Assembly (NCBI RefSeq): GCF_026427595.1
Contig: NZ_CP101527.1
Span: 1,125,001-1,189,000, forward strand
DNA from: Alkalimarinus sediminis
GTDB taxonomy: Bacteria > Pseudomonadota > Gammaproteobacteria > Pseudomonadales > Oleiphilaceae
DNA: 64,000 bases
Reading direction: 5' to 3'
Below the pieces are notes generated by a model. That model saw nothing but the letters and a program-made list of their open reading frames with translations, was not told the DNA's origin and ran no database searches. Below, in pieces: positions 1 through 64,000 of this stretch (the stretch's first letter is position 1; each line of letters starts with the position of its first letter). A program made the position numbers and the translations under genes.

Positions 1-569
1 GTTTCGACTATCGTTTAGGTTTTAGGTTTTCAACCTATGCGTATCGCGCTATCAACCAAAATATTCATTTAGCAGTACATAAAAACAGTTCCCTTGTTCG
101 TAAGCCGTTCAATAAAATGAAAGAAAACAGGGTGATAGAGCATGCGAGGCGCCAACTTGAGCAAATTCAAGGTCGAAGGCCATCGTTGGCTGAAGTTGCA
201 AAACACATTTCGATGCCTTTAGATACGGTTAAGAACATCTCATCAAGCCAACAAATCAGTCTGGTTGAGCCCAACACCGAAGAGTCTGATGAAATGGATT
301 ACCTGTTTAGTCAAGGAACCTATAGCAGTGAAGTGGGAAAAGAGTTAGAGAATAGCGTTGACTATGGGGTTGTGAAAGCCGTGATGTCTAAGCTAAAGCC
401 TCGAGATAGACTCATCATGCAGATGAGGTTTGGCATCGGTTGCCGAAAAGATCATACACTTGAAGAAATCGCAATGCAGATTGGCCTTACCAAAGAGCGT
501 GTGAGGCAAATTGTTAATACCAGCATCGATAAAATTAAGGCAGAATTAGTGCCGGGTAGCGATATATGA
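1..569 (+). CDS. RNA polymerase sigma-70 family factor, RpoD/RpoS-like (5' end outside window)
   Basis: The reading frame is open to the left edge (first complete codon at 3), so the ATG at 117 is internal. The first residues (FDYRLGFRFSTYAYRAINQN) are a recognisable region 2.3/2.4, the -10 recognition helix. Region 3 follows at about 117-260. Region 4 ends with a helix-turn-helix (TLEEIAMQIGLTKERVRQI) that would bind the -35 box. The sequence is close to group 2/3 sigma factors, but the aromatic residues of region 2.4 differ from RpoD (YRAINQN instead of the WWIRQA type), so promoter preference may differ. The missing N-terminus prevents a choice between an RpoS paralogue and another alternative sigma. 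The DCC-family gene starts 7 bases after the stop and may be co-transcribed. Confidence 0.88.
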   Translation, partial: FDYRLGFRFSTYAYRAINQNIHLAVHKNSSLVRKPFNKMKENRVIEHARRQLEQIQGRRPSLAEVAKHISMPLDTVKNISSSQQISLVEPNTEESDEMDYLFSQGTYSSEVGKELENSVDYGVVKAVMSKLKPRDRLIMQMRFGIGCRKDHTLEEIAMQIGLTKERVRQIVNTSIDKIKAELVPGSDI

Positions 570-576
570 GGTGGGT

Positions 577-1038
577 ATGGCTAATACCACGCAAAGTATA
601 CTGACCATCTATTATGATGGCGATTGCCCCATGTGCAGCGCCGAAATGGCACATTTAAAGGGTAAGGATGATCGGGGTCTCATTAAGTTGGTTAATTTAC
701 ATGATGCTAACTTTAACACCCAGAACCCCGGTATCGACTTTGACCAAGCGATGAAAATATTACATGGTCATTATCAGGGTAAACTGTTACTCGGCTTAGA
801 AGTCACTCATAGAGCGTGGACCCTAGTCGGTAAAGGGTTTTGGGTGGCTCCTCTCAACTGGCCTGTGATAAAGCCGATCTCACACTGGTTGTATTGCTGG
901 GTCGCTAAATATAGGCACCCAATATCTACCTTTTTGTCTAGGGTGTTTGGGGTAGGGCAACAACCGTGTGATAGTGGGGTCTGTTATGGCAAAAGACACG
1001 ACGTTAAAGGGAAGAAAACAGATGGAGAAAAAGGGTAG
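577..1038 (+). CDS. DCC-family (DUF393/YuxK-like) thiol-disulfide oxidoreductase
   Basis: A 153-residue protein with the family signature near the N-terminus (YYDGDCPMC: DGxCPxC, a thioredoxin-like redox motif). A second Cys pair lies near the C-terminus (QQPCDSGVCYG). Family members are small predicted oxidoreductases of unknown substrate. The ATG at 577 has GAGGTG just upstream; a GTG at 571 in the same frame is possible but has a poorer ribosome site. The C-terminal tail is lysine-rich. The gene follows the sigma factor closely and ends at the edge of a repeat-rich, gene-free stretch. Family membership is clear; cellular role is unknown. Confidence 0.85.
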   Translation: MANTTQSILTIYYDGDCPMCSAEMAHLKGKDDRGLIKLVNLHDANFNTQNPGIDFDQAMKILHGHYQGKLLLGLEVTHRAWTLVGKGFWVAPLNWPVIKPISHWLYCWVAKYRHPISTFLSRVFGVGQQPCDSGVCYGKRHDVKGKKTDGEKG

Positions 1039-1352
1039 AAAAGCGGGTAAAGAGGCGTTTAAACAAAATATATTATGTAGTAGCTCAGATTTGATCTGAC
1101 AGAATTTAAATTAGGTTATGACCTTACCTGACAGCTCTTCGCACTTTCCTGTTCTCAATGATCACGTTCTCCTAGCCTGCTTTAGACTCTTAATAGGAAG
1201 TTTAAAGCAGGCCAAATCGGGAGGTAGTTAATCCTCGCGTAGAGTTAAAAAGCGAACAATTTTTGAGTAACAATAAACTGCTGGCTAAAGAGTAATAGCA
1301 ATAGTTATTAAGGCGATCACAAAACAGACATTTACATTTCAATCATTGAAAA

Positions 1353-1431
1353 TATAGGGTGCGCTTGCGCACCATTGGAAGCTTGGAACAATTTCTAACT
1401 GGTGCCATTCGGTGCGCAAGCGCACCCTATA
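1353..1431 (-). repeat. 79-bp palindromic repeat (copy 1), minus orientation
   Basis: Two perfect 21-bp arms (1353-1373 and 1411-1431) face each other. Each arm itself contains the hairpin GGTGCGCTTGCGCACC (7-bp stem, 2-base loop), so the unit resembles a pair of REP sequences, as in a BIME. The 37-bp centre matches, as reverse complement, the centres of the copies at 31228-31306 and 31484-31562. Similarity continues for about 130 bp on the right (to about 1555), covering the same flanking sequence found in the tandem array near 31.4 kb. Confidence 0.85.
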
Positions 1432-1636
1432 ATTCTATGCGACGCATGGTTACTGGATAGTATTGCAGCATTTCAACAACACCTGCTTTAGGTCAGAGGC
1501 CTCCTTTATGACGGATTAAAAGGGTCGGATAGGAGTAAAAGCGATCATTCTTCGTAGACAAAAGAATAGCTTGCCTCCACCCTAAAGCAGACATTACTGA
1601 TGTACTGCTCTTCGCCCAAAGTGGCCGATCCCATAA

Positions 1637-1814
1637 TCATTCCCGCGGACTAGGTGAATTGCGAAGCAAGAGATAGCACCCTGAAGTGGGCGGGAATCCA
1701 TACTAGACAACTTGATTGATATCGTATTTATCAAAAATATTCAGATGGTTTCGTTAGTTTTTTCGATAACGTTGGTAGCATCAAACAATGGATTCCCGCC
1801 TTCGCGGGAATGAC
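1637..1814. repeat. Dispersed TCATTCCCGCG / GGATTCCCGCC repeat pair
   Basis: The segment 1637-1700 begins TCATTCCCGCG and ends GCGGGAATCCA. It is similar over its length, in the same orientation, to 31023-31085. A second palindromic piece at 1788-1814 reads GGATTCCCGCCTTCGCGGGA, a short hairpin of the type widely scattered in proteobacterial intergenic regions. Both lie within the 848-bp inverted-repeat element. No coding potential is seen. Confidence 0.6.
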
Positions 1815-1963
1815 AACAGGGCTGCTGCTTGTGTCGCCTTTGTGGCAATTTTTGAAGTCTTCTATTGTTCGAGTTTATCTAAGCTTAAAATAAATTCTGT
1901 CAGGTCAGGTATGAGCTACTACATATATTAAAGTCTCAAGCGTTTATTTAGACCGATAAAACG

Positions 1964-2179
1964 TTAGATCCAACCTATTTTCCAGATGTCACTGTTTTTG
2001 AGCTCATGCCAATCAATTGAATATTGATTTTGATTGATGACGGCCTCTATCACGCACTCTATTACCCGTTGCTCTTCGTCGAACTTTACCACCACGACGA
2101 CGAAATGCTTCTCTTTATTTGTCACCCTGGTTTTGGTCCACTTGCTATGAAGCAGTGCTTTAGGGCTTAACCTATTCAT
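1964..2179 (-). CDS. TIGR02450/DUF2389 family small Trp-rich protein
   Basis: A 71-residue protein with the family pattern: an N-terminal NRLSPKALLHSKWT, then an EKHF motif, an LEAV-like ECVIEAV, and the closing DWHELKNSDIWKIGW rich in tryptophan. These match my memory of the small Trp-rich DUF2389 family found in gammaproteobacteria and cyanobacteria, of unknown function. The start has a strong AAGGAAAG ribosome site. It is the next gene downstream of the acyl-CoA dehydrogenase on the same strand, separated by a strong hairpin, and it ends about 35 bp from the 848-bp repeat element. Confidence 0.85.
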   Translation of the reverse strand: MNRLSPKALLHSKWTKTRVTNKEKHFVVVVVKFDEEQRVIECVIEAVINQNQYSIDWHELKNSDIWKIGWI

Positions 2180-2217
2180 GATCTTTCCTTTTTATGTTGC
2201 TGGACTTTGACCGGGTT

Positions 2218-2250
2218 GCCGGCCGAGAGGCTATTGTCCTCACGACCGGC
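2218..2250 (-). other. Strong 13-bp hairpin between acyl-CoA dehydrogenase and DUF2389 genes
   Basis: Arms 2218-2230 and 2238-2250 pair over 13 positions with one mismatch and one G-U, GC-rich, around a 7-base loop. On the minus strand it lies 19 bases after the acyl-CoA dehydrogenase stop. No U-tract follows, so it is not a standard intrinsic terminator. It could protect the upstream mRNA 3' end or act with Rho. Confidence 0.5.
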
Positions 2251-2268
2251 GAGTGAAAATGAACTACC

Positions 2269-4035
2269 TTAGAACTCCTCCTCGGTTAAGGCCATCAGCG
2301 TCTCTTTTCCTGACTTAACTTCTTCAGCTAACGCTGTCATTTCTGGTTGGAACAACCGGAAATAGTGATCAGCGGTTTTGCGTTTGCTCGACAGAAATGC
2401 CTCACTATAACTTCCCACAGTCTCTTCAGCTTCTGACTGAGCGGCCATTTTTGCCCACAGCACAGCTACAGTGGTGAGTGCGAACATTCTTAATAACGGC
2501 GTTGCTGCCGAAGCGGCTTCTAATGGATCTTTTGCAGCTTTAATAACAAGGCCACCAAGTGTTTCTTGAAGTATTTCAATAAAACTATTGGCCGATGCCA
2601 AGTGGCTGCTATTACTCACTCCTTCGAGAAGCTGTTTGATTTCAGAAAGATAAGTATGGGCTAACCTTCCACCTTTCATGGTTAGTTTTCTACCGACCAA
2701 ATCGAGTGCTTGTATACCGTTAGTGCCCTCGTATATTCTGGCAATTCTGCCATCTCTCAGTAGTTGCTCTACTGGCCAATCTTGGGTAAATCCTGCTCCC
2801 CCCATAGACTGGAGCGCTTGGTCACAGCTTACGAAACCTTCATCGGTTAAGAAAGACTTAACAATAGGTGTCATAAGCTGAACGATATCATCGGAGCGCT
2901 CTCGCTGATCGGCGTCAGCATGTGCATGACTCAAATCTAAGTGGAGGCCTGTCCAATATGCCATGGCTCTTGACCCTTCGATGATTGCTTTCTGCCTAAG
3001 AAGCATACGCCTTACATCTGGATGTACAATGATTGGGTCTGCTTTTTCGTCGGGCTTTACTGCACCTGCAATCGAACGGCTTTGTAGACGCTCTTTAGCA
3101 AAAGATCGGGATACTTGATAACCGGTTTCAGCTAAACCCAAGCCCTGCATGCCCACCATGATTCGAGCGGCATTCATCATAGTAAACATACATTTTAGGC
3201 CTTTGTTAGGCTCACCGATGAGCCAACCTTTTGCACTTTCAAAATTCATGACACAGGTCGCTGAACCCTTGATACCCATTTTGTGTTCTAGACCACCACA
3301 AAATGCTGTATTGCGTGTGCCGTCTTCAAGAAACTTTGGTACTAAGAAGAGTGAAATACCTCGGCTACCTTCTGGTGCATCGGGTAATTTAGCGAGAACT
3401 AAATGAACGATATTATCGACTAGATCCTGTTCGCCACCAGTGATCCATATTTTAGTACCTGTGATATCGTAAGCATCTCCATTGGGGATGGCTTTGGTGC
3501 CTATAAGTCCTAGATCGGTGCCGCACTGAGGCTCTGTTAAGCACATGGTGCCCGTCCACTCCCCAGAGACTAGTTTAGGCAGATACTTACTTTGAAGATC
3601 TTCACTGCCATGTTCAGTTAGACAGTCGATTGCACCATGGGAGAGCCCAGGGTACATGCCGAATGATAAATTGGTTGAGCAAACCATCTCATCTACGATC
3701 ATTTTGAGTAGATGGGGTAGGCCTTGGCCGCCAAAATCTGGTGAAGCTGATAACCCACTCCATCCGCCTTGCATATAATGCTGGTAGGCATCTTTATAGC
3801 CGTCTGGGGTTTTGACCGAATAGGTTTCAGGGTCGTACTGGCAACCCTCTCGATCACCCTGGGCATTAACGGGAAGCAAAACCTGCTCTGCAAACTTAGC
3901 TGCTTCGTCCATTACGGCTTTAAACAGGTCTTCTGTGGCATCTTCGAAAGCTTCACACTCTGCTATTTTGTTGGCATGCAGAGTATCAAACAGCAAGAAA
4001 TTCATATCATCTAAAGGTGCTTTATAGTGACTCAC
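2269..4035 (-). CDS. Acyl-CoA dehydrogenase with C-terminal extension (DmdC-type)
   Basis: A flavoprotein that oxidises an acyl-CoA to the trans-2-enoyl-CoA, passing electrons to ETF; probably cytosolic fatty or short-chain acyl-CoA catabolism. With a start at the GTG at 4035 the protein is 588 residues, typical for DmdC/AidB-like members, and opens with SHYKAPLDDM, the usual family start. The GTG has GAGG six bases upstream, which beats the in-frame TTG at 4086 and ATG at 4056. An N-terminal acyl-CoA dehydrogenase helical domain is followed by the beta domain (CLTEPQCGTDLG, KIWITGGEQD). The catalytic Glu sits in IYEGTNGIQA (about residue 436), and an extra C-terminal domain of about 120 residues follows. 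Whether the substrate is 3-methylmercaptopropionyl-CoA or a plain acyl-CoA cannot be told. Confidence 0.95.
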   Translation of the reverse strand: MSHYKAPLDDMNFLLFDTLHANKIAECEAFEDATEDLFKAVMDEAAKFAEQVLLPVNAQGDREGCQYDPETYSVKTPDGYKDAYQHYMQGGWSGLSASPDFGGQGLPHLLKMIVDEMVCSTNLSFGMYPGLSHGAIDCLTEHGSEDLQSKYLPKLVSGEWTGTMCLTEPQCGTDLGLIGTKAIPNGDAYDITGTKIWITGGEQDLVDNIVHLVLAKLPDAPEGSRGISLFLVPKFLEDGTRNTAFCGGLEHKMGIKGSATCVMNFESAKGWLIGEPNKGLKCMFTMMNAARIMVGMQGLGLAETGYQVSRSFAKERLQSRSIAGAVKPDEKADPIIVHPDVRRMLLRQKAIIEGSRAMAYWTGLHLDLSHAHADADQRERSDDIVQLMTPIVKSFLTDEGFVSCDQALQSMGGAGFTQDWPVEQLLRDGRIARIYEGTNGIQALDLVGRKLTMKGGRLAHTYLSEIKQLLEGVSNSSHLASANSFIEILQETLGGLVIKAAKDPLEAASAATPLLRMFALTTVAVLWAKMAAQSEAEETVGSYSEAFLSSKRKTADHYFRLFQPEMTALAEEVKSGKETLMALTEEEF

Positions 4036-4258
4036 ATTTAACCTCGTATCTTTCATGGGTTGGTCTACAAGCTGTGACCAGTTCAAAAACGATTTTCAAA
4101 TACGAAATGCATCGTATTGTGCTAATCAATACGGTTAACTGGCCCTTTTGGATCAACTATTAGTTAAAGAAAAGATCCATTAAGCTCTTTTGGTCGTATC
4201 TATGCTGTAGCTGTTTAATAATGGATGGGTGCATCTGAGAAGTATTAAGCGAGGTCAA

Positions 4259-4642
4259 ATGGTAGTTTTGAAAGTAATAGGGTGTTTGTATCTGCTTTCA
4301 GGCGGGTGGTGTGCTTTCGCCCCCAGCTTGGCAGCAAGTTTTTTAGGTTTTTCGTTTTCTAATAGTACCGGGCTTGGTGAGTTTTTCGCCGTGTATGGTG
4401 GTCTGCAGGTTGGTCTTGGAGCAGCCATGGTTATAAGCTCATGGCAACCTCGTTATGTAGAGGCAGCACTGTACTTCTCGGCCATTTTCTCGTCCGCGCT
4501 GTTGCTGTTTAGAGTATTAGGGATGCTTCTATACGGTTCTACTCCTGCGTTGGCAGGAATGGCGCTACTTGAAGCTGTGATTGCGATAGGCTTATGGGCT
4601 GCTTGGAATAAGTCGAGAGTGGGGCCAGATACTACTACCTAG
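4259..4642 (+). CDS. Small membrane protein, DUF4345-like
   Basis: A 127-residue, strongly hydrophobic protein with about four membrane helices. The second helix carries GLGEFFAVYGGLQVGLGA, which resembles the NGLGEFRAVYGG pattern of DUF4345 membrane proteins. I chose the ATG at 4259, which is preceded by GAGG; the longer frame from a GTG at 4229 lacks a good ribosome site. It stands alone between the divergent acyl-CoA dehydrogenase gene and the convergent sypG-like gene. Function unknown. Confidence 0.7.
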   Translation: MVVLKVIGCLYLLSGGWCAFAPSLAASFLGFSFSNSTGLGEFFAVYGGLQVGLGAAMVISSWQPRYVEAALYFSAIFSSALLLFRVLGMLLYGSTPALAGMALLEAVIAIGLWAAWNKSRVGPDTTT

Positions 4643-4664
4643 CCCAGGGGGACTAACGCGAGGG

Positions 4665-6071
4665 TTAACTCTCCCAGCGCTCTTTTTTTCTGTAAATGGT
4701 AGATGCACTGACATCTAAGAGCGCCGCGGCTTTTGGTATATTGCCGTCGCACATATCAATGGCTCTTTCAATGGCGTCTTTTTCAACCTTCCACAATGGT
4801 GTGATGGTTGACGAATCATCCACCGTTGCAGACTCAGACGTGGCCGGCTGTGCTGAGGTAGTTTCAGGTGCTATTGGCTTCGTTGTTACGGGTGCAAAAG
4901 TACCCATATTAACCGGTGGAGGGATCATCTCAAGGGTCACTTCTGAACCGGTATTTAATACCACAATGTTCCTGATAACGTTTTGTAGTTCCCTTACGTT
5001 ACCGGGCCAGTTGTGATCCATCATAGCCCTTATGGCGTCGGGGGAAAATTGAGTAAATGACTTGTTTTCCTCTTCACTATATTGGGCTAACAGTCGGTCA
5101 ATAAGCAGCTTAACATCAGTTTCTCTGTCACGAAGAGGAGGGAGCTGTATCGGAATCACATGTAGCCGGTAGTAGAGGTCCTCTCTAAACCTGCCTTCTT
5201 GTACTTCTTTCCATGGATCTTTGTTAGTGGCACAAACAAAGCGCACATCTACGGTTTCAAGTTGCGAACCGCCTACGGGCTGAAAGGTGCCCGTTTGAAT
5301 AAAGCGTAACAGCTTTGTTTGTAGGTCAAGATCCATCTCGCAGATCTCATCCAGAAATAAGGTCCCTTTGTGTGCCTGTGTTGCTGCGCCATCTCTATTG
5401 GACTGTGCACCTGTAAAAGCGCCTTTCACGTGTCCGAATATTTCGCTCTCCATTAAATCCTTTGGGATAGCGCCGCAATTTAGTGCAATAAATGCATTTG
5501 ATTTACGGGGGCTTCTATTGTGGACTGCGTTTGCACATACTTCTTTTCCGGTTCCGCTCTCACCAGTAATAAAAATAGTTGCGTTACTCATCGCTGCACT
5601 ATCGATGATACGGTAAACCCCTTGCATTGCCAGCGATTCACCAATAAACCCTTCATAGTGGTTTCTATCAAAGCTCTCTCTCATGGTGGCTACTTCTTGA
5701 GTGAGTGCTAGGTTCTTGAGAGCATTATTAACGGTGATTTTTAATCGCTTAGCGTCAAATGGCTTAACCAGAAAGTCAAAAGAGCCGAATTGCATGGCAT
5801 TAACTGCTATATCAATTGAGCCGTGTGCGGTTATGATGATGACATTGCTGGGGATTTGTTCTTGATGAATCTTTTTTAGAATATCCATGCCATCCATATC
5901 GGGTAACTTCAAGTCTAGTAGGATAACCTCAGGAGGTTCCCGACTAATTTGAATTAATGCTTCTTTTCCGGTACCGACGGTGATAATCAGAAAGTCTTCT
6001 TGTTCGAGGTAGCTCTCATAGACGGATGCTAATGAAGGGCTGTCTTCGACTAGTAAAATTCGTTTTTTCAT
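4665..6071 (-). CDS. sypG: Sigma-54-dependent response regulator, SypG/LuxO-like
   Basis: An NtrC-class activator of 468 residues. Domains in order: receiver (1-120, phospho-acceptor Asp53 in LLDLKLPD), AAA+ sigma-54 interaction domain (Walker A GESGTGKE at 170-177, GAFTGA loop at 217-222, Walker B LFLDE at 238-242, arginine fingers in the [10 protein letters not shown] region), and a Fis-type helix-turn-helix at the C-terminus ([19 protein letters not shown]). The receiver ([20 protein letters not shown]) is close in feel to LuxO and SypG. It is the last gene of the sypA-B-C-D-phnD-F-E-G run, 72 bp after sypE. It probably binds the TTGCA-N3-TGCAA elements found upstream of all sigma-54 promoters of this locus (inference). 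Its own expression would then be autoregulated through the sypA promoter. Confidence 0.95.
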
Positions 6072-6143
6072 TAAATTAAACTAACACTCTGTTTTGAATA
6101 TTAAATTCAGTGTAGAGAATAACCTTGCTCTCTGCCACAACGG

Positions 6144-7706
6144 CTATGACTTTTGTTTGGTAAATGAGATGATTGTTCTATCATCGATAGCTTGATGAAT
6201 GTTGGCAGTTGTCAATTTAGTCAGGATAGATGTGGCCGAGGGGCGACTTGAGAAATTTGTCTGATCGGCTATGAACTGTTTAACGGATTCCTCCTCGTCA
6301 GACTTTTTGCTACCAGCCAAGCACTCGGTTAGGCCGTCTGTGTAACAAATGAGTGTTTGGTCATCTTTCAGGGTGAAGCGGGTTTGCTGGTAGTTTGAAA
6401 ACTCTGTCAGTCCTAACAGCATGCCTTCGACTTTTAGTTCTTCTATATCGTAATGGTCATTGATCTTACTGTTAGCAACAATCCAAGGGTAGGGGTGGCC
6501 TGCACTAGCTAGAGTAATGCCTCCACTTGAGGTGATTTCGATGGCTAAACAGGTCACCAAGGTCTTTGCTAGTACAGGGCTCTGGTTAATAGCTTGTGAG
6601 CATTTGTTTAATAATGCCGCTGGTGAGAGCGCTTTATCTTGCGCCAAAAAAAGACCGTGAACATATCCCGCCATTGCATGAGAAAAAAACTTAGCCTGAT
6701 CTCCGTGTCCCATTACATCGCCGAGCAGTATTAGTAGGCTATCTTCACGTTGAGTGGAGAATATGAAGTCACCGCCACCGCGACTGGCTACTTCAAATGC
6801 AGAGTCGATCTCAATCGACCCAAAACAATGGGGTAGAGAGCTCCACAAGCTGTTTGTTACAGACTGATCGAGTTCAGCGTTAATCGACTGCTTTAAATCA
6901 CTGCTTCTGTTCAAAATTCTTTTCAGTGTCTGTAGCAGTCCTTTTTTATTAATGGGTTTTTCTAAATAGTCATCAACCGAAAGATCAGCAGCAAGCTCGT
7001 GCCCATACCCTTCTGATTGCCCCGTTAAGAAGATAAACGGTACGGTGTTAGTTTGTTTATAGTTGCCCAACATACGTTTTAGCTCAAACCCATCGAGAGT
7101 CGGCATTTTTATATCGGATATCACTATATTGGGTGGTGTTAATAGAATGTAGTCGAGCGCTTCTTTTGAGTTGCTGAAAGCGGTAACGTCATAATCTGAG
7201 ATAAGGTACTCCTCAACCAGTGTGAGGATAGTGATGTCATCATCGATTAGCACAACCGTTGGTTTTGGCTCAATAGTAGATATTGGGATAGATAGAACAT
7301 TAATGGTTTTGTTTTGTCTACTAAGCTGCCTGTAATCAACGTCTGGAAATAGTGCCTTAATTAAAGGGATGCCCATTCCAGATGACTGAAGATCTCCCCC
7401 CATATTAATATTATCGAGCAGATCAGGAGACTCTAAAAGGTGATCTATCGAAGTGCCGTCATCAAACAGCTGCAGCACGTAACCACTATCATCTTGATCA
7501 ATAGCTACTTTAAGCTGAGAAGCGCTAGGGCTGTGTTTGATCACATTAGTAAGGTGTTCGCTGGTCACTAACAGAAAGTTCTCAATGATATCCTCTGATA
7601 ATTTGTAGCGACTTAACGTTGTTGTCAACGCTTGTCTAACCGCGGCCAAGTTAGATAGCTCTGGCTCAACTTCGATAATAGTTATTGCACTGCTAGAGGG
7701 TGTCAT
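6144..7706 (-). CDS. sypE: SypE-like response regulator: anti-sigma-type kinase, receiver and PP2C phosphatase
   Basis: Three domains in one 520-residue protein. First, an RsbW/HATPase serine-kinase domain (about 10-145, N-box EHLTNVIKH, G-box SSGMGIPLI). Second, a receiver (about 150-270, Asp198 in ISDIKMP). Third, a SpoIIE/PP2C phosphatase (about 290-515; GGGDFIFS, LLGDVMGHG, YTDGLTE). This arrangement, kinase-REC-phosphatase, is the hallmark of Vibrio SypE, which phosphorylates and dephosphorylates the STAS protein SypA. The ATG at 7706 has AAGGAG ten bases upstream; an earlier ATG at 7730 lacks one. It overlaps the end of the hybrid kinase gene by 14 bases, so the two are translationally coupled. 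All catalytic motifs of both enzyme domains look intact. Confidence 0.93.
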   Translation of the reverse strand: MTPSSSAITIIEVEPELSNLAAVRQALTTTLSRYKLSEDIIENFLLVTSEHLTNVIKHSPSASQLKVAIDQDDSGYVLQLFDDGTSIDHLLESPDLLDNINMGGDLQSSGMGIPLIKALFPDVDYRQLSRQNKTINVLSIPISTIEPKPTVVLIDDDITILTLVEEYLISDYDVTAFSNSKEALDYILLTPPNIVISDIKMPTLDGFELKRMLGNYKQTNTVPFIFLTGQSEGYGHELAADLSVDDYLEKPINKKGLLQTLKRILNRSSDLKQSINAELDQSVTNSLWSSLPHCFGSIEIDSAFEVASRGGGDFIFSTQREDSLLILLGDVMGHGDQAKFFSHAMAGYVHGLFLAQDKALSPAALLNKCSQAINQSPVLAKTLVTCLAIEITSSGGITLASAGHPYPWIVANSKINDHYDIEELKVEGMLLGLTEFSNYQQTRFTLKDDQTLICYTDGLTECLAGSKKSDEEESVKQFIADQTNFSSRPSATSILTKLTTANIHQAIDDRTIISFTKQKS

Positions 7707-10700
7707 ACTGATAGGTCTCCTTGAGTGCATCGAGGGTCTGTCGGCTGAGTTCTGGGAGCTGCGGTGCTAATGCGTATGCCTCTTGGTACTGTTTTTCTCT
7801 ACACAGTGTTTCGATCTCTTTAGCCAGGAGGTGGAGTTGCCAACCACCAAATGTCTGAGAGCTACTTTTGAGAGCATGAGCGTAGGTCTCTAGCATCTCA
7901 ACGTTATCGTCTTGAATAAACTGATTGATTTCAGTGATGCGGTTATTCGTTTCTTTATCATAGAGTTTTAGCATCTTGATTAGTGCGGTTTCTGAGGTGT
8001 CTTCAATTAGCTGACTCAGCGCATTATGGTCGATAAGAGGTGCTGCCTCATCTTCAGACAGGTCGTTGCTGCCCTGTTCTTGGTGTTGTAAGTTTTGGTG
8101 CTGTAGGTCTTGTTGATGTAGGTCTTGTTGATGTAGGTCTTGTTGATGTAGGTCTTGTTGGTGTACGTCTTGAAAGTGTTCATCAACTTTTTCGTCGCTA
8201 AGTTGGGGAGTATTATCAACTACCAGTTTCTCATGACGATCTCGCTCTGCCCAAAAGGTAACGGTTTTGATAAAGATCTCTTTATTGACGGGCTTGGTCA
8301 AAAAATCATCCATCCCTGCTAGTAGGCAGCGGTCCCGTTCACTACTCATCGCATGGGCGGTTAATGCGATAATGGGCGTGCCATCTGCAATATGAGTTCT
8401 TCTTATAATTTCGGTAGCTTTAACGCCATCTAAAACAGGCATTCGGACATCCATGAGAATGACGTTAAACGGTTGCTGTTTTAGTTTTTCAATCGCAACT
8501 TTACCGTTATCCGCTTCAACGACTGAGGCGCCTGCTGACTCTAAATAGTCTCTGGCGATGATTCGGTTGGTGTCACTATCATCAACCAATAGTGCTTTGA
8601 ATTTTACCTCTTTTACCGAACCTTGCTCTGTGGCTGCTGATTGATTGTGTTGGCCATCTAATTGCTGAAGTTTACTGTTAAAGTATTGTTGGTTATTAAT
8701 GGTTGCGAATACCCACTCTTGCAGTTCAGAAAGAGGTGCAGGCTCAATATAGTGATATGGTGATTCAACTCGCTTGAACCTATCCAGGTCACTCGCGTGC
8801 CAGCCCGTTAGGCCTATGGTGATGTTGTTTTCGGCACAATAGTGACTGAACGTTATTAAGTTTTCATCACATTCGATGGTATGAGTATCGATAAATACTG
8901 TTTTGATTTGGGTATTTGGGTTGTAGGCAAGGTGAGTTAATTCGCTAATGGTTTTAGACTCAAAGCAGGTAATGCCCCATGTGTCTAGCTGTTGATGAGT
9001 CGCCCCTTGCCAGCGGTCAGAGTGTGATAGCAGCGCGCATCGTACATGCGGCATCGAGATGTTGTTATCGGGTTTAATATAACGGTCTAAGTTTAATTTG
9101 ACTGAGAATATACTACCGCCCCTGTGGGGTGTAAACGTCACATCACCATTCATCAAACGTGCTAACTGTCTGGATATGGTTAAGCCTAAGCCTGTGCCTC
9201 CCACTTCTTCGTTGCTCTGATGAACTTGTGAAAACTCTTTAAATAGTTTCTGTTGGGCTTCTGGGTCTACCCCTAAACCGCTGTCATGTACGTCGATAAC
9301 CAGTTGGTCGATACCTTCATGCTGAGCCATTGTGGCGCTTACGGTTATTCCACCTCGGCGAGTGTATTTAATGGCGTTAGAGAGTAAATTACTAATTATT
9401 CGTCGCAGGTATGTGGGGTCTGTGACTATAGAGCGAGGTACTGCATTTTCAATCCAATAGTGAATAGATAGTGCTTTTTCGTGAGCCCTGTGTGTAAATA
9501 AAAATACGCTCTCTTCGATGATTTCTATGACATCTGTTTCTGCTTCTTGGGCTTCCATCTTACCGGCTTCAATCTTTGAAAGATCAAGTACGTCGTTGAC
9601 GATCTCAAGCAGATGATTGCCCGCTTGCCCTGCAGCATCTAAAAACTCGGCCTGTCTGGCGGCTAGCTCGGTGTCTTTGAGCAGGTTGACCATTCCCAAG
9701 ATAATATTAAGAGGGGTTCTGATCTCATGGCTCATTGAGGCCAAAAACTGAGACTTAGCAATGTTGGCGTATTCAGCTGCCTCTTTGGCCTCTTTTAATA
9801 CTCTTTCAGATTCGATTCTATCGCTTATATCATCCATTACAGCGGTAAAATAGAGGTCTTCCCCCATCTCTGCTGCAGATATTGCAATTTCTACGGGGAA
9901 CTCCTCTCCGTTCTTTCTCATTCCGCATAGCTCGATTCGTTTTCCTAACACCGGGCCTTCACCCGTTTTTATATAGTGTTTCATGCCCATCAGGTGAGCT
10001 TCACGAAAGCGATGAGGTAATATCAACTCTGCTAACGTGCTGTTTAACGCTTCTTTTCTGCTGTAGCCAAATATCTCTTCAGCGACGGGGTTAAACTCGA
10101 TGATGCGATCATGTTTATCGATTGAGACAATAGCCGAAAGACTCGTCTCCAACATGCTGGCTTTCAACAATTGACTAAAATGCGCTTGCTCTTCAATGGT
10201 TCGTTGGTGAGATATATCTCTAACCAATAAGATAATAATGCTATCTTCAAATCTACGGGTATAACTGAGTGATAATTGAATAGGGAAGGGGGTGCCATCA
10301 CGGCGGTGCGCTATTTTATTGAGTAACGGCGTCATTTGATGTTTCTTTGTATCGAGTGATGCTTTTTTGATGAATTGCGCTATCTCTTGTTTTAAGTCCT
10401 CTTCAATAATAAAAATATCAAAGTTTAGTCCTTTCAGTTCATGATCACCGTATCCAAACATCTCTTGAGCAGAGCGGTTTATTGACTGTATGCAGCCGTC
10501 TGCGTCTAGTGTGACAACCCCATCTACAATGTTGTCTATAACAGCTTTTAACCACTGCTCTCGTCTACTAAGCTTGTTGGCGAGCTCTTGTGTTTGTTTA
10601 TATGATTCGAGCGTCTCTCCTTTGCCTTGCTTAATTTTTAGAGCCATCTCATTTAACGTGCTTAATGTTTGGCCAATTTCGTCATTGGAATCCACTTTAT

Positions 10701-11286
10701 ATTGACCGGTATACTGCCCCTTTTTAATATCTGAAATGGCCTGTCGTAGCTTAACGAAATGACGTGTTAAGTAGATCCCCAGTGCGTAAGAGATTAAACC
10801 AACTAACAGTACGGCGATAATGGCGATCCGAATACTCTGGTTTTTCGCCTCTTGATAAGCGAGATAAACCGATGAATTGTCTAGCACGAGTTCTACTCTG
10901 CCATAGCTAACACCGTCTACTTCAATGTTGGTCGTTTTTGAATAAGCAATGAGTTGGCTTCGTTGTTTAGCTATCAGGTCGGGAGCGCTGACCCTTGCGC
11001 CTTCGCTTAATAGGCCGACTTTATCAAATACTTTAACGCTAATGACTTCGGGGCTGGTAATTAACTCATCGATTAGCGTTTTCAGGGTTGCTATATCACT
11101 CGAGAGTACTGCGTCTTTGGTTGCAGCGGTGAACAAAGCCGAAAGAGTGTTAGCTCGTTGGTCGAACTCTTTTTGGTGAGATGCCTTTAGTATACTGAGT
11201 GAGTTTAAAATAAGTATTGATAGAAAAAAACTCACGATGAGAGTGATACCAAATACAACCTTTATTCGAAATGATAGCGGCTTCAT
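7693..11286 (-). CDS. sypF: Hybrid sensor histidine kinase with Hpt domain, SypF-like
   Basis: A 1197-residue inner-membrane sensor. Order: TM1 (about 8-30), periplasmic region (about 30-150), TM2 (about 152-173), HAMP, two PAS domains (about 240-360 and 370-490), HisKA with His520 (SMSHEIRTPLN), HATPase (N-box SNLLSNAIKY, GTGLGL), a region of about 140 residues resembling a degenerate receiver, a true receiver with Asp946 (VILMDVRMP), a Gln/His-rich repeat hinge (about 1040-1072), and an Hpt domain with His1137 (AHALKSSS). A full phosphorelay ending in Hpt is what SypF uses to feed SypG and SypE. The gene starts 6 bases after a PhnD-like binding protein, a likely ligand-binding partner. Its pairing with SypE (overlap) and SypG (next gene) is by position. 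Confidence 0.94.
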   Translation of the reverse strand: MKPLSFRIKVVFGITLIVSFFLSILILNSLSILKASHQKEFDQRANTLSALFTAATKDAVLSSDIATLKTLIDELITSPEVISVKVFDKVGLLSEGARVSAPDLIAKQRSQLIAYSKTTNIEVDGVSYGRVELVLDNSSVYLAYQEAKNQSIRIAIIAVLLVGLISYALGIYLTRHFVKLRQAISDIKKGQYTGQYKVDSNDEIGQTLSTLNEMALKIKQGKGETLESYKQTQELANKLSRREQWLKAVIDNIVDGVVTLDADGCIQSINRSAQEMFGYGDHELKGLNFDIFIIEEDLKQEIAQFIKKASLDTKKHQMTPLLNKIAHRRDGTPFPIQLSLSYTRRFEDSIIILLVRDISHQRTIEEQAHFSQLLKASMLETSLSAIVSIDKHDRIIEFNPVAEEIFGYSRKEALNSTLAELILPHRFREAHLMGMKHYIKTGEGPVLGKRIELCGMRKNGEEFPVEIAISAAEMGEDLYFTAVMDDISDRIESERVLKEAKEAAEYANIAKSQFLASMSHEIRTPLNIILGMVNLLKDTELAARQAEFLDAAGQAGNHLLEIVNDVLDLSKIEAGKMEAQEAETDVIEIIEESVFLFTHRAHEKALSIHYWIENAVPRSIVTDPTYLRRIISNLLSNAIKYTRRGGITVSATMAQHEGIDQLVIDVHDSGLGVDPEAQQKLFKEFSQVHQSNEEVGGTGLGLTISRQLARLMNGDVTFTPHRGGSIFSVKLNLDRYIKPDNNISMPHVRCALLSHSDRWQGATHQQLDTWGITCFESKTISELTHLAYNPNTQIKTVFIDTHTIECDENLITFSHYCAENNITIGLTGWHASDLDRFKRVESPYHYIEPAPLSELQEWVFATINNQQYFNSKLQQLDGQHNQSAATEQGSVKEVKFKALLVDDSDTNRIIARDYLESAGASVVEADNGKVAIEKLKQQPFNVILMDVRMPVLDGVKATEIIRRTHIADGTPIIALTAHAMSSERDRCLLAGMDDFLTKPVNKEIFIKTVTFWAERDRHEKLVVDNTPQLSDEKVDEHFQDVHQQDLHQQDLHQQDLHQQDLQHQNLQHQEQGSNDLSEDEAAPLIDHNALSQLIEDTSETALIKMLKLYDKETNNRITEINQFIQDDNVEMLETYAHALKSSSQTFGGWQLHLLAKEIETLCREKQYQEAYALAPQLPELSRQTLDALKETYQYDTL
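8083..8172 (-). repeat. 15-bp tandem repeats inside the hybrid kinase gene
   Basis: About five to six copies of a 15-bp unit of the form TTGTTGATGTAGGTC run head to tail, the central ones identical. On the coding strand they spell a five-residue repeat (HQQDL) in the hinge between the receiver and the Hpt domain. Being in-frame multiples of 15 bp, gains and losses of units would change hinge length without breaking the gene. Confidence 0.85.
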
Positions 11287-11292
11287 TAATTA

Positions 11293-12249
11293 CTAATCCT
11301 GAAGATTTTTTAGTAAGTCTAGACCAAGATCTCGTACATCATTCCACTCTTCATTTTCTGCCGTTACAAAGCCTTTAATGTTAAGTGGTAATAACAGTTG
11401 TTTACCCTTTTTGCCCTTGTCTAGGGCTGCCAATGCTTGCTGAACAGCGGTGCTGATGTCTGGTGCTAAATAAGGCCTTGCAGCGATCGCATGTGGAGTA
11501 TATCCAGGAGACTCCCATAAGACTCTTAGCTGTTTTTTTACATGGGCAGGAATAGACGCATAAGTCCGAATAATGCCACCACCCGCCTGATAACGAGACT
11601 GGGCAACATTAATATATACCGAATCGTGGGTTTGCACATATTTTGAGGTAAACTCTATACCCATATTAGTAAGGGTTATTCTGGGCAAAACGCTTGCAGC
11701 AAATGCGGCAGGAGCGGGGAACGCTACTGTTTTGTTAGACAGGTCTTTAAGCGCTCTAATTTCTGAATCTTTTCTGACGACAATGATGCCTTTAAGCTTT
11801 TTGTCCTTTGCTTTGGCTATCGCAACATACCCCGGATCTTGATTAAATACGGTGAAGTGGTAGGGGTTCATGTAGGCAAAATCATACTGAAGCAGGCTTA
11901 ATCTTCTCTCGAACTCCGGAATGTTAGGTGCTGTTTTTAATATTAAACGTATGCCTGTCTCTTTTTCGATCTGGTGCAGTATGGGGCCCCATATTTTAGT
12001 TAACCTAGAAGCACTTTGCTGTGGCACTACGGCAAACGTGTAATGTTGGGAGTCTGTTGATGCCGATAGCGTATTCGCCTGTACCATCAATAACAGTAGT
12101 ACTATCAGCTTGTATATTTGCGTCAAATTGGCATGCTGAGTCAAACTGGTTAAAAAAACTATAACGTGTAAGACGGTTAGGGTGATATGCCTCGCTCGGC
12201 GCAAAGCAAATAATAGTCTCTGTCTGAGTAGTTTTATTGCTTTTATCAT
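11293..12249 (-). CDS. PhnD-type periplasmic binding protein, putative sensor partner of the hybrid kinase
   Basis: A 318-residue protein of the phosphate/phosphite/phosphonate substrate-binding (PhnD, PF12974-like) family. A long N-terminus ends in a hydrophobic export segment (KLIVLLLLMVQANTLSA, about 47-63). The mature domain opens TFAVVPQQSASRLTKIWGPI and holds typical pieces such as YDFAYMNPYHF and KTVAFPAP. No ABC permease or ATPase gene is near. It sits between sypD (4 bases away) and the hybrid kinase (6 bases away), which suggests it binds a ligand in the periplasm and signals to the kinase, by analogy with LuxP/LuxQ. The Vibrio syp locus, as I remember it, has no such gene here. No clear ribosome site precedes the ATG, so coupling to sypD is likely. 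The true start could be further in. Confidence 0.88.
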   Translation of the reverse strand: MIKAIKLLRQRLLFALRRARHITLTVLHVIVFLTSLTQHANLTQIYKLIVLLLLMVQANTLSASTDSQHYTFAVVPQQSASRLTKIWGPILHQIEKETGIRLILKTAPNIPEFERRLSLLQYDFAYMNPYHFTVFNQDPGYVAIAKAKDKKLKGIIVVRKDSEIRALKDLSNKTVAFPAPAAFAASVLPRITLTNMGIEFTSKYVQTHDSVYINVAQSRYQAGGGIIRTYASIPAHVKKQLRVLWESPGYTPHAIAARPYLAPDISTAVQQALAALDKGKKGKQLLLPLNIKGFVTAENEEWNDVRDLGLDLLKNLQD

Positions 12250-12252
12250 GAG

Positions 12253-12948
12253 TTAAGTTGCCATATTCAAAAAGTTATTCTGGGCAATAAATGCTTTTAG
12301 TTTGTTGGCAACTCTAGGTAGCAGTCTGCTCAAGCGGTCTGCTTCTCGTATTAGTTCATCGGCTAATCTGGGGTTATTTTGATCATTAATGACGGCACCG
12401 ACTAAATTTGCCTTATTTAATAGCTTAGCATGAGCTTGCCGTAAGTCAGCCTCAGTTGTTTCACCACCCTTAACAATCATCAGTGTTGCTTCTGTTTGAC
12501 TGGCGATTGTTTCAGCAGGAATATTATTCCGGTTGACGGCGTTTAGCGGTGAAGTATCAAAAATGATCACGTCAAACATCTCTTTAAAGTGGCTGGTCAG
12601 TTCATAAAGATATTCATTCGCTTTTATTTCGACGGCACCATCTAAGTTCGCCGTTAATGCATGGATTGAAGGTGCCACTTGTTGCAAGTGAGTTGACAAT
12701 GCGGGCACTTCGCTTGGCCAACGGCTTCTGTTTAGGTTGAATCGTCGATCAATCGAAGGGGAGCGAAGATTAGCGTCAACCAGCAGTACGGTTTGGCCAA
12801 CGGCGGCATGTCTGAATGCCAGGGCACTGGCAATGCTGGTGCAGCCACTACCAACGCCTGGGGAAACTATAGAGAGCGAACGATAACCATTGCCTAAGGT
12901 TTGAGCATATATCTGTTCTATTTCAACGTATTGAGAAATGTCTTTCAT
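12253..12948 (-). CDS. sypD: CpsD/CapB-like tyrosine-kinase-family protein, SypD-like, atypical Walker A
   Basis: A 231-residue P-loop protein of the polysaccharide co-polymerase kinase (BY-kinase/ParA-like) family. Walker A' is present (TVLLVDANLRSP), as is Walker B (VIIFDTSPL). The Walker A reads SPGVGSGCTS, with Cys where the catalytic Lys normally stands, and the C-terminal tyrosine cluster of autophosphorylating members is missing. Loss of kinase activity is therefore possible; it may work only as a structural partner of the Wzz protein and the outer-membrane exporter. The ATG at 12948 has GGAG six bases upstream and removes the overlap with sypC that the longer frame (12996) would create. 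Position between sypC and the sensor genes matches the Vibrio order. Confidence 0.88.
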   Translation of the reverse strand: MKDISQYVEIEQIYAQTLGNGYRSLSIVSPGVGSGCTSIASALAFRHAAVGQTVLLVDANLRSPSIDRRFNLNRSRWPSEVPALSTHLQQVAPSIHALTANLDGAVEIKANEYLYELTSHFKEMFDVIIFDTSPLNAVNRNNIPAETIASQTEATLMIVKGGETTEADLRQAHAKLLNKANLVGAVINDQNNPRLADELIREADRLSRLLPRVANKLKAFIAQNNFLNMAT

Positions 12949-12961
12949 GTTGCTCTCCTTT

Positions 12962-15085
12962 TTAAATAGCGGCCAAAATGGCAAATACAGAGACAATCTT
13001 AAATATATCGGTTACCCCATCCATGAATATCTGCCAGTTGCTATCGCTTTTATCTGCGATAAATAGGGTGTCGCCGGCTCTAATCACGGGTAGGTCTTCA
13101 AATTTTGGGTCTTTAACAAAGCTCAGTAGGTCAAAGCTTGAAGCTTTATCGATACAGCATGAGGTGTTTACCACAACAATGTTATCTAAGTAGGCGGATG
13201 AAGTGGTTCCGCCTGCTTCTGCGATAAGGTCGAGTACGCTCATGTCATCGTTAAAACTGTAACGACCGGGTTTGTTAACCGCACCGATAACTCTCACCAT
13301 TTTATTGGCTGACTTATCTAACCACTCTCGTGAGCGAGCGGGTATATAGATACTGTCGCCTGGTAGTACTTTTTTCAGTAGCGACTCATCACCCGTTTCA
13401 AAATAAAGTGATAAGTTAACAATTGATGTTGTAGCTGTTGGCCCGTTGCGATGAACGATACGAATCTCATGCAGGTCTGCCTCTGGAGTTGGGCCATCTG
13501 CTGCGGCAAGAATATCGAGAAACCCCATATCTTCATTAAACATATAACGGCCTGGTGAACCTACGCTACCCATAATATAAATTGAGCGGTCTTTATCTTG
13601 TCTAACCCATTGGGCTTTATTGTCTGATGGGTCTTGAGGTAGTTCAGGGACGACGACCGTGTAGCCTGCTCGAATAGTAGGTAGTGAGTTAATCGAACCA
13701 CCTACTTTGAGGAAGCGATCAAGGTTAAAGGATGCAGGTGAAATGATGCCATTTTCATCTTTAGACATGATCTTAATATCTGAAATATCGGCACGCCCGG
13801 TTGGCCCTTCTGCATGAGATAATAGGTCTAGTAACGACATCTCATCTGACCACTCAAAACGACCCGGGTTATTAACCTGACCAATAATTCTAATAGACCT
13901 GTTTGGTGGCACTTTTAACCATGACGCCTCATTGGTATCAGTTTTTTCAGGTACGAAGATCGCATCGCCTGGGGTTACCACAGGTACAGGAGCACTACTT
14001 GCGCCTTCGGCATAGTTAGCTAAATCAAAGGGGGTCACTTCCCCGTTAGCGTGCAGTATTCGTATTTGTCGAGAGTCGGCAAAGCGGGTAGGGCCGCCGG
14101 CATTCGCCAGAATATCTAATAGTGTTGCATCATTTTTACCTTCGAATGCACCGGGCTTAAATACTTCACCCATGATGTAGACCATATTGGAACCGGTTTT
14201 GATCTCTTCTTCTTTAATGGGCACAAAAATGGTGTCGCCAGGTGTGAGCGTAGGTAGACTGTTTTCGTCACCCGACTCTAGGTACTGCTTGAGGTTAAAA
14301 GTAATAGGCGAACCAGAAGAGAGAACTTTGATTTGTTCTATACCGGCATATCGAGTCACGCCGCCAGCCCGCATAATCGCATCAATAATAGTGTAGCCTT
14401 CTTCATAAGTGTACTTGCCCGCAGACTCTACTTCGCCAAACACGCGGATGGCCTTAGATTGGTCAGAGGCATCGCCACTTGCTTGTAATGTCTGGGCGTC
14501 AAAATCCATCTGTACGTTACCAATCAGTGGTGATGCTGGTACAAAAATTACATCTAGTGCCTGTAACGCCGGCAAAATAGTGGTATCACCCGAGTCGAGG
14601 TAGCTTTTGTAACTAAACTCTTCAATTGAGTCTTTACGCTGGATTTGCATCTGGTTTAATTGCGCACCGGGTATTAAGCCGCCCGCTAGTTCAATGGCCG
14701 TCTGAATGTTGCCATTATCCGGCACTCTCACCATGCCAGGCTGCTTTACATAACCCATCACCTGAACCATGAGGTTGCGCTCTTTTAACTCAACACTCAG
14801 CCTAGAGATGTCGCGGTAAGCAGTGCTTAGTGATAACTGTATAAGCTGAATTGCGCTGCTTAGACTCTTATCCGCGACTTTGATGCGACCCGCTTCAGGC
14901 AGGGTGATACGCCCTTTGACGTCTACTTCGAAGTCGCGGTTAAACTCATCTTCTCCTGGGTAAGATAGGTAGATAATATCGCCAGGTTGTAAAATCTGAT
15001 CACTGTCTACTTCCACTGCTAGCGCATTTGCACTGAATAGAGCAGAGGTAAAGACTAAACATATTATAGATATTAACAATTTCAT
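12962..15085 (-). CDS. sypC: Outer-membrane polysaccharide export protein with six SLBB domains, SypC-like
   Basis: A 707-residue Wza-family export protein. An N-terminal signal peptide (ISIICLVFTSALFSANALA) is followed by the Poly_export domain (LQPGDIIYLSYPGEDEF) and six SLBB repeats. The repeats are recognisable by the recurring pattern V-x-V-x-G-x-V-x-x-P-G with a following LLD-LAxAGG, interleaved with PGDxIFVP closing strands. The C-terminus ends in a hydrophobic helix (FKIVSVFAILAAI), as expected for the outer-membrane barrel helix of Wza. I took the ATG at 15085, with AAGG upstream, as it begins the signal peptide. It would carry the polymer made by the locus across the outer membrane. 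Confidence 0.93.
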   Translation of the reverse strand: MKLLISIICLVFTSALFSANALAVEVDSDQILQPGDIIYLSYPGEDEFNRDFEVDVKGRITLPEAGRIKVADKSLSSAIQLIQLSLSTAYRDISRLSVELKERNLMVQVMGYVKQPGMVRVPDNGNIQTAIELAGGLIPGAQLNQMQIQRKDSIEEFSYKSYLDSGDTTILPALQALDVIFVPASPLIGNVQMDFDAQTLQASGDASDQSKAIRVFGEVESAGKYTYEEGYTIIDAIMRAGGVTRYAGIEQIKVLSSGSPITFNLKQYLESGDENSLPTLTPGDTIFVPIKEEEIKTGSNMVYIMGEVFKPGAFEGKNDATLLDILANAGGPTRFADSRQIRILHANGEVTPFDLANYAEGASSAPVPVVTPGDAIFVPEKTDTNEASWLKVPPNRSIRIIGQVNNPGRFEWSDEMSLLDLLSHAEGPTGRADISDIKIMSKDENGIISPASFNLDRFLKVGGSINSLPTIRAGYTVVVPELPQDPSDNKAQWVRQDKDRSIYIMGSVGSPGRYMFNEDMGFLDILAAADGPTPEADLHEIRIVHRNGPTATTSIVNLSLYFETGDESLLKKVLPGDSIYIPARSREWLDKSANKMVRVIGAVNKPGRYSFNDDMSVLDLIAEAGGTTSSAYLDNIVVVNTSCCIDKASSFDLLSFVKDPKFEDLPVIRAGDTLFIADKSDSNWQIFMDGVTDIFKIVSVFAILAAI

Positions 15086-15147
15086 ACCTGATACCTTTAG
15101 ATTTGCTGAGCTTTTCAACGACGACTTGAAGCGGCTAGATAGCAGCG

Positions 15148-16020
15148 TTATTTTGGCTCAAATAACATGGGGGCTGATTGTTCCCACTCTTTAAGCGGGA
15201 GAGTCGCCTTGCCTGTATTTGCATGGTCGAGAACACGCGATACACTTACTTCAACCCGCCTGTTAAGACCATGGCTATAGATTGCATCACCGTTTAACAG
15301 AGGGGCTTGGTCACCGCTGTTAACAATATTGACCGCATACTCTGAAATATCCGCATTGATGAGAGCAGACTTAACGGTACTCGCTCGTTTATGCGCCAAC
15401 TCCGAGTTGCTGACAGAGCTGCCGTTGGTGTCAGTGTGAGCATGTATATTGATCTTGAGTGGATACGAGGTTAAAGATGCCAGTGTTTGATACTGCTGTG
15501 CGAAGCTATTGAGCTTAGTCGTGTATGCTTGGCTAATCTCTGCACTGCTCTGATCAAACTGAACATCCACTTTTAATGTGTTTAGTGCAAGTTCAGCTAG
15601 CAATGAGTCGCTTTTAGGCGCTGAATGACTAGCACATTGGGTGCTGTAGGTGACGTAACTCAGTTGGTTACGCATTTTTTGCAAAGACTCCGCCACCACC
15701 ACTAAATCACTATACGCGTCGTCTAGCAGGTCGCCATCAATCTCCCTTTGAACTCGGTTCATCAGTCTTGCTGTGGTTCTGACCGAAGCGGGCAAGCAGT
15801 TCTTCGCCCCTTTTACAATTAACATGTCGAGTGTCAGGCGAGAGTGGTCTAATTGATACTGCAGTGTTGAAACATCTTCAGCGTATCCGATTTCGCTTAT
15901 GTAGTAATGCTCGCTGCTACGTACTTCAGAAACACCACCTTTACCTGCTTCAGGCCACGCTTGGCAACCAGACAAAATATAGGCTGCAATAACGGGGAGT
16001 GCATGTTTATATCTACTCAT
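15148..16020 (-). CDS. sypB: OmpA-domain lipoprotein, SypB-like
   Basis: A 290-residue lipoprotein. The export signal ends in an ILSGC lipobox (Cys near residue 19 from the chosen start), so it should be lipid-anchored. The C-terminal third is an OmpA/MotB peptidoglycan-binding domain (INIHAHTDTNGS, LAHKRASTVKSAL, LNRRVEVSV). The middle is predicted helical without a known domain. The ATG at 16020 has GGAG six bases before it. It ends 62 bp before sypC and begins 30 bp after sypA, matching the A-B-C order of Vibrio syp. It probably helps seat the export channel in the wall. Confidence 0.9.
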   Translation of the reverse strand: MSRYKHALPVIAAYILSGCQAWPEAGKGGVSEVRSSEHYYISEIGYAEDVSTLQYQLDHSRLTLDMLIVKGAKNCLPASVRTTARLMNRVQREIDGDLLDDAYSDLVVVAESLQKMRNQLSYVTYSTQCASHSAPKSDSLLAELALNTLKVDVQFDQSSAEISQAYTTKLNSFAQQYQTLASLTSYPLKINIHAHTDTNGSSVSNSELAHKRASTVKSALINADISEYAVNIVNSGDQAPLLNGDAIYSHGLNRRVEVSVSRVLDHANTGKATLPLKEWEQSAPMLFEPK

Positions 16021-16050
16021 ATTTGCTCCGATACCCATAATGGTTAGCAC

Positions 16051-16383
16051 TTAATGTATGACCAAAAAGCTTTTCAGATCGTCGAATGTGGCGATTGTTT
16101 GGTCGATTCTCAGTAACTGGATAAGCCTTTTTGGCTGACCGCTTAAACCAATAATTTTTAGATCACGGTTTTCAGATCGCAGTCGCTTAAACAGAAAAAC
16201 CATAGCGCCAATACCTGATGAATCTAGAAACGACACATTGCTCATGTCGAATACAATGCCTTTTGCATCGCAGTCAGAGTAGTGTTCGAACTTCTCTTTA
16301 TGCATGCTCACGGCCGCTGCATCGAAATCTCCGCGAAGCTCAATTAATTGATAGTCGTTGCATTTCAGTTCAGTTACATTCAT
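16051..16383 (-). CDS. sypA: STAS-domain anti-sigma-factor-antagonist-like protein, SypA-like
   Basis: A single STAS domain of 110 residues. The phospho-site motif is FLDSSGIGAM. With the ATG at 16383 (AAGGTG upstream) the second Ser of DSSG is residue 56, the position I recall for the regulated Ser of Vibrio SypA. The longer frame from the GTG at 16392 is less likely. It is the first gene of the operon, behind a sigma-54 promoter. Its predicted partner is the SypE-like kinase/phosphatase encoded seven genes on. In Vibrio the unphosphorylated form is needed for biofilm production, by a mechanism not solved; the same role is inferred here. Confidence 0.93.
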   Translation of the reverse strand: MNVTELKCNDYQLIELRGDFDAAAVSMHKEKFEHYSDCDAKGIVFDMSNVSFLDSSGIGAMVFLFKRLRSENRDLKIIGLSGQPKRLIQLLRIDQTIATFDDLKSFLVIH

Positions 16384-16439
16384 GTCGTACACCTTATGAT
16401 TCGTTAAGTGAATGTTAGTTACGTTGTGATGTACTTTAT

Positions 16440-16455
16440 TGCAGAAGCTGTGCCA
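16440..16455 (-). promoter_or_regulatory. Sigma-54 promoter of the sypA operon
   Basis: On the minus strand the sequence reads TGGCACAGCTTCTGCA: a perfect -24 TGGCAC, exactly ten bases between the GG and GC pairs, and a -12 CTGCA. It lies about 57 bp before the sypA ATG and about 90 bp downstream of two paired enhancer-like elements. Confidence 0.85.
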
Positions 16456-16541
16456 GGAGGTAAATAGATAATAAATTCAGTTAGATAGCTTAATTTTTGC
16501 TGGTTTTGGGTGTGTGATAAAAAGGTAATAGGCGTTGAAAT

Positions 16542-16567
16542 TTGCGAAATGCAAATGCGAATTGCAA
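16542..16567. promoter_or_regulatory. Two abutting SypG/LuxO-type enhancer sites (sypA operon)
   Basis: TTGCGAAATGCAA (16542-16554) and ATGCGAATTGCAA (16555-16567) are two 13-bp near-palindromes of the form TTGCR-N3-TGCAA, end to end. The LuxO consensus I recall is TTGCA-N3-TGCAA. They stand 87-112 bp upstream of the sigma-54 promoter, a normal enhancer distance. Confidence 0.75.
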
Positions 16568-16653
16568 ACAGAGAGTGCTGATCGCTTATCGCTGATAAGA
16601 TAAGCAGATAGAGTGAGTTGATCGTCTGGGGTTACTCGCTAGGATGAATTGCC

Positions 16654-16739
16654 AGTGTTGTCAGTGTTGTCAGTGTCAGCCCCCAGGATGGACTGCTAGG
16701 CGATTTGTGTTGGTCTGTTTTGAGTTGGTCTGTTTTGAG
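16654..16739. repeat. Short tandem duplications in the sypA/sypR intergenic region
   Basis: The 9-bp unit AGTGTTGTC occurs twice in a row (16654-16671), followed by a partial third, and the 15-bp unit TTGGTCTGTTTTGAG twice in a row (16710-16739). The surrounding 16568-16892 stretch holds no credible gene. A small frame at 16632-16826 on the minus strand is mostly these repeats translated. Confidence 0.7.
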
Positions 16740-16892
16740 TTGTTGGTAATGCGCTGTTAGCGACTGATAACAGAGAGCCGCTTGAACGGCTGAAACTGTC
16801 AGCCGCACTACAAAGGTTAGACTCAAGTAGCCTTTGCAGTGCGCAATGTACCCGTTGACAGGAGTGGGTGTTGCTGGTGTCAGGTAGAGGTC

Positions 16893-17534
16893 TTACATGC
16901 CTCTACCGCAAACCATTACCCATACTGTTTTAAAGGCAACCGAGACTTCCATTCTCCACCATTGACTAAAGTTGCTCATTGAAAACGCATAGGCATGGTC
17001 ATAAAACAGTTTGTTTTTAACATCATCAATCGTCTGATCGTAACCTTGGTTAACTTGCGCAAGCCCTGTGATGCCCGGTGCTACATAAAACGTTCGCTCA
17101 AGGTAGTAGGGGATTTGGCTCATTAAACCTTTACATAACGCTGGACGCTCTGGTCTAGGCCCTACCACTGACATTTCCCCAATTAATACATTCCATAGTT
17201 GTGGTAGTTCATCTAATCGGGTCTTTCTTAGAAATAGTCCTACTTTAGTGATTCTGTTATCACCCTCTGATGCCCACACCGCTCCAGACCGATCTTCTGC
17301 ATCAGAGCGCATGGTTCTGAACTTAACCATCATAAATAACTCAACTCTGTCAGGCAGTGAACGCCCAATGCGTAGCTGTTTAAAAAATATCGGGCCAGGA
17401 GAGTCCAATTTGATTGCGATGGCAATTATAGGCCATAGCGGTAGGGTTAATATTAAGCCTACAACGCTGAGTATGATATCTACGGAGCGCTTAACGACTC
17501 TAATTGACATGGGAATATAGTTGTTTGAATTCAT
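16893..17534 (-). CDS. sypR: Undecaprenyl-phosphate sugar phosphotransferase, SypR-like
   Basis: A 213-residue bacterial sugar transferase (short PglC/WbaP-catalytic-domain type). One N-terminal hydrophobic segment (IILSVVGLILTLPLWPIIAIAI) is followed by the catalytic core with KLDSPGPIFFKQ, MVKFRTM, LRKTRLDELPQLWNVL and MSVVGPRPERP, and a C-terminal PGITGLAQV. It would start each repeat unit by loading the first sugar phosphate onto the lipid carrier at the inner membrane. The ATG at 17534 (GGAG eight bases before) shares its A with the TAA stop of sypQ, so the genes are coupled. It is the last gene of the 21805-16893 operon, as sypR is in Vibrio. Confidence 0.94.
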   Translation of the reverse strand: MNSNNYIPMSIRVVKRSVDIILSVVGLILTLPLWPIIAIAIKLDSPGPIFFKQLRIGRSLPDRVELFMMVKFRTMRSDAEDRSGAVWASEGDNRITKVGLFLRKTRLDELPQLWNVLIGEMSVVGPRPERPALCKGLMSQIPYYLERTFYVAPGITGLAQVNQGYDQTIDDVKNKLFYDHAYAFSMSNFSQWWRMEVSVAFKTVWVMVCGRGM

Positions 17535-18727
17535 TACTTCGTCTCCATCGTGATTTTGTGCCATCTTTGATTGTGCAACCCACACAGGTACTTTAATCCA
17601 CCAATGCCGTTAGCCCAGTGGCCAGCTACCAAGTAGTGAATGAGCTTGATAGGCTTTCTCCAGTTAACGGAAGGTGTGTGATGTACTAATAAAGCAAGGG
17701 CATACACTGCAATTTGTAATAGTGCTATCGGCGCTACCCACCAGTACTGGCTAGATAGGGCGAGGGTGCTTAGAAAGAATACCAACAGTAAAAAGGGCAT
17801 CCATGTGCGCAGGAACTTGCCCGAAACAAAGTTAAATGCAGTGGCACCATATTTAGGGCTTGTTAGCGTTAGAAGTCTCAGCGATTGTTGCATATTGCCA
17901 GCCGAGATTCGCTTTCTGCGTGTTTGATCCAGGGCGATATCTGACTTCTCTAGTTCCACCGCGACGATATCAGTATCGTAAACGCAGCGATATCCACTTT
18001 GTACGATCTGCATTGGCAGAATAAAATCGTCGTTAATGATATCTCTATCTAATGGCTTAAACAGCTGACGTCTAAAGGAGTATAGTGCGCCATGGACACC
18101 AATTGCTGAACCCATTTCGCTCTCCGTCTTTTTAATCTTAACCTGGTAGTCCCAATACGCTTTTTCACCCTCTGTGCCGGGTTCCAAGAAACAGTAGGTT
18201 GCTGCAACAACGCCCACTTTAGGGTCTGTCATTTTCTTAGCTATGATCTGAAATGCGTCTATCGAAATGAGTGCTGATGCATCGCTCAATACGATCAGGT
18301 CACTTTTGGAGGCGCTCACAGCTTCGTTAATAACCGCTACCTTGCCTCGGTTTACGCTGTTTCGGATAAATTTGATATTCATCTCTTGCCGAAACAGGTT
18401 CTGAATACTCTCTTCGAAGATAGCCGCTGACTTATCGGTAGAGCCATCATCGTAGAATCGTACTTTTAGACGGTCAGCAGGATAGTCTATACAAGCGATG
18501 TTGCTGATTTTTTCGGCTATGTAACGGGCTTCGTTAAAGCAGGGAATAATCAACGTAATAGTGGGTAGTTGCACGTCTTGTTTATCTGCTTCACTTTGGC
18601 CACCTGTTTCATCAATTGTTGAGCTGCGAGCAGATAGCAACCGCAAAACCAGCGGATAAAGTACGTGGTGGTAGCCAATCAAAAAACCGCTGATTAAAGC
18701 GATGAACCACATTATAGTTGAACTCAT
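17534..18727 (-). CDS. sypQ: Membrane glycosyltransferase family 2, SypQ-like
   Basis: A 397-residue processive-type GT2. An N-terminal membrane helix is followed by a GT-A domain with IIPCFNEA, YDDGSTDKS (UDP-sugar-binding DDG), LSDASA (DxS), the acceptor-site NDDF and a QxxRW-like RRKRISAGN, then two or three C-terminal membrane helices. It adds a sugar to the lipid-linked unit on the cytoplasmic face. The ATG at 18727 has GGGAG seven bases upstream; longer starts crowd the site. It follows sypP by 23 bp and overlaps sypR by one base. Confidence 0.92.
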   Translation of the reverse strand: MSSTIMWFIALISGFLIGYHHVLYPLVLRLLSARSSTIDETGGQSEADKQDVQLPTITLIIPCFNEARYIAEKISNIACIDYPADRLKVRFYDDGSTDKSAAIFEESIQNLFRQEMNIKFIRNSVNRGKVAVINEAVSASKSDLIVLSDASALISIDAFQIIAKKMTDPKVGVVAATYCFLEPGTEGEKAYWDYQVKIKKTESEMGSAIGVHGALYSFRRQLFKPLDRDIINDDFILPMQIVQSGYRCVYDTDIVAVELEKSDIALDQTRRKRISAGNMQQSLRLLTLTSPKYGATAFNFVSGKFLRTWMPFLLLVFFLSTLALSSQYWWVAPIALLQIAVYALALLVHHTPSVNWRKPIKLIHYLVAGHWANGIGGLKYLCGLHNQRWHKITMETK

Positions 18728-18750
18728 AACCATTCTCCCGTGCAACGAAA

Positions 18751-19851
18751 TTAGCTAACGGCAAACATAAGTTTCTGATAAGCATCGACCATGTGTGTGA
18801 CATCTCGGCGTTCGACGATGAAATCTCTTGGCGACGCCAGTGGAATTGTGCTTATAACCTTATTGATTGCATTTGAAAGCGCTTTTGAGTTTCTAGCATC
18901 AATAAGTGTGCCAGATTTTGGGCAAAGTGTTTCTTTACAACCACCTACGTCAGTAACGATAGCGCGAGTACCACAAGATTGGGCTTCGAGAGGTGAAAGA
19001 GGCATGCCCTCTTCGTAAGATGCGAGGCAAAATACATCGATCGCACGGTAAAACGCAGGCATATCTTCTACCTGTCCGAGAAAGTGAACTCTATCTTGCA
19101 GTGAGAGTTCTATTACTTGCTTTTTAAGTAACTGCTCCGTCGGCCCTGTTCCCGCAAGCGCGAGGTGAACCTCTTTAGGCAGTCTGAATAGTGCGTCTAG
19201 TAGCACCTCATGGCCTTTTACCGCGTGCATTCTGGCTGCACACCCCACGATGGTGACGTTTCTAGGTAGACCCAAATCTTGACGGGACTGCGCTTTATTA
19301 CCCGGCGAAAAGTGGCGAGTATCGATCCCGTTATGAACGATCTTAGGTGTAGCGGTCGGGATAGCCGACGTGATGTTTTGTGCGACAATATCTGCATCTG
19401 CTACCAGAATTGGCTTAACCCACTTGAAACAAAATTCGCTAATGGCTTTGTCACTTGCATTTTCAAGATGCCAGGCATCATGTTCTGTATGCACGATGGT
19501 TTTAATACCGGCCATCTTTGCCGCCAAGCCACCATAAAGTAGAGGACCTATGTGGTGGGTTTGAACGACACTGGCTTTAAGCTTTTTGAACAGGCGAGCC
19601 AGTTTAATTAATAGCAGTGGTTCGCGGCCTTCTTTTTTGCCCATAAAGTGAAGTGACGCATCGGTAGAGAGCAGTCGCGGCCAGCGTTTTGCCATCTCTT
19701 CTGCAGAACCTTCCAGGCTGACAATATGTACCTCATGGTCTCTAGGAGAAAACTTTTGTAGGTCGAGACACATGATTTCAAGACCGCCAGGTAACAAGTG
19801 CTGAACCACTTGAATTACGACTTTTTTCTGCTTTGTATTGCTATTTTTCAT
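18751..19851 (-). CDS. sypP: Glycosyltransferase family 4, SypP-like
   Basis: A 366-residue GT-B retaining glycosyltransferase. The acceptor-domain start is QVVQHLLPGGLEIMCLDL and a His-rich VQTHHIGPLLYGGLA follows. The donor domain has GCAARMHAVKGHEVLLDAL and the E-x7-E signature YEEGMPLSPLEAQSCG. AGGAG lies six bases before the ATG. The gene starts 10 bases after the Wzz-like gene ends. Sugar specificity cannot be read from sequence. Confidence 0.93.
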   Translation of the reverse strand: MKNSNTKQKKVVIQVVQHLLPGGLEIMCLDLQKFSPRDHEVHIVSLEGSAEEMAKRWPRLLSTDASLHFMGKKEGREPLLLIKLARLFKKLKASVVQTHHIGPLLYGGLAAKMAGIKTIVHTEHDAWHLENASDKAISEFCFKWVKPILVADADIVAQNITSAIPTATPKIVHNGIDTRHFSPGNKAQSRQDLGLPRNVTIVGCAARMHAVKGHEVLLDALFRLPKEVHLALAGTGPTEQLLKKQVIELSLQDRVHFLGQVEDMPAFYRAIDVFCLASYEEGMPLSPLEAQSCGTRAIVTDVGGCKETLCPKSGTLIDARNSKALSNAINKVISTIPLASPRDFIVERRDVTHMVDAYQKLMFAVS

Positions 19852-19860
19852 CTTACACTC

Positions 19861-21351
19861 CTATAGTTCTCTATCGACAGGTGCTTCAGCAATCGCATTT
19901 TGCGAACCTGTTTGATGAGCAAATTCAAAACGGGGTAGCCGTGTAATAACCGGAACACCCACGATATTTTCAACAATCTCTCGTTTAACGATCTTGGTAT
20001 TTGATATCTCTAGTAAAAAGGCTGCGCACAATCCAATTGCTAACCCTCCCAATATGCCAGCAATCAGATAGATGCTGAGTGGCGGAGTCATTGGCGTAAC
20101 TGGAACAAAGGGGCGATCAATAATCTTAATTCGCTCACTCTCTTCAAAGCGCCCTAGGGCTCCTGTGACTTTTGCCATCTCATAGCGTTTGAGAAGGTCG
20201 TTATACACCTGTTTATTGGTTGCAATATCTCGTTGTAGCTCTGTTAGTTGTTGCTCTGTTGCGCCAAACTGCTCGAGATTGGCTTTGAGCTGATCTACTC
20301 GAGCGGTGACATGTACAAGCTCCTGCTCTAACTGCTGGTAACGAGATTTTGCCTGTTCAATGGCTTCGAGTTGTGACACCAATAAAGGCCGCTGAATACC
20401 ACCCTCGTATTGATCAGTTAGATTGGTCGCCAGTTGCCAAAGCTTCTCTATATCAGTGTTAGCAAGAGAGTTAGTCTCTTTAAGAATGCTGTCTCGCTGA
20501 CTCTCAAGACGCTTGAGTTCTTTGGTTAGGGTAATAACCTTGCTGTGGCTATCGGTATATTTTGATTTCAATATAGCCAGTTGAGCTGTTCGGGCCATAA
20601 TGGTTTCTTCAACCGATGAGATCATCGGGTTGGTCTTCAGTAATTGGGTCGAGAGAGATTTAAGTGCCGCTTTGGCTCCCGCTAGGGATGCTAGTTTCTC
20701 CTCTCTGAGGGCTCCCAGTTCTCTGAGTGTTTTGACGTTATACTGGTATTGCTCTGGTAAACGATCAACATTCTCAGACTTAAACGCTGATAGTTTGTTT
20801 TCAGCGGCAATAAGCGCCAAATGGTGGCGCTCTAGTTGAGACTTCAAGAAATCTTCCGATGCGCCGATAGATGATTTTTCAGGGGCAAGCAGTTTATTCA
20901 AAAAGTGTTTTGATACCACTTCAAGGGTGCGCTTCATCTCACTGGGGTTAGAGTCCTTATAAGCAATCTTAACCATGTCTGAACCAATCAGTTGAACACT
21001 CAACTTACTAGAAAGACGAGCGATATCGGCTTCGGTTGTCGGCTTATCAGATATATCTCCGTTAATTTCATCGATTACTGATGAAAGTACGTGGCGGCTA
21101 TGAAGAAGTGCTTTAAGTGCCGTCATACGCTCTTTTAACTGAGTGGAAACCGAGAAATCTTCCAAAAACGGGTTCATTCGAGATGTCTCTTGAACCAGCA
21201 GTGTGGTGTGGTTCTGATAGGTTTTCTGAGACATAACACCCACTAACGCGGCTATAAAAGGCATTATGATTATGGGGAGCACGATGGTGTATCGTCTTCT
21301 CCAACCGGCTGCAATAATGTGGTGTAGATTCAGAAAGATATCATTTTGCAT
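19861..21351 (-). CDS. sypO: Wzz/GumC-type chain-length co-polymerase, SypO-like
   Basis: A 496-residue inner-membrane protein with the Wzz layout. A membrane helix lies at about 25-45 (IVLPIIIMPFIAALVGVM), then a large periplasmic part with a long coiled coil (about 165-400, rich in leucine, lysine and glutamate), and a second helix (LSIYLIAGILGGLAIGLCAAFLLEI) after a Pro-rich stretch. No kinase domain is fused; the tyrosine-kinase-like partner is the separate sypD product. It sets polymer length and links polymerase to exporter. The ATG at 21351 overlaps the end of the lipoprotein gene by 11 bases. Confidence 0.92.
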   Translation of the reverse strand: MQNDIFLNLHHIIAAGWRRRYTIVLPIIIMPFIAALVGVMSQKTYQNHTTLLVQETSRMNPFLEDFSVSTQLKERMTALKALLHSRHVLSSVIDEINGDISDKPTTEADIARLSSKLSVQLIGSDMVKIAYKDSNPSEMKRTLEVVSKHFLNKLLAPEKSSIGASEDFLKSQLERHHLALIAAENKLSAFKSENVDRLPEQYQYNVKTLRELGALREEKLASLAGAKAALKSLSTQLLKTNPMISSVEETIMARTAQLAILKSKYTDSHSKVITLTKELKRLESQRDSILKETNSLANTDIEKLWQLATNLTDQYEGGIQRPLLVSQLEAIEQAKSRYQQLEQELVHVTARVDQLKANLEQFGATEQQLTELQRDIATNKQVYNDLLKRYEMAKVTGALGRFEESERIKIIDRPFVPVTPMTPPLSIYLIAGILGGLAIGLCAAFLLEISNTKIVKREIVENIVGVPVITRLPRFEFAHQTGSQNAIAEAPVDREL

Positions 21352-21805
21352 GGGGCGCACTCGCTTCCATTACAACAACTAATTGCCCTGGAATTCCGTC
21401 TGGGTTAAACATGATTTCTGATTCAACACCGTCTCTATCCAACTGCTTTGCAACTTCTCGCGCGTTTGTAAGAGCAGTAGCCACTGAGCCGTAATCGTTA
21501 CTGGCCAGTGACAAGTTGATGGTTGCATATGAAAACTGTTTGTTTTGTTGCATCAGAAATGTATTCAGTACAAAGGTTTGTTTTGCTGTGATCGGAGCAG
21601 ACATATCAGTTAGCGTCAGTTTTACTGGCTCTTTCACAGTAGTAGGGCTCTGGTTACCTTCTTGTCCCATTTTGGCCAATGAGGCTATCTGGTTGTTGAT
21701 CTCTTCCGTATTGAGGGACTGATCAACGCCAACACCCGTTGCGCAACCTGATAAGAAGGTGACGATGCACCCCAAGACGATAAATTTGATAATAGTTGTC
21801 GCCAT
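21341..21805 (-). CDS. Small lipoprotein of unknown function, first gene of the sypO-P-Q-R operon
   Basis: A 154-residue protein with a clear lipoprotein signal (IVLGCIVTFLSGCATG; mature Cys at about 21). The rest is soluble, with a C-terminal half (FSYATINLSLASNDYGSVATALTNAREVAKQLDRDGV) that has the flavour of a small alpha/beta domain, but I do not recognise a family. It overlaps the wzz-like gene, and a sigma-54 promoter lies about 100 bp upstream, so it is expressed as part of the polysaccharide locus. The Vibrio syp cluster, from memory, has no gene at this place. A role beside the Wzz protein or the export channel is an inference from position. Confidence 0.85.
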   Translation of the reverse strand: MATTIIKFIVLGCIVTFLSGCATGVGVDQSLNTEEINNQIASLAKMGQEGNQSPTTVKEPVKLTLTDMSAPITAKQTFVLNTFLMQQNKQFSYATINLSLASNDYGSVATALTNAREVAKQLDRDGVESEIMFNPDGIPGQLVVVMEASAPHAK

Positions 21806-21906
21806 TTAAACTAACCTCTGAGCAAGTTGCCGATTAAAATATCGGAGACTATTTAGTTGCATAAACGATACTTGGCTTATATCGATCTCATACTTTGCTT
21901 ATACGT

Positions 21907-21922
21907 ATCAATAGTCGTGCCA
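21907..21922 (-). promoter_or_regulatory. Sigma-54 promoter of the lipoprotein-sypO-P-Q-R operon
   Basis: The minus strand reads TGGCACGACTATTGAT. The -24 TGGCACG is perfect; the -12 is TTGAT instead of TTGCW, one mismatch at the C of the GC pair, at the normal spacing. It is 102 bp before the gene start and about 65-95 bp below two enhancer-like sites. Confidence 0.7.
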
Positions 21923-21985
21923 ACTTAAAAAGCGCATAAAAACAGTAAGATAGAGTGTTTTGATTGAGAGTGGGAGAGAAGGGTG

Positions 21986-22019
21986 TTGCAGTTTGCAATT
22001 ATCATATTGCAAACTGCAA
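21986..22019. promoter_or_regulatory. Two SypG/LuxO-type enhancer sites (sypO operon)
   Basis: TTGCAGTTTGCAA (21986-21998) and TTGCAAACTGCAA (22007-22019) both fit TTGCA-N3-TGCAA perfectly. Their centres are 21 bp apart, two helical turns, so two dimers would sit on one face of the DNA. Confidence 0.8.
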
Positions 22020-22048
22020 TTATTAGGATTAGATGGTTAAGGTTATGG

Positions 22049-23251
22049 TTAAGGTCTGAGAAGCGTAATGAGTTGATGAACTTGTTCTGATTTGGTTCTC
22101 CAACTCTCTTTAGATACGCTATGTCTTCTAAGTTGAGTGTTCGAGGATAAAAACTCAACGTCTAACCACGATTGCACTTCTGATACCATGGCTTTTTCAC
22201 TGATTAGTTTAGGGCTGTCACAGGCTGCCACCTCTATAGCGTTAACAAACTCTTCAGCCGTTGTAGCGGTGTTCACCAACTGTTTATAGGGCTCGAGCGC
22301 GGGAAACTCCGAAGAGACAATCGGCTTGCCTAACGCCAAATACTCCCTCAGTTTGAGCGGGTTACAGGCATCTATTTGTCCGCATTGTCTAAAGGGCAGC
22401 CAAGATACCTGCCAATGAGCCACATAGTTAGGTAACTCGTTATGAGGCTTAGGCCCTAAAAGGGAGATATTAGGTAACTCTTTAATCGCAGAAATATCGG
22501 TCTGAACTGAACCTATAAAAACAAATTCCCAGTCGGGCAGCTTATGGGCGACTGATTTGATTAGTTCGACGTCAATCCAGTCGGCAATAGAGCCATAAAA
22601 GCCAACAATTGGTCGACCCATTTTAAGATCTTCGGGTCTTGGCGCAGAGTATTTAGAGGCAGACGAGAACTCCTCATAGTCGACACCATGCTCCAACACC
22701 ACTGTTTTATCTGCAGGGAACTTTTTCGCAAGTTCCTGGCTCGCTACGATAACCAGATCTGCTTTTTCAACTAACTCTTGCTCCATTACGGCCACCGGAG
22801 CATGATCTACCCCTGCTAAGCTTGTAAAGTCATCACCACAATAATAGATCACCGCCTTTTCATTAAGTTTACCCACCACATCTACTGCTGATGGGAGTGA
22901 AGTCCAGAGAATGGGGCGTTTATCTTCTGAGGTAAATGACGACAGCAAGTTTTTAAGGAGCGCACCATTGAGTTTTCTTGCCACTGAGCTAGAAGGCCAG
23001 GGTATTACCTTGGGCTCGACTACAGGAAACTCAGATCGGCTAACACTGGTAGGTGCCGAGGGAGTCTTTTTTAGCATCGATTTAGCTTTAGCAAGCAGCC
23101 TTTTACCATCCCGTACCGTAAAGGTAGGTCGCCTCAGCCCAATGGAATTTACCCAAACCAGCTCATATTGTTGCTGTAGGTGTTTCATAAGATGCTGCGT
23201 GCTACTGGGGTGTGCGCCCCAGTCTTCTCCAAATACGATTAACTGTTGCAT
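22049..23251 (-). CDS. sypN: Glycosyltransferase (GT-B fold), SypN-like
   Basis: A 400-residue GT4-like enzyme. The N-terminus reads LIVFGEDWGAHPSSTQHLM. The acceptor side has VIYYCGDDFTSLAGV and KADLVIVASQELAKKF; the donor domain has GFYGSIADWIDVELI and, near the C-terminus, CNPLKLREYLALGKPIVSS in place of the usual E-x7-E loop. GGAG lies six bases before the ATG at 23251. It starts 14 bases after the acetyltransferase gene, forming a two-gene operon equivalent to sypM-sypN. Confidence 0.9.
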   Translation of the reverse strand: MQQLIVFGEDWGAHPSSTQHLMKHLQQQYELVWVNSIGLRRPTFTVRDGKRLLAKAKSMLKKTPSAPTSVSRSEFPVVEPKVIPWPSSSVARKLNGALLKNLLSSFTSEDKRPILWTSLPSAVDVVGKLNEKAVIYYCGDDFTSLAGVDHAPVAVMEQELVEKADLVIVASQELAKKFPADKTVVLEHGVDYEEFSSASKYSAPRPEDLKMGRPIVGFYGSIADWIDVELIKSVAHKLPDWEFVFIGSVQTDISAIKELPNISLLGPKPHNELPNYVAHWQVSWLPFRQCGQIDACNPLKLREYLALGKPIVSSEFPALEPYKQLVNTATTAEEFVNAIEVAACDSPKLISEKAMVSEVQSWLDVEFLSSNTQLRRHSVSKESWRTKSEQVHQLITLLRP

Positions 23252-23264
23252 GGTCTACTCCAAA

Positions 23265-23996
23265 CTAAAGTGTACGAATAACTTTTGCAGGGATACCCGC
23301 TGCCAGCACGTTTGCAGGTAGGCTCTTAGTTACCACACTACCGGCTGCTACAATGGTATTTTCGCCGATCACGACATTGGGCATTACCGAAACCCCTGAG
23401 GCTAACCAAACATTTTTTTGCAGTACAATAGCGCCTATCTGATCATCTGTGTCGGGCTTGCCATTAGCGCGATCAATAGGGTCTATGGGATGCCCTGGGT
23501 AGCCTGCAAGAAAGCAACGTCCTGCCATTCTAACGTTGTCTGAAATAATCACTTGAGTTCCGACCGCAATAGTTGTTTGCCAGCCAATATCAACGTTAGC
23601 GCCAATAGTGAGCGAAGGGGATGCAGTGGATGTTCTTCCTGTAAATGTTGAAAGACCTGATATTCTGGTGTTGTCACCCACTGATATCTCTAAATTACCC
23701 AGTATTTGTGGCATCCCCGAATAGAGATAGAGTCGCTTGGGTTTGGTGACGCACTTAGAGCTGAATAGGGGGGTCCAATAGAAGATACGAACAAAATTAG
23801 AGAGCAGTAATGCTACGGCTTGGTGTATCCGGTAGACCGAAGCATGTAAAAGTGGAATCTCAGGGCATTGCCAGTGCCGAACCCCATAAAAACTGTTTCT
23901 AAGCAACTTCGCAAATGGGTGTGAGCTGTTTTTAATCCACTCTCTTAAAGAGCGGGAGCGGGTTGCGCTGTCTGATTGTGTGGTCATAGTTTGCAT
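23265..23996 (-). CDS. sypM: Left-handed beta-helix O-acetyltransferase, SypM-like
   Basis: A 243-residue hexapeptide-repeat acyltransferase. The C-terminal half has the repeating [LIV]-G-x4 turns (SVGDNTRIS, TIGANVDIGW, VWLASGVSVMPNVVIGENTIVAAGSVVTKS) and the closing PANVLAAGIPAKVIR of the WcaF/NodL type. It would acetylate a sugar of the polymer using acetyl-CoA. The ATG at 23996 has AGGAG seven bases upstream; the frame reaches back to 24047 but that part overlaps the sigma-54 promoter. It is divergent from the asparagine-synthase-like operon. Confidence 0.9.
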   Translation of the reverse strand: MQTMTTQSDSATRSRSLREWIKNSSHPFAKLLRNSFYGVRHWQCPEIPLLHASVYRIHQAVALLLSNFVRIFYWTPLFSSKCVTKPKRLYLYSGMPQILGNLEISVGDNTRISGLSTFTGRTSTASPSLTIGANVDIGWQTTIAVGTQVIISDNVRMAGRCFLAGYPGHPIDPIDRANGKPDTDDQIGAIVLQKNVWLASGVSVMPNVVIGENTIVAAGSVVTKSLPANVLAAGIPAKVIRTL

Positions 23997-24040
23997 CTTT
24001 ATACTCCTGTGGGTCATCACACTTGATATACGAAGTACTG

Positions 24041-24056
24041 AGCACATATCGAACCA
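24041..24056 (-). promoter_or_regulatory. Sigma-54 promoter of the sypM-sypN operon
   Basis: The minus strand reads TGGTTCGATATGTGCT, with GG-N10-GC exact, -24 five of seven matches and -12 GTGCT. It is 45 bp before the sypM ATG and 66-90 bp from the shared enhancer sites. Weaker than the sypA promoter but correctly placed. Confidence 0.55.
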
Positions 24057-24121
24057 CCTATTGAAACTATAAGGTTTTCATAGGGTTACTTTTTTTCCTG
24101 TTAAAAAGGCAGAGTGCTAAT

Positions 24122-24146
24122 TTGCGAATTGAATTGCAAACTGCAA
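24122..24146. promoter_or_regulatory. SypG/LuxO-type enhancer sites shared by divergent operons
   Basis: TTGCAAACTGCAA (24134-24146) fits the motif perfectly. An abutting degenerate copy, TTGCGAATTGAA, occupies 24122-24133. They lie between the sypM-N operon (minus) and the asparagine-synthase-like/Wzx/Wzy operon (plus) and could serve both. Confidence 0.7.
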
Positions 24147-24244
24147 ATGTCAGGTTGTTAGTTAACCAAGCTGTAGCAATGTAGAAATAGAAAATATGCT
24201 ATTTATTGCATTAAAAACAACGGGATACGAATTATTGGCACGAT

Positions 24245-24260
24245 AGGCATAGTTACTGCA
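24245..24260 (+). promoter_or_regulatory. Probable sigma-54 promoter of the asparagine-synthase/Wzx/Wzy operon
   Basis: AGGCATAGTTACTGCA has GG-N10-GC at exact spacing and a -12 of CTGCA, but a weak -24. A perfect TGGCACG at 24236-24242 overlaps it with the wrong spacing (eight bases) for its own -12. The gene start is 35 bp downstream and the enhancer sites are about 100-120 bp upstream. Confidence 0.5.
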
Positions 24261-24294
24261 ATACCTCCACAAAGCGAATCAGGAGAGTATTGTT

Positions 24295-26010
24295 ATGTCG
24301 TTATGTGACTTTGTGTTTGAGCCGACCGAGCGTCATCGGCTCATCTCGCCAAAGGAGTACCCGATAGCTAGAGGATTTGAAGCCTTTGATATGCCTGCCG
24401 GTCAGGTTAATACGGCTTATATCCTAGATACCAAAGATCATTTTATTTTTATCTGGGGGGATCCTTCACAGCGCTATCAAGATCAGATTATTTCTGCCTC
24501 TGTAATGGCTGAAACATTCTCTTCATACTGGGGAAGAAGCTGGGTATGCCTGTTTAAGCGGTCTAATCGTCTTTATGGAGCCGTAGATAAGTTAGGGCTA
24601 TTTCCTATCTTTCATACTCAGCAGGGGTCAAAACACCTACTCACATCCACTCGCAGTCAAATGGCTAAGCGACTAGAAACCTGTTGCAGAATAGACTCCA
24701 AAGGGCTGATACAGCTAATTGCCTTTGGTCAAATGTTTAATGAAACCTCTCTACTAGATAGCGTTAAACAGCTCAAAGCGGGGCGGATGTTTTGTATTGA
24801 TGAAATGAGCGGCTACACCGACCGAGCACCTAAAACACTTAACTTATTGAACCACTCGACGACTTCGTTAAACCATGCTGTGGCGGCGTTTCATGAGGCG
24901 GTAGGGTTGTGCTTTAAAAATGAGGAACAGCCGATTATTTCGCTTTCGGCCGGTCTGGACTCTCGTTTGATTCTCGCAGCAGCATTAAGTAATGGTGTCC
25001 GTCCTATCTGCTTAGGGTACGGACAAGAAGGCTCTGCAGATATGGTTATTGCTGCTGAAATAGCTAATAAGTTTAACCTGCCATTCTTTAAGGCTGATTT
25101 AGCTAATAGCTCAGATCATTGGGCTGCGGCACACAGAATTGCAACAGAAGGGGGCGGGGAAGTCCCAACCCAGCATGGACATGCTCTATTAGACGATAAA
25201 TTGCTGCAGCTGACCCAAGGCAGAGCGATCATCACGGGGACCGGTGGTGAGTTTTATCGCGCGTTCTATTATGACAGGGGAATGCCTGGCTACAGTATCT
25301 TCGGCTCAACGCTACTCAATGAGAAATTGTTGCCGAGAGCCACTCGCTACATAACCCAAGAGTTTGGCAAGTTAAGCACTCCCTTTTTTGAGGCGTTTCC
25401 GACACTAAAACCTGAGTTAGAAGGCATGTTAAATCATGTACTCAAACCATATGAAAGCCAGTGCGAGAGTGCCGCTGACTATATGGATAGTGTGTACTTA
25501 GGTGAGCGCGTGTCGAGAATGGTGGTAGCAGGGCAGCAGTTGTTAGACCGCTACTATGATCGCTGCCACCCTTTTCTGGATCCAACTGTAATTACTGAAG
25601 TGGGTAACCTACCTGTTTCGTACAAACTGGGGAGCACCTTCCACCGTAAGGCTATCGAAGTGTTATGCCCAGAGCTTGCAGACATTCGATGGGACAAAAC
25701 CAATAGACCGCTTCGCTCAGGCTTAAAGTGGACAGAACAGTATCCCGCGCTTGCATCAAAACTAAAGGTTAAACCTAGCTGGGGTAAAACCGGGCTGCCC
25801 ATGTTTGATTATAACCGTCTAATGTCTCACGAATCGTTAGATACGTTAGTTCCTCACTTTACATCACAAGGGTATGCCTATAACGAAGTAAAACAGGGGT
25901 TTGATGTGTTGTTATCTGGCTCTTCAGCGCTCCATCTTAAAGGGGTGTCAAAATCATTATCGTTGTTTAAGCATGAGCTAAATATTGAGCAAGAGGGGGC
26001 TGCAGCATGA
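24295..26010 (+). CDS. Asparagine-synthase-like protein lacking the amidotransferase cysteine
   Basis: A 571-residue protein with the synthetase half of AsnB: the pyrophosphatase loop ISLSAGLDSRL (about 216-225) that binds ATP, followed by the alpha-helical C-terminal domain. The N-terminal part is AsnB-like in size (about 1-190) but begins MSLC rather than MC, so the nucleophile that hydrolyses glutamine is absent. Ammonia transfer from glutamine is therefore unlikely, and it may activate a carboxylate for another amine. AGGAG precedes the ATG. It heads the plus-strand operon and overlaps the next glycosyltransferase by 4 bases. In this setting, amidation of a uronic acid in the polymer is a reasonable guess (inference). 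I recall no such gene in Vibrio syp. Confidence 0.88.
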   Translation: MSLCDFVFEPTERHRLISPKEYPIARGFEAFDMPAGQVNTAYILDTKDHFIFIWGDPSQRYQDQIISASVMAETFSSYWGRSWVCLFKRSNRLYGAVDKLGLFPIFHTQQGSKHLLTSTRSQMAKRLETCCRIDSKGLIQLIAFGQMFNETSLLDSVKQLKAGRMFCIDEMSGYTDRAPKTLNLLNHSTTSLNHAVAAFHEAVGLCFKNEEQPIISLSAGLDSRLILAAALSNGVRPICLGYGQEGSADMVIAAEIANKFNLPFFKADLANSSDHWAAAHRIATEGGGEVPTQHGHALLDDKLLQLTQGRAIITGTGGEFYRAFYYDRGMPGYSIFGSTLLNEKLLPRATRYITQEFGKLSTPFFEAFPTLKPELEGMLNHVLKPYESQCESAADYMDSVYLGERVSRMVVAGQQLLDRYYDRCHPFLDPTVITEVGNLPVSYKLGSTFHRKAIEVLCPELADIRWDKTNRPLRSGLKWTEQYPALASKLKVKPSWGKTGLPMFDYNRLMSHESLDTLVPHFTSQGYAYNEVKQGFDVLLSGSSALHLKGVSKSLSLFKHELNIEQEGAAA

Positions 26011-27188
26011 AGAAGGTAGGTTATGTATTAGCGGCATTTCCGGTGTTGTCTGAAACATTTGTCGGGACCGAAATTCGGGCAATGGAACAGCTGGGTCATA
26101 ACATTGTGCCTATTGCGTTTGAACGATCCTCTGCACCGGTGCAAAACAAAGATCAGCGATTCTTAAATGAGACCCATTATGTAACGGATGTGGGCATCTT
26201 AGATATTTTGGCAAATGTTCCGTTTAGGTTGGGTAAGTTGAGGGAGGCTGTATCGTTTGCACAATCACAGACCTCTGTTCGGTTCAGATCCCTTATGTGG
26301 CAAGCCCTTAAAGTGGCTGCAATCGCAAAAAAACAGGGGTGCGAGCATCTGCATGCCCATTTTGCCCTTAACTCCGCGGCCACAGCCATTGTTGCAGCTA
26401 AACTTTTGAATATCTCAGTGTCATTTGTTGGACACGGATTTGATGTATATGTAGAGCCTTATGACCTTGCATTAAAGCTTGATTATGCAGACTTTGTGAT
26501 TGCGGTCTGTGATCAGATGAAGCAAGACTTTGACCGCCTTAGCCAACCCGATAAGGCTAAATTGATGCACTGTGGCATCGATCTTAATGGGTTCCCTCTA
26601 ACGAATAGAAAAAAGTTTACCAATCGCTTGCTCTTTGTGGGGCGACTGGTTGAGAAGAAAGGCATTAGTTACCTGCTTCAGGCGCTCTCTCAAATGGAAC
26701 GATCAACCTTACCGCAAGTTGATTTGGTGGGTGATGGCCCGTTAAAGGCGCAAATTGAGCAAGAGATAAAACTCAAAGGGCTCGATGAGTATGTTCACTT
26801 TTTAGGCCTTAAAGATGCTGATTGGTTAAAAACCAATGCCCAGCAGTATAGTGGTTTAATCGCACCATTTTGTGAGGCTAGCAACGGCGATAAAGACACC
26901 GGGCCACTCGTTGTTAAAGAGGCCATGGCGCTTGGCCTTCCGGTAATTTCCACCGATTTTATGGGGGTTAAGGAGATTATCGATGATCATACCGGTTGGA
27001 AGGTGGAGCCGTCTAACGCTAGCGCTCTAGCCCAGGCCATTGAAGAGTGGCAAGCTCTTGATGCCCATGCTCGCGAAAGCATGGTCCTGGCTGCACGTCA
27101 GCGAGTTGAAACCTTCTTTACATCGTTTCAAACCACCAAAATACTATCAACTGCCATTAATCAGGTGCCTTATGAATTCAGTCGTTAG
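26007..27188 (+). CDS. Glycosyltransferase family 4 (WcaL/AmsK-like)
   Basis: A 393-residue GT-B enzyme of the colanic-acid type. The N-terminus is VGYVLAAFPVLSETFVGTEI, with LHAHFALNSAAT and FVGHGFDVYVEP in the acceptor domain. The donor domain has LLFVGRLVEKKGISYLLQAL and an E-x7-E region at GPLVVKEAMALGLPVISTD. Its ATG overlaps the asparagine-synthase-like stop (ATGA). It overlaps the flippase gene by 17 bases. By position it corresponds to one of sypH/I/J. Confidence 0.92.
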   Translation: MKKVGYVLAAFPVLSETFVGTEIRAMEQLGHNIVPIAFERSSAPVQNKDQRFLNETHYVTDVGILDILANVPFRLGKLREAVSFAQSQTSVRFRSLMWQALKVAAIAKKQGCEHLHAHFALNSAATAIVAAKLLNISVSFVGHGFDVYVEPYDLALKLDYADFVIAVCDQMKQDFDRLSQPDKAKLMHCGIDLNGFPLTNRKKFTNRLLFVGRLVEKKGISYLLQALSQMERSTLPQVDLVGDGPLKAQIEQEIKLKGLDEYVHFLGLKDADWLKTNAQQYSGLIAPFCEASNGDKDTGPLVVKEAMALGLPVISTDFMGVKEIIDDHTGWKVEPSNASALAQAIEEWQALDAHARESMVLAARQRVETFFTSFQTTKILSTAINQVPYEFSR

Positions 27189-28575
27189 GCAAGCACTGTT
27201 TTATGGCGTTGGACTGCTAGTGATGAAGGGGGTCTCCTTTATCATGCTACCGATTGTGACTCGTTATCTGCCTGTTGCGGAGTATGGCAGGCTCGATATC
27301 CTAGTAACGTTGATGAATGTTGGCAGCATTGTGGCAGGCTTTGGCATTGTAGAGGCCGTGTATCGATACCACGGTTATGCTAAGTCTGAGCAAGAACGAA
27401 GGGTGATTGTTTCGTCTGGCTTTACTGTGAGTGTGCTGCTATCAACCCTTCTATTGCTTATTTTGTTGCCATTCTTACCGGTTTTGTTAGCAGTGATGCC
27501 TGGAAACCTAGAAGCAAAAAGTATTGTCTTGGCGCTGGTTAATATCGCGGTTGGGGGAATTACTTCAGTACCCTTGGCTTGGTTAAGAATGCGAGATCTT
27601 GCCCAATGGTTTTTTGTTTTCACAACGGTAAAGGCAGTTATTCAGGGCGTGATGACCTTTGTGTTGTTAGATTTGGGGTGGGGAGTCGATGGTGTTCTTT
27701 GGAGTGGCCTTATCTCAAACCTGTTATTGATGGCTGTTTTAGTGGGCTTTCAGTGGCGACAAAGCGGCATGACCGTCGATATAGCGGTAGCGAAAAAGAT
27801 GATGGTTTATGGTTTACCGTTAGTGTTAGGCGGCGTTTGTCTCTTTGTTAGTGGCGGGTTAGAGCGTTGGGTGCTGGCGGGTTATACCGATACGGCTACG
27901 TTGGCGACCTATGGCGTTGCATCGATGTTTGCTTTGGTTGTTGCGTTTTTAGTAGAGCCTTTCACTCTCTGGTGGTTCCCAAAACGGTTTGAATATTTAG
28001 GCCGAAACGAAGGACGAGAGTTAAATGCATACTACTCGTCAATTGGGGTATCACTCAGCATGATGGCTGCCATGATCATCTCTTTGGTTAGCCCATTCAT
28101 TATTCGGTTTATATTACCTGAGAGCTACCATGGTGCGGCTGAAATCGTACCGGTACTGGCCATTGCAATGGCGATCAAACAGAGTGCACATTTAATGAAT
28201 GTGGGGTGCTATATTAGCGGTTCAACCACATTACCCACCAAAATCAATATGATTCTGGCTGCATTCTCACTGGTTGTTTACCCGCTTGCCATTCTTCTTC
28301 AGGGGGCAGAAGGGGTCATGGTGGGAGTGGTAATGGTTAATATTGTTAGATTTGCACTGTTCTATGTTTATAGCCAAAAAGCGCTATATCTTGATTACCC
28401 TTTAGCTTTCATAGCGAGACAGTTTATTTGTTTAGTCGCGATTGTCTTGGTTGGCACGCAATCTGCTCTACTCACACTATTAATTATTATATTTGCGTTT
28501 TGCGACAGCGCTGTTTTTATAAAGCGAAAAACAGCCAGTTTGCCAGACCGTGTTAATAGTCAGGTGGTGGGATAG
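27172..28575 (+). CDS. sypK: Wzx-type lipid-linked oligosaccharide flippase, SypK-like
   Basis: A 467-residue polytopic membrane protein of the polysaccharide biosynthesis (MOP) family with about 12-14 helices. The start is typical (QALFYGVGLLVMKGVSFIML followed by PIVTRYLPVAEYGRLD). It would move the finished lipid-linked unit to the periplasmic face. The true start is the ATG at 27172, inside the end of the upstream gene and with AGGTG before it; a longer frame back to 27040 only repeats sequence read in the other frame for the glycosyltransferase. The Wzy-like gene begins 2 bases after the stop. Confidence 0.92.
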   Translation: MNSVVRQALFYGVGLLVMKGVSFIMLPIVTRYLPVAEYGRLDILVTLMNVGSIVAGFGIVEAVYRYHGYAKSEQERRVIVSSGFTVSVLLSTLLLLILLPFLPVLLAVMPGNLEAKSIVLALVNIAVGGITSVPLAWLRMRDLAQWFFVFTTVKAVIQGVMTFVLLDLGWGVDGVLWSGLISNLLLMAVLVGFQWRQSGMTVDIAVAKKMMVYGLPLVLGGVCLFVSGGLERWVLAGYTDTATLATYGVASMFALVVAFLVEPFTLWWFPKRFEYLGRNEGRELNAYYSSIGVSLSMMAAMIISLVSPFIIRFILPESYHGAAEIVPVLAIAMAIKQSAHLMNVGCYISGSTTLPTKINMILAAFSLVVYPLAILLQGAEGVMVGVVMVNIVRFALFYVYSQKALYLDYPLAFIARQFICLVAIVLVGTQSALLTLLIIIFAFCDSAVFIKRKTASLPDRVNSQVVG

Positions 28576-28577
28576 CA

Positions 28578-29966
28578 ATGAATATTCAAGCTGTTAAGTA
28601 TCCTTCGGTGTTATTGATTGCCCTAATGGCGGCTTCAACAGCTGCACTGTTTTTTATACCTCACCCATTAGTCTTGTTTGGCTTGCCTGTGGCGGTGTTT
28701 GCAGGTTGGTTTGCATTGCGCTTCCCATTTTATATCTGCCTTGGCTTCATTGTTTTCTCGTTCTTTAGAATTCATGAGGCCTTCCCGGTGTTGTTACCTC
28801 TAAGAATACCTCAGCTATTGGCGTTGGGATCATTTGCGGTTATCGGTTGGCACCTGTTTGTGTCTAAAAGAATGAGTGTCTACTGGGCACCCAACTTATC
28901 GCTGTTTATAGGGTTTTTTTTACTGGTTACCGCTGGTGCGTTATTGGCAACCGATCGAGCAAGTGCGATCGGGGCGATTACCGGTAGCTATAGCAAAATT
29001 ATGATTATGGTGTTCGCGATTGCGTGGCTAACTCGCAACACTCAAGATTTCGAGAAGGCGGGTATGTTTTTCGCCATCGCCGGTGCGCTGATTGGCTGTG
29101 TCGCCATTTTTAATAAACTGAATGGTATCGGCCTGGTAGAAGGCACCCGCGTCACCATAGGTAGAAACATTGGGTCGATGATCGGTGATCCAAATGATTT
29201 AGCGTTAGTACTTACGTTTCCACTTAGTTTCGCCCTGAGTTTTGTAATCACTCCAGGGTATAAACGTTATCAAAAACTGTTTTTTGCGCTTATTTATCTT
29301 TGTATTGCATGGGCCATCATTTCAACGCAGAGCCGAGGTGGCCTATTGGGGATGGTCTCTGTAACCGGGATCGCTGCTTGGCGACTGTCCACTAATAAGC
29401 TAGCGGTTATCGCATTAGGCGTAGTTGCTTTAGCGGTATTAGTGGCGGTAGCCGGTATATCAGACCGATCGTCCGGAGGAGCTGCAGAGCAAGGGGTTGA
29501 TGAATCGGCCATGGGGCGAATATACGCCTGGGAAGCGGCTATAAAAATGGCGGTTAGCCGTCCAATCAGTGGCGTCGGAATCGATAATTTTTATGCCAAT
29601 TACTATTTTTACAGTAGTCACTGGGATGGCAAGAATCATGCTGTACATTCCACATGGTTTCAGGTTCTTGCTGAAACAGGTTTTTTAGGTTTTTGTGTTT
29701 TCGTATGGTTAGTGAAACGAACATTCGGTTCTATCACTGGCTCGCTCAATAAACTATCAGAAAAACGGGGTGCTTACCCACCGGCGATGTTGATGATGGC
29801 TCAGGCGTTATTTTCAGGTTTAGTCGGTTTTTGCATCTCGGGTACATTTTTAACGCAAGGGTTTATCTGGCCGTTTTACATATTATTTGCCCTTTCGGTC
29901 GCCCTTGAACGTTACTTAAACCAGAGTCACAACAGTGGCTCATCGACTATCCACGCAAAACAATAA
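28578..29966 (+). CDS. sypL: O-antigen ligase/polymerase (Wzy-like), SypL-like
   Basis: A 462-residue protein of 10-12 membrane helices with the Wzy_C/O-antigen-ligase pattern. A central loop contains STQSRGGLLGM, and a large periplasmic loop carries GRIYAWEAAIKMAVSRPISGVGIDNFYANY and HAVHSTWFQVLAETGFLG. It would join units into the polymer in the periplasm. It lies directly after the flippase and 67 bp before the next glycosyltransferase. Confidence 0.92.
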   Translation: MNIQAVKYPSVLLIALMAASTAALFFIPHPLVLFGLPVAVFAGWFALRFPFYICLGFIVFSFFRIHEAFPVLLPLRIPQLLALGSFAVIGWHLFVSKRMSVYWAPNLSLFIGFFLLVTAGALLATDRASAIGAITGSYSKIMIMVFAIAWLTRNTQDFEKAGMFFAIAGALIGCVAIFNKLNGIGLVEGTRVTIGRNIGSMIGDPNDLALVLTFPLSFALSFVITPGYKRYQKLFFALIYLCIAWAIISTQSRGGLLGMVSVTGIAAWRLSTNKLAVIALGVVALAVLVAVAGISDRSSGGAAEQGVDESAMGRIYAWEAAIKMAVSRPISGVGIDNFYANYYFYSSHWDGKNHAVHSTWFQVLAETGFLGFCVFVWLVKRTFGSITGSLNKLSEKRGAYPPAMLMMAQALFSGLVGFCISGTFLTQGFIWPFYILFALSVALERYLNQSHNSGSSTIHAKQ

Positions 29967-30033
29967 TCGGTTTTGTGGGTATTCCTATTGGGATTAGCAA
30001 ATTAGCAACATGTATTCTAAAAAGGTGTTCAGT

Positions 30034-30987
30034 ATGAAAAATAGTCCAGATGTCAGTATCGTAATACCTAACTTCAACTGTCTTAAGTTCTTACCCACCT
30101 GTATTGAGAGCATACGTTCTCAAAAAGGGGTAGATTACGAAATTATTGTCATTGATGATGGCTCTACTGACGGTTCCCTAGAGTGGTTGAATAGAGAGAG
30201 TGAGAACGATGAACGACTAAAGGTTTATGCCGAAAAAGGCCTAGGGGCAGGCTCAGCCCGAAACCTTGCAGTACAGCTGTGTAGTGCAGAGCTAGTCGCG
30301 TTTCTCGATGCAGATGATTTCTGGACAGAAGGTAAGCTGGCCAAGCAAGTGGCTTATCACCAACAGAACGAGTCGGTTGTTTTATCCTTTAGCGATTATG
30401 AGCATATTGAAGAAGAGAGTGGAGAAGGCATCATCGGCTGCTTTGAGTTTTGGCCGCGTTTTTCTGCCATTGCGGCCACAACAGAAAGTTGCGGCTACAA
30501 ACGTCTTACTAACCCCTGCGGGACGATCTTTGCTGAAAACGTTGTGGGTACATCGTCTGTGATGATCAGAAAATCAGCCTTCTTAGCCGTGTCAGGGTTT
30601 GACTCATCACTCAACTCAGCCAGTGACTGGGATCTATGGTTAAAGCTGGCTCAAATTGGTGACGTTGCATTTACTAAAGAGAAGGCAATGGGCTATTTAA
30701 TCCGTGCAGGATCGATGACGAGTAACAAAGGCAATCGAATCAAGGCGATGGAAACCATTGTTGAGAGACATGCAGTTGCTGCTACCGATGAATTTGGAGG
30801 CGCTTTTTCGTTTGCAAAAGCGCGCCTGGCTGATGGCTATCGAGAAATGTATATCGCCCAGCGTCAACCGCTTCGGTCTTTACAATATAGTATTAAGGCG
30901 CTCTGCCATGTACCTTCATCTACACACGTTAAATCTGTTTTGTCGGATGTAGTACAGCTCTTTAAAGGTAAGCCTGCCACTCGTTAG
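30034..30987 (+). CDS. Glycosyltransferase family 2
   Basis: A 317-residue soluble GT-A enzyme. SIVIPNFNCLKFLPTCIESI opens the fold, with IDDGSTDGS for the nucleotide sugar and LDADDFW for the metal-binding DxD. A WDLWLKLA segment marks the acceptor side. The ATG at 30034 has AAGGTG six bases upstream; the in-frame ATG at 30010 has none. It is the last gene of the plus-strand operon; after it comes a repeat array and no visible intrinsic terminator. Confidence 0.92.
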   Translation: MKNSPDVSIVIPNFNCLKFLPTCIESIRSQKGVDYEIIVIDDGSTDGSLEWLNRESENDERLKVYAEKGLGAGSARNLAVQLCSAELVAFLDADDFWTEGKLAKQVAYHQQNESVVLSFSDYEHIEEESGEGIIGCFEFWPRFSAIAATTESCGYKRLTNPCGTIFAENVVGTSSVMIRKSAFLAVSGFDSSLNSASDWDLWLKLAQIGDVAFTKEKAMGYLIRAGSMTSNKGNRIKAMETIVERHAVAATDEFGGAFSFAKARLADGYREMYIAQRQPLRSLQYSIKALCHVPSSTHVKSVLSDVVQLFKGKPATR

Positions 30988-31022
30988 TGCTTGTTCAGAA
31001 ATACGGTAACTGAACCCTCTTG

Positions 31023-31085
31023 TCATTCCCGCGCACAAGGTGAATTGCGCAACAAGAGAGAGCACCTTTTGGTGAGCGGGATTCA
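31023..31085. repeat. Dispersed TCATTCCCGCG-type repeat, second copy
   Basis: Begins TCATTCCCGCG and ends GCGGGATTCA, similar throughout to 1637-1700 in the same orientation. Like that copy it is followed by an ATGGATTCCCG fragment (about 31109). It lies between the last gene of the Wzx/Wzy operon and the tandem array. The rest of 30988-31190 holds no gene; an inverted repeat of GTTAAC type is at about 31145-31178. Confidence 0.6.
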
Positions 31086-31192
31086 GTGTTTTAGCGTAGT
31101 TTCGAATCATGGATTCCCGACCTCTCAGATGTCGGCGGATAATAAAGATGTTAACAAATCATATAGTTGTTAACTTTATCCACTGAGAGCCT

Positions 31193-31775
31193 GCAATGCG
31201 ACCCAGTAACCATGTGGGACATAGAATTATAGGGTGCGCTTGCGCACCGAATGGCACCAGTTAGAAGTTGTTCCAAGCCTTCAATGGTGCGCAAGCGCAC
31301 CCTATATTTTCAACTATTAAAATGTATCAATAGCGGCAGTCTCGATCGAAAGTTCAAATCACCTTAATGATCGCTTTTACTTATTTTGTCAGCGCTTTTC
31401 GTCCGTTATAAAGGAGGCCGTTGACCTAAACAGACGTTATTGAATGCTGCAATACGACCACAGTAACCATGTGGACATAGAATCATAGGCTACGCTTGCG
31501 CACCGAATGGCACCAGTTAGAAGATGTTCCGAGCTTTCAATGGTGCGCAAGCGCACCCTATATTTTCAACTACTAAAATGCATTAATAGCGGCAGTCTCG
31601 ATCGAAAGTTCAAATCACCTTAATGATCGCTTTTACTTATCTTGTCAGCTCTTTTCGTCCCTCATAAAGGGGACAGTTGACCTAAACAGACGTTATTGAA
31701 ATGTTGCAATACGACCCAGTAACCATGTGCGACATAGAATCATAGGGTGCGCAAGCGCACCCTATATCTTCAATG
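31193..31775 (+). repeat. Tandem array of a 257-bp repeat with internal palindromes
   Basis: Two nearly complete units (31193-31448, 256 bp; 31449-31705, 257 bp) and a partial third (31706 to about 31775) run head to tail, each starting GCAATRCGACC. Units 1 and 2 each hold the 79-bp palindrome (31228-31306, perfect 21-bp arms; 31484-31562, left arm with two changes). In unit 3 the palindrome has collapsed to 24 bp (31742-31765), the inner part having been lost. A related copy, inverted, is at about 1330-1555. No gene is evident. Confidence 0.9.
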
Positions 31776-31824
31776 GCTAGTTAGTGACTATTTTATAAAG
31801 GCGAGTTGATAAGTAATGAATAGT

Positions 31825-31862
31825 AAAAAGGGTATCAAAATACACATATTGATACCCTTTTT
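31825..31862 (-). terminator. Bidirectional intrinsic terminator
   Basis: A 14-bp perfect stem (31825-31838 and 31849-31862) of AAAAAGGGTATCAA type with a 10-base loop. The A-tract on the left and T-tract on the right give a U-run on both strands. It lies 51 bp beyond the stop of the REC-GGDEF gene on the minus strand. Confidence 0.85.
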
Positions 31863-31912
31863 TATTGGCGGGAGAGAGTTGAGCTAGAGCTGCAGGAGGT
31901 GCTAATCGGCGG

Positions 31913-32899
31913 CTATCCATGCCACTGATTTCGACCGTTGTTCTTACTAAAGTAGAGGTTTTTATCTGCGCTGTTGATTAAGCCAACATGTGCGCTCGAC
32001 TTATCGCTGTATTTGCTTAATGCCAGTGATGAAACCCCAAAGCTGGCGGTAACCGAGAGAGAGTGCTCTTCAAACTCAAACGGTTTGTCGGCAATTAAGT
32101 TACATAACTTATCGGCGACTGTCCTGGCTTGCTCGATAGAGGTGTCAGGCAGCACAATTAGGAACTCTTCTCCACCATATCGACAAACCCAATCTATCCC
32201 ATTACGCAGGTTTTGATTGAGCCTTTCTACAAAGTTCACGAGTACCGCATCACCGCAGGGGTGTCCATGGGTATCGTTGAGTGATTTGAAGTGGTCGATA
32301 TCCGTCATAATGACACTTAAATTACCATTCGTTCGCTCTACTCGTTTAACCTCATTCGGTAGCCTATCTTTGAGATATGCTCGATTATAGGCTCCGGTCA
32401 AGGTGTCTTTTTGCGCCTGATCGAAGTAGTAGCTCTTCATCTTTTCAAGTTGAACATGCTTATCGAGTATTCTCATCCCGCTTAGCACTCTGGCTCTTAA
32501 CTCATCCTTACGGAACGGCTTGGTAATATAGTCGTCTGCACCACCCGATAAACACTGTATGAGATCGTCCGGGCTCGATTTTGAAGTAATCATGATTACA
32601 TAGCGGGTATTAACCTCTGACTCTCGTAGCTTCTTAACGATTGAAAGCCCGTCTTGCCCTGGCATGACCCAGTCGCACAGAATCATTCGGTAGTCATAGG
32701 CCTCTAGGTGCTGGAATGCTTCAGAGTCATTACTGGCGGTATCAACCACCAGACCGGTAGACTCAAGGAGTAGCTTAGTTAGCTCCAGGTGAGTGAGGTC
32801 GTCATCAATTAAGAGTATTTTATGCTTCTCAATTCTATTCTCTAGCATTCTACTATCTAACACCGAAGGGGCCCTGTCTAAAGAGTTACTGAATGGCAT
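31913..32899 (-). CDS. Response regulator diguanylate cyclase (REC-GGDEF)
   Basis: A 328-residue protein: receiver domain (about 25-145, Asp76 in LCDWVMPG) and GGDEF domain (about 165-325, active-site RYGGEEF at 240-246, intact). It should make c-di-GMP when phosphorylated. At the inhibitory-site position, the RxxD that usually stands before the active site reads NGID, with the Arg one place early, so product inhibition may be lost. AGGAG lies nine bases before the ATG. It overlaps the upstream glycosyltransferase by 14 bases and so shares its sigma-54 promoter; a bidirectional terminator follows. This places a c-di-GMP source inside the polysaccharide regulon. Confidence 0.94.
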   Translation of the reverse strand: MPFSNSLDRAPSVLDSRMLENRIEKHKILLIDDDLTHLELTKLLLESTGLVVDTASNDSEAFQHLEAYDYRMILCDWVMPGQDGLSIVKKLRESEVNTRYVIMITSKSSPDDLIQCLSGGADDYITKPFRKDELRARVLSGMRILDKHVQLEKMKSYYFDQAQKDTLTGAYNRAYLKDRLPNEVKRVERTNGNLSVIMTDIDHFKSLNDTHGHPCGDAVLVNFVERLNQNLRNGIDWVCRYGGEEFLIVLPDTSIEQARTVADKLCNLIADKPFEFEEHSLSVTASFGVSSLALSKYSDKSSAHVGLINSADKNLYFSKNNGRNQWHG

Positions 32900-33938
32900 A
32901 AGTGTTTTCTCCTAAAAGGTTGGTTGACAGCGCAGTATGGTAAATAGCCAATATCTTGGGGATTACTGCGTCCTCGGAATAGTGTGTGGTAATAGTGTCC
33001 ACCGCTTTATCTCTCACAAGATTTTGAGTGGTGCTATTGATCTCGAGCCATTGTTGCAGCATGCTTTGAAGCGCTGATAAGGTTCCATCGAACAGAAAAC
33101 CATTGCGGTTATGTTGAATTAATTTTGGTAGATCGCCGACTTTTGTGGCGATAACCGGCACTCGGTTAGCCATGGCTTCTAGAGCTGCTAATGGCAGTCC
33201 TTCGTTCAGTGAGGGCATTACCAGTAGATCAATCTCGTGCCATCGGCGCTGCATATCATCAACGGTACCGTGAAAATAAAGATTCGGTGGTGCGTTTTTT
33301 TCTAACGCTGAACGTAGAACACCATCACCGTAAACATGAAACTCATCACCCAGAAACAGCTCTGCCAGTTGACAGAAAAGGGCTGGATTTTTAACTTCAT
33401 CTAAACGACCTACAAACGCAATTTGTCGCCCTTTTGGTGCTGCTGTAACCTGCTGCGAGGGAATAAAGTTGGGTAAAGTGGCTGCACACTGGCCTTTTAG
33501 CCTGTCGGCGATCTCGTCACTAACTGCAATATTGGTTGAGTATTTTGAACTCCAAATATCCAAGGCTGTATAAAGCCTTAGCTTACCCGACCCCATATCA
33601 CCGTTATGAAAGGTAGAAATACAGGGCGTTTTGGTTCTTGCAGCGGCAAAGCGCCCAATAATATTCGCCTTGTAGCCATGGGTATGAATTAGGTCAGGCT
33701 GCTGATCTTTAATCGCATTGATAAGGTCCCATGGGCGACCATCAAGGGCTATAACCGGCACCTTAAATGAACTCAAGGTTCGTATAATGGGGTGCTTGGT
33801 GTGATAGTTAAGCAAAACAATGCTCACATGGTGGTTACGCTTTGCTAAGCCAGTGGCTAAATTTATGACGTGGGTCTCTATGCCGCCAACCGACCTGCTG
33901 TCGATCACCATAAACAGTTTTAAAGCTTTATTGGCCAT
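32886..33938 (-). CDS. Glycosyltransferase family 4 (SypH-like by position)
   Basis: A 350-residue GT-B enzyme. The start has SRSVGGIETHVINLATGLA, then LIHTHGYKANIIGR. The donor domain has IAFVGRLDEVKNPALFCQLA and the E-x7-E segment SLNEGLPLAALEAMANRVPV. AGGAGA precedes the ATG. It is the first gene of a two-gene operon with the REC-GGDEF gene and carries its own sigma-54 promoter and enhancer sites, which ties this outlying piece to the main polysaccharide locus on the far side of the repeat array. Confidence 0.93.
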   Translation of the reverse strand: MANKALKLFMVIDSRSVGGIETHVINLATGLAKRNHHVSIVLLNYHTKHPIIRTLSSFKVPVIALDGRPWDLINAIKDQQPDLIHTHGYKANIIGRFAAARTKTPCISTFHNGDMGSGKLRLYTALDIWSSKYSTNIAVSDEIADRLKGQCAATLPNFIPSQQVTAAPKGRQIAFVGRLDEVKNPALFCQLAELFLGDEFHVYGDGVLRSALEKNAPPNLYFHGTVDDMQRRWHEIDLLVMPSLNEGLPLAALEAMANRVPVIATKVGDLPKLIQHNRNGFLFDGTLSALQSMLQQWLEINSTTQNLVRDKAVDTITTHYSEDAVIPKILAIYHTALSTNLLGENTYAIQ

Positions 33939-33969
33939 ATTAATCTCTCCTAATGTATAAAGGAGCTAG

Positions 33970-33985
33970 AGCAATTATCGAGCCT
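33970..33985 (-). promoter_or_regulatory. Sigma-54 promoter of the glycosyltransferase/GGDEF operon
   Basis: The minus strand reads AGGCTCGATAATTGCT: exact GG-N10-GC spacing, a perfect -12 TTGCT and a -24 with five of seven matches. It is 32 bp before the glycosyltransferase ATG. Confidence 0.75.
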
Positions 33986-34047
33986 GTTTTTAAGTTGTTG
34001 ATATATATGGGCTGGAGGAGGTTTTTTGTGTTTAGATAAGTTTTCTT

Positions 34048-34072
34048 TTGCCAAATGCTTTGCAGATTGCAA
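34048..34072. promoter_or_regulatory. SypG/LuxO-type enhancer sites (glycosyltransferase/GGDEF operon)
   Basis: TTGCAGATTGCAA (34060-34072) matches TTGCA-N3-TGCAA perfectly. A degenerate TTGCCAAATGCTT (34048-34060) abuts it. They are 63-87 bp upstream of the sigma-54 promoter, as at the other operons. Confidence 0.72.
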
Positions 34073-34164
34073 TAACAAAATGAGCCGTTACAGCGTTACG
34101 CTTTTAAGTGTAGAACCACTAAACTATTGTTAAATAATGTGCGGTTTATAGGGGGAGGGTAAAG

Positions 34165-35292
34165 ATGATCAAGAAAGCTGCAATTGGCTGTCTGCTGTGG
34201 GGGTTAGTACTCCCAATGTTGTCTTATAGCAAGACGCTCTTAACCGCACACTCTGATGGTATGAAGTACCGGGCAGAGCAAGTGGCAGATGGCCTAGCCA
34301 TCCCTTGGGGTATGGTATTTATAAACGATAGCCAAGTTCTCATTACAGAACGTAGTGGCGCTCTAAAGCGGTTAAACCTATTGAATGGCAAGGTTGATAC
34401 CATTAGCGGTGTGGCGGCCGTGTTCTCAGAGGGACAGGGCGGCTTACTAGATATCGCTTTGGCTCCCGATCATCAAAAAACAGGTTGGATATACTTTACT
34501 TACAGTAAACCTATACAAGAACGCGGTGTTACCGCATTGGCCAGAGCAAAACTCGAAAACGACAGACTCACTGATTGGCAAGACCTGCTCGTAACACAAT
34601 CTTCAAGCGATACCACAAGACACTTCGGCAGCCGTATTGCGTTTGACAATGAGGGACACCTGTTTTTTACCGTGGGAGATCGTGGCGTAAGACCTAACGG
34701 GCAAGACCTGACCACTCATGCAGGCAGCGTACTAAGACTTAACCTCGATGGTATGGTGCCAAAAGATAACCCCTTTGTTAAACAGCAAGCCGTTTTGCCA
34801 GAGATATGGAGTTATGGTCACCGAAACCCTCAAGGGCTAAGTTATGACCTTAAAAATAAGCGACTTTGGCTAATTGAACACGGCCCAAGAGGGGGCGATG
34901 AACTGAATCTGATAGATGCAGGAAAGAACTACGGTTGGCCGGTTATTTCGTATGGCAAAGAGTATTGGGGGCCTTTAAGCGTTGGCGAGGCGACTTCAAA
35001 AGAAGGAATGGAGCAACCGATTAAATATTATGACCCTTCAATCGCGCCAGGTAGTTTGTTGTTTTATACGGGGGATGCTTTTCCTAACTGGCAAGGGGAT
35101 CTGTTTGCCGGGGCGCTTAAATTGCAACATCTCAACCATATAAAACTCAATAGCGCTGGCGAGGCGGTCGGAGAAGAGCGGTTACTGGGTGATCTAAACG
35201 AGCGCATACGATCACTAACCCAAAGCCCAGAAGGCTGGGTTTATCTTTCGACAGATAGTGGCAAGATTATTCGTTTGATGCCTGAAGAGTAA
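34165..35292 (+). CDS. PQQ-dependent aldose sugar dehydrogenase-like protein (YliI/GdhB family)
   Basis: A 375-residue secreted six-bladed beta-propeller of the soluble glucose dehydrogenase family. The signal peptide covers about 1-23 (IGCLLWGLVLPMLSYSK). Family pieces are IPWGMVFINDSQVLITERSG, GGLLDIALAPDH, SRIAFDNEGHLFFTVGDRG (the catalytic-His region appears as TRHFGSR), YGHRNPQGLSYD and HGPRGGDELNLI. It would oxidise a free sugar in the periplasm with PQQ and calcium. GGGGGAGGG precedes the ATG. It stands alone, divergent from the glycosyltransferase/GGDEF operon. A link to use of exported sugar is not shown. Confidence 0.92.
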   Translation: MIKKAAIGCLLWGLVLPMLSYSKTLLTAHSDGMKYRAEQVADGLAIPWGMVFINDSQVLITERSGALKRLNLLNGKVDTISGVAAVFSEGQGGLLDIALAPDHQKTGWIYFTYSKPIQERGVTALARAKLENDRLTDWQDLLVTQSSSDTTRHFGSRIAFDNEGHLFFTVGDRGVRPNGQDLTTHAGSVLRLNLDGMVPKDNPFVKQQAVLPEIWSYGHRNPQGLSYDLKNKRLWLIEHGPRGGDELNLIDAGKNYGWPVISYGKEYWGPLSVGEATSKEGMEQPIKYYDPSIAPGSLLFYTGDAFPNWQGDLFAGALKLQHLNHIKLNSAGEAVGEERLLGDLNERIRSLTQSPEGWVYLSTDSGKIIRLMPEE

Positions 35293-35371
35293 CGAGATTT
35301 GCTAAGATTTCGATGTTGGTTAACAGGTGTATCAAGGCAGTAGTAACGGAGTCGTTAAAACAGAATACTAG

Positions 35372-35459
35372 TGGCGGAGAGGGAGGGATTCGAACCCTCG
35401 ATACCTTGCGGTATACACACTTTCCAGGCGTGCTCCTTCGGCCACTCGGACACCTCTCC
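35372..35459 (-). tRNA. tRNA-Ser (anticodon GGA)
   Basis: 88 bases on the minus strand, CCA encoded. The acceptor stem GGAGAGG pairs with CCTCTCC. The T arm is GGGTTCGAATCCC, and the long variable arm of a type II tRNA is seen (TATACCGCAAGGTAT). The anticodon loop reads CTGGAAA with anticodon GGA. Converges with the sugar dehydrogenase gene. Confidence 0.97.
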
Positions 35460-35620
35460 AGCAAGGGGCGGTACTCTATACTACATGTATTCTAAAATCA
35501 ATAGACGTTAATCTAATCGGCATAAAGGCTATAAGTACACTATATTTAGTAAAAGGGACGTGTAATCGTCATCTATATAAACTTCAAAATAAAAATTATT
35601 CCTAGGTGTATCGCAATAAT

Positions 35621-36454
35621 ATGAATCAGTTGTACGGTAGATACCGGTTTAGCGTTGGTAGTTTGTTCGATGTTCATAAACATGTTGTTTTAACCTGTGC
35701 TATCGAGCAGTTAAAACACAATACGAAGTGCTTTCATTATATAGACGCCCATGCAGGGGCAGGGCTTTATGATATAAATTCTGAAAACGCTTCTGGAAAT
35801 ACTGAAGTAGGCGTTGAGGCGCTCTTAAGTGGTAATAAGAACGAGATGACAGAAAAGTATGTCGATATCGTTCGCGGCTTCAATAGCGGTTTGCCTCTGT
35901 CAAAGTATCCTGGCTCGCCTATGATCGCACGTAAGTTAATGCGCGCTACTGATACCTTGGCGTTGATAGAGCTTAATGTCGATGAATATAGCGAGCTGAG
36001 TAGCGCCTTTCAGCAAGATATTAATGTTGATGTTGATCATGGCTCTGCATTTGATCGTGTGTTGAAGCATATCCCCGCGCAAGCCGGTCAGGGGCTTATC
36101 TTAATAGACCCAGATTATATTATTGATGAAGACTCCGACGATACGGCAAACTTAATTATTCAATGTCGGTCAAAATGGCCAGGCGCAATGATTGTAGTAA
36201 CGTTGCCTTGTACAGGTAGCTCTGCAAAAGATAGATATGTAATTTCTATTTTAAAAGACTCGGGCGTTACTGACTTAGTGGTTAGCAACTTAGAGTTTGC
36301 CGGTGATGAAAGTGAGAGCCGCAGCTGTGTATCGCGCGTATTAATTGTAAATCCGACCCATGATATAAAAAATACAATAGAGTCAGTGTTTTCGCAGATG
36401 GTGAGTACTTTACCTGTTTCAATCAAGGCTAAAAGTCGGGTTGAAGCAGCGTGA
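35621..36454 (+). CDS. RlmJ-like 23S rRNA adenine-N6 methyltransferase with altered catalytic motif
   Basis: A 277-residue protein with the RlmJ (YhiR) layout. It has an N-terminal RYRFSVGSLFDVHKHVVL equivalent to the SYRHxFHAGNxADVLKH start, an SAM-binding segment YIDAHAGAGLYD, YPGSP followed by RxxD-like helices, and an acidic LIELNVDEYSEL. Motif IV, normally DPPYE, reads LIDPDYIID, so the Pro and the following acidic residue are changed. The enzyme may be a divergent paralogue with another substrate or weak activity. I took the ATG at 35621; a GTG at 35606 is possible. It lies between the tRNA-Ser gene and the 4.5S RNA gene, alone. Confidence 0.75.
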   Translation: MNQLYGRYRFSVGSLFDVHKHVVLTCAIEQLKHNTKCFHYIDAHAGAGLYDINSENASGNTEVGVEALLSGNKNEMTEKYVDIVRGFNSGLPLSKYPGSPMIARKLMRATDTLALIELNVDEYSELSSAFQQDINVDVDHGSAFDRVLKHIPAQAGQGLILIDPDYIIDEDSDDTANLIIQCRSKWPGAMIVVTLPCTGSSAKDRYVISILKDSGVTDLVVSNLEFAGDESESRSCVSRVLIVNPTHDIKNTIESVFSQMVSTLPVSIKAKSRVEAA

Positions 36455-36551
36455 TTTTAAAATAGACTAAATCAGCGCTTTTAATAACAAAAAACCTTTG
36501 CTATTATGCGCGTCTTCTAGGGATAGGTGCTCAGCCACTTACCTCTGTTAT

Positions 36552-36666
36552 GGTGACTTTCGTTGGTTCCCACGCAACAATAAACTGTCGACCCGGTCAG
36601 GCCCGGAAGGGAGCAGCCGAAACAGTGGACTTGTGTGCCGAGGTGTAGCTGGCGAGAGTCGCCACC
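36552..36666 (+). ncRNA. ffs: Signal recognition particle 4.5S RNA
   Basis: The conserved SRP apical core GGTCAGGCCCGGAAGGGAGC followed by AGCC is present at 36595-36618. The outer strands (GGTGACTTTCGTTGG at the 5' end; TGGCGAGAGTCGCCACC at the 3' end) can pair into the long hairpin. Length, about 115 bases, equals the E. coli molecule. It binds Ffh for membrane-protein targeting. A small frame at 36498-36698 over this gene is not coding. Ends are set from base pairing and may shift by a few bases. Confidence 0.95.
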
Positions 36667-37333
36667 ATAATTTCTTCTGTACTCTTCAATATTTGTAGTT
36701 CATAAATACCCTAGTAGTTTCATTGCGCGCATAAACACCTTTAATTCGATTGCGCTATCTCCGCATAAACAGCATCTCTTATCGTTATTCTCACTTTTCC
36801 AAATCTAGTTTGTTGATTGATTCAGTCTGAATATCTTAATTCAGCTTCGAGGATGTGTATTAAACTGAGTTCTTTTCGCGCCAAAGTGGCACCCCCACAT
36901 TAGGTTCGTATGCTTAATGAGTATTTGTAGGAGCAGCTCTTAGCCGCGAAAAATCGAAAATCGATACTTTTTACGGTCATCTTTGATGGGCAAAAGCTAC
37001 AAAGAATTAGCGTTAGAGCGACTTCTCATCACCAAAATTATATCTCTCTCGAGCTTGCCTACTGGTAAAAGTAATGAGTGAGATATGATGAAAGTGAAAT
37101 AAGGAACAGCAATAGTGCGTAGTGGATTCCTGTAAATTGGGTCGGCAGCGATAATATCTTGTTTGTCATGTCTGTGGCCAAAACAATAAGCTATGGTTTA
37201 AGCTGATAGAATAGCTGAGTGAATTTATCATTGCCATTCAAGGGCTCTTTATAGTGATAATAACGGTTAGTATGATGTGCTATCGCTATTTGCAATAATA
37301 ATTTAGATACATTCAAAGTATAGGATGCATTAA
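36667..37333. other. Gene-free stretch with a REP-like hairpin at 36926-36949
   Basis: No credible gene is seen in these 667 bases. TGTAGGAGCAGCTCTTAGCC followed by GCGA at 36926-36949 closely resembles the REP sequence common in Pseudomonas (TGTAGGAGCGGCTTTAGCCG type). The segment from about 37260 to 37333 presumably holds the promoter of the aldo/keto reductase gene, but no strong -35/-10 pair stands out. Confidence 0.5.
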
Positions 37334-38374
37334 ATGGAATACCGAAAACTGGGGAAGACCGATCTCGATATCAGCCTAATTGGTTTAGGCACCATGACCT
37401 GGGGTTGGCAAAATACACAGGCCGAAGGCTTTGAGCAGATGGATTACGCATTGGAGCAGGGTGTTAATTTTTTTGATACGGCTGAAATGTATGCAATCCC
37501 ACCCAGTGAAGCACACTTTGGCACAACTGAGACGATTATTGGTAACTGGTTTGAATCGCGCTCTAATCGAGATAAGGTTGTGTTGGCATCAAAAATTACC
37601 GGGCCGGGCTTTGCTTGGTTGAGAGAAGGTAATAACCGCATTAATAAAGTTAATATTTTGGATGCAGTTGAAGGTAGTCTGAAACGGTTAAAAACAGACT
37701 ACATCGACCTTTATCAGCTGCATTGGCCTAATAGGGGGTCTTATCATTTCGGTAAAACCTGGGGCTTTGCTCCAGATTTTGACCCAAAGGCTGAAGAAGA
37801 GAACTTTTTAGAAGTGCTTAACACGTTTAAAGAGTTAATTAAGCAAGGCAAAATTCGTCATATCGGGCTATCAAATGAAACTGCCTGGGGGATGACTAAG
37901 TGGCTTCAGTTGGCCGATCAAAATGATTTGCCTCGTATGGCCTCTATCCAAAATGAGTATTCATTATTGTGTCGTCATTTTGAGCCTGATTTAGCTGAGA
38001 TTGCAATACATGAACAGTGTGGGTTGTTGGCGTGGTCACCGTTAGCACGGGGTATATTAAGTGGTAAGTATCTGAATGGTGCGCTGCCTGAAGGTGCAAG
38101 ATTAACGCTAGAAACACGGCCTGAGCATCGCAAAGGTACTGCGGTAGACAGTGCGACTCAACAGTACATTGCGCTTGCACAAAAGCATGATTTAGACCCT
38201 TGCCAAATGGCCTTGGCGTTTGTGAATAGCCGTCCTTTTGTGAGTTCGAATTTGATTGGTGCTACGACTATGGAGCAGCTAAAGTCGAATATTGAGTCTA
38301 TATCGGTGACGCTTTCTGATGAGGTGCTTGCAGGTATTGAGCATATTAGGCGTACTCAGCCTGTGCCGTTTTAG
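37334..38374 (+). CDS. NADP(H)-dependent aldo/keto reductase, Tas-like
   Basis: A 346-residue TIM-barrel oxidoreductase, the same length as E. coli Tas. The catalytic tetrad is visible: Asp and Tyr in FFDTAEMYA, Lys in VLASKITG, His in LYQLHWPN. NADPH-binding pieces are near the C-terminus (SSNLIGATTMEQL). The start MEYRKLGKTDLDISLIGLGT is typical. Monocistronic, between 4.5S RNA and dnaX. Natural substrate unknown. Confidence 0.95.
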   Translation: MEYRKLGKTDLDISLIGLGTMTWGWQNTQAEGFEQMDYALEQGVNFFDTAEMYAIPPSEAHFGTTETIIGNWFESRSNRDKVVLASKITGPGFAWLREGNNRINKVNILDAVEGSLKRLKTDYIDLYQLHWPNRGSYHFGKTWGFAPDFDPKAEEENFLEVLNTFKELIKQGKIRHIGLSNETAWGMTKWLQLADQNDLPRMASIQNEYSLLCRHFEPDLAEIAIHEQCGLLAWSPLARGILSGKYLNGALPEGARLTLETRPEHRKGTAVDSATQQYIALAQKHDLDPCQMALAFVNSRPFVSSNLIGATTMEQLKSNIESISVTLSDEVLAGIEHIRRTQPVPF

Positions 38375-38511
38375 TCAATATCTTTCAATGCGTCACAGTG
38401 CCCGCTGATTAATTAGCAGGCACTGTGAGGCAAAATTATCCCATAATTATTCTGAATATTCTTCAAGACATGGTAAGCTTGCGTTGTCGTTTTCTCAGGT
38501 AAAATAAACAG

Positions 38512-40758
38512 ATGAGTTATCAGGTTCTCGCAAGAAAGTGGCGCCCCCAAAGCTTTAAAGAGATGGTGGGGCAAGAGCATGTACTTAAAGCGTTGATTCA
38601 TTCGCTTGACCAGCAAAGATTGCATCATGCTTACTTATTTACTGGCACCCGTGGTGTTGGTAAAACCACTATCGGGCGGATATTGGCCAAGTGTCTGAAT
38701 TGTGAAACTAGCATAACTTCAGTGCCTTGTGGCCAATGTGATGCCTGTAGAGAAATTACCGAAGGTCGTTTTGTAGATCTCATCGAGATAGATGCTGCTT
38801 CCCGCACAAAAGTTGAAGATATGCGGGAACTATTGGAAAACGTCCAATACTCACCGACCAGAGGTCGGTTTAAGGTTTACCTGATAGATGAAGTGCACAT
38901 GCTTTCGTCTTCAAGTTTTAATGCCTTGCTCAAGACGCTAGAAGAGCCTCCTGAGCATGTAAAATTCCTTTTTGCAACGACCGATCCACAAAAACTCCCC
39001 GTTACGATCTTATCAAGGTGTCTTCAGTTTAACTTGAAGAACATGCCTCCTGAACGAATCGTTGGCCACCTTAAAAATATACTTGGGCAAGAGCATATTG
39101 AGTTTGAAGATAGCGCTCTTTGGCTATTAGCCCGGTCTGCCGATGGTAGTATGCGGGATGCATTAAGTTTGACTGATCAAGCGATCGCGTACGGTAACCA
39201 TAAGTTGGCAGAGCGAGAAGTTAGCGCGATGCTAGGCTCAATAGATCAAAAACAGGTTTACCGTATCATTGAAGCTATAGCTAATTTGGATGCCTCCAGT
39301 GTATTGCAGGAGGTCGCCTCACTGGCTGAGTATTCGCCTGACTATAGCGCCGTATTAGCAAATGTTATTTCAGTGTTACACCGTGTCGCAGTTGAGCAAG
39401 CCGTGCCGGGGAGTACTGATAATTCAATGGGCGATCAAGACCAAGTGGTTGAGCTTGCTCGCGCGCTATCAGCAGAAGATGTGCAATTGTTCTATCAAGT
39501 TGCGTTGGTTGGACGTAGTGATTTACCAATATCCCCCGATCAGCGTGCAGGGTTAGAAATGGTGCTGTTGAGAATGCTAGCCTTTCAGCCCAATGTCGAT
39601 AAAAACACGCCAAAGTTACAACTGGCCAATAGCGAAACTGTTCGAAGTGAACAAGTTAGCAGTGAACAAGTTAGCAGTGAGCCTGAAAGCAGCGAAACAG
39701 TTAGTAAACACTCAGATGGCTCTGATGAAGAGGCTCAGAACACAGGCTCAGAATTGGATTCAGATGAGTTGGGTTCAGATGAGCTAGGTTCAGATGAGTT
39801 AGGTTTAGAAAGCGACACCATCAGTGATGGGGGGCTAGAGCCCGAGACTGTTGTTACTCCACCTACAGATAAAGCAACTGATACCGCCGCAGTGACGAGT
39901 GTTGGTGATAGTTCGTCTGTTGCCGAGTTAACACCAAGCTCGGCTGATAATCCTCCTCCTTGGGATACAAACACACCCGAAGAGATGTTGTTGTCAGAGG
40001 CACCAACTCAAGTTGTGACGGAACCTGTCAATACTGATGTACGACCTGAAGAGACTCAAGCACCGCCAGAGGGGCATCCAGCTCATGATGGTTTTGATCG
40101 TTTTACTGCCTATGATGAAGGGTTTATGCAGGCGCAGTCGGTTGAAGCAAGTGATAACGATTTAGGTCAACCAGAAGAGGCTGCGCCCGAAACACCTGCT
40201 CAAAAAAAAACCGCTGAGTCTGAGCTAGCGACGGTTGATTCATCATCTGATCGAGCAAGCACCGTGTCTGCTCTAAATCAACCTGAGGCAGAAAGCAGGT
40301 CAGAAACGGCTCAAGAGAGATCAGTAGCTAAGGTAGACGAAGTTGCACCTGACACAACTGATATCAATGCATTTTTGGCAATGAAAAACCCTTGGCCTCA
40401 TATTCTGCCGTTGCTTCAATTAACAGGTATGACACAAAACCTAGCTGCCAACACGAGCTTAAAATTAGAGCCAAATAGGGCTGAATTGTGTGCTGCAGAA
40501 GGAAACTTCAAATTATTAACCAATACCCACAAGTCTCGTATAGTAGAGGCCTTTAAAAGTGTGTTTGGTGATGGTTTTATGGTCGATTTCATGCAGGGGC
40601 AATCTGAAATTGAAACCCCTGCAGCATGGAAAGATCGAAAGAAAGAAGAGCGTTTGGCGTTAGCGATATCGTCTATAGAAACAGATCCCAATGTGGTTAC
40701 ACTTGTAAATCGATTTGATGCAACCATATTAACATCAACAGTAGAACCTTTGGATTAG
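38512..40758 (+). CDS. dnaX: DNA polymerase III subunits gamma and tau
   Basis: A 748-residue clamp-loader ATPase. Walker A is GTRGVGKT (45-52), a zinc module has Cys64, 73, 76 and 79, Walker B is LIDEVHML, the SRC motif is LSRCLQF, and sensor 2 lies in GSMRDALSL. After about residue 370 comes a very long acidic linker with tandem repeats (39649-39678 and 39759-39803). The tau-specific C-terminal domain starts near residue 620 (AFLAMKNPWPHILPLL). An A9 run at 40202-40210 could give a shorter gamma form (see the separate entry). ybaB and recR follow at once, as in most gammaproteobacteria. Confidence 0.97.
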   Translation: MSYQVLARKWRPQSFKEMVGQEHVLKALIHSLDQQRLHHAYLFTGTRGVGKTTIGRILAKCLNCETSITSVPCGQCDACREITEGRFVDLIEIDAASRTKVEDMRELLENVQYSPTRGRFKVYLIDEVHMLSSSSFNALLKTLEEPPEHVKFLFATTDPQKLPVTILSRCLQFNLKNMPPERIVGHLKNILGQEHIEFEDSALWLLARSADGSMRDALSLTDQAIAYGNHKLAEREVSAMLGSIDQKQVYRIIEAIANLDASSVLQEVASLAEYSPDYSAVLANVISVLHRVAVEQAVPGSTDNSMGDQDQVVELARALSAEDVQLFYQVALVGRSDLPISPDQRAGLEMVLLRMLAFQPNVDKNTPKLQLANSETVRSEQVSSEQVSSEPESSETVSKHSDGSDEEAQNTGSELDSDELGSDELGSDELGLESDTISDGGLEPETVVTPPTDKATDTAAVTSVGDSSSVAELTPSSADNPPPWDTNTPEEMLLSEAPTQVVTEPVNTDVRPEETQAPPEGHPAHDGFDRFTAYDEGFMQAQSVEASDNDLGQPEEAAPETPAQKKTAESELATVDSSSDRASTVSALNQPEAESRSETAQERSVAKVDEVAPDTTDINAFLAMKNPWPHILPLLQLTGMTQNLAANTSLKLEPNRAELCAAEGNFKLLTNTHKSRIVEAFKSVFGDGFMVDFMQGQSEIETPAAWKDRKKEERLALAISSIETDPNVVTLVNRFDATILTSTVEPLD
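40201..40217 (+). promoter_or_regulatory. Possible slippage/frameshift site in dnaX (A9 run with prompt stop)
   Basis: CAAAAAAAAACCGCTGA: nine adenines at 40202-40210 in frame as CAA AAA AAA ACC. A -1 shift (or an added A in the mRNA) reads on to AAC CGC TGA, stopping at 40215-40217. Loss of one A gives a TAG five codons after the run. The product would be about 566 residues, ATPase plus linker without the tau C-terminal domain, like gamma in E. coli and in Thermus, whose dnaX also uses an A9 run. Confidence 0.6.
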
Positions 40759-40854
40759 TCTATTTGTTTGCAATAATTTTGGCTAGGCGTTGAGTAAGTT
40801 ATATAAATTGCAGATAGTAATCACAAACAGTAATTGCAGAAGTATGAGGTTGTT

Positions 40855-41181
40855 ATGATTAAAGGTGGAATGGGCGAGCTAATGAAGCAAGCTCAAAAAA
40901 TGCAGGAACAGTTCCAAAAAACGCAAGAAGAGTTAGCTAATGCAGAGGTGCATGGTGAGTCTGGCGCTGGGATGGTTAAGATTGTGATGACTGGGCGCCA
41001 CGATGTCAAAAAAGTCACCATCGACCCCTCTTTAATGCAAGAAGACAAAGAGTTGCTAGAAGACTTGCTCGCAGCCGCCGTCAATGATGCAGTAAGAAAG
41101 ATTGAAGAGAATAGCAAGAGCAAACTATCTGGGATGACAGCCGGTATGGAGATGCCTCCAGGTTTTAAAATGCCGTTTTAA
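40855..41181 (+). CDS. ybaB: YbaB/EbfC nucleoid-associated protein
   Basis: A 108-residue DNA-binding protein. It has the family start [20 protein letters not shown], a coiled-coil-like helix, and a central [20 protein letters not shown]. The ATG at 40855 has AGGTT upstream and gives the normal length and start; an earlier ATG at 40834 is less likely. It sits between dnaX and recR, the universal arrangement. Confidence 0.96.
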
Positions 41182-41267
41182 TAGCGTTTTTTCTTGATTG
41201 GCTGATGCGCAATTGGGTGTATATCAGCCTAGTTAACTAAGCCATTCCTGGATATGTAGTTGTATAT

Positions 41268-41870
41268 ATGAGCTTTAGTCCTCTGGTTGATGAATTGATT
41301 GAGTCGCTCCGTTGTCTACCTGGTGTTGGGCACAAGTCTGCCCAACGAATGGCGTTGCAATTGCTAGAACGAGACCGAGATGGTGCGATGCGTCTCTCGA
41401 ATGCACTAAGCGACTCTATAGTAGGTGTTGGACGGTGCGCAAAGTGTCAAAACCTGACCGAAGTTGAAGTCTGCAAACTCTGCTCTGATGAACGTCGTAA
41501 TAACGGTCAACTCTGCGTAGTAGAAACACCTTCAGACCTGCTTGCACTGGAATTATCACATACGTTTGGCGGTCGCTATTTTGTGTTGATGGGGCATCTA
41601 TCGCCGATTGATGGAATCGGTCCGGAAGAGATCGGGCTTGATAAGCTGATGCGACTGGTTTCTGAAGCCTCGATAAAAGAGGTGATACTGGCAACCAACT
41701 CCACAATTGAAGGGGATGCAACTGCGTTCTATATTGCAGATTTATTAGAAGAGCAGGATGTATTAGTGACTCGTATTGCCCACGGTATTCCCGTCGGTGG
41801 GCAGTTAGGATATGTCGACGGGGGAACGCTTGGGCATGCGTTAACCGGGCGCAAACCCATTGATGGCTAA
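41268..41870 (+). CDS. recR: Recombination mediator RecR
   Basis: A 200-residue protein that with RecFO loads RecA at gaps. Helix-hairpin-helix [16 protein letters not shown] (14-29), zinc finger Cys57, 60, 69 and 72, TOPRIM domain (about 80-175, [13 protein letters not shown]), and the closing [16 protein letters not shown]. Length is standard. Its stop overlaps the possible start of rnd. Confidence 0.97.
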
Positions 41871-43047
41871 AATAAAAGAGCAAAATGAAACTATGACTAA
41901 CTTTGGATGTTCATTTAAGGTTGATATGATCAATGATCAGGTTCAACTACAAGAGAAGTTAGCCTATTGGGAGAGCTTGCCATTTATCGCCATCGATACC
42001 GAGTTTGTGCGTGTCGATACCTTTTACCCCATAGCAGGGCTAATACAAGTAGCTGATGATACGGGTATCTACCTTATTGACCCCCTTGATATTGATGACC
42101 TAACGGTATTTAAACCGCTTTTAGTCGGCAATACTATAAAAGTAATGCACTCTATGAGCGAAGATATCGCCTTGTTTCAGACGATATCTAACTGTATGCC
42201 GCAGAACATTTTTGACACTCAAATCGCTTGTGCACTGTTAGGGCAGGGGATTTCTCTTAGCTACCAGAAGTTTATTGAGCTTTATTTAGGGTTGGCTATT
42301 GATAAGGGGGAGACACGTTCTGATTGGTTAAAGAGACCACTCAGTGATTCACAGTTAGAATACGCTGCAAAAGATGTTCACTATTTATATCAAGTCTATC
42401 CGCAGCTTGTTTCACAGTTAGAAGAACGAAATCTATCTGAAGTGGTGCAGCAAGAGTGTGCGCTTATCAATCTTGGATTGACGGACACCACCGCCGACAT
42501 GGATAGCTACTATTTAAAACTAAGAGGTGGGTGGAAGCTGCCGATTTTGAGTCAGGTGATATTGAAAAAGATGGCATCTTGGAGAGAGCGAGAAGCGCGT
42601 AAGCGAGATAAACCAAGAAACCGGATTATAAGTGACAAACAGTTGCTTGAGATCGTAGATAGAATGCCAAAAAGTATCAACGCCTTGCAAGCAAGCAATA
42701 TTCTTAAACCAGGCCAGAACCGCAAATATGGTGAGTACCTGGTATCTCTGATTAATGGCACCAATAAAATACCGTCCGATTTTAAACCGGTACCACGATC
42801 ATTAAGTGGGCGAAAACTTGATTATTATAGAACCTTAAAAAAAGTATCAGAATCGATTGCACAAGAGAAGGAGATCGCACCTGAGCTGCTTGGAAGAAAG
42901 CGTTTGTTAGAGGCGTATATTACAGTGCTGTTTGACAAACAACATCAGCAAGAACCGGTACAATTGCCCGAAGAGTTTGGGGCTTGGAGAATCAAACTGT
43001 TAAGTGGTCCCTTTGAAAAAATAGCTGAGAGTAAGTTAAATGCCTGA
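41863..43047 (+). CDS. rnd: Ribonuclease D
   Basis: A 3'-5' exonuclease of the DEDDy class that trims tRNA precursors. Motifs are [15 protein letters not shown] (Exo I), [11 protein letters not shown] (Exo II) and [13 protein letters not shown] (Exo III with the Tyr), followed by two HRDC-like domains (about 210-290 and 310-390). The first ATG is at 41863, overlapping the end of recR but without a ribosome site; the ATG at 41893 or the one beginning MINDQ (about 41926) are possible. It overlaps ycgL by 8 bases. Confidence 0.93.
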
Positions 43048-43342
43048 CCGTCTACTATGTTCCGTTTATAAAAGTTCAAAAAAATCTGAAATGTATGTGT
43101 ATATCGATAAAAAGAATGGACTAGACGTGCTTCCGGAAGAGCTCTTAACATTCTTTGGCATGCCCATCCATGTGTTTGACATGCTACTAACACCAGAGAA
43201 GAAACTGGCTCGAGTTGATGCGACAAAGGTGTTGTCTGAAATCGCAGAAAAAGGCTTTTTGTTGCAAATGCCTCCAGTCGAAGAAAACTACCTTCCAGGG
43301 TTTATTGAGTTTAATAAAAAGCTTAAAGACGCAGAAGAGTAA
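43040..43342 (+). CDS. ycgL: YcgL domain protein
   Basis: A 100-residue protein. LCSVYKSSKKSEMYVYIDKK opens the small alpha/beta YcgL fold, and FGMPIHVFDMLLTPEKKLAR is typical. It is a conserved gammaproteobacterial protein of unknown activity, habitually found next to rnd and ycgN, as here. Confidence 0.94.
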   Translation: MPDRLLCSVYKSSKKSEMYVYIDKKNGLDVLPEELLTFFGMPIHVFDMLLTPEKKLARVDATKVLSEIAEKGFLLQMPPVEENYLPGFIEFNKKLKDAEE

Positions 43343-43347
43343 TCAGT

Positions 43348-43803
43348 ATGATTGCTCAGGTTTCCCCTTTTTGGGTTGTTAAAACGCTTCCAGAAATGAG
43401 TAAAGAGGAGTGGGAGTCACTTTGTGACGGTTGTGGCAAGTGCTGTTTGCAAAAGCTCGAAGATGAAGATACAGGTGACCTATATTATACAGATTTGGCC
43501 TGCCAATACTTGGATCATCAAACCTGCCGTTGTCAGTCATATCAAAGCAGGTTAGAAAAAGTAGAGAGTTGTATCTCATTGAGCCTTCAGCGGTTGGATG
43601 AGTTCGCTTGGTTACCCTCGAGTTGCGCCTATCGCCTACTACTTGAAGGTAATCCTCTGCCAGAGTGGCACCCATTAGTAACGGGAGACCCAAATTCAGT
43701 TCATTCGTCAGGTCAGTCGGTAAAAGGCAAAGTGGTTTGTGAAACTCGGATTCCTGAGTCTGACTGGGAAGACCATATTATTGAAGGAGTTATTAACCTG
43801 TGA
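43348..43803 (+). CDS. ycgN: YcgN family cysteine-cluster protein (UPF0260)
   Basis: A 151-residue protein with the conserved cysteine pattern: WESLCDGCGKCCLQKLED near residue 25, then ACQYLDHQTCRCQSYQSR. These probably bind zinc or iron. WLPSSCAYRLL and PLPEWHPL are further family marks. Five bases separate it from ycgL. Function unknown. Confidence 0.95.
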   Translation: MIAQVSPFWVVKTLPEMSKEEWESLCDGCGKCCLQKLEDEDTGDLYYTDLACQYLDHQTCRCQSYQSRLEKVESCISLSLQRLDEFAWLPSSCAYRLLLEGNPLPEWHPLVTGDPNSVHSSGQSVKGKVVCETRIPESDWEDHIIEGVINL

Positions 43804-44144
43804 TTATAAGTCAGAGTTATTTGATGGCATGGGGAATATATTTGCTCTCTGCTATTGGTTTGATTATCGTATTTTGGCGTATGACACGCTCAATACCCTC
43901 CAAAGATATTGCAAAAGTGCTTAGGATGGTGGTTATCGTGCTGTTATTGACACCGGTTGATATTGGGCTGGATGCTAAATGGTTCGCCCCGGCCTACCTA
44001 GTAGGGGGATACGAATGGGTGATTGGTAATAGCCATTTAGCTATTAAGGCTGGAATACATTTACTAGGTGCCCTGACACTCTTAACTGCACTGTTAACGT
44101 TAGAGTATATCGTTAGAAAGCTGTTGCATCTTCAAGAGGCTTAA
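43800..44144 (+). CDS. Small membrane protein following ycgN
   Basis: A 114-residue protein with three predicted membrane helices (AWGIYLLSAIGLIIVFW, MVVIVLLLTPVDIG, LLGALTLLTALLTLEYI). It starts at a GTG that overlaps the ycgN stop (GTGA) with AAGGAG upstream; an ATG at 43824 is possible. I do not recognise a named family, but small membrane proteins at this spot are common in relatives. It is likely the tail of the rnd-ycgL-ycgN unit. Confidence 0.75.
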   Translation: MIISQSYLMAWGIYLLSAIGLIIVFWRMTRSIPSKDIAKVLRMVVIVLLLTPVDIGLDAKWFAPAYLVGGYEWVIGNSHLAIKAGIHLLGALTLLTALLTLEYIVRKLLHLQEA

Positions 44145-44148
44145 GGAT

Positions 44149-44400
44149 ATGACTAGCATAAATATTTCAGAGCTACCTGATTCAATTAGCGACCTGAGTC
44201 CTGGCAAATACCGCCACTACAAAGGTCGCTTTTACCACGTCTACGGTACGGCCACCCATAGTGAAACATCAGAAACCTTGGTGGTTTATCGCCCATTGTA
44301 TGGAGAAGGTAAGCTATGGGTGAGGCCACTTAGTATGTTCACAGAGTCTGTTATCGTTGATGGAGAGTCGCAACCTCGTTTTGCTCGGGTGGTGGACTAA
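44149..44400 (+). CDS. DUF1653 domain protein
   Basis: An 83-residue protein matching the DUF1653 pattern: SPGKYRHYKGRFYHVYGTATHSET, then LVVYRPLYGEGKLWVRPLSMF. Function unknown. Four bases after the small membrane gene, with AAGGAT before the ATG. Confidence 0.9.
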   Translation: MTSINISELPDSISDLSPGKYRHYKGRFYHVYGTATHSETSETLVVYRPLYGEGKLWVRPLSMFTESVIVDGESQPRFARVVD

Positions 44401-44579
44401 GCAAAAGTCTGCAATGCTCCAACAACTCTAGTTTTATTTCTAAATTGACATAAATCTTTAAAATACAACAAGTAATGCGCTTTTATTCAGGCTTTTTGTT
44501 TAAAATCACGTTGTTGTTATTGTTAAATCTGCTATAAATATTTACTAATACCTTTTTAATAGTTTATAGCAGGTTCCTC

Positions 44580-47099
<2,520 letters not shown>

Positions 47100-47133
47100 A
47101 TGGTAAAAACAACGCAGATGAAGGTGGGGGCTA

Positions 47134-47907
47134 ATGTGTGAATTATTAGGGATGAGTGCCAACGTCCCTACGGATATATGTTTCTCATTTTCTGGGCTTA
47201 TAAAAAGAGGCGGTGGCACTGGCCCTCATCGTGATGGCTGGGGCATAGCCTTTTATCAGGGGCGAGGCATTAGGGAGTTTCGAGACCCTCAGCCAGGTTT
47301 TAATAGTGAAATTGCCAAATTTATTAAAGACTTTCCGATAAAAAGTACAGTCGTCATTAGCCATATACGGCAAGCTAATGTAGGAAAGGTGAGTTTAGAA
47401 AATACCCATCCATATATCAGAGAGCTTGAGGGACGCTATTGGTGTTATGCCCACAATGGTCAACTAAAAGATCTTGATCGCCTTATTGGAAGCAGTGATA
47501 AACGATTTTTACCTGTGGGTGATACCGATAGTGAGGCCGCATTTTGTTGGTTGATGGGGGTGTTAGCTAAATCGGGAGAGCAGTCATTGGACGCGCGTCA
47601 AAAGACAATACACTCCTGTGCCAATCAGCTTGCTAAATTAGGGGTATTTAATATGCTTCTCTCTGATGGTGATCGACTATATGTCTACTGCAGCACCAAA
47701 CTCCATTGGATTACAAGAAGAGCGCCATTTGGTGTTGCCACGCTTCAAGATGATGATATTTCGGTTAACTTCGGTGAAGAAACTACGGTTAACGATATCG
47801 TGACAATGATTGCTACAGAGCCTCTCACGACCAATGAAACATGGGTAAAAATGCAGCCAGGAGAGCTTGCTGTATTTGAGAAGGGCGAACTGGTTGTACA
47901 GGCTTAA
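47134..47907 (+). CDS. Class II glutamine amidotransferase, YafJ-like
   Basis: A 257-residue Ntn-hydrolase. The nucleophile Cys2 directly follows the start Met (MCELLGMSAN), with HRDGWGIAFY, SHIRQANVGKVSLENTHPY and YAHNGQLKDL typical of the YafJ/GATase_4 family. It hydrolyses glutamine or a gamma-glutamyl compound; the natural substrate is not settled. The gene ends 93 bp from the convergent cysK. Confidence 0.94.
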   Translation: MCELLGMSANVPTDICFSFSGLIKRGGGTGPHRDGWGIAFYQGRGIREFRDPQPGFNSEIAKFIKDFPIKSTVVISHIRQANVGKVSLENTHPYIRELEGRYWCYAHNGQLKDLDRLIGSSDKRFLPVGDTDSEAAFCWLMGVLAKSGEQSLDARQKTIHSCANQLAKLGVFNMLLSDGDRLYVYCSTKLHWITRRAPFGVATLQDDDISVNFGEETTVNDIVTMIATEPLTTNETWVKMQPGELAVFEKGELVVQA

Positions 47908-48000
47908 ATAAGAAGTCAGCAGTAAGATCAGTTAACGCTGGTATTACTGCTGATGATAGGGTTAATCAAGTGAGCTATTGGACAGAGTTACTGGACAGAG

Positions 48001-48963
48001 TTACTGAACAGACTCATTGTCAGTAAAATAATCTTCGAATAGAGGGCTCGATAGATATCTTTCTGCAGAATCAGGAAGGATTACCACAATATTCTTATCG
48101 GGATGACGCTCCGCCACTCGACAAGCAACTGCTACAGCCGCACCACACGAAATCCCGCAAAGAATTCCTTCTTCTTTCATTAATCTGTGAGCGTAGGTCA
48201 TGGCCTCTTCATTGCTGACTTGTTCTGCCGCATCAATCATTTCAAGGTCAAGGTTGGCAGGTATAAATCCGGGCCCGATGCCCTGAATTTTGTGGGGGGC
48301 ATGAGTTAATGTTTGATTATTTAATGTCTGGGATATAATCGGTGAAGATTCAGGCTCAACAGCAATAGATGTAATCTGCTTGCCTTTTGTCTTTTTGATA
48401 TAGCGAGATATTCCGCTAATTGTTCCCCCTGTTCCGACGCCTGCTACGAGAATATCTATCTCTCCGTCGGTATCATTCCAAATTTCCGGGCCGGTTGTTT
48501 CTTCATGAATTCTTGGGTTTGCCGGGTTTTCAAATTGTTGCAGCATCAGGTGAGTGTCAGGGTTAGCCAACGCAATTTCAGTGGCTTTGGCGATTGCTCC
48601 GTTCATGCCTTTGGCTGCTTCAGTTAAGATTACTTCTGCCCCCAGTGCTTTAACGACTTTTCTGCGCTCCAGACTCATTGACGATGGCATTGTTAGGATC
48701 AGGTTATAGCCTTTGGAAGCAGCGACAAATGCCAGTGCAATACCCGTGTTGCCGCTAGTGGGTTCGACGATGGTCATGCCAGGCTTTAGTTTTCCAGATT
48801 GCTCGGCATCCCAGACCATGCTCGCACCAATACGGCATTTCACTGAATAGGCAGGGTTGCGACCTTCAATCTTTGCAAACACGTTGCCATTAGTGACGCG
48901 ATTAAGCTTTACAATTGGTGTGTTGCCAATGGATAGCGAGTTGTCATTATAGATTCGTGCCAT
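48001..48963 (-). CDS. cysK: Cysteine synthase A (O-acetylserine sulfhydrylase)
   Basis: A 320-residue PLP enzyme that makes cysteine from O-acetylserine and sulfide. The PLP Lys42 lies in [17 protein letters not shown] binds the substrate, [10 protein letters not shown] the phosphate of PLP, and [10 protein letters not shown] is the CysE-interacting loop region. Length matches CysK. GGAG precedes the ATG on the minus strand. Confidence 0.95.
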
Positions 48964-49187
48964 GAGCGGTTGTCTCCTTAGTGTAAGTTTAGCTAATGGT
49001 CAAAGCGTAGAGTGTTACTCGAAAAATAACAATAAGTGGTTACTGAAATTTAATCCTGGATATACCCTGCGTACTAGTTTATACGGAGGTAACTTCAGCA
49101 AAATAACTATGGCTCAGATTTGTTATGAGTAATTTAAAATAATATACTCGCAACTAGAATATAGTTCTAATTTATTAGAGGCGCTAA

Positions 49188-50030
49188 ATGAAATTTAAAG
49201 GTACTGATCAATACGTTGCTACAGAAGATTTACAGATGGCGGTTAATGCGGCAATCACGCTTCAGCGGCCTCTATTGATTAAAGGGGAGCCAGGAACTGG
49301 TAAAACTATGTTGGCAGAGCAGCTTGCAAAGTCCCTTGACGCAAAGCTTATTCCTTGGCATATCAAATCAACCAGTAAAGCTCAGCAAGGGCTTTATGAG
49401 TATGATGCGGTGTCTCGTCTGCGTGACTCCCAGTTAGGTGATTCTCGAGTTAAAGATATTAGCAACTACATTGTGAAGGGTAAGTTGTGGGAGGCCTTTC
49501 AGGCAGACGAGAGGGTTATCTTGTTAATCGATGAGATCGATAAAGCAGATATTGAGTTCCCTAACGATCTTCTACAAGAGCTCGATAAAATGGAGTTTTT
49601 CGTCTACGAGACACAGGAGATCGTTAAAGCGACCAATCGCCCGATTGTCATCATCACCAGTAACAACGAAAAAGAGCTGCCAGATGCCTTCTTGCGTCGC
49701 TGTTTCTTCCACTATATTAGCTTTCCTGATGAAGAGACGATGAATAAAATCGTTGATGTTCACTTCCCCGGTATTAAAAAGGATATAGTTAAAGATGCAC
49801 TCGATATCTTTTTTGACGTGCGTAAAGTGCCAGGGCTGAAGAAGAAGCCTTCAACATCAGAGTTAATCGATTGGTTAAAGTTATTGATGGCTGATGAACT
49901 AGGAAGTTCTCTGCTTCAGGAGCATGATCCCGCGCAAGCAATACCGCCGCTATACGGTGCATTGGTTAAAAATGAGCAAGATGTTCACCTACTACAACGT
50001 TTAGCCTTTATGAGTCGTAGAAAAGGTTAA
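49188..50030 (+). CDS. MoxR-family AAA+ ATPase
   Basis: A 280-residue AAA+ protein. Walker A GEPGTGKT (33-40), Walker B ILLIDEIDKAD, sensor 1 IVIITSNNEKELPDAF and the arginine-finger LRRCFF. Such ATPases act with VWA-domain partners as chaperones that insert metal ions or mature enzyme complexes; the VWA gene follows 243 bp later. The gap contains a perfect 9-bp inverted repeat (50048-50056, 50100-50108) and no gene. Target unknown. Confidence 0.94.
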   Translation: MKFKGTDQYVATEDLQMAVNAAITLQRPLLIKGEPGTGKTMLAEQLAKSLDAKLIPWHIKSTSKAQQGLYEYDAVSRLRDSQLGDSRVKDISNYIVKGKLWEAFQADERVILLIDEIDKADIEFPNDLLQELDKMEFFVYETQEIVKATNRPIVIITSNNEKELPDAFLRRCFFHYISFPDEETMNKIVDVHFPGIKKDIVKDALDIFFDVRKVPGLKKKPSTSELIDWLKLLMADELGSSLLQEHDPAQAIPPLYGALVKNEQDVHLLQRLAFMSRRKG

Positions 50031-50273
50031 CCAAAAAGCAGGAGTAAGGTCAGGCGTCAGTCTGCTTGGGTTAGCCGCCAGAGCAAATGGCAAACTAGTC
50101 GCCTGACCGATTTCAATGGAGAGCTCCACTCAACCTAAAGCGAGCTTCCGCTGGGCAAACAAGTTTTTATGGAGGTCAATACATAGGTGTTGATCTAACC
50201 TGTATAGCCCAGCAGAAAGGTGTGAGTTTACGGCCGTAGCGTTAGTAATTAGAACTCAGTTTGGATATATGTC

Positions 50274-51452
50274 ATGTTGATAGGTTTTTTTCTAGAGGTT
50301 CGTAAAGCTAAGGTTCCAGCAACTCTGAGGGAGTTTTTGGATCTGCTTGAAGCACTTCAAGAACATTTGGCATTTGCCGATATGGATGATTTCTACTATT
50401 TAAGTCGTCTATGTCTGGTAAAAGATGAGCGACATTTTGATAAATTTGACAGAGCTTTCTCCAGTTATTTTAAGGGGATAGAGCATCTTGACGATTTAAT
50501 GGCGCAAGCGATTCCCGATGAGTGGTTGCGTGCTGAATTTGAGAAGCAATTATCAGATGAAGAGAAAGCAAAAATAGAGAGTCTGGGTGGGTTAGAGGAG
50601 CTTATAGAAGCCTTTAAAGAACGTCTAGAACAGCAGAAGAAAAAACATCAGGGTGGCAATAAAATGATTGGTACAGGGGGAACCTCTCCTTTTGGTGCCA
50701 ATGGCTATAACCCTGAAGGTTTCAGAATAGGGCAAAATAAATCCAAGCATGGTCGCGCAGTAAAAGTGTGGGAAAAGCGGGGCTACAAAGATCTCGACGA
50801 TAGTGTCACGATTGGCATTCGAAACATTAAGATGGCGCTGAGACGTCTGCGTAAATTTGCTCGTCAGGGCGCGGCAGAAGAGTTAGATCTGGACGACACT
50901 ATCCGCTCAACGGCGCGCAATGCAGGTTATCTTGATATAAAAATGGTACCAGAGCGACATAATGCCGTTAAGGTACTGTTGTTTTTAGATGTAGGTGGCT
51001 CCATGGACCCCCATATTAGGGTGTGTGAAGAGTTGTTTTCTGCTTGTAGGACCGAGTTTAAGCACCTTGAATATTTTTATTTCCATAATTTTATTTATGA
51101 AAGTGTATGGAAAAGCAATATCAGACGAATGAGCGAAACAACCCATACATGGGATTTAGTGCATAAATATACATCCGACTATAAGGTTATCTTTGTTGGC
51201 GATGCCTCAATGGCACCGTATGAGATAACTCATCCGGGAGGAAGTATAGAGCACTGGAATGACGAAGCCGGGGCGGTCTGGATGCAGAGGGTGGTAGAGC
51301 ACTTTGATAAAGTTATTTGGTTGAACCCGATGCCTGAATCCTACTGGGGCTCTGGAGGGTCACTAGGTATCACTCAACAGTTAGTACAGGATAAAATGTA
51401 CCCGTTAACGATTCAGGGCTTAGAAAAAGGGATGAAGGAACTCACCAAATAG
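50274..51452 (+). CDS. CoxE-like VWA-domain protein, partner of the MoxR ATPase
   Basis: A 392-residue cytosolic protein. The N-terminal helical part (LIGFFLEVRKAKVPATLREFLDLL) is typical of the CoxE family. A Gly-rich segment (GTGGTSPFGANGYNPEGFRIG) is followed by a VWA domain at about 225-385. Its metal-binding motif reads LFLDVGGSMDPH, with Gly in the second place of DxSxS, which may weaken metal binding. Pairs with the upstream MoxR gene. Confidence 0.92.
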   Translation: MLIGFFLEVRKAKVPATLREFLDLLEALQEHLAFADMDDFYYLSRLCLVKDERHFDKFDRAFSSYFKGIEHLDDLMAQAIPDEWLRAEFEKQLSDEEKAKIESLGGLEELIEAFKERLEQQKKKHQGGNKMIGTGGTSPFGANGYNPEGFRIGQNKSKHGRAVKVWEKRGYKDLDDSVTIGIRNIKMALRRLRKFARQGAAEELDLDDTIRSTARNAGYLDIKMVPERHNAVKVLLFLDVGGSMDPHIRVCEELFSACRTEFKHLEYFYFHNFIYESVWKSNIRRMSETTHTWDLVHKYTSDYKVIFVGDASMAPYEITHPGGSIEHWNDEAGAVWMQRVVEHFDKVIWLNPMPESYWGSGGSLGITQQLVQDKMYPLTIQGLEKGMKELTK

Positions 51453-51816
51453 GGCGGGTTCGTGTCCTAAATAAAAAAAGCCGATGAGGTTGAGACTCAT
51501 CGGCGAAACTCGGCATATTTTTGAATCAATATTACTAACGCATTAACCCTGCCATATACTTTTAGCAGCCTTTAAAAACAGCAAGTTGTGCAATATGCGA
51601 CCTATTCTAACGGGTTGTTATTTGTGCGAAGTGTAAATTTTGCTGACGAAGCCGTACTTATATCACTTTTGTGCAAGCTGCCACTCAAGAAATATCGACA
51701 TAAATAACCATATTCCTGTTGATAAATCCTGATTTGGTGAATTAGGTATCGTAAATGTGACAGTTGTTAGTGTTAGTATTTGTAAAGATTTGTATGACTA
51801 TTTAGAGTAAGGATGC
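51453..51816. other. Gene-free stretch with a hairpin at 51480-51504
   Basis: A perfect 9-bp stem (GCCGATGAG at 51480-51488 with its complement at 51496-51504) has a run of A before it, so it makes an intrinsic-terminator shape for the minus strand. On the plus strand it has no U-tract but could still end the MoxR/VWA transcript. The rest of the 364 bases must carry the promoter of the following nine-gene operon; I see no clear sites. Confidence 0.5.
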
Positions 51817-52377
51817 ATGAAATTGCTTTTCGAACAACAACAAAAACATTTACGAAAACTAAACAACATTCTTTATGTGTTAAAGCTTTGGGTACTGGCT
51901 GTAGTGGTAGGCTCCTCAACGGTAAATGCTGCAGAGCAATCTATTCAAGCAAAAGCTCAAAAACTCAAATCTGAAGTAGTTGAACTTAATAGGGCACTGT
52001 TTGAGTTAGAGGAGGAGTTGCTCTATCCCGCTGATACCCAAGTTGCTTTGTTTTTATCGGTTAAAACAACAAATAAATTTATACTCGATTCGGTTGAGAT
52101 AAAGATAGATGGCAAAATAGCGACCACCTATCTGTATACCGAGTCAGAAATAAAAGCACTGGAGAAGGGCGGTATTCAGCGCCTCTACATGGGTAATATC
52201 TCATCGGGCCCTCATAAACTGACTGCAGTATTTAATGGTCAGGGTGCCAATGATCACTATTTTAGAAAAGAGAAAACTTTCAATTTTGAGAAGTCTAATC
52301 GCTCAAAGTTCATAGAGATTGGGCTCTCTGACTCTAAGGGTGCAGAACCCGAATTCCAGTTTACAGAATGGCATTAA
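51817..52377 (+). CDS. Exported protein of unknown function, first gene of TPR/TolQ/ExbD operon
   Basis: A 186-residue protein with an N-terminal export signal (VLKLWVLAVVVGSSTVNAAEQ; cleavage near 39). A short coiled coil at about 42-70 is followed by a beta-rich domain (FLSVKTTNKFILDSVEIKIDGK, SGPHKLTAVFNG) that resembles a PEGA or Ig-like fold. I do not recognise a named family. The next gene starts 10 bases after its stop. Periplasmic location inferred. Confidence 0.85.
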   Translation: MKLLFEQQQKHLRKLNNILYVLKLWVLAVVVGSSTVNAAEQSIQAKAQKLKSEVVELNRALFELEEELLYPADTQVALFLSVKTTNKFILDSVEIKIDGKIATTYLYTESEIKALEKGGIQRLYMGNISSGPHKLTAVFNGQGANDHYFRKEKTFNFEKSNRSKFIEIGLSDSKGAEPEFQFTEWH

Positions 52378-52387
52378 GGTAAGTTTA

Positions 52388-54283
52388 ATGATTAAACGAT
52401 TGTCGCCCCATTATGTGGCGGGAGTGTTTGCAGTACTTATCTCTTGTGCTAGTTTTGCAAAAGACTCGGTACCAGCAAAATCCACTTCAAACTCACCATT
52501 GCCTGAGCGATTGGCAACCGGGATGATGCTATTTGAGCTTCATCAGGGTAAATACTTTGATGCAATGATCAAGTCCCCTGAGGCGTCAAATGAGCATGTG
52601 GCTTTTGACCTAGCCCACTCTGAAACAAGCTTTGGCCTTACCGAGCAAGCAAAACAGCGATATAACACACTACGAAATATCGGCAACGCGAAAACTAAGG
52701 CAGCTTCTTATTTTCAACTAGGTGTGATGGCCTATAACCAGTCTGACTGGAACGCGGCCTTAGAGTGGTTCAAAAAAGCCGAAAAGAGTATAGACAAAAA
52801 ACTACTCCCAGAACTACAGTACTATAAGGCTAATGTTTATATCCATTTAGATAAGCAGGCCACTGCTGCTCAGATTTTGGGGCAAATGACACCAGGTTCC
52901 TGGGCATCTTATGCTTATTACAACCTGGCAATGTCATATGCCGCGATGGACAGCGATCCCACTCGTGCCATCATTGCGTTACGAGTTGCCGCGGCGCTTA
53001 ACCCTAAAGATACTGCACCGTTAATAGAGCTAAAAGATCAAACCTCCCTCGCTGCAGGTTACCTTGCCGTCCAGGCCGAAGAATACGATAAAGCGCTAAG
53101 CTTTCTAAACCAAGTGCGTGTCGATAGTGATCTCGCACCTAAAGCCCTTTATATGCACGGTGTGGCTAATTCGAGTATGGAGCAGTACCGCGCAGCAATA
53201 CAATCTTGGTATCGAGTTAAAAAGTATCCATTAATTGACCCGGGTGTAGCAGATGCTTTTTTAGCTATTCCTTATGCTTATGACAAAGAAGGCTATAGCA
53301 GTAAAGCAATATCAACTTATCTTGAAGCGATTTCGGTATTTGATAAAGAAACGCGAAATATAGATAAAGTCATAGCAGCAGTTTCAGAAAAGGGCGCAAA
53401 CCATGTGTTTTTTGAGAGTAGCTCACTAGACGATATCGAATGGTTTTTGTCAGATAGTATCGCAACTAATACCCCTAAAGTAGCTTACTTTAAGCTTATT
53501 ATGGCTGATAGCCGGCTGCACTACCTTGCTAAACAGTCGATAGAGCTTGAGATGCTCTACCAAAACCTGTTGCTTTGGGAATATAACCTCTCCACCTATG
53601 ATGATATGTTACGAGATCGGGTTAGAGGCTATAAACAACGAATTAAAAAGACCAATACTGCACAACGGAAAAAACGTATTGCCGAGATATCTGCAAAAGC
53701 TAAGCAGTTAGCCAAAGAGTTAGACCTCGCTGGGGAGGGTCAAGATTTATTAGCAGTCTCTGCAGGGAGAACATTAAGGCGTTTTGAGTCGGTTGACGCA
53801 TTGAACACAAGGTTAAATGCACTCAAGCCAACCATGACACCTCGTGAGTACCAAGACATGAGTGTTCGTATCGCTCGTTTACAAGGCTTAATTAAGTGGG
53901 AGGCCAAAGAGCAGTATGAGAGAAATGTCCGCCTGAGCCAAGAGACTCTCGCTTCGCTTGACAAAGAGATTGCACGATACGAGCAAGGTTTAAAGGATTT
54001 TGATTTGTTAATATCAAAAGGTCCCCAAAAACTAGAGCAAATGAAGAAACGAGTGTCAGGTTTCAAGTCTACGGTTCAAAAGTATAAGTCAGATGTTCAT
54101 CGTATTAGAGCAGAGCAGAATAAGGTGTTAACTGAGCAGGTGATTGCGTTATTAACCGAGAAAAAGTCTGACTTTGTCACCTATCACGAAACGGCACAGC
54201 AACGTCTTGCTCATCTGTATGAGTATGTTGCTATGACTCAATATTCCACTAAGAATAAGTCGGCCAAAGGAGGTGATAAGTGA
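52388..54283 (+). CDS. Exported TPR-repeat protein with C-terminal coiled coil
   Basis: A 631-residue protein. Signal peptide at about 1-24 (VAGVFAVLISCASFAKD); TPR-like helical repeats from about 35 to 330 (TKAASYFQLGVMAYNQSDWN, ALEWFKKAEKS); then long charged helices and a coiled coil (about 430-620). The frame opens at 52319 inside the previous gene, but the ATG at 52388, with AAGG eight bases before it, starts the signal peptide. It probably scaffolds a periplasmic complex. Overlaps the next gene by 4 bases. Confidence 0.9.
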   Translation: MIKRLSPHYVAGVFAVLISCASFAKDSVPAKSTSNSPLPERLATGMMLFELHQGKYFDAMIKSPEASNEHVAFDLAHSETSFGLTEQAKQRYNTLRNIGNAKTKAASYFQLGVMAYNQSDWNAALEWFKKAEKSIDKKLLPELQYYKANVYIHLDKQATAAQILGQMTPGSWASYAYYNLAMSYAAMDSDPTRAIIALRVAAALNPKDTAPLIELKDQTSLAAGYLAVQAEEYDKALSFLNQVRVDSDLAPKALYMHGVANSSMEQYRAAIQSWYRVKKYPLIDPGVADAFLAIPYAYDKEGYSSKAISTYLEAISVFDKETRNIDKVIAAVSEKGANHVFFESSSLDDIEWFLSDSIATNTPKVAYFKLIMADSRLHYLAKQSIELEMLYQNLLLWEYNLSTYDDMLRDRVRGYKQRIKKTNTAQRKKRIAEISAKAKQLAKELDLAGEGQDLLAVSAGRTLRRFESVDALNTRLNALKPTMTPREYQDMSVRIARLQGLIKWEAKEQYERNVRLSQETLASLDKEIARYEQGLKDFDLLISKGPQKLEQMKKRVSGFKSTVQKYKSDVHRIRAEQNKVLTEQVIALLTEKKSDFVTYHETAQQRLAHLYEYVAMTQYSTKNKSAKGGDK

Positions 54284-57195
54284 TCTACTCATCTTTACTC
54301 ACCTTGCTGAGTGGCCGAATGTATCGGGCTAGTGTGTTGCTAACCTCGTTGCTCATTGTGTCGTTAAATGCTGACGCTGCACCGAGAAAGTCATTCGAAA
54401 TAGATTTTGATGCAGAGCCAGAAGTGATTGGTGATATTAAGCCTGCTTTTCTTAACTTTGAGCAAGAACCGCTGCCTTCGGTACCAATTAAAGAGATTAT
54501 CCGACGTTATCGTCAGCTGTTTGATGACACTTCTGTGCCGGAAGTCAGGATAGATGTACTTCATCGGCTTACTAATTTGGAAGCGATCTACGGTGATCAA
54601 AAAGAGCGTTCAATAGAAGAAGAGCGAGAGCTATATAAGAAAGCGATCGATAGTTATGAAATGATTGTAGGCACGGGCGTTTACTACAATCGAATCGATG
54701 AACTTTTGTATCAAACTGCAAAAGCGTATGACTTTACCGGCCAGTATGAAAAGTCACTTAAAAGCCTTGAACAGTTAGTCGGGCTATACCCTAACTCATA
54801 TCTAGCAGTCGAAGCTCAGTTCCGCGTAGGCGAAGCACACTTTGCCTTAGGTCAGTACAAAAAGGCGGAAAAAGCCTATAAAAAATCCCTGGTCAACAGC
54901 GAAGACTCGAAGTTTTACGACAATGCAATGTTTATGATGGGGTGGTCTCAGTTTAAACAAGGGCACTTTAATGAGTCAGGCAAGACTTTTATTAATGTAC
55001 TAGACCGGTTAAACAACCAAGCAATAGCGCAGCAGACCAACTTGCTTGAGATGAAAGGGATAGAGGGCGAAACTGCTCGAGATACTCTGCGAGCAATGAG
55101 CCTTACGTTCTCCTATGAAAAGGGCGCTGTAGCAATAGATGAGCTGTTAGATCGGGTCGGTAACAAACCTTATAGCTATCTGCTATATCATCAATTAGCA
55201 GAACTGTACTTGTCTCAGCAACGCTACGAAGATAGTGCGAGCGCTGCGAGAGCTTATATTAACCGTTTTGGGGATGATAGCCGCTCTCCAATGATGCAAC
55301 ACTCTATCATCAACTCTTATGCCAAAGGCGGTTTCCCCATTAAGGTATGGGAAGAAAAAGAGAGGTTTGTAGACCGTTATGGTAACGCTTACCTTGTTCT
55401 AGGTGCAGGCTCCCATAGCCAACGTACGGAGTCTTCAAGTGCAGGCGCAATTACCGAAGCTAATCGAGCTGATGTTGCTGAGTGGTTGAGACAGTATCTC
55501 GACGAGCTCTCTCACTACTATTACGTTTCTGCTCAAAAGGCCGCTAGCAAAGCTAAAGCAGGCACTAACTCTGAATCAGAAAAGCATTATCGAAAAGCGG
55601 GTGACTACTATCGGTTATTAGTCGCTGCATTTCCTGCTGATGAAAAGGTAGGCGAGTATAGCTTCTTAGCTGGTGAATCATTTTATAAGTCAAACAACTT
55701 AAAAATGGCAGTTGTCGATTATGAGCAGTCAGCTTATCAGACAGGTAGTCACGCCTTTGCCCTTGAAGCGGGTTATGCTGCGATATTAACGCATAATGAG
55801 ATTAAAGACGGACCTGACCCACAAACGGCAGAAGGTCAGAGTCACCGTTATGAGAGCATTGCACTGTTCACTACGCGATTTTCTGATGATAAACGTGTGC
55901 CCGCAGTGCTGAATGACTTAGCGAATGAGCATTTAGCTTCTAAACGGTTTCAAGATGCGCGAGACAGTTCTCGAGCTGTTATCGAACATCCATTGGCCAC
56001 AAAAGAGCTAAAGCGCTCGAGTTGGTTGGTTAATGGGCATGCCAATTTTGAACTACAAGACTATAGCGCAGCTGAACACGCCTATGCGATGGCCGTTGAT
56101 CTAATGGGAGAGCAACAGAAGTTGATAGCAACGGTGAATGAACGAAGAGCTGCATCGATCTATCGTCAGGGGGAGCAGTTAGTTGCGGCAGGTGATCGTC
56201 AAGGTGGTATCGACCAGTTCTTGAGATTGGGGCGAGTATTACCGTCATCTGAGTTGCGTGCTAACGCTCAATATGATGCTGCAGTGCAAATGCTTGAATT
56301 AAAGCAGTGGCGAAAAGCAATTGTAGTACTTAGCCGTTTTCAGAAAGAGTTCCCAGCAAATCCGCTAACGGAGAGCATTCCAGAGAAGTTAATCTATGCC
56401 AACCTAGAAAGTGGTAATAAGCTAGAAGCGGCTGAACAGCTTGTTGCACTGAGTAAAAAAGATGTTGGTTCAGATAAGTCCCGCGCTGCTCTCTATCAAG
56501 CCTCAGAGCTTTACGCTGCTGCAGGGGTTAAAGATAAGTCTGTTGTATTACTAACACAGTATGTAACAGACTACCCGAGGCCATATGACCTGTATATCGA
56601 AGGTCACAATACGATTGCAGAGTATTATGGCGAGAAGGGAAACACCAAGAAACGTGACCTTTGGCTAAATAAGTTAGTTAGAGCAGATTCCAAAGCTGGC
56701 GCCGAAAGAAATGCCCGATCTAAGTTTTTAGCTGCTTCCGCAAGCATGGTGTTGGCACAAGAGAGTCTGGATAGGTTTGCCGCGGCAAAATTAACGCTTC
56801 CGCTTAAAAAATCACTTAAAAAGAAGAGTGCATTGCTTAAAACGTCGGTTGATCAGCTGCAGAAAATACCAGAGTATGGCGTAGCTCAATTAACAACCGA
56901 AGCAACGTTTAAACTGGCTGAGGTATATCGTCAACTCGGTAGTGACATTATGGTGTCTGAAAGACCAGCTTCTCTAAATGAGCTTCAGCTTGAGCAATAC
57001 GAAATATTATTGGAGGAGCAAGCCTATCCGTTCGAAGAAAAAGCGATCGAGGTTCACGAAATTAACATAAGCCGCACAAAAAATGGCATTTATGATAATT
57101 GGGTTAAAGAAAGTTACCAGGTCTTAGGTACTATTGTTCCTGCACGTTATTTAAGGGGGGAGAAGTCAATTGGCCATGATCGCAATATTCAATAG
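54280..57195 (+). CDS. Large exported TPR-repeat protein
   Basis: A 971-residue protein made almost wholly of TPR-type repeats after a signal peptide (VLLTSLLIVSLNADA). Recognisable units include AKAYDFTGQYEKSLKSLEQL, VGEAHFALGQYKKAEKAYKK and DYYRLLVAAFPADEKVGEYS. Tandem TPRs suggest a scaffold in the periplasm or at the outer membrane. The start is a GTG overlapping the previous stop (GTGA), preceded by AAGGAGGTGAT, which pairs with the 3' end of 16S RNA over its full length. Large size and architecture recall proteins that accompany AglR/Q/S-type motors, but no clear homology can be claimed by eye. Confidence 0.9.
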   Translation: MIYSSLLTLLSGRMYRASVLLTSLLIVSLNADAAPRKSFEIDFDAEPEVIGDIKPAFLNFEQEPLPSVPIKEIIRRYRQLFDDTSVPEVRIDVLHRLTNLEAIYGDQKERSIEEERELYKKAIDSYEMIVGTGVYYNRIDELLYQTAKAYDFTGQYEKSLKSLEQLVGLYPNSYLAVEAQFRVGEAHFALGQYKKAEKAYKKSLVNSEDSKFYDNAMFMMGWSQFKQGHFNESGKTFINVLDRLNNQAIAQQTNLLEMKGIEGETARDTLRAMSLTFSYEKGAVAIDELLDRVGNKPYSYLLYHQLAELYLSQQRYEDSASAARAYINRFGDDSRSPMMQHSIINSYAKGGFPIKVWEEKERFVDRYGNAYLVLGAGSHSQRTESSSAGAITEANRADVAEWLRQYLDELSHYYYVSAQKAASKAKAGTNSESEKHYRKAGDYYRLLVAAFPADEKVGEYSFLAGESFYKSNNLKMAVVDYEQSAYQTGSHAFALEAGYAAILTHNEIKDGPDPQTAEGQSHRYESIALFTTRFSDDKRVPAVLNDLANEHLASKRFQDARDSSRAVIEHPLATKELKRSSWLVNGHANFELQDYSAAEHAYAMAVDLMGEQQKLIATVNERRAASIYRQGEQLVAAGDRQGGIDQFLRLGRVLPSSELRANAQYDAAVQMLELKQWRKAIVVLSRFQKEFPANPLTESIPEKLIYANLESGNKLEAAEQLVALSKKDVGSDKSRAALYQASELYAAAGVKDKSVVLLTQYVTDYPRPYDLYIEGHNTIAEYYGEKGNTKKRDLWLNKLVRADSKAGAERNARSKFLAASASMVLAQESLDRFAAAKLTLPLKKSLKKKSALLKTSVDQLQKIPEYGVAQLTTEATFKLAEVYRQLGSDIMVSERPASLNELQLEQYEILLEEQAYPFEEKAIEVHEINISRTKNGIYDNWVKESYQVLGTIVPARYLRGEKSIGHDRNIQ

Positions 57196-57880
57196 TAAAA
57201 ACCTCCAAAAGGGAATATACGCTCAACCGACCATAAATGCGTTATTCGCTTGGGTGGCAAAACCAAAATTTATAAAAGCTACGGTTATACTGTTGATGAG
57301 TGCTGTTATGTCTGCATGTTCAGGGGTCGCCACTAAACACTCTGAAATTGAGCATCTGGCCGCAAATCAGATGGATGACAGCCCAAAAGTTGTGGATGAA
57401 GGCTCTATACAAGCGTATCAGCAAGCAGTGACTCTAATCGATAATGGGCAGTATGAAGAAGCTGATAAGCTATTGGTCAGCGTGATTGAAAAGCACCCTG
57501 ATCTTGCGGCACCGTTATATAATCTAGGTGTTATTTCCGAGGCGCAGAACGATTTAGATAGCGCAATTGGGTTTTATAATCGTGCCATAGCGGCGGATAA
57601 CCGTTATTACCTTGCCTATAACAATCTAGGTGTTATAGCGCGAACGCAAGGAGATTTTAAGCAAGCGTTCAATTACTATAGGAGCGGGCTAAATGTGGCT
57701 CCTGACAGTGCTGAGTTGCATTACAATATGGCTGTCTTGAACGAGATTTACTTACATGATTACGCTAAGGCGATAGAGCATTATGAGCGTTACTTAGCCT
57801 CTTTTGAAGAGGGTGGCGCAGAGCAACCAGATAAAAATGTCGTTAGCTGGATTAAAGATCTAAAAAGGCGTAGTCGATGA
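57170..57880 (+). CDS. TPR-repeat lipoprotein
   Basis: A 236-residue protein. The export signal is long, with a lipobox at VILLMSAVMSAC (Cys about 50), so lipid anchoring is expected. Three to four TPR units follow (APLYNLGVISEAQNDLDSAI, YLAYNNLGVIARTQGDFKQA, ELHYNMAVLNEIYLHDYAKA). The start may be the TTG at 57170 (GGGAG eight bases before) or the ATG at 57176; the gene overlaps its neighbour by 26 or 20 bases. Resembles PilF/NlpI-type assembly lipoproteins in design only. Confidence 0.88.
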   Translation: MAMIAIFNSKNLQKGIYAQPTINALFAWVAKPKFIKATVILLMSAVMSACSGVATKHSEIEHLAANQMDDSPKVVDEGSIQAYQQAVTLIDNGQYEEADKLLVSVIEKHPDLAAPLYNLGVISEAQNDLDSAIGFYNRAIAADNRYYLAYNNLGVIARTQGDFKQAFNYYRSGLNVAPDSAELHYNMAVLNEIYLHDYAKAIEHYERYLASFEEGGAEQPDKNVVSWIKDLKRRSR

Positions 57881-58218
57881 GGCGATTAAGTGGTGTAATT
57901 GGCGTGGTCAATCGCTGCGTTTCGGTCAGCTCAACGCTTCTTATTGTGGTCACTATGTTTTCGGTCAGTGCTTATGCTGACAAGAATAAACAGGTATCAG
58001 AGTTTGAAGGTATTAGCGTTACAGGCAGTAATGAGCAACCACAAGTTTTGTATATTATTCCCTGGCAGCCGCCAGCCTATCAAAAAAGGGCGCAACACCC
58101 ACCTAATAAAGCGTTAACAGGTGTTATTAAACCTATTGAACCGGCTTTTCATAATGAAGACTATCACTTCAGAAAGAAATTGCAGGTGAAAGTTCAAGCG
58201 TTAAATGGTCGGAAATAG
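57877..58218 (+). CDS. Small exported protein of unknown function
   Basis: A 113-residue protein with an export signal (TLLIVVTMFSVSAYADKN; cleavage after about 34) and a basic, Pro-rich mature part (YIIPWQPPAYQKRAQHPP). No family recognised. Its ATG overlaps the previous stop (ATGA), so it is a true operon member. The TolQ-like gene follows after 67 bp. Confidence 0.8.
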   Translation: MRRLSGVIGVVNRCVSVSSTLLIVVTMFSVSAYADKNKQVSEFEGISVTGSNEQPQVLYIIPWQPPAYQKRAQHPPNKALTGVIKPIEPAFHNEDYHFRKKLQVKVQALNGRK

Positions 58219-58285
58219 ATAACTCGCTCAAGCAGCGTTTTTGTAATTATTATTTAAATGTATAAATCACGGAGTGTTAAAGGAT

Positions 58286-58930
58286 ATGACTGATACGGTC
58301 GTTCGGTTTTTTCAAGAAGGCGGGGCGTTTATGTACCCGATTGCTATCGTTCTTGTATTAGGTATTGCCATTGCCATTGAGAGGTTTATCTATCTAAGCG
58401 TGGCAAAAAACGCCAACCGTAGTGCATTTGATAAAGCGATATTGCCACTGTTGAAAAAGCGTGACTATAAACGTGCCCTTGAGTTTTCCAACGACTCATC
58501 CACCGCTATCGCATCGATAATGGGGGCTGGATTAAGCAGGTTGATTAACAAGCAAAAAAGAGAAGATATCGAGTACGCGATGGAAGAAGGTTTAATGGAA
58601 ACGCTTCCTCGTTTAGAAAAGCGAACACAGTATCTAGCTACTCTTGCTAATGTATCAACACTATTAGGTCTGTTAGGGACGATTATTGGTCTTATTGCAG
58701 CGTTCACCGCAGTCGCGAACGCTGATCCAGCCGAGAAGGCGTCGCTGCTGTCCCAAAGTATCTCTGTGGCGATGAATACGACCGCTTTTGGCTTGATGTC
58801 TGCGATTCCGTTGCTTCTTTGTCACGCAGTTCTTCAAACCAAGACTAATGAAATCGTAGATAGTTTTGAAATGGCAGGCGTTAAGCTTCTCAACATAATT
58901 TCTGAGCAACCTTCACTCAATCGAGATTAA
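58286..58930 (+). CDS. MotA/TolQ/ExbB-family proton channel protein
   Basis: A 214-residue inner-membrane protein with three helices: GAFMYPIAIVLVLGIAIAIERF near the start, then a cytoplasmic loop, LATLANVSTLLGLLGTIIGLIAAF and SISVAMNTTAFGLMSAIPLLL. The last two form the channel with the ExbD partners; the conserved Thr and Gly residues are present. Starts at the ATG at 58286, with GGAG 11 and AAAGG 2 bases upstream; a GTG at 58274 is possible. It would convert proton flow into force. Confidence 0.94.
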   Translation: MTDTVVRFFQEGGAFMYPIAIVLVLGIAIAIERFIYLSVAKNANRSAFDKAILPLLKKRDYKRALEFSNDSSTAIASIMGAGLSRLINKQKREDIEYAMEEGLMETLPRLEKRTQYLATLANVSTLLGLLGTIIGLIAAFTAVANADPAEKASLLSQSISVAMNTTAFGLMSAIPLLLCHAVLQTKTNEIVDSFEMAGVKLLNIISEQPSLNRD

Positions 58931-59053
58931 GTTTCCAGGTGTTACAAAAGCCTGAATCTAAATTTAGTGAATACCTCTGGGCAATATTATGAGTTTTATA
59001 AGATAGTTAGCTCTAATGTTGTATCAAAAGGAACAGTCTAAAAGAAAGGTTGT

Positions 59054-59632
59054 ATGAGAAGGAAACATAGAAAACTACACGTTGAGGCAGAACTGGATAT
59101 TACTGCGTTCATGAATTTAATGATCGTGCTAGTGCCTGTTTTGCTGCTTAGTATGGTGTTTGCGCATACCAGTATATTAGAGCTGAATTTTCCTGCGGGG
59201 CCGTCTGAGTCAGATCTCAACGATGAAAACTTTCAGTTGCAAGTGGTTATTCGACCTAATGCACTGGTGGTAGCAGACTCCAAAGGTGGGTTGATTAAGC
59301 GGATTGATAATCAAGATACACAATATCAGTTTGCTGAGTTGCGTGAGCTACTAAAACAGTTGAAAGCAAGAATTCCTGATAAAAAAGACATTTCATTGTT
59401 AGCGGAAAAAGATACCTCCTATCAAACCTTGGTAACAGCTATGGATACTGTTCGTTCGTACCCTGCGGTAGTGGCGGCGAGTGTGGTGGAGGCTGAGTTA
59501 TTCCCCGATATTTCTATTGGTGATGCACCTGAATTGTCTGCGATTAGCGGGCAATCAACGCTTAGTGACCAGCAGGGTGAAATCGGTAGCAATTCAAACT
59601 CTAAGAGTGGCAGTGCAGGGGGGGCTCAATGA
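59054..59632 (+). CDS. ExbD/TolR-family protein (first of two)
   Basis: A 192-residue protein: short cytoplasmic N-terminus, one membrane helix with the proton-carrying Asp (AELDITAFMNLMIVLVPVLL) and a periplasmic domain, then a Ser/Gly-rich tail not usual for ExbD. Spaced 123 bp after the TolQ-like gene and overlapping the second ExbD gene by 4 bases. Confidence 0.93.
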   Translation: MRRKHRKLHVEAELDITAFMNLMIVLVPVLLLSMVFAHTSILELNFPAGPSESDLNDENFQLQVVIRPNALVVADSKGGLIKRIDNQDTQYQFAELRELLKQLKARIPDKKDISLLAEKDTSYQTLVTAMDTVRSYPAVVAASVVEAELFPDISIGDAPELSAISGQSTLSDQQGEIGSNSNSKSGSAGGAQ

Positions 59633-60138
59633 AAGTATCACGTAGAGCCAACCGTATGAAGCGTCACTATGGGCGAATGCACAAAACGGGTGGCCTGAAC
59701 TTAGTTTCGCTAATGGATATTTTCACAATCCTAGTGTTTTTCTTGATGGTGAACTCTTCTGATGTAAAGGTTCTTCAGCAAAACCCATCCATTAAGTTGC
59801 CTGAATCTACCGCAAATGTAGATACTAAGGAGACACTGGTACTGACTATTGTCGGTAGCGATATTCTGATTCAAGGCCGCAAAGTAGCGGATCTCAATGA
59901 GTTGTCTGGTGACGAACAGGTTATCACAGGCATTAAGAGTGAGCTGGAATACCAAGCTTCGCGCAATAGACGACTATTGGATGAAAATGCCAATATGAGT
60001 GGATTGCCGATCACCATAATGGGGGATAAAGACATCCCTTATCGGTCACTTAAAAAAATCATGGAGAGCTGTGTAGCAGCAAACTACACTAACATCTCGT
60101 TGGCGGTATCCAGGGCTGCTCGCAAGGAGGAGGGATAG
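59629..60138 (+). CDS. ExbD/TolR-family protein (second of two)
   Basis: A 169-residue protein with the conserved helix and Asp (NLVSLMDIFTILVFFLMVNS) and a periplasmic domain ending IPYRSLKKIMESCVAANYTNISLAV. The two ExbD copies differ clearly, so the motor probably has a mixed dimer, as in AglQ/AglS of Myxococcus. ATGA overlap upstream; one base before the AgmX-like gene. Confidence 0.93.
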   Translation: MKVSRRANRMKRHYGRMHKTGGLNLVSLMDIFTILVFFLMVNSSDVKVLQQNPSIKLPESTANVDTKETLVLTIVGSDILIQGRKVADLNELSGDEQVITGIKSELEYQASRNRRLLDENANMSGLPITIMGDKDIPYRSLKKIMESCVAANYTNISLAVSRAARKEEG

Positions 60139-60139
60139 T

Positions 60140-61093
60140 ATGAGTCACTATGCCGATAACCTTGTGCTGCCTTGGAGTAAGGTTTCAAATGAGTCCAAAC
60201 GTTATTGGGGTATCGTTCTTCTACTGTTTATTTTAACGTTACCTATAGCGCTGATTATTCCCAATATTGAGTTGCCAGAAAAAGAGCGATCTCAGTTAGA
60301 AGCCTTACCGCCTCAGTTGGCTAAAGTTATTATCGAAAAGAAAAAGGCTGAAGTTAAACCTAAAGAAGAGCCTGAACCACCTAAAAAAGAAGAACCTGAA
60401 AAAAAGCCAGAAGAGCCTAAAAAAGAGCCAAAGCCTGAGCCTAAACCTGAGCCAAAGCCCAAACCTAAGCCAGAAATCAAAAAAACTCCACCTAAAGAAG
60501 TGGTAGAGGAAGCGAGAAAAGTCGCAAAATCTAGCGGGTTGTTAGCGCTGCAAGATGATCTGGCAGATATGCGAGCCACATTAGATACTAGCGCTCTAAC
60601 GACAACCCCTAACATGGTGGCAAATACCATTGCAGCAACTGCAAGCGCAGTTGATGCGGGTAGGGCGTTACAGGGTAGTGGGGGTGTTAACACGTCTGAA
60701 ATGGCTGTTCCCGCAGAGACTGTGGCATTGACTCAACGAGAAAGCACTGTTCTGGAAGAGAGCGAGGCAGAAAAGCGTACAGCTGAGGCTAAGAAGAAGG
60801 CGAGTGAGAGAAGCAGCGGTAATATAAGACGCGTGTTTGATCAAAACAAATCGTCATTATTTACGCTTTATCATCGTGAATTGAGAAAAGACCCCTCTAT
60901 TGAAGGTAAATTAGTATTAAAGCTAACAATAGAGCCAGATGGTGCAGTGTCGTCTTGTGAGGTTGTTTCTTCAGACCTTAACTCTCCTTCATTGGAGAAG
61001 AAGATAGTGTCTAGGGTCCGACTATTCAACTTTGGTGCGAAGCCGGTTGGGGCTAAAATGATAACCTACCCGATTGACTTCTTTCAGTCATAA
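60140..61093 (+). CDS. TonB-like protein with AgmX/PglI-type C-terminal domain
   Basis: A 317-residue protein: one N-terminal membrane helix (YWGIVLLLFILTLPIALIIP), a periplasmic Pro-Glu-Lys-rich rod (about 70-125), an Ala/Ser/Thr-rich middle, and a C-terminal domain (SLFTLYHRELRKDPSIEGKL to the end, with GKLVLKLTIEPDGAV) shared with AgmX/PglI and TonB. It would span the periplasm and pass the motor's force to an outer-membrane target. GGAGGA lies just upstream of the ATG. Last gene of the operon. Confidence 0.93.
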   Translation: MSHYADNLVLPWSKVSNESKRYWGIVLLLFILTLPIALIIPNIELPEKERSQLEALPPQLAKVIIEKKKAEVKPKEEPEPPKKEEPEKKPEEPKKEPKPEPKPEPKPKPKPEIKKTPPKEVVEEARKVAKSSGLLALQDDLADMRATLDTSALTTTPNMVANTIAATASAVDAGRALQGSGGVNTSEMAVPAETVALTQRESTVLEESEAEKRTAEAKKKASERSSGNIRRVFDQNKSSLFTLYHRELRKDPSIEGKLVLKLTIEPDGAVSSCEVVSSDLNSPSLEKKIVSRVRLFNFGAKPVGAKMITYPIDFFQS

Positions 61094-61098
61094 AAAGA

Positions 61099-61131
61099 CC
61101 CCCAATAATTGATCAATCCAACTATTGGGGG
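61099..61131 (-). terminator. Hairpin terminator between convergent operons
   Basis: A perfect 9-bp stem CCCCCAATA / TATTGGGGG with a 15-base loop. A run of A before it gives a U-tract on the minus strand, suiting the MaoC gene; on the plus strand it follows the AgmX-like stop by 6 bases and may end that operon too. Confidence 0.75.
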
Positions 61132-61246
61132 CATTTCATCATTGTAAGGTTTATCATGCCACCTGTGCTGCATCTATGACGAACGTTTAGGTTTCGCCAT
61201 AGGTTTTATTGGCCTAGTTATGTGTTATCCAACAGATAGCACTGAC

Positions 61247-61732
61247 TTATGCGTCGGGAAGTTCACCGATGGTTATTTTTGGCAGAACAGGGCGCTCTAG
61301 TGATATCTTTTCAGAAGGGGCGATTACTTTAGCCTCGCCGGTTACCACTATATTGCCTTCTTGGTTGATGGCTTCACATTCAAACACAACTCGGCTACGC
61401 TCTTCTTTTCTTAAAACCGTGAGCTTAATTGTTAGTGTGTCTTCTAACTTAACAGGGCGTTTGAAATTAAGGCTTTGTTCAAGGTAGACAGTGCCTGGAC
61501 CGGGAATAACGGTCGCGAGGGCTGCTGAGATCAACGCACCAGACCACATTCCGTGCGCAATTCTCTCTTTAAATAGTGATTTACTGGCATAATCCTTATC
61601 TAGGTGGACGGGGTTAACATCTCCAGAAACCGCGGCAAAAAGCACCAACTCTTCTTCTGTTAGAGTTCGTGTATAGGTTGCTGAATCTCCAATGTTTAGT
61701 TCGTCATAGGTAATATTTTCTAACGCTTCCAT
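61247..61732 (-). CDS. MaoC-like enoyl-CoA hydratase
   Basis: A 161-residue hot-dog-fold protein. The hydratase-2 motif is present with its catalytic Asp and His (FAAVSGDVNPVHLDKDYA) and the following RIAHGMWSGALIS. It should add water to 2-enoyl-CoAs, possibly feeding PHA or beta-oxidation. It is near an alpha/beta hydrolase and fadD, a set that occurs together in Pseudomonas. The leader 61733-61989 shows no gene. Confidence 0.92.
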   Translation of the reverse strand: MEALENITYDELNIGDSATYTRTLTEEELVLFAAVSGDVNPVHLDKDYASKSLFKERIAHGMWSGALISAALATVIPGPGTVYLEQSLNFKRPVKLEDTLTIKLTVLRKEERSRVVFECEAINQEGNIVVTGEAKVIAPSEKISLERPVLPKITIGELPDA

Positions 61733-61989
61733 AAACTCGCCAACTTATAATCGCTACTATTATGGCACTGTTGGTGTATGTCAGCTCATTTGTAATGGCT
61801 CGTCATACCCAAAATAGTGCCTCACTCGGTTTATCCTCTTAGGTCTGCATGCAGTGTCGCACACTCGTTTAGACCTGATCAGATTGGTTTTCTTTGATAC
61901 TTATACTTTACAGGATAAGTTAAAGTTTATACCAGACAAGGCGAATTATGTAACGTATTGTATAAACGTAGATTCTATCGGCATTTTCA

Positions 61990-62925
61990 TCATGGTTGGT
62001 GACGAACCTTTGTCGCCATCCAGGCAATTAAATCATCAACCACCTCAGTTTTGTTGGATTCGTTTAACATTTCATGACGGCCATCTGGATAGAGCTTGCA
62101 GCTTACATCTATGTGACCACTACCGATAAGTTGGTGGGCTAGACGTCTAACGCCTTTACTATACCCCCCGACTGGATCTTTGCATCCTGCAAATAGGTAG
62201 ATTGGAAGCGTTGACTCGATTTTCCTTAGCTCTCTATTGGAGGATATGCTGATCAGGCCGTCTGTGAGGTCATCCCAAAGTTGATTAGTGCATAAAAAAC
62301 CACAATCTTCATCTTTTATGTACTTCTCCACTTCGTTAGAGTCAGTTGAAAGCCAGTCAAACGGGGTGGCTGGATTTAATATCCCGTTATTAAAGCTGCC
62401 AAAGGTTAAGTACTCTATGAAGCGGCTGGTACCTGTTTTTCCGGCTCTAAGCTTTTCGGCTTTTATGATAGGTTTTAAGGCTCGGTAGCGTATAGGATGA
62501 TCAAAGTTAGACCCCGAAAGCATTACTCCAGCAAGCTTTGGGTTTGAATCCACCAGGTAGGACATAGTGATAAATGAGCCCATACTGTGGCCTAGCAAAA
62601 AAATCGGTAGATTAGAGTGGTGTTCTGCTATATGGGTTTGCACGATGTCTAAGTCGCTTTTAACAAGGCTCCAGCCATTTTTTTTAGCGTAGAGCCCCGC
62701 ACCGGAACTATTCTTCGAGCGACCATGGCCTCTGTGGTCATGAGCGAAGACTATAAACCCGGCTTGGCATAGCTGTTGAGCAGTGTCAGAGTAGCGAGCA
62801 GAGTGTTCAGCCATCCCGTGGGCAATTTGTACGATGCCCTGTGGTGTTCTTCGGGAGGGTTTCCAGCATCTTACATAGATGTTGTGTCCATCTGTCGCAG
62901 GAAGGGTAAATTCATCCAGCTTCAT
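61990..62925 (-). CDS. Alpha/beta hydrolase, lysophospholipase/monoacylglycerol lipase type
   Basis: A 311-residue hydrolase. Oxyanion-hole HGMAEHSARY, nucleophile Ser in FLLGHSMGSF, acid Asp in LFAGCKDPVGG and His in PDGRHEML: the full triad of the PldB/MGL group. It would free fatty acids that fadD then activates. The ATG at 62925, with GGTGAT before it, starts the domain cleanly. Transcribed away from fadD. Confidence 0.92.
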   Translation of the reverse strand: MKLDEFTLPATDGHNIYVRCWKPSRRTPQGIVQIAHGMAEHSARYSDTAQQLCQAGFIVFAHDHRGHGRSKNSSGAGLYAKKNGWSLVKSDLDIVQTHIAEHHSNLPIFLLGHSMGSFITMSYLVDSNPKLAGVMLSGSNFDHPIRYRALKPIIKAEKLRAGKTGTSRFIEYLTFGSFNNGILNPATPFDWLSTDSNEVEKYIKDEDCGFLCTNQLWDDLTDGLISISSNRELRKIESTLPIYLFAGCKDPVGGYSKGVRRLAHQLIGSGHIDVSCKLYPDGRHEMLNESNKTEVVDDLIAWMATKVRHQP

Positions 62926-63300
62926 AAATATCACCATGATTACCGGTTAAAGTGGCTAAGTCGTATTTGTAATTAATTGTAAGCGAATGTTACTGTTCGA
63001 AAAAGAAATATAATGTACGTTTGTGAACGAATGTGCATTGTTTTCGGGCGCGAAAGTTAAATTTTGGGGGTAGATAGGGGGGCGGATAAGGCTAAAGGCG
63101 AAAAATCTTAACAATATGAAACTTAAAGGATTAATTACGCCTATATACGAAAGTCTAAAGCTGTTATTCTAGGCCGGAATTTTTTTACTCGTTTTGGCAA
63201 GAAATACTGGCATGAAACTTAACGTAATTATCGTTACTGAAAGTTCGCTGTGGTCAGAGCAGAAGAATAACCATTGAAATATTTGGATAGGAGACGTGTG
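62926..63300. other. Divergent promoter region between lipase and fadD genes
   Basis: No gene is seen in these 375 bases. A partial inverted repeat GTTCGAAA/TTTGTGAAC (about 62996-63025) lies in front of both genes and could be an operator, but I cannot assign a regulator. GGAG precedes the fadD ATG by 7 bases. Confidence 0.35.
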
Positions 63301-64000
63301 ATGGAATTGGAAAACTTCTTTAAGGATAAGTATCCACCAGGGGTTCCCGCCGAGATAGACCCTAATCAGTACAGCAGTGTAGTGGATGTTTTTGAACAAT
63401 CCTGTAAGAAATTTTCAGATAGGCCTGCGTTTTCAGCGATTGGTGTGACGCTTACTTATGGTGAGCTAGACAAACTAACACAAGATTTCGCCGCATTTCT
63501 TCAAAACAAAACCGGCCTAAAGCCCGGTGATCGAATAGCCATACAACTACCGAACTTAACCCAGTATCCTATAGTTGTGTTTGGTGCGATGCGTGCAGGG
63601 TTAGTGGTAGTAAATACTAATCCGCTCTATACAAAGCGCGAGCTTGAACATCAATTTAATGACTCAGGGGCCAAGGCGTTGGTTGTTCTTGCCAATATGG
63701 CGGGACTTGCGCAAGAGGTTATTCCACATACCAGTATAGAGCACGTTATTGTTACTGAAATCGCAGATATGCACTCTCCGATAAAGCGCACGGTGATGAA
63801 TGCTGCGGTTAAGTACATTAAAAAAATGGTTCCCCCTTACAATATTCCCGGTGCAACCTCTTTCAATAAAGCATTAACAACGGGGGCAAAATATACCTTT
63901 AAACCTGTTGAGGTTAAGCGGGAAGATATCGCAGTTTTACAGTACACAGGTGGTACAACAGGTGTCGCTAAAGGCGCGATGTTAACCCATCATAACCTGG
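63301..64000 (+). CDS. fadD: Long-chain fatty-acid--CoA ligase (3' end outside window)
   Basis: The first 233 residues of an acyl-CoA synthetase, which activates fatty acids with ATP and CoA at the inner membrane. It begins MELENFFKDKYPPGVPAEID, typical of FadD in Pseudomonas relatives. LKPGDRIAIQLPNLTQYPIVVFGAMRAG and NTNPLYTKRELEHQ are family hallmarks, and the AMP-binding P-loop YTGGTTGVAKGAMLTH is reached just before the edge. The frame stays open to 64000. GGAG precedes the ATG. The MaoC and lipase genes alongside support a fatty-acid use neighbourhood. Confidence 0.95.
   Translation, partial: MELENFFKDKYPPGVPAEIDPNQYSSVVDVFEQSCKKFSDRPAFSAIGVTLTYGELDKLTQDFAAFLQNKTGLKPGDRIAIQLPNLTQYPIVVFGAMRAGLVVVNTNPLYTKRELEHQFNDSGAKALVVLANMAGLAQEVIPHTSIEHVIVTEIADMHSPIKRTVMNAAVKYIKKMVPPYNIPGATSFNKALTTGAKYTFKPVEVKREDIAVLQYTGGTTGVAKGAMLTHHNL

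Follow-up and report, generated by a model that had tools for sequence, protein, structure and literature searches.

The 64,000-nt window analyzed here, from the genome of Alkalimarinus sediminis, holds a syp/scv-type polysaccharide locus, in which sypABCD-like genes, a sypE-like gene, a kinase gene and a sypG-like gene form one block with glycosyltransferase (GT), Wzz and sugar transferase genes. A homologous block is present in the Vibrio loci L126 and L128. The GC content of the locus (0.446) barely differs from that of its flanks (0.442 and 0.434), and horizontal gain was therefore rejected. Its genes and operons are as follows.

4665..6071, minus strand: LuxO/SypG-like response regulator, the putative activator, with REC, sigma-54 AAA+ (containing GAFTGA) and Fis-type HTH domains (Pfam)
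6144..7730, minus strand: SypE-like protein with HATPase_c_2, REC and SpoIIE phosphatase domains (Pfam)
7693..11286, minus strand: hybrid histidine kinase (PAS, REC and Hpt domains; Pfam); likely phosphate donor
11293..12249, minus strand: PhnD-type periplasmic binding protein (Pfam); possible signal input
12253..16392, minus strand: sypD-, sypC-, sypB- and sypA-like genes (kinase-like, SLBB export, OmpA, STAS; Pfam), in an order kept in relatives
16893..21805, minus strand: putative target operon for a sugar transferase, two GTs, a Wzz-like protein and a small lipoprotein-like protein (Pfam and ORF reading)
22049..23996, minus strand: putative target operon for a GT and an acetyltransferase (ORF reading)
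24295..30987, plus strand: putative target operon for asparagine-synthetase-like, GT, flippase-like, polymerase-like and GT proteins (names from sequence reading)
31913..33938, minus strand: putative target operon for a glycosyltransferase and a REC-GGDEF diguanylate cyclase (ORF reading)

Five -24/-12 promoter-like sites, all of which the initial annotation had proposed and which we recovered, face five operons of this locus, and a palindrome of the TTGCA-N3-TGCAA type lies 63 to 98 bp upstream of each.

16440..16455, minus strand: sigma-54 promoter of the sypA-to-sypG operon, TGGCACAGCTTCTGCA
21907..21922, minus strand: sigma-54 promoter of the sugar transferase/GT/Wzz-like operon, TGGCACGACTATTGAT, with GA instead of GC in the -12 element
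24041..24056, minus strand: weak candidate sigma-54 promoter for the acetyltransferase-GT operon, TGGTTCGATATGTGCT, with a counterpart in two relatives
24245..24260, plus strand: weak candidate sigma-54 promoter for the asnB operon, AGGCATAGTTACTGCA, with a counterpart in two relatives
33970..33985, minus strand: sigma-54 promoter of the GT and REC-GGDEF operon, AGGCTCGATAATTGCT
16542..16567, minus strand: two contiguous 13-bp sites with a period of 13, TTGCAATTCGCAT and TTGCATTTCGCAA
21986..22019, no strand assigned: two exact palindromes with a period of 21, which together make up a larger inverted repeat (pattern scan)
24122..24146, no strand assigned: predicted enhancer common to two divergent promoters, exact at 24134-24146, with a degraded copy at 24122-24134
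34048..34072, no strand assigned: exact site at 34060-34072 and degraded copy at 34048-34060 (pattern scan)

The acetyltransferase start is probably at 23996, downstream of the promoter at 24041. Exact palindromes begin at 21986, 22007, 24134 and 34060, whereas the sites at 16542 and 16555 deviate at one and two positions, respectively. The sites had been described as occurring in pairs throughout, which is true of 16542/16555 and 21986/22007 but not of 24122-24134 and 34048-34060, where the second copies carry three mismatches. Strand-wise matches to TTGCRNNNTGCAA in the window numbered 12, at seven places, against 0.42 expected, and none of 100 shuffles reached 12. Allowing up to two mismatches abolished the enrichment (51 occurrences versus 47 by chance), so that only strong sites count. 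When a site with at most one mismatch was sought 30 to 186 bp upstream of a promoter, the window yielded five such arrangements and eleven 20-kb stretches of the same genome (220 kb) yielded none; in 100 first-order shuffles the mean was 0.4 and the maximum 3, and promoters with an exact upstream site never appeared.

Some of the five promoters may nevertheless be fortuitous, a reading to which we give a minor but real chance: GG-N10-GC by itself is frequent, and the weak candidates at 24041 and 24245, each matching 9 of 12 consensus positions, could have been picked owing to the palindrome nearby. Against this, the relatives L243 and L244 have the same divergent arrangement, in which a single one-mismatch site serves both sides, while it is absent in G010.

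The motif had been equated with that of LuxO, and it does equal the LuxO upstream activating sequence, TTGCAWWWTGCAA, given in PMC10162802; TTGCA-N3-TGCAA lies near a sigma-54 promoter, with the W3 spacer not always kept. The initial annotation was also right that the LuxO/SypG-like protein (4665-6071) is the only sigma-54 activator found in the window. The genome encodes RpoN. LuxO is the best solved relative of the regulator (5ep0, E 2.6e-157), whose REC, sigma-54 AAA+ and Fis-type HTH domains place it in the LuxO/SypG class; alignment to 5ep0 locates GAFTGA at 217, the phospho-acceptor aspartate at D53 and the linker glycine at G141. The regulator is 56 to 59% identical to LuxO of vibrios and photobacteria and 51% identical to SypG, figures that we do not take as proof of descent because the SypG branch is long. 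The tree settles on neither grouping (AU test, P = 0.446 with Vibrio LuxO and 0.135 with SypG). Among the 11 HTH residues reported as required for LuxO activity in PMC11407668, 10 are identical in the regulator, the exception being L429, which is replaced by K. The HTH reads GNIPK/R in the window regulator and LuxO, and GNVLN in two Vibrio SypGs.

Comparison across genomes ties the motif to this regulator family. In relatives from the same bacterial family, sites with at most two mismatches are kept at the sypA (5/5), GT4d (4/4), acT (2/3) and asnB (2/3) promoters. The sypA promoters were chosen by promoter score in G037, G025, G019 and G010 and by eye in G044, as was the GT4d promoter of G044. 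In G037, G019 and G010, it was a nearby site that first drew attention to the acT, asnB and GT4d counterparts, so that these three counts lean upward. No site with at most two mismatches was found at the acT/asnB promoter of G010 or at three of four lp154-type positions. In a clade-wide scan, motif-sigma-54 pairs around LuxO/SypG-type genes amounted to 75, in 37 of 70 loci, compared with a single pair in 39 loci around other activators and 0 to 4 pairs for control motifs. These counts leave out L130 and L134, whose contigs are the same as those of L111 and L112, and the partial matches L153, L154 and L158. The remaining 33 loci lack a pair at the set thresholds; they include L050-L052, from the closest relatives, in which the sypA site deviates at two positions. 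As a positive control, the same scan was applied to three Vibrio/Photobacterium luxO loci, where it picked promoters belonging to Qrr RNAs of Rfam.

This coupling of site, promoter and regulator backs the earlier proposal that the LuxO/SypG-like protein is the likely regulator of these sites and targets, and it bears on whether the palindromes are instead bound by another activator or an unrelated repressor, the SypG-like protein using a different site as in Vibrio. Such a scenario would draw on the ten other sigma-54 activator-like proteins of the genome (34 to 44% match to the LuxO/SypG-like protein) and on the TTCTCA sites of Vibrio syp promoters. We consider it improbable given the clade-wide counts and the agreement of the HTH residues with LuxO; the window also has no match to TTCTCANNNTGM, the Vibrio UAS_SypG, of which a mere 1.4 would be expected by chance.

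The genome as a whole contains 13 exact copies of the 13-mer and one match to the reversed control pattern. Enrichment only at the operons of the locus had been named as a supporting outcome; four exact sites are syp sites, whereas nine lie elsewhere. Eight of the latter fall in open frames of 150 to 644 aa, some running beyond the stretch examined. The ninth, at 3608195, is in a short frame, like the four syp sites, and has the same promoter layout upstream of a sixth operon (3.605 to 3.608 Mb) encoding a secreted-looking DUF4842 protein, which makes it likely that the predicted regulon extends beyond the window by at least one member. The regulator is absent (E ≤ 1e-110) from four genomes of the same genus, and these also lack this sixth target (E ≤ 1e-20). 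One-mismatch sites number 162, versus 98 for the reversed control; inspection of those at 1356973 and 1634785 and of pair L077 found nothing. The relaxed pattern WYGCANNNYGCAA occurs at 54 places, and all 46 outside the window were inspected. Apart from 3608195, six of them (443807, 1239262, 2283371, 2421747, 2757491, and 2925631) have a sigma-54-like site at an allowed distance but were not counted because each lies inside an open frame at least 112 aa long that extends past the stretch examined; at 797111, the sigma-54-like site accompanies only a different, two-mismatch site. That the palindrome is a general sequence feature of this genome with no regulatory role is very hard to credit, even with 8 of 13 exact sites in long frames and two-mismatch counts equal to chance, given the single match of the reversed control, the sigma-54-like promoters adjoining all five exact sites outside long frames, and the occurrence of comparable sites at the corresponding promoters of other genera.

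We thus have high confidence in a model, drawn from sequence comparisons, in which one LuxO-type regulator would switch on the whole polysaccharide locus through LuxO-type sites and sigma-54 promoters. The hybrid kinase (7693-11286), with the PhnD-type protein perhaps as its sensing input, would phosphorylate the regulator through a phosphorelay. The regulator would then bind the TTGCA-N3-TGCAA enhancers 60 to 120 bp upstream of the five promoters, and its ATP hydrolysis would drive RpoN-polymerase to open them. The entire locus, including the REC-GGDEF cyclase, would be turned on simultaneously, presumably in the service of biofilm formation, with positive feedback arising from the presence of the regulator's own operon among the targets.

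At Vibrionaceae qrr genes, LuxO uses the same half-sites and 3-bp spacer, 60 to 120 bp from a sigma-54 promoter. However, LuxO targets a Qrr sRNA, whereas the proposed targets in the window are polysaccharide operons, one of which contains the regulator gene itself. An RF00378 (Qrr) search found no match in this genome, and likewise none in control genomes. The syp locus of Vibrio fischeri (SypG) and the scv locus of V. parahaemolyticus (ScvE) resemble the window in keeping sypA-D, the E-like gene, the kinase gene and G together, with a sigma-54 response regulator in the locus and several sigma-54 promoters with upstream sites. The window differs in its inserted PhnD gene, its divergent asnB operon and its GT/REC-GGDEF operon, and in the enhancer: in two Vibrio syp loci, 8 of 10 strong sigma-54-like sites have TTCTCA/TTCCCA-N3-TGA and none has a LuxO-type site, and the published V. 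fischeri SypG motif, TTCTCANNNTGMDWN, also departs from the window site. In LuxO/SypG-type loci of other families and alphaproteobacteria, by contrast, TTGCA-N3-TGCAA is coupled to sigma-54-like sites as in the window; these pairs precede export, STAS, response-regulator and DUF4842 genes, and the gene content of the surrounding clusters varies. A description of a non-Vibrio SypG/LuxO site was not found in the literature, judged by titles and abstract openings.

Judged by this coupling to LuxO/SypG-type genes and by the different sites of Vibrio, the window is a variant of a known system, a syp locus predicted to run from LuxO-type sites. The name SypG hides this point, since the site is of the LuxO type and not the TTCTCA type of Vibrio syp loci. 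Similar signals precede polysaccharide genes in several other bacteria. A LuxO-type activator with TTGCA-N3-TGCAA might be an old polysaccharide/biofilm module of Pseudomonadota, which vibrios reused for quorum sensing through LuxO-Qrr while, in these same bacteria, the syp activator and its promoters moved to TTCTCA, separating the paralogues; the window, with one regulator in the syp position and a LuxO-type site, would represent the unsplit state. We regard the odds of this history as even. What insulates syp promoters from LuxO is left as a question in a 2023 eLife paper (PMC10162802), and the present system bears on it: should the LuxO-type site have been the earlier one at syp promoters, Vibrio would owe its insulation to a derived change affecting both site and regulator, and the GNIPK/R versus GNVLN differences would become directly testable. 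The analysis assigns, from sequence, a regulator, the site that it would read and six operons that it likely targets; the motif could also help to find polysaccharide regulons in genomes without a quorum-sensing LuxO.

The sypA-to-sypG operon and the other operons of the syp-like polysaccharide locus are headed by sigma-54-like promoters (-24/-12 elements, GG-N10-GC) with LuxO-type sites, i.e., TTGCA-N3-TGCAA palindromes, upstream. Inspection of the sequence confirmed both the palindromes and the five promoter-like elements claimed by the initial annotation, at the positions given there, as follows (promoter scores refer to a simple 12-position consensus):

16440, sigma-54-like promoter of sypA-to-sypG, score 11
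21907, sigma-54-like promoter of the sugar transferase/GT/lp154-type operon, score 11, GA at -12
24041, sigma-54-like promoter of acT-GT, score 9
24245, sigma-54-like promoter of asnB, score 9
33970, sigma-54-like promoter of GT (GT4d) and REC-GGDEF, score 10
21986, 22007, 24134, and 34060, palindromic sites, exact
16542, palindromic site, one mismatch
16555, palindromic site, two mismatches

Pairing of the sites, described as general in that annotation, is beyond doubt at just two promoter regions, because the 24122 and 34048 copies each carry three mismatches. The sypA pair is contiguous with a period of 13, and the 21986/22007 pair has a period of 21. The longest ORF at 23265-24047 begins within its own sigma-54 promoter; the true start of this gene is probably the ATG at 23996, after AGGAG. 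Two further one-mismatch sites have no promoter in range: one at 16834-16846, between the sypA- and sypR-like genes and 379 bp upstream of the sypA promoter, and another at 31440, inside a 926-bp gap separating convergent genes (30987-31913; all stop-to-stop frames ≤66 aa). A tRNA (35375-35459, -) and a small SRP RNA (36561-36657, +) lie beside the locus.

The window contains five promoters with a site of ≤1 mismatch located 30 to 186 bp upstream, and eleven 20-kb samples of its genome contain none. First-order shuffling of the window (100 rounds) gave a mean of 0.4 such promoters and a maximum of 3, with no exact site in that position. The exact 13-mer occurs at 13 places in the complete 4,226,946-base genome, versus one for the reversed control; for one-mismatch sites, the excess over that control was modest (162 versus 98). 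A sigma-54-like site scoring ≥9 lies in range of only five of the 13 exact copies: the four syp sites and one more at genome position 3608195. The longest open frames at these five places span 43 to 78 aa, and the remaining eight copies are inside open frames of 150 to 644 aa, some cut by the end of the fetched stretch.

At 3608195, TTGCAAAATGCAA precedes TGGCCTCAATGTTGCT, a sigma-54-like element of score 9, by 64 bp. Downstream of this promoter, within 753-3081 of the own-genome region L239 (genome 3605752-3608080), are a small ORF (∼60 aa, hydrophobic start) and then the gene of a 708-aa protein with DUF4842, DUF6923, and GEVED domains; DUF4842 is presumably the domain named "LruC". DUF4842 proteins also lie behind LuxO-type sites elsewhere, with one mismatch (L067) or exact (Colwellia L152). 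In the four other searched genomes of the genus, neither the 708-aa protein (E ≤ 1e-20) nor the regulator of the locus (E ≤ 1e-110) was found.

This putative activator (4665-6071, -) combines REC, sigma-54 AAA+, and Fis-type HTH domains, and among proteins of solved structure its best relative is LuxO (5ep0, E 2.6e-157). It retains D53, GAFTGA, and the linker glycine (G141); of 11 HTH residues found by alanine scanning to be necessary in V. cholerae LuxO (PMC11407668), 10 are identical. Identity is 56 to 59% to vibrio and photobacterium LuxO and 51% to the Vibrio SypGs of two syp loci (L126 and L128); a tree did not separate Vibrio LuxO from Vibrio SypG as the nearer relative. The genome encodes RpoN and ten more activator-like proteins matching the regulator at 34 to 44%. 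A hybrid kinase, a SypE-like protein, and a PhnD-type protein are co-operonic with the regulator. With this observed anatomy, the locus is best read as a self-amplifying switch: a phosphorelay would act on the regulator, presumably by phosphorylation, the regulator would bind the enhancers, and the bound protein would open putatively RpoN-dependent promoters of all polysaccharide operons, its own operon, and the cyclase operon.

The regulator was found (E ≤ 1e-110) in 20 of the 151 family genomes searched, own included, and the sypA-to-sypG block in five relatives (G037, G025, G019, G010, and G044). All five sypA promoters have a site of ≤2 mismatches, which precedes the -24 element by 63 to 77 bp; the G037, G025, and G019 promoters are near copies of one another and represent a single case. 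Several of the five carry a second copy of the site, contiguous or nearly so. In G237, outside the family, sypA has a one-mismatch site. G037 and G019, but not G010, retain the divergent acT/asnB region with its shared one-mismatch site (2/3 each). GT4d upstream regions have a site in 4/4 genomes (G010, G044, G037, and G019), with promoter scores of only 8 in the last three. Among lp154-type positions (G037, G010, G237, and Ferrimonas), only that of Ferrimonas has a site, which is exact. As background, random 170-bp stretches of the own genome (4000 draws) contained a site of ≤2 mismatches in 7.6% of cases and of ≤1 mismatch in 0.6%.

The Vibrio syp loci L126 and L128, whose regulators are 93% identical to each other, differ in this respect. 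None of their ten sigma-54-like sites (score ≥10, both strands counted) has a LuxO-type site of ≤2 mismatches. Eight, corresponding to four matching places per locus, have TTCTCA- or TTCCCA-N3-TGA in either orientation ≤130 bp upstream, resembling the V. fischeri motif TTCTCANNNTGMDWN of the literature; the remaining two belong to L126 and lack such a site. TTCTCANNNTGM is absent from the window (1.4 expected by chance).

To survey the wider clade, we sampled 70 loci around LuxO/SypG-type genes (1.28 Mb) for pairs of the motif (≤1 mismatch) 50 to 130 bp upstream of a sigma-54-like site scoring ≥10. This yielded 75 pairs in 37 loci and, at these thresholds, none in the other 33; control motifs in the same loci (four permuted, two other-spacer, and the mirror) gave 0 to 4. 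Thirty-nine loci around other activators (0.61 Mb, lower-ranked hits of the same scan) gave a single pair and 0 to 2 for permuted motifs, which correct only partly for the differences in taxonomy and base composition between the two sets. Motif-promoter distances below 400 bp fell mostly (77/89) within 50 to 149 bp. In the matrix from 66 distinct sites, C4 and G10 are invariant and the spacer is mostly A/T. As a positive control, sites head Rfam Qrr RNAs in three Vibrio/Photobacterium luxO loci.

Published work (PMC8941931) already describes syp/scv loci from 28 genera and the control of scv by ScvE. SypG is also known to be able to use LuxO sites at qrr1. An incomplete search of the literature retrieved no description of a syp locus with a LuxO-type site at its own promoters, nor of the motif marking polysaccharide promoters throughout the clade. 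We consider the finding real and its interpretation, with binding presumed, sound; the broader pattern behind it merits a proper survey.

Genes behind the other clade promoters include those for STAS, polysaccharide export, and DUF4842 proteins, as well as response regulators resembling the REC-GGDEF protein of the window. In Aurantiacibacter, an H-NOX protein is encoded behind such a promoter: divergent LuxO-type promoters in A. marinus (L144, 8004-9980) face a polysaccharide export gene and the H-NOX gene, the latter reminiscent of the NO input to V. fischeri syp.
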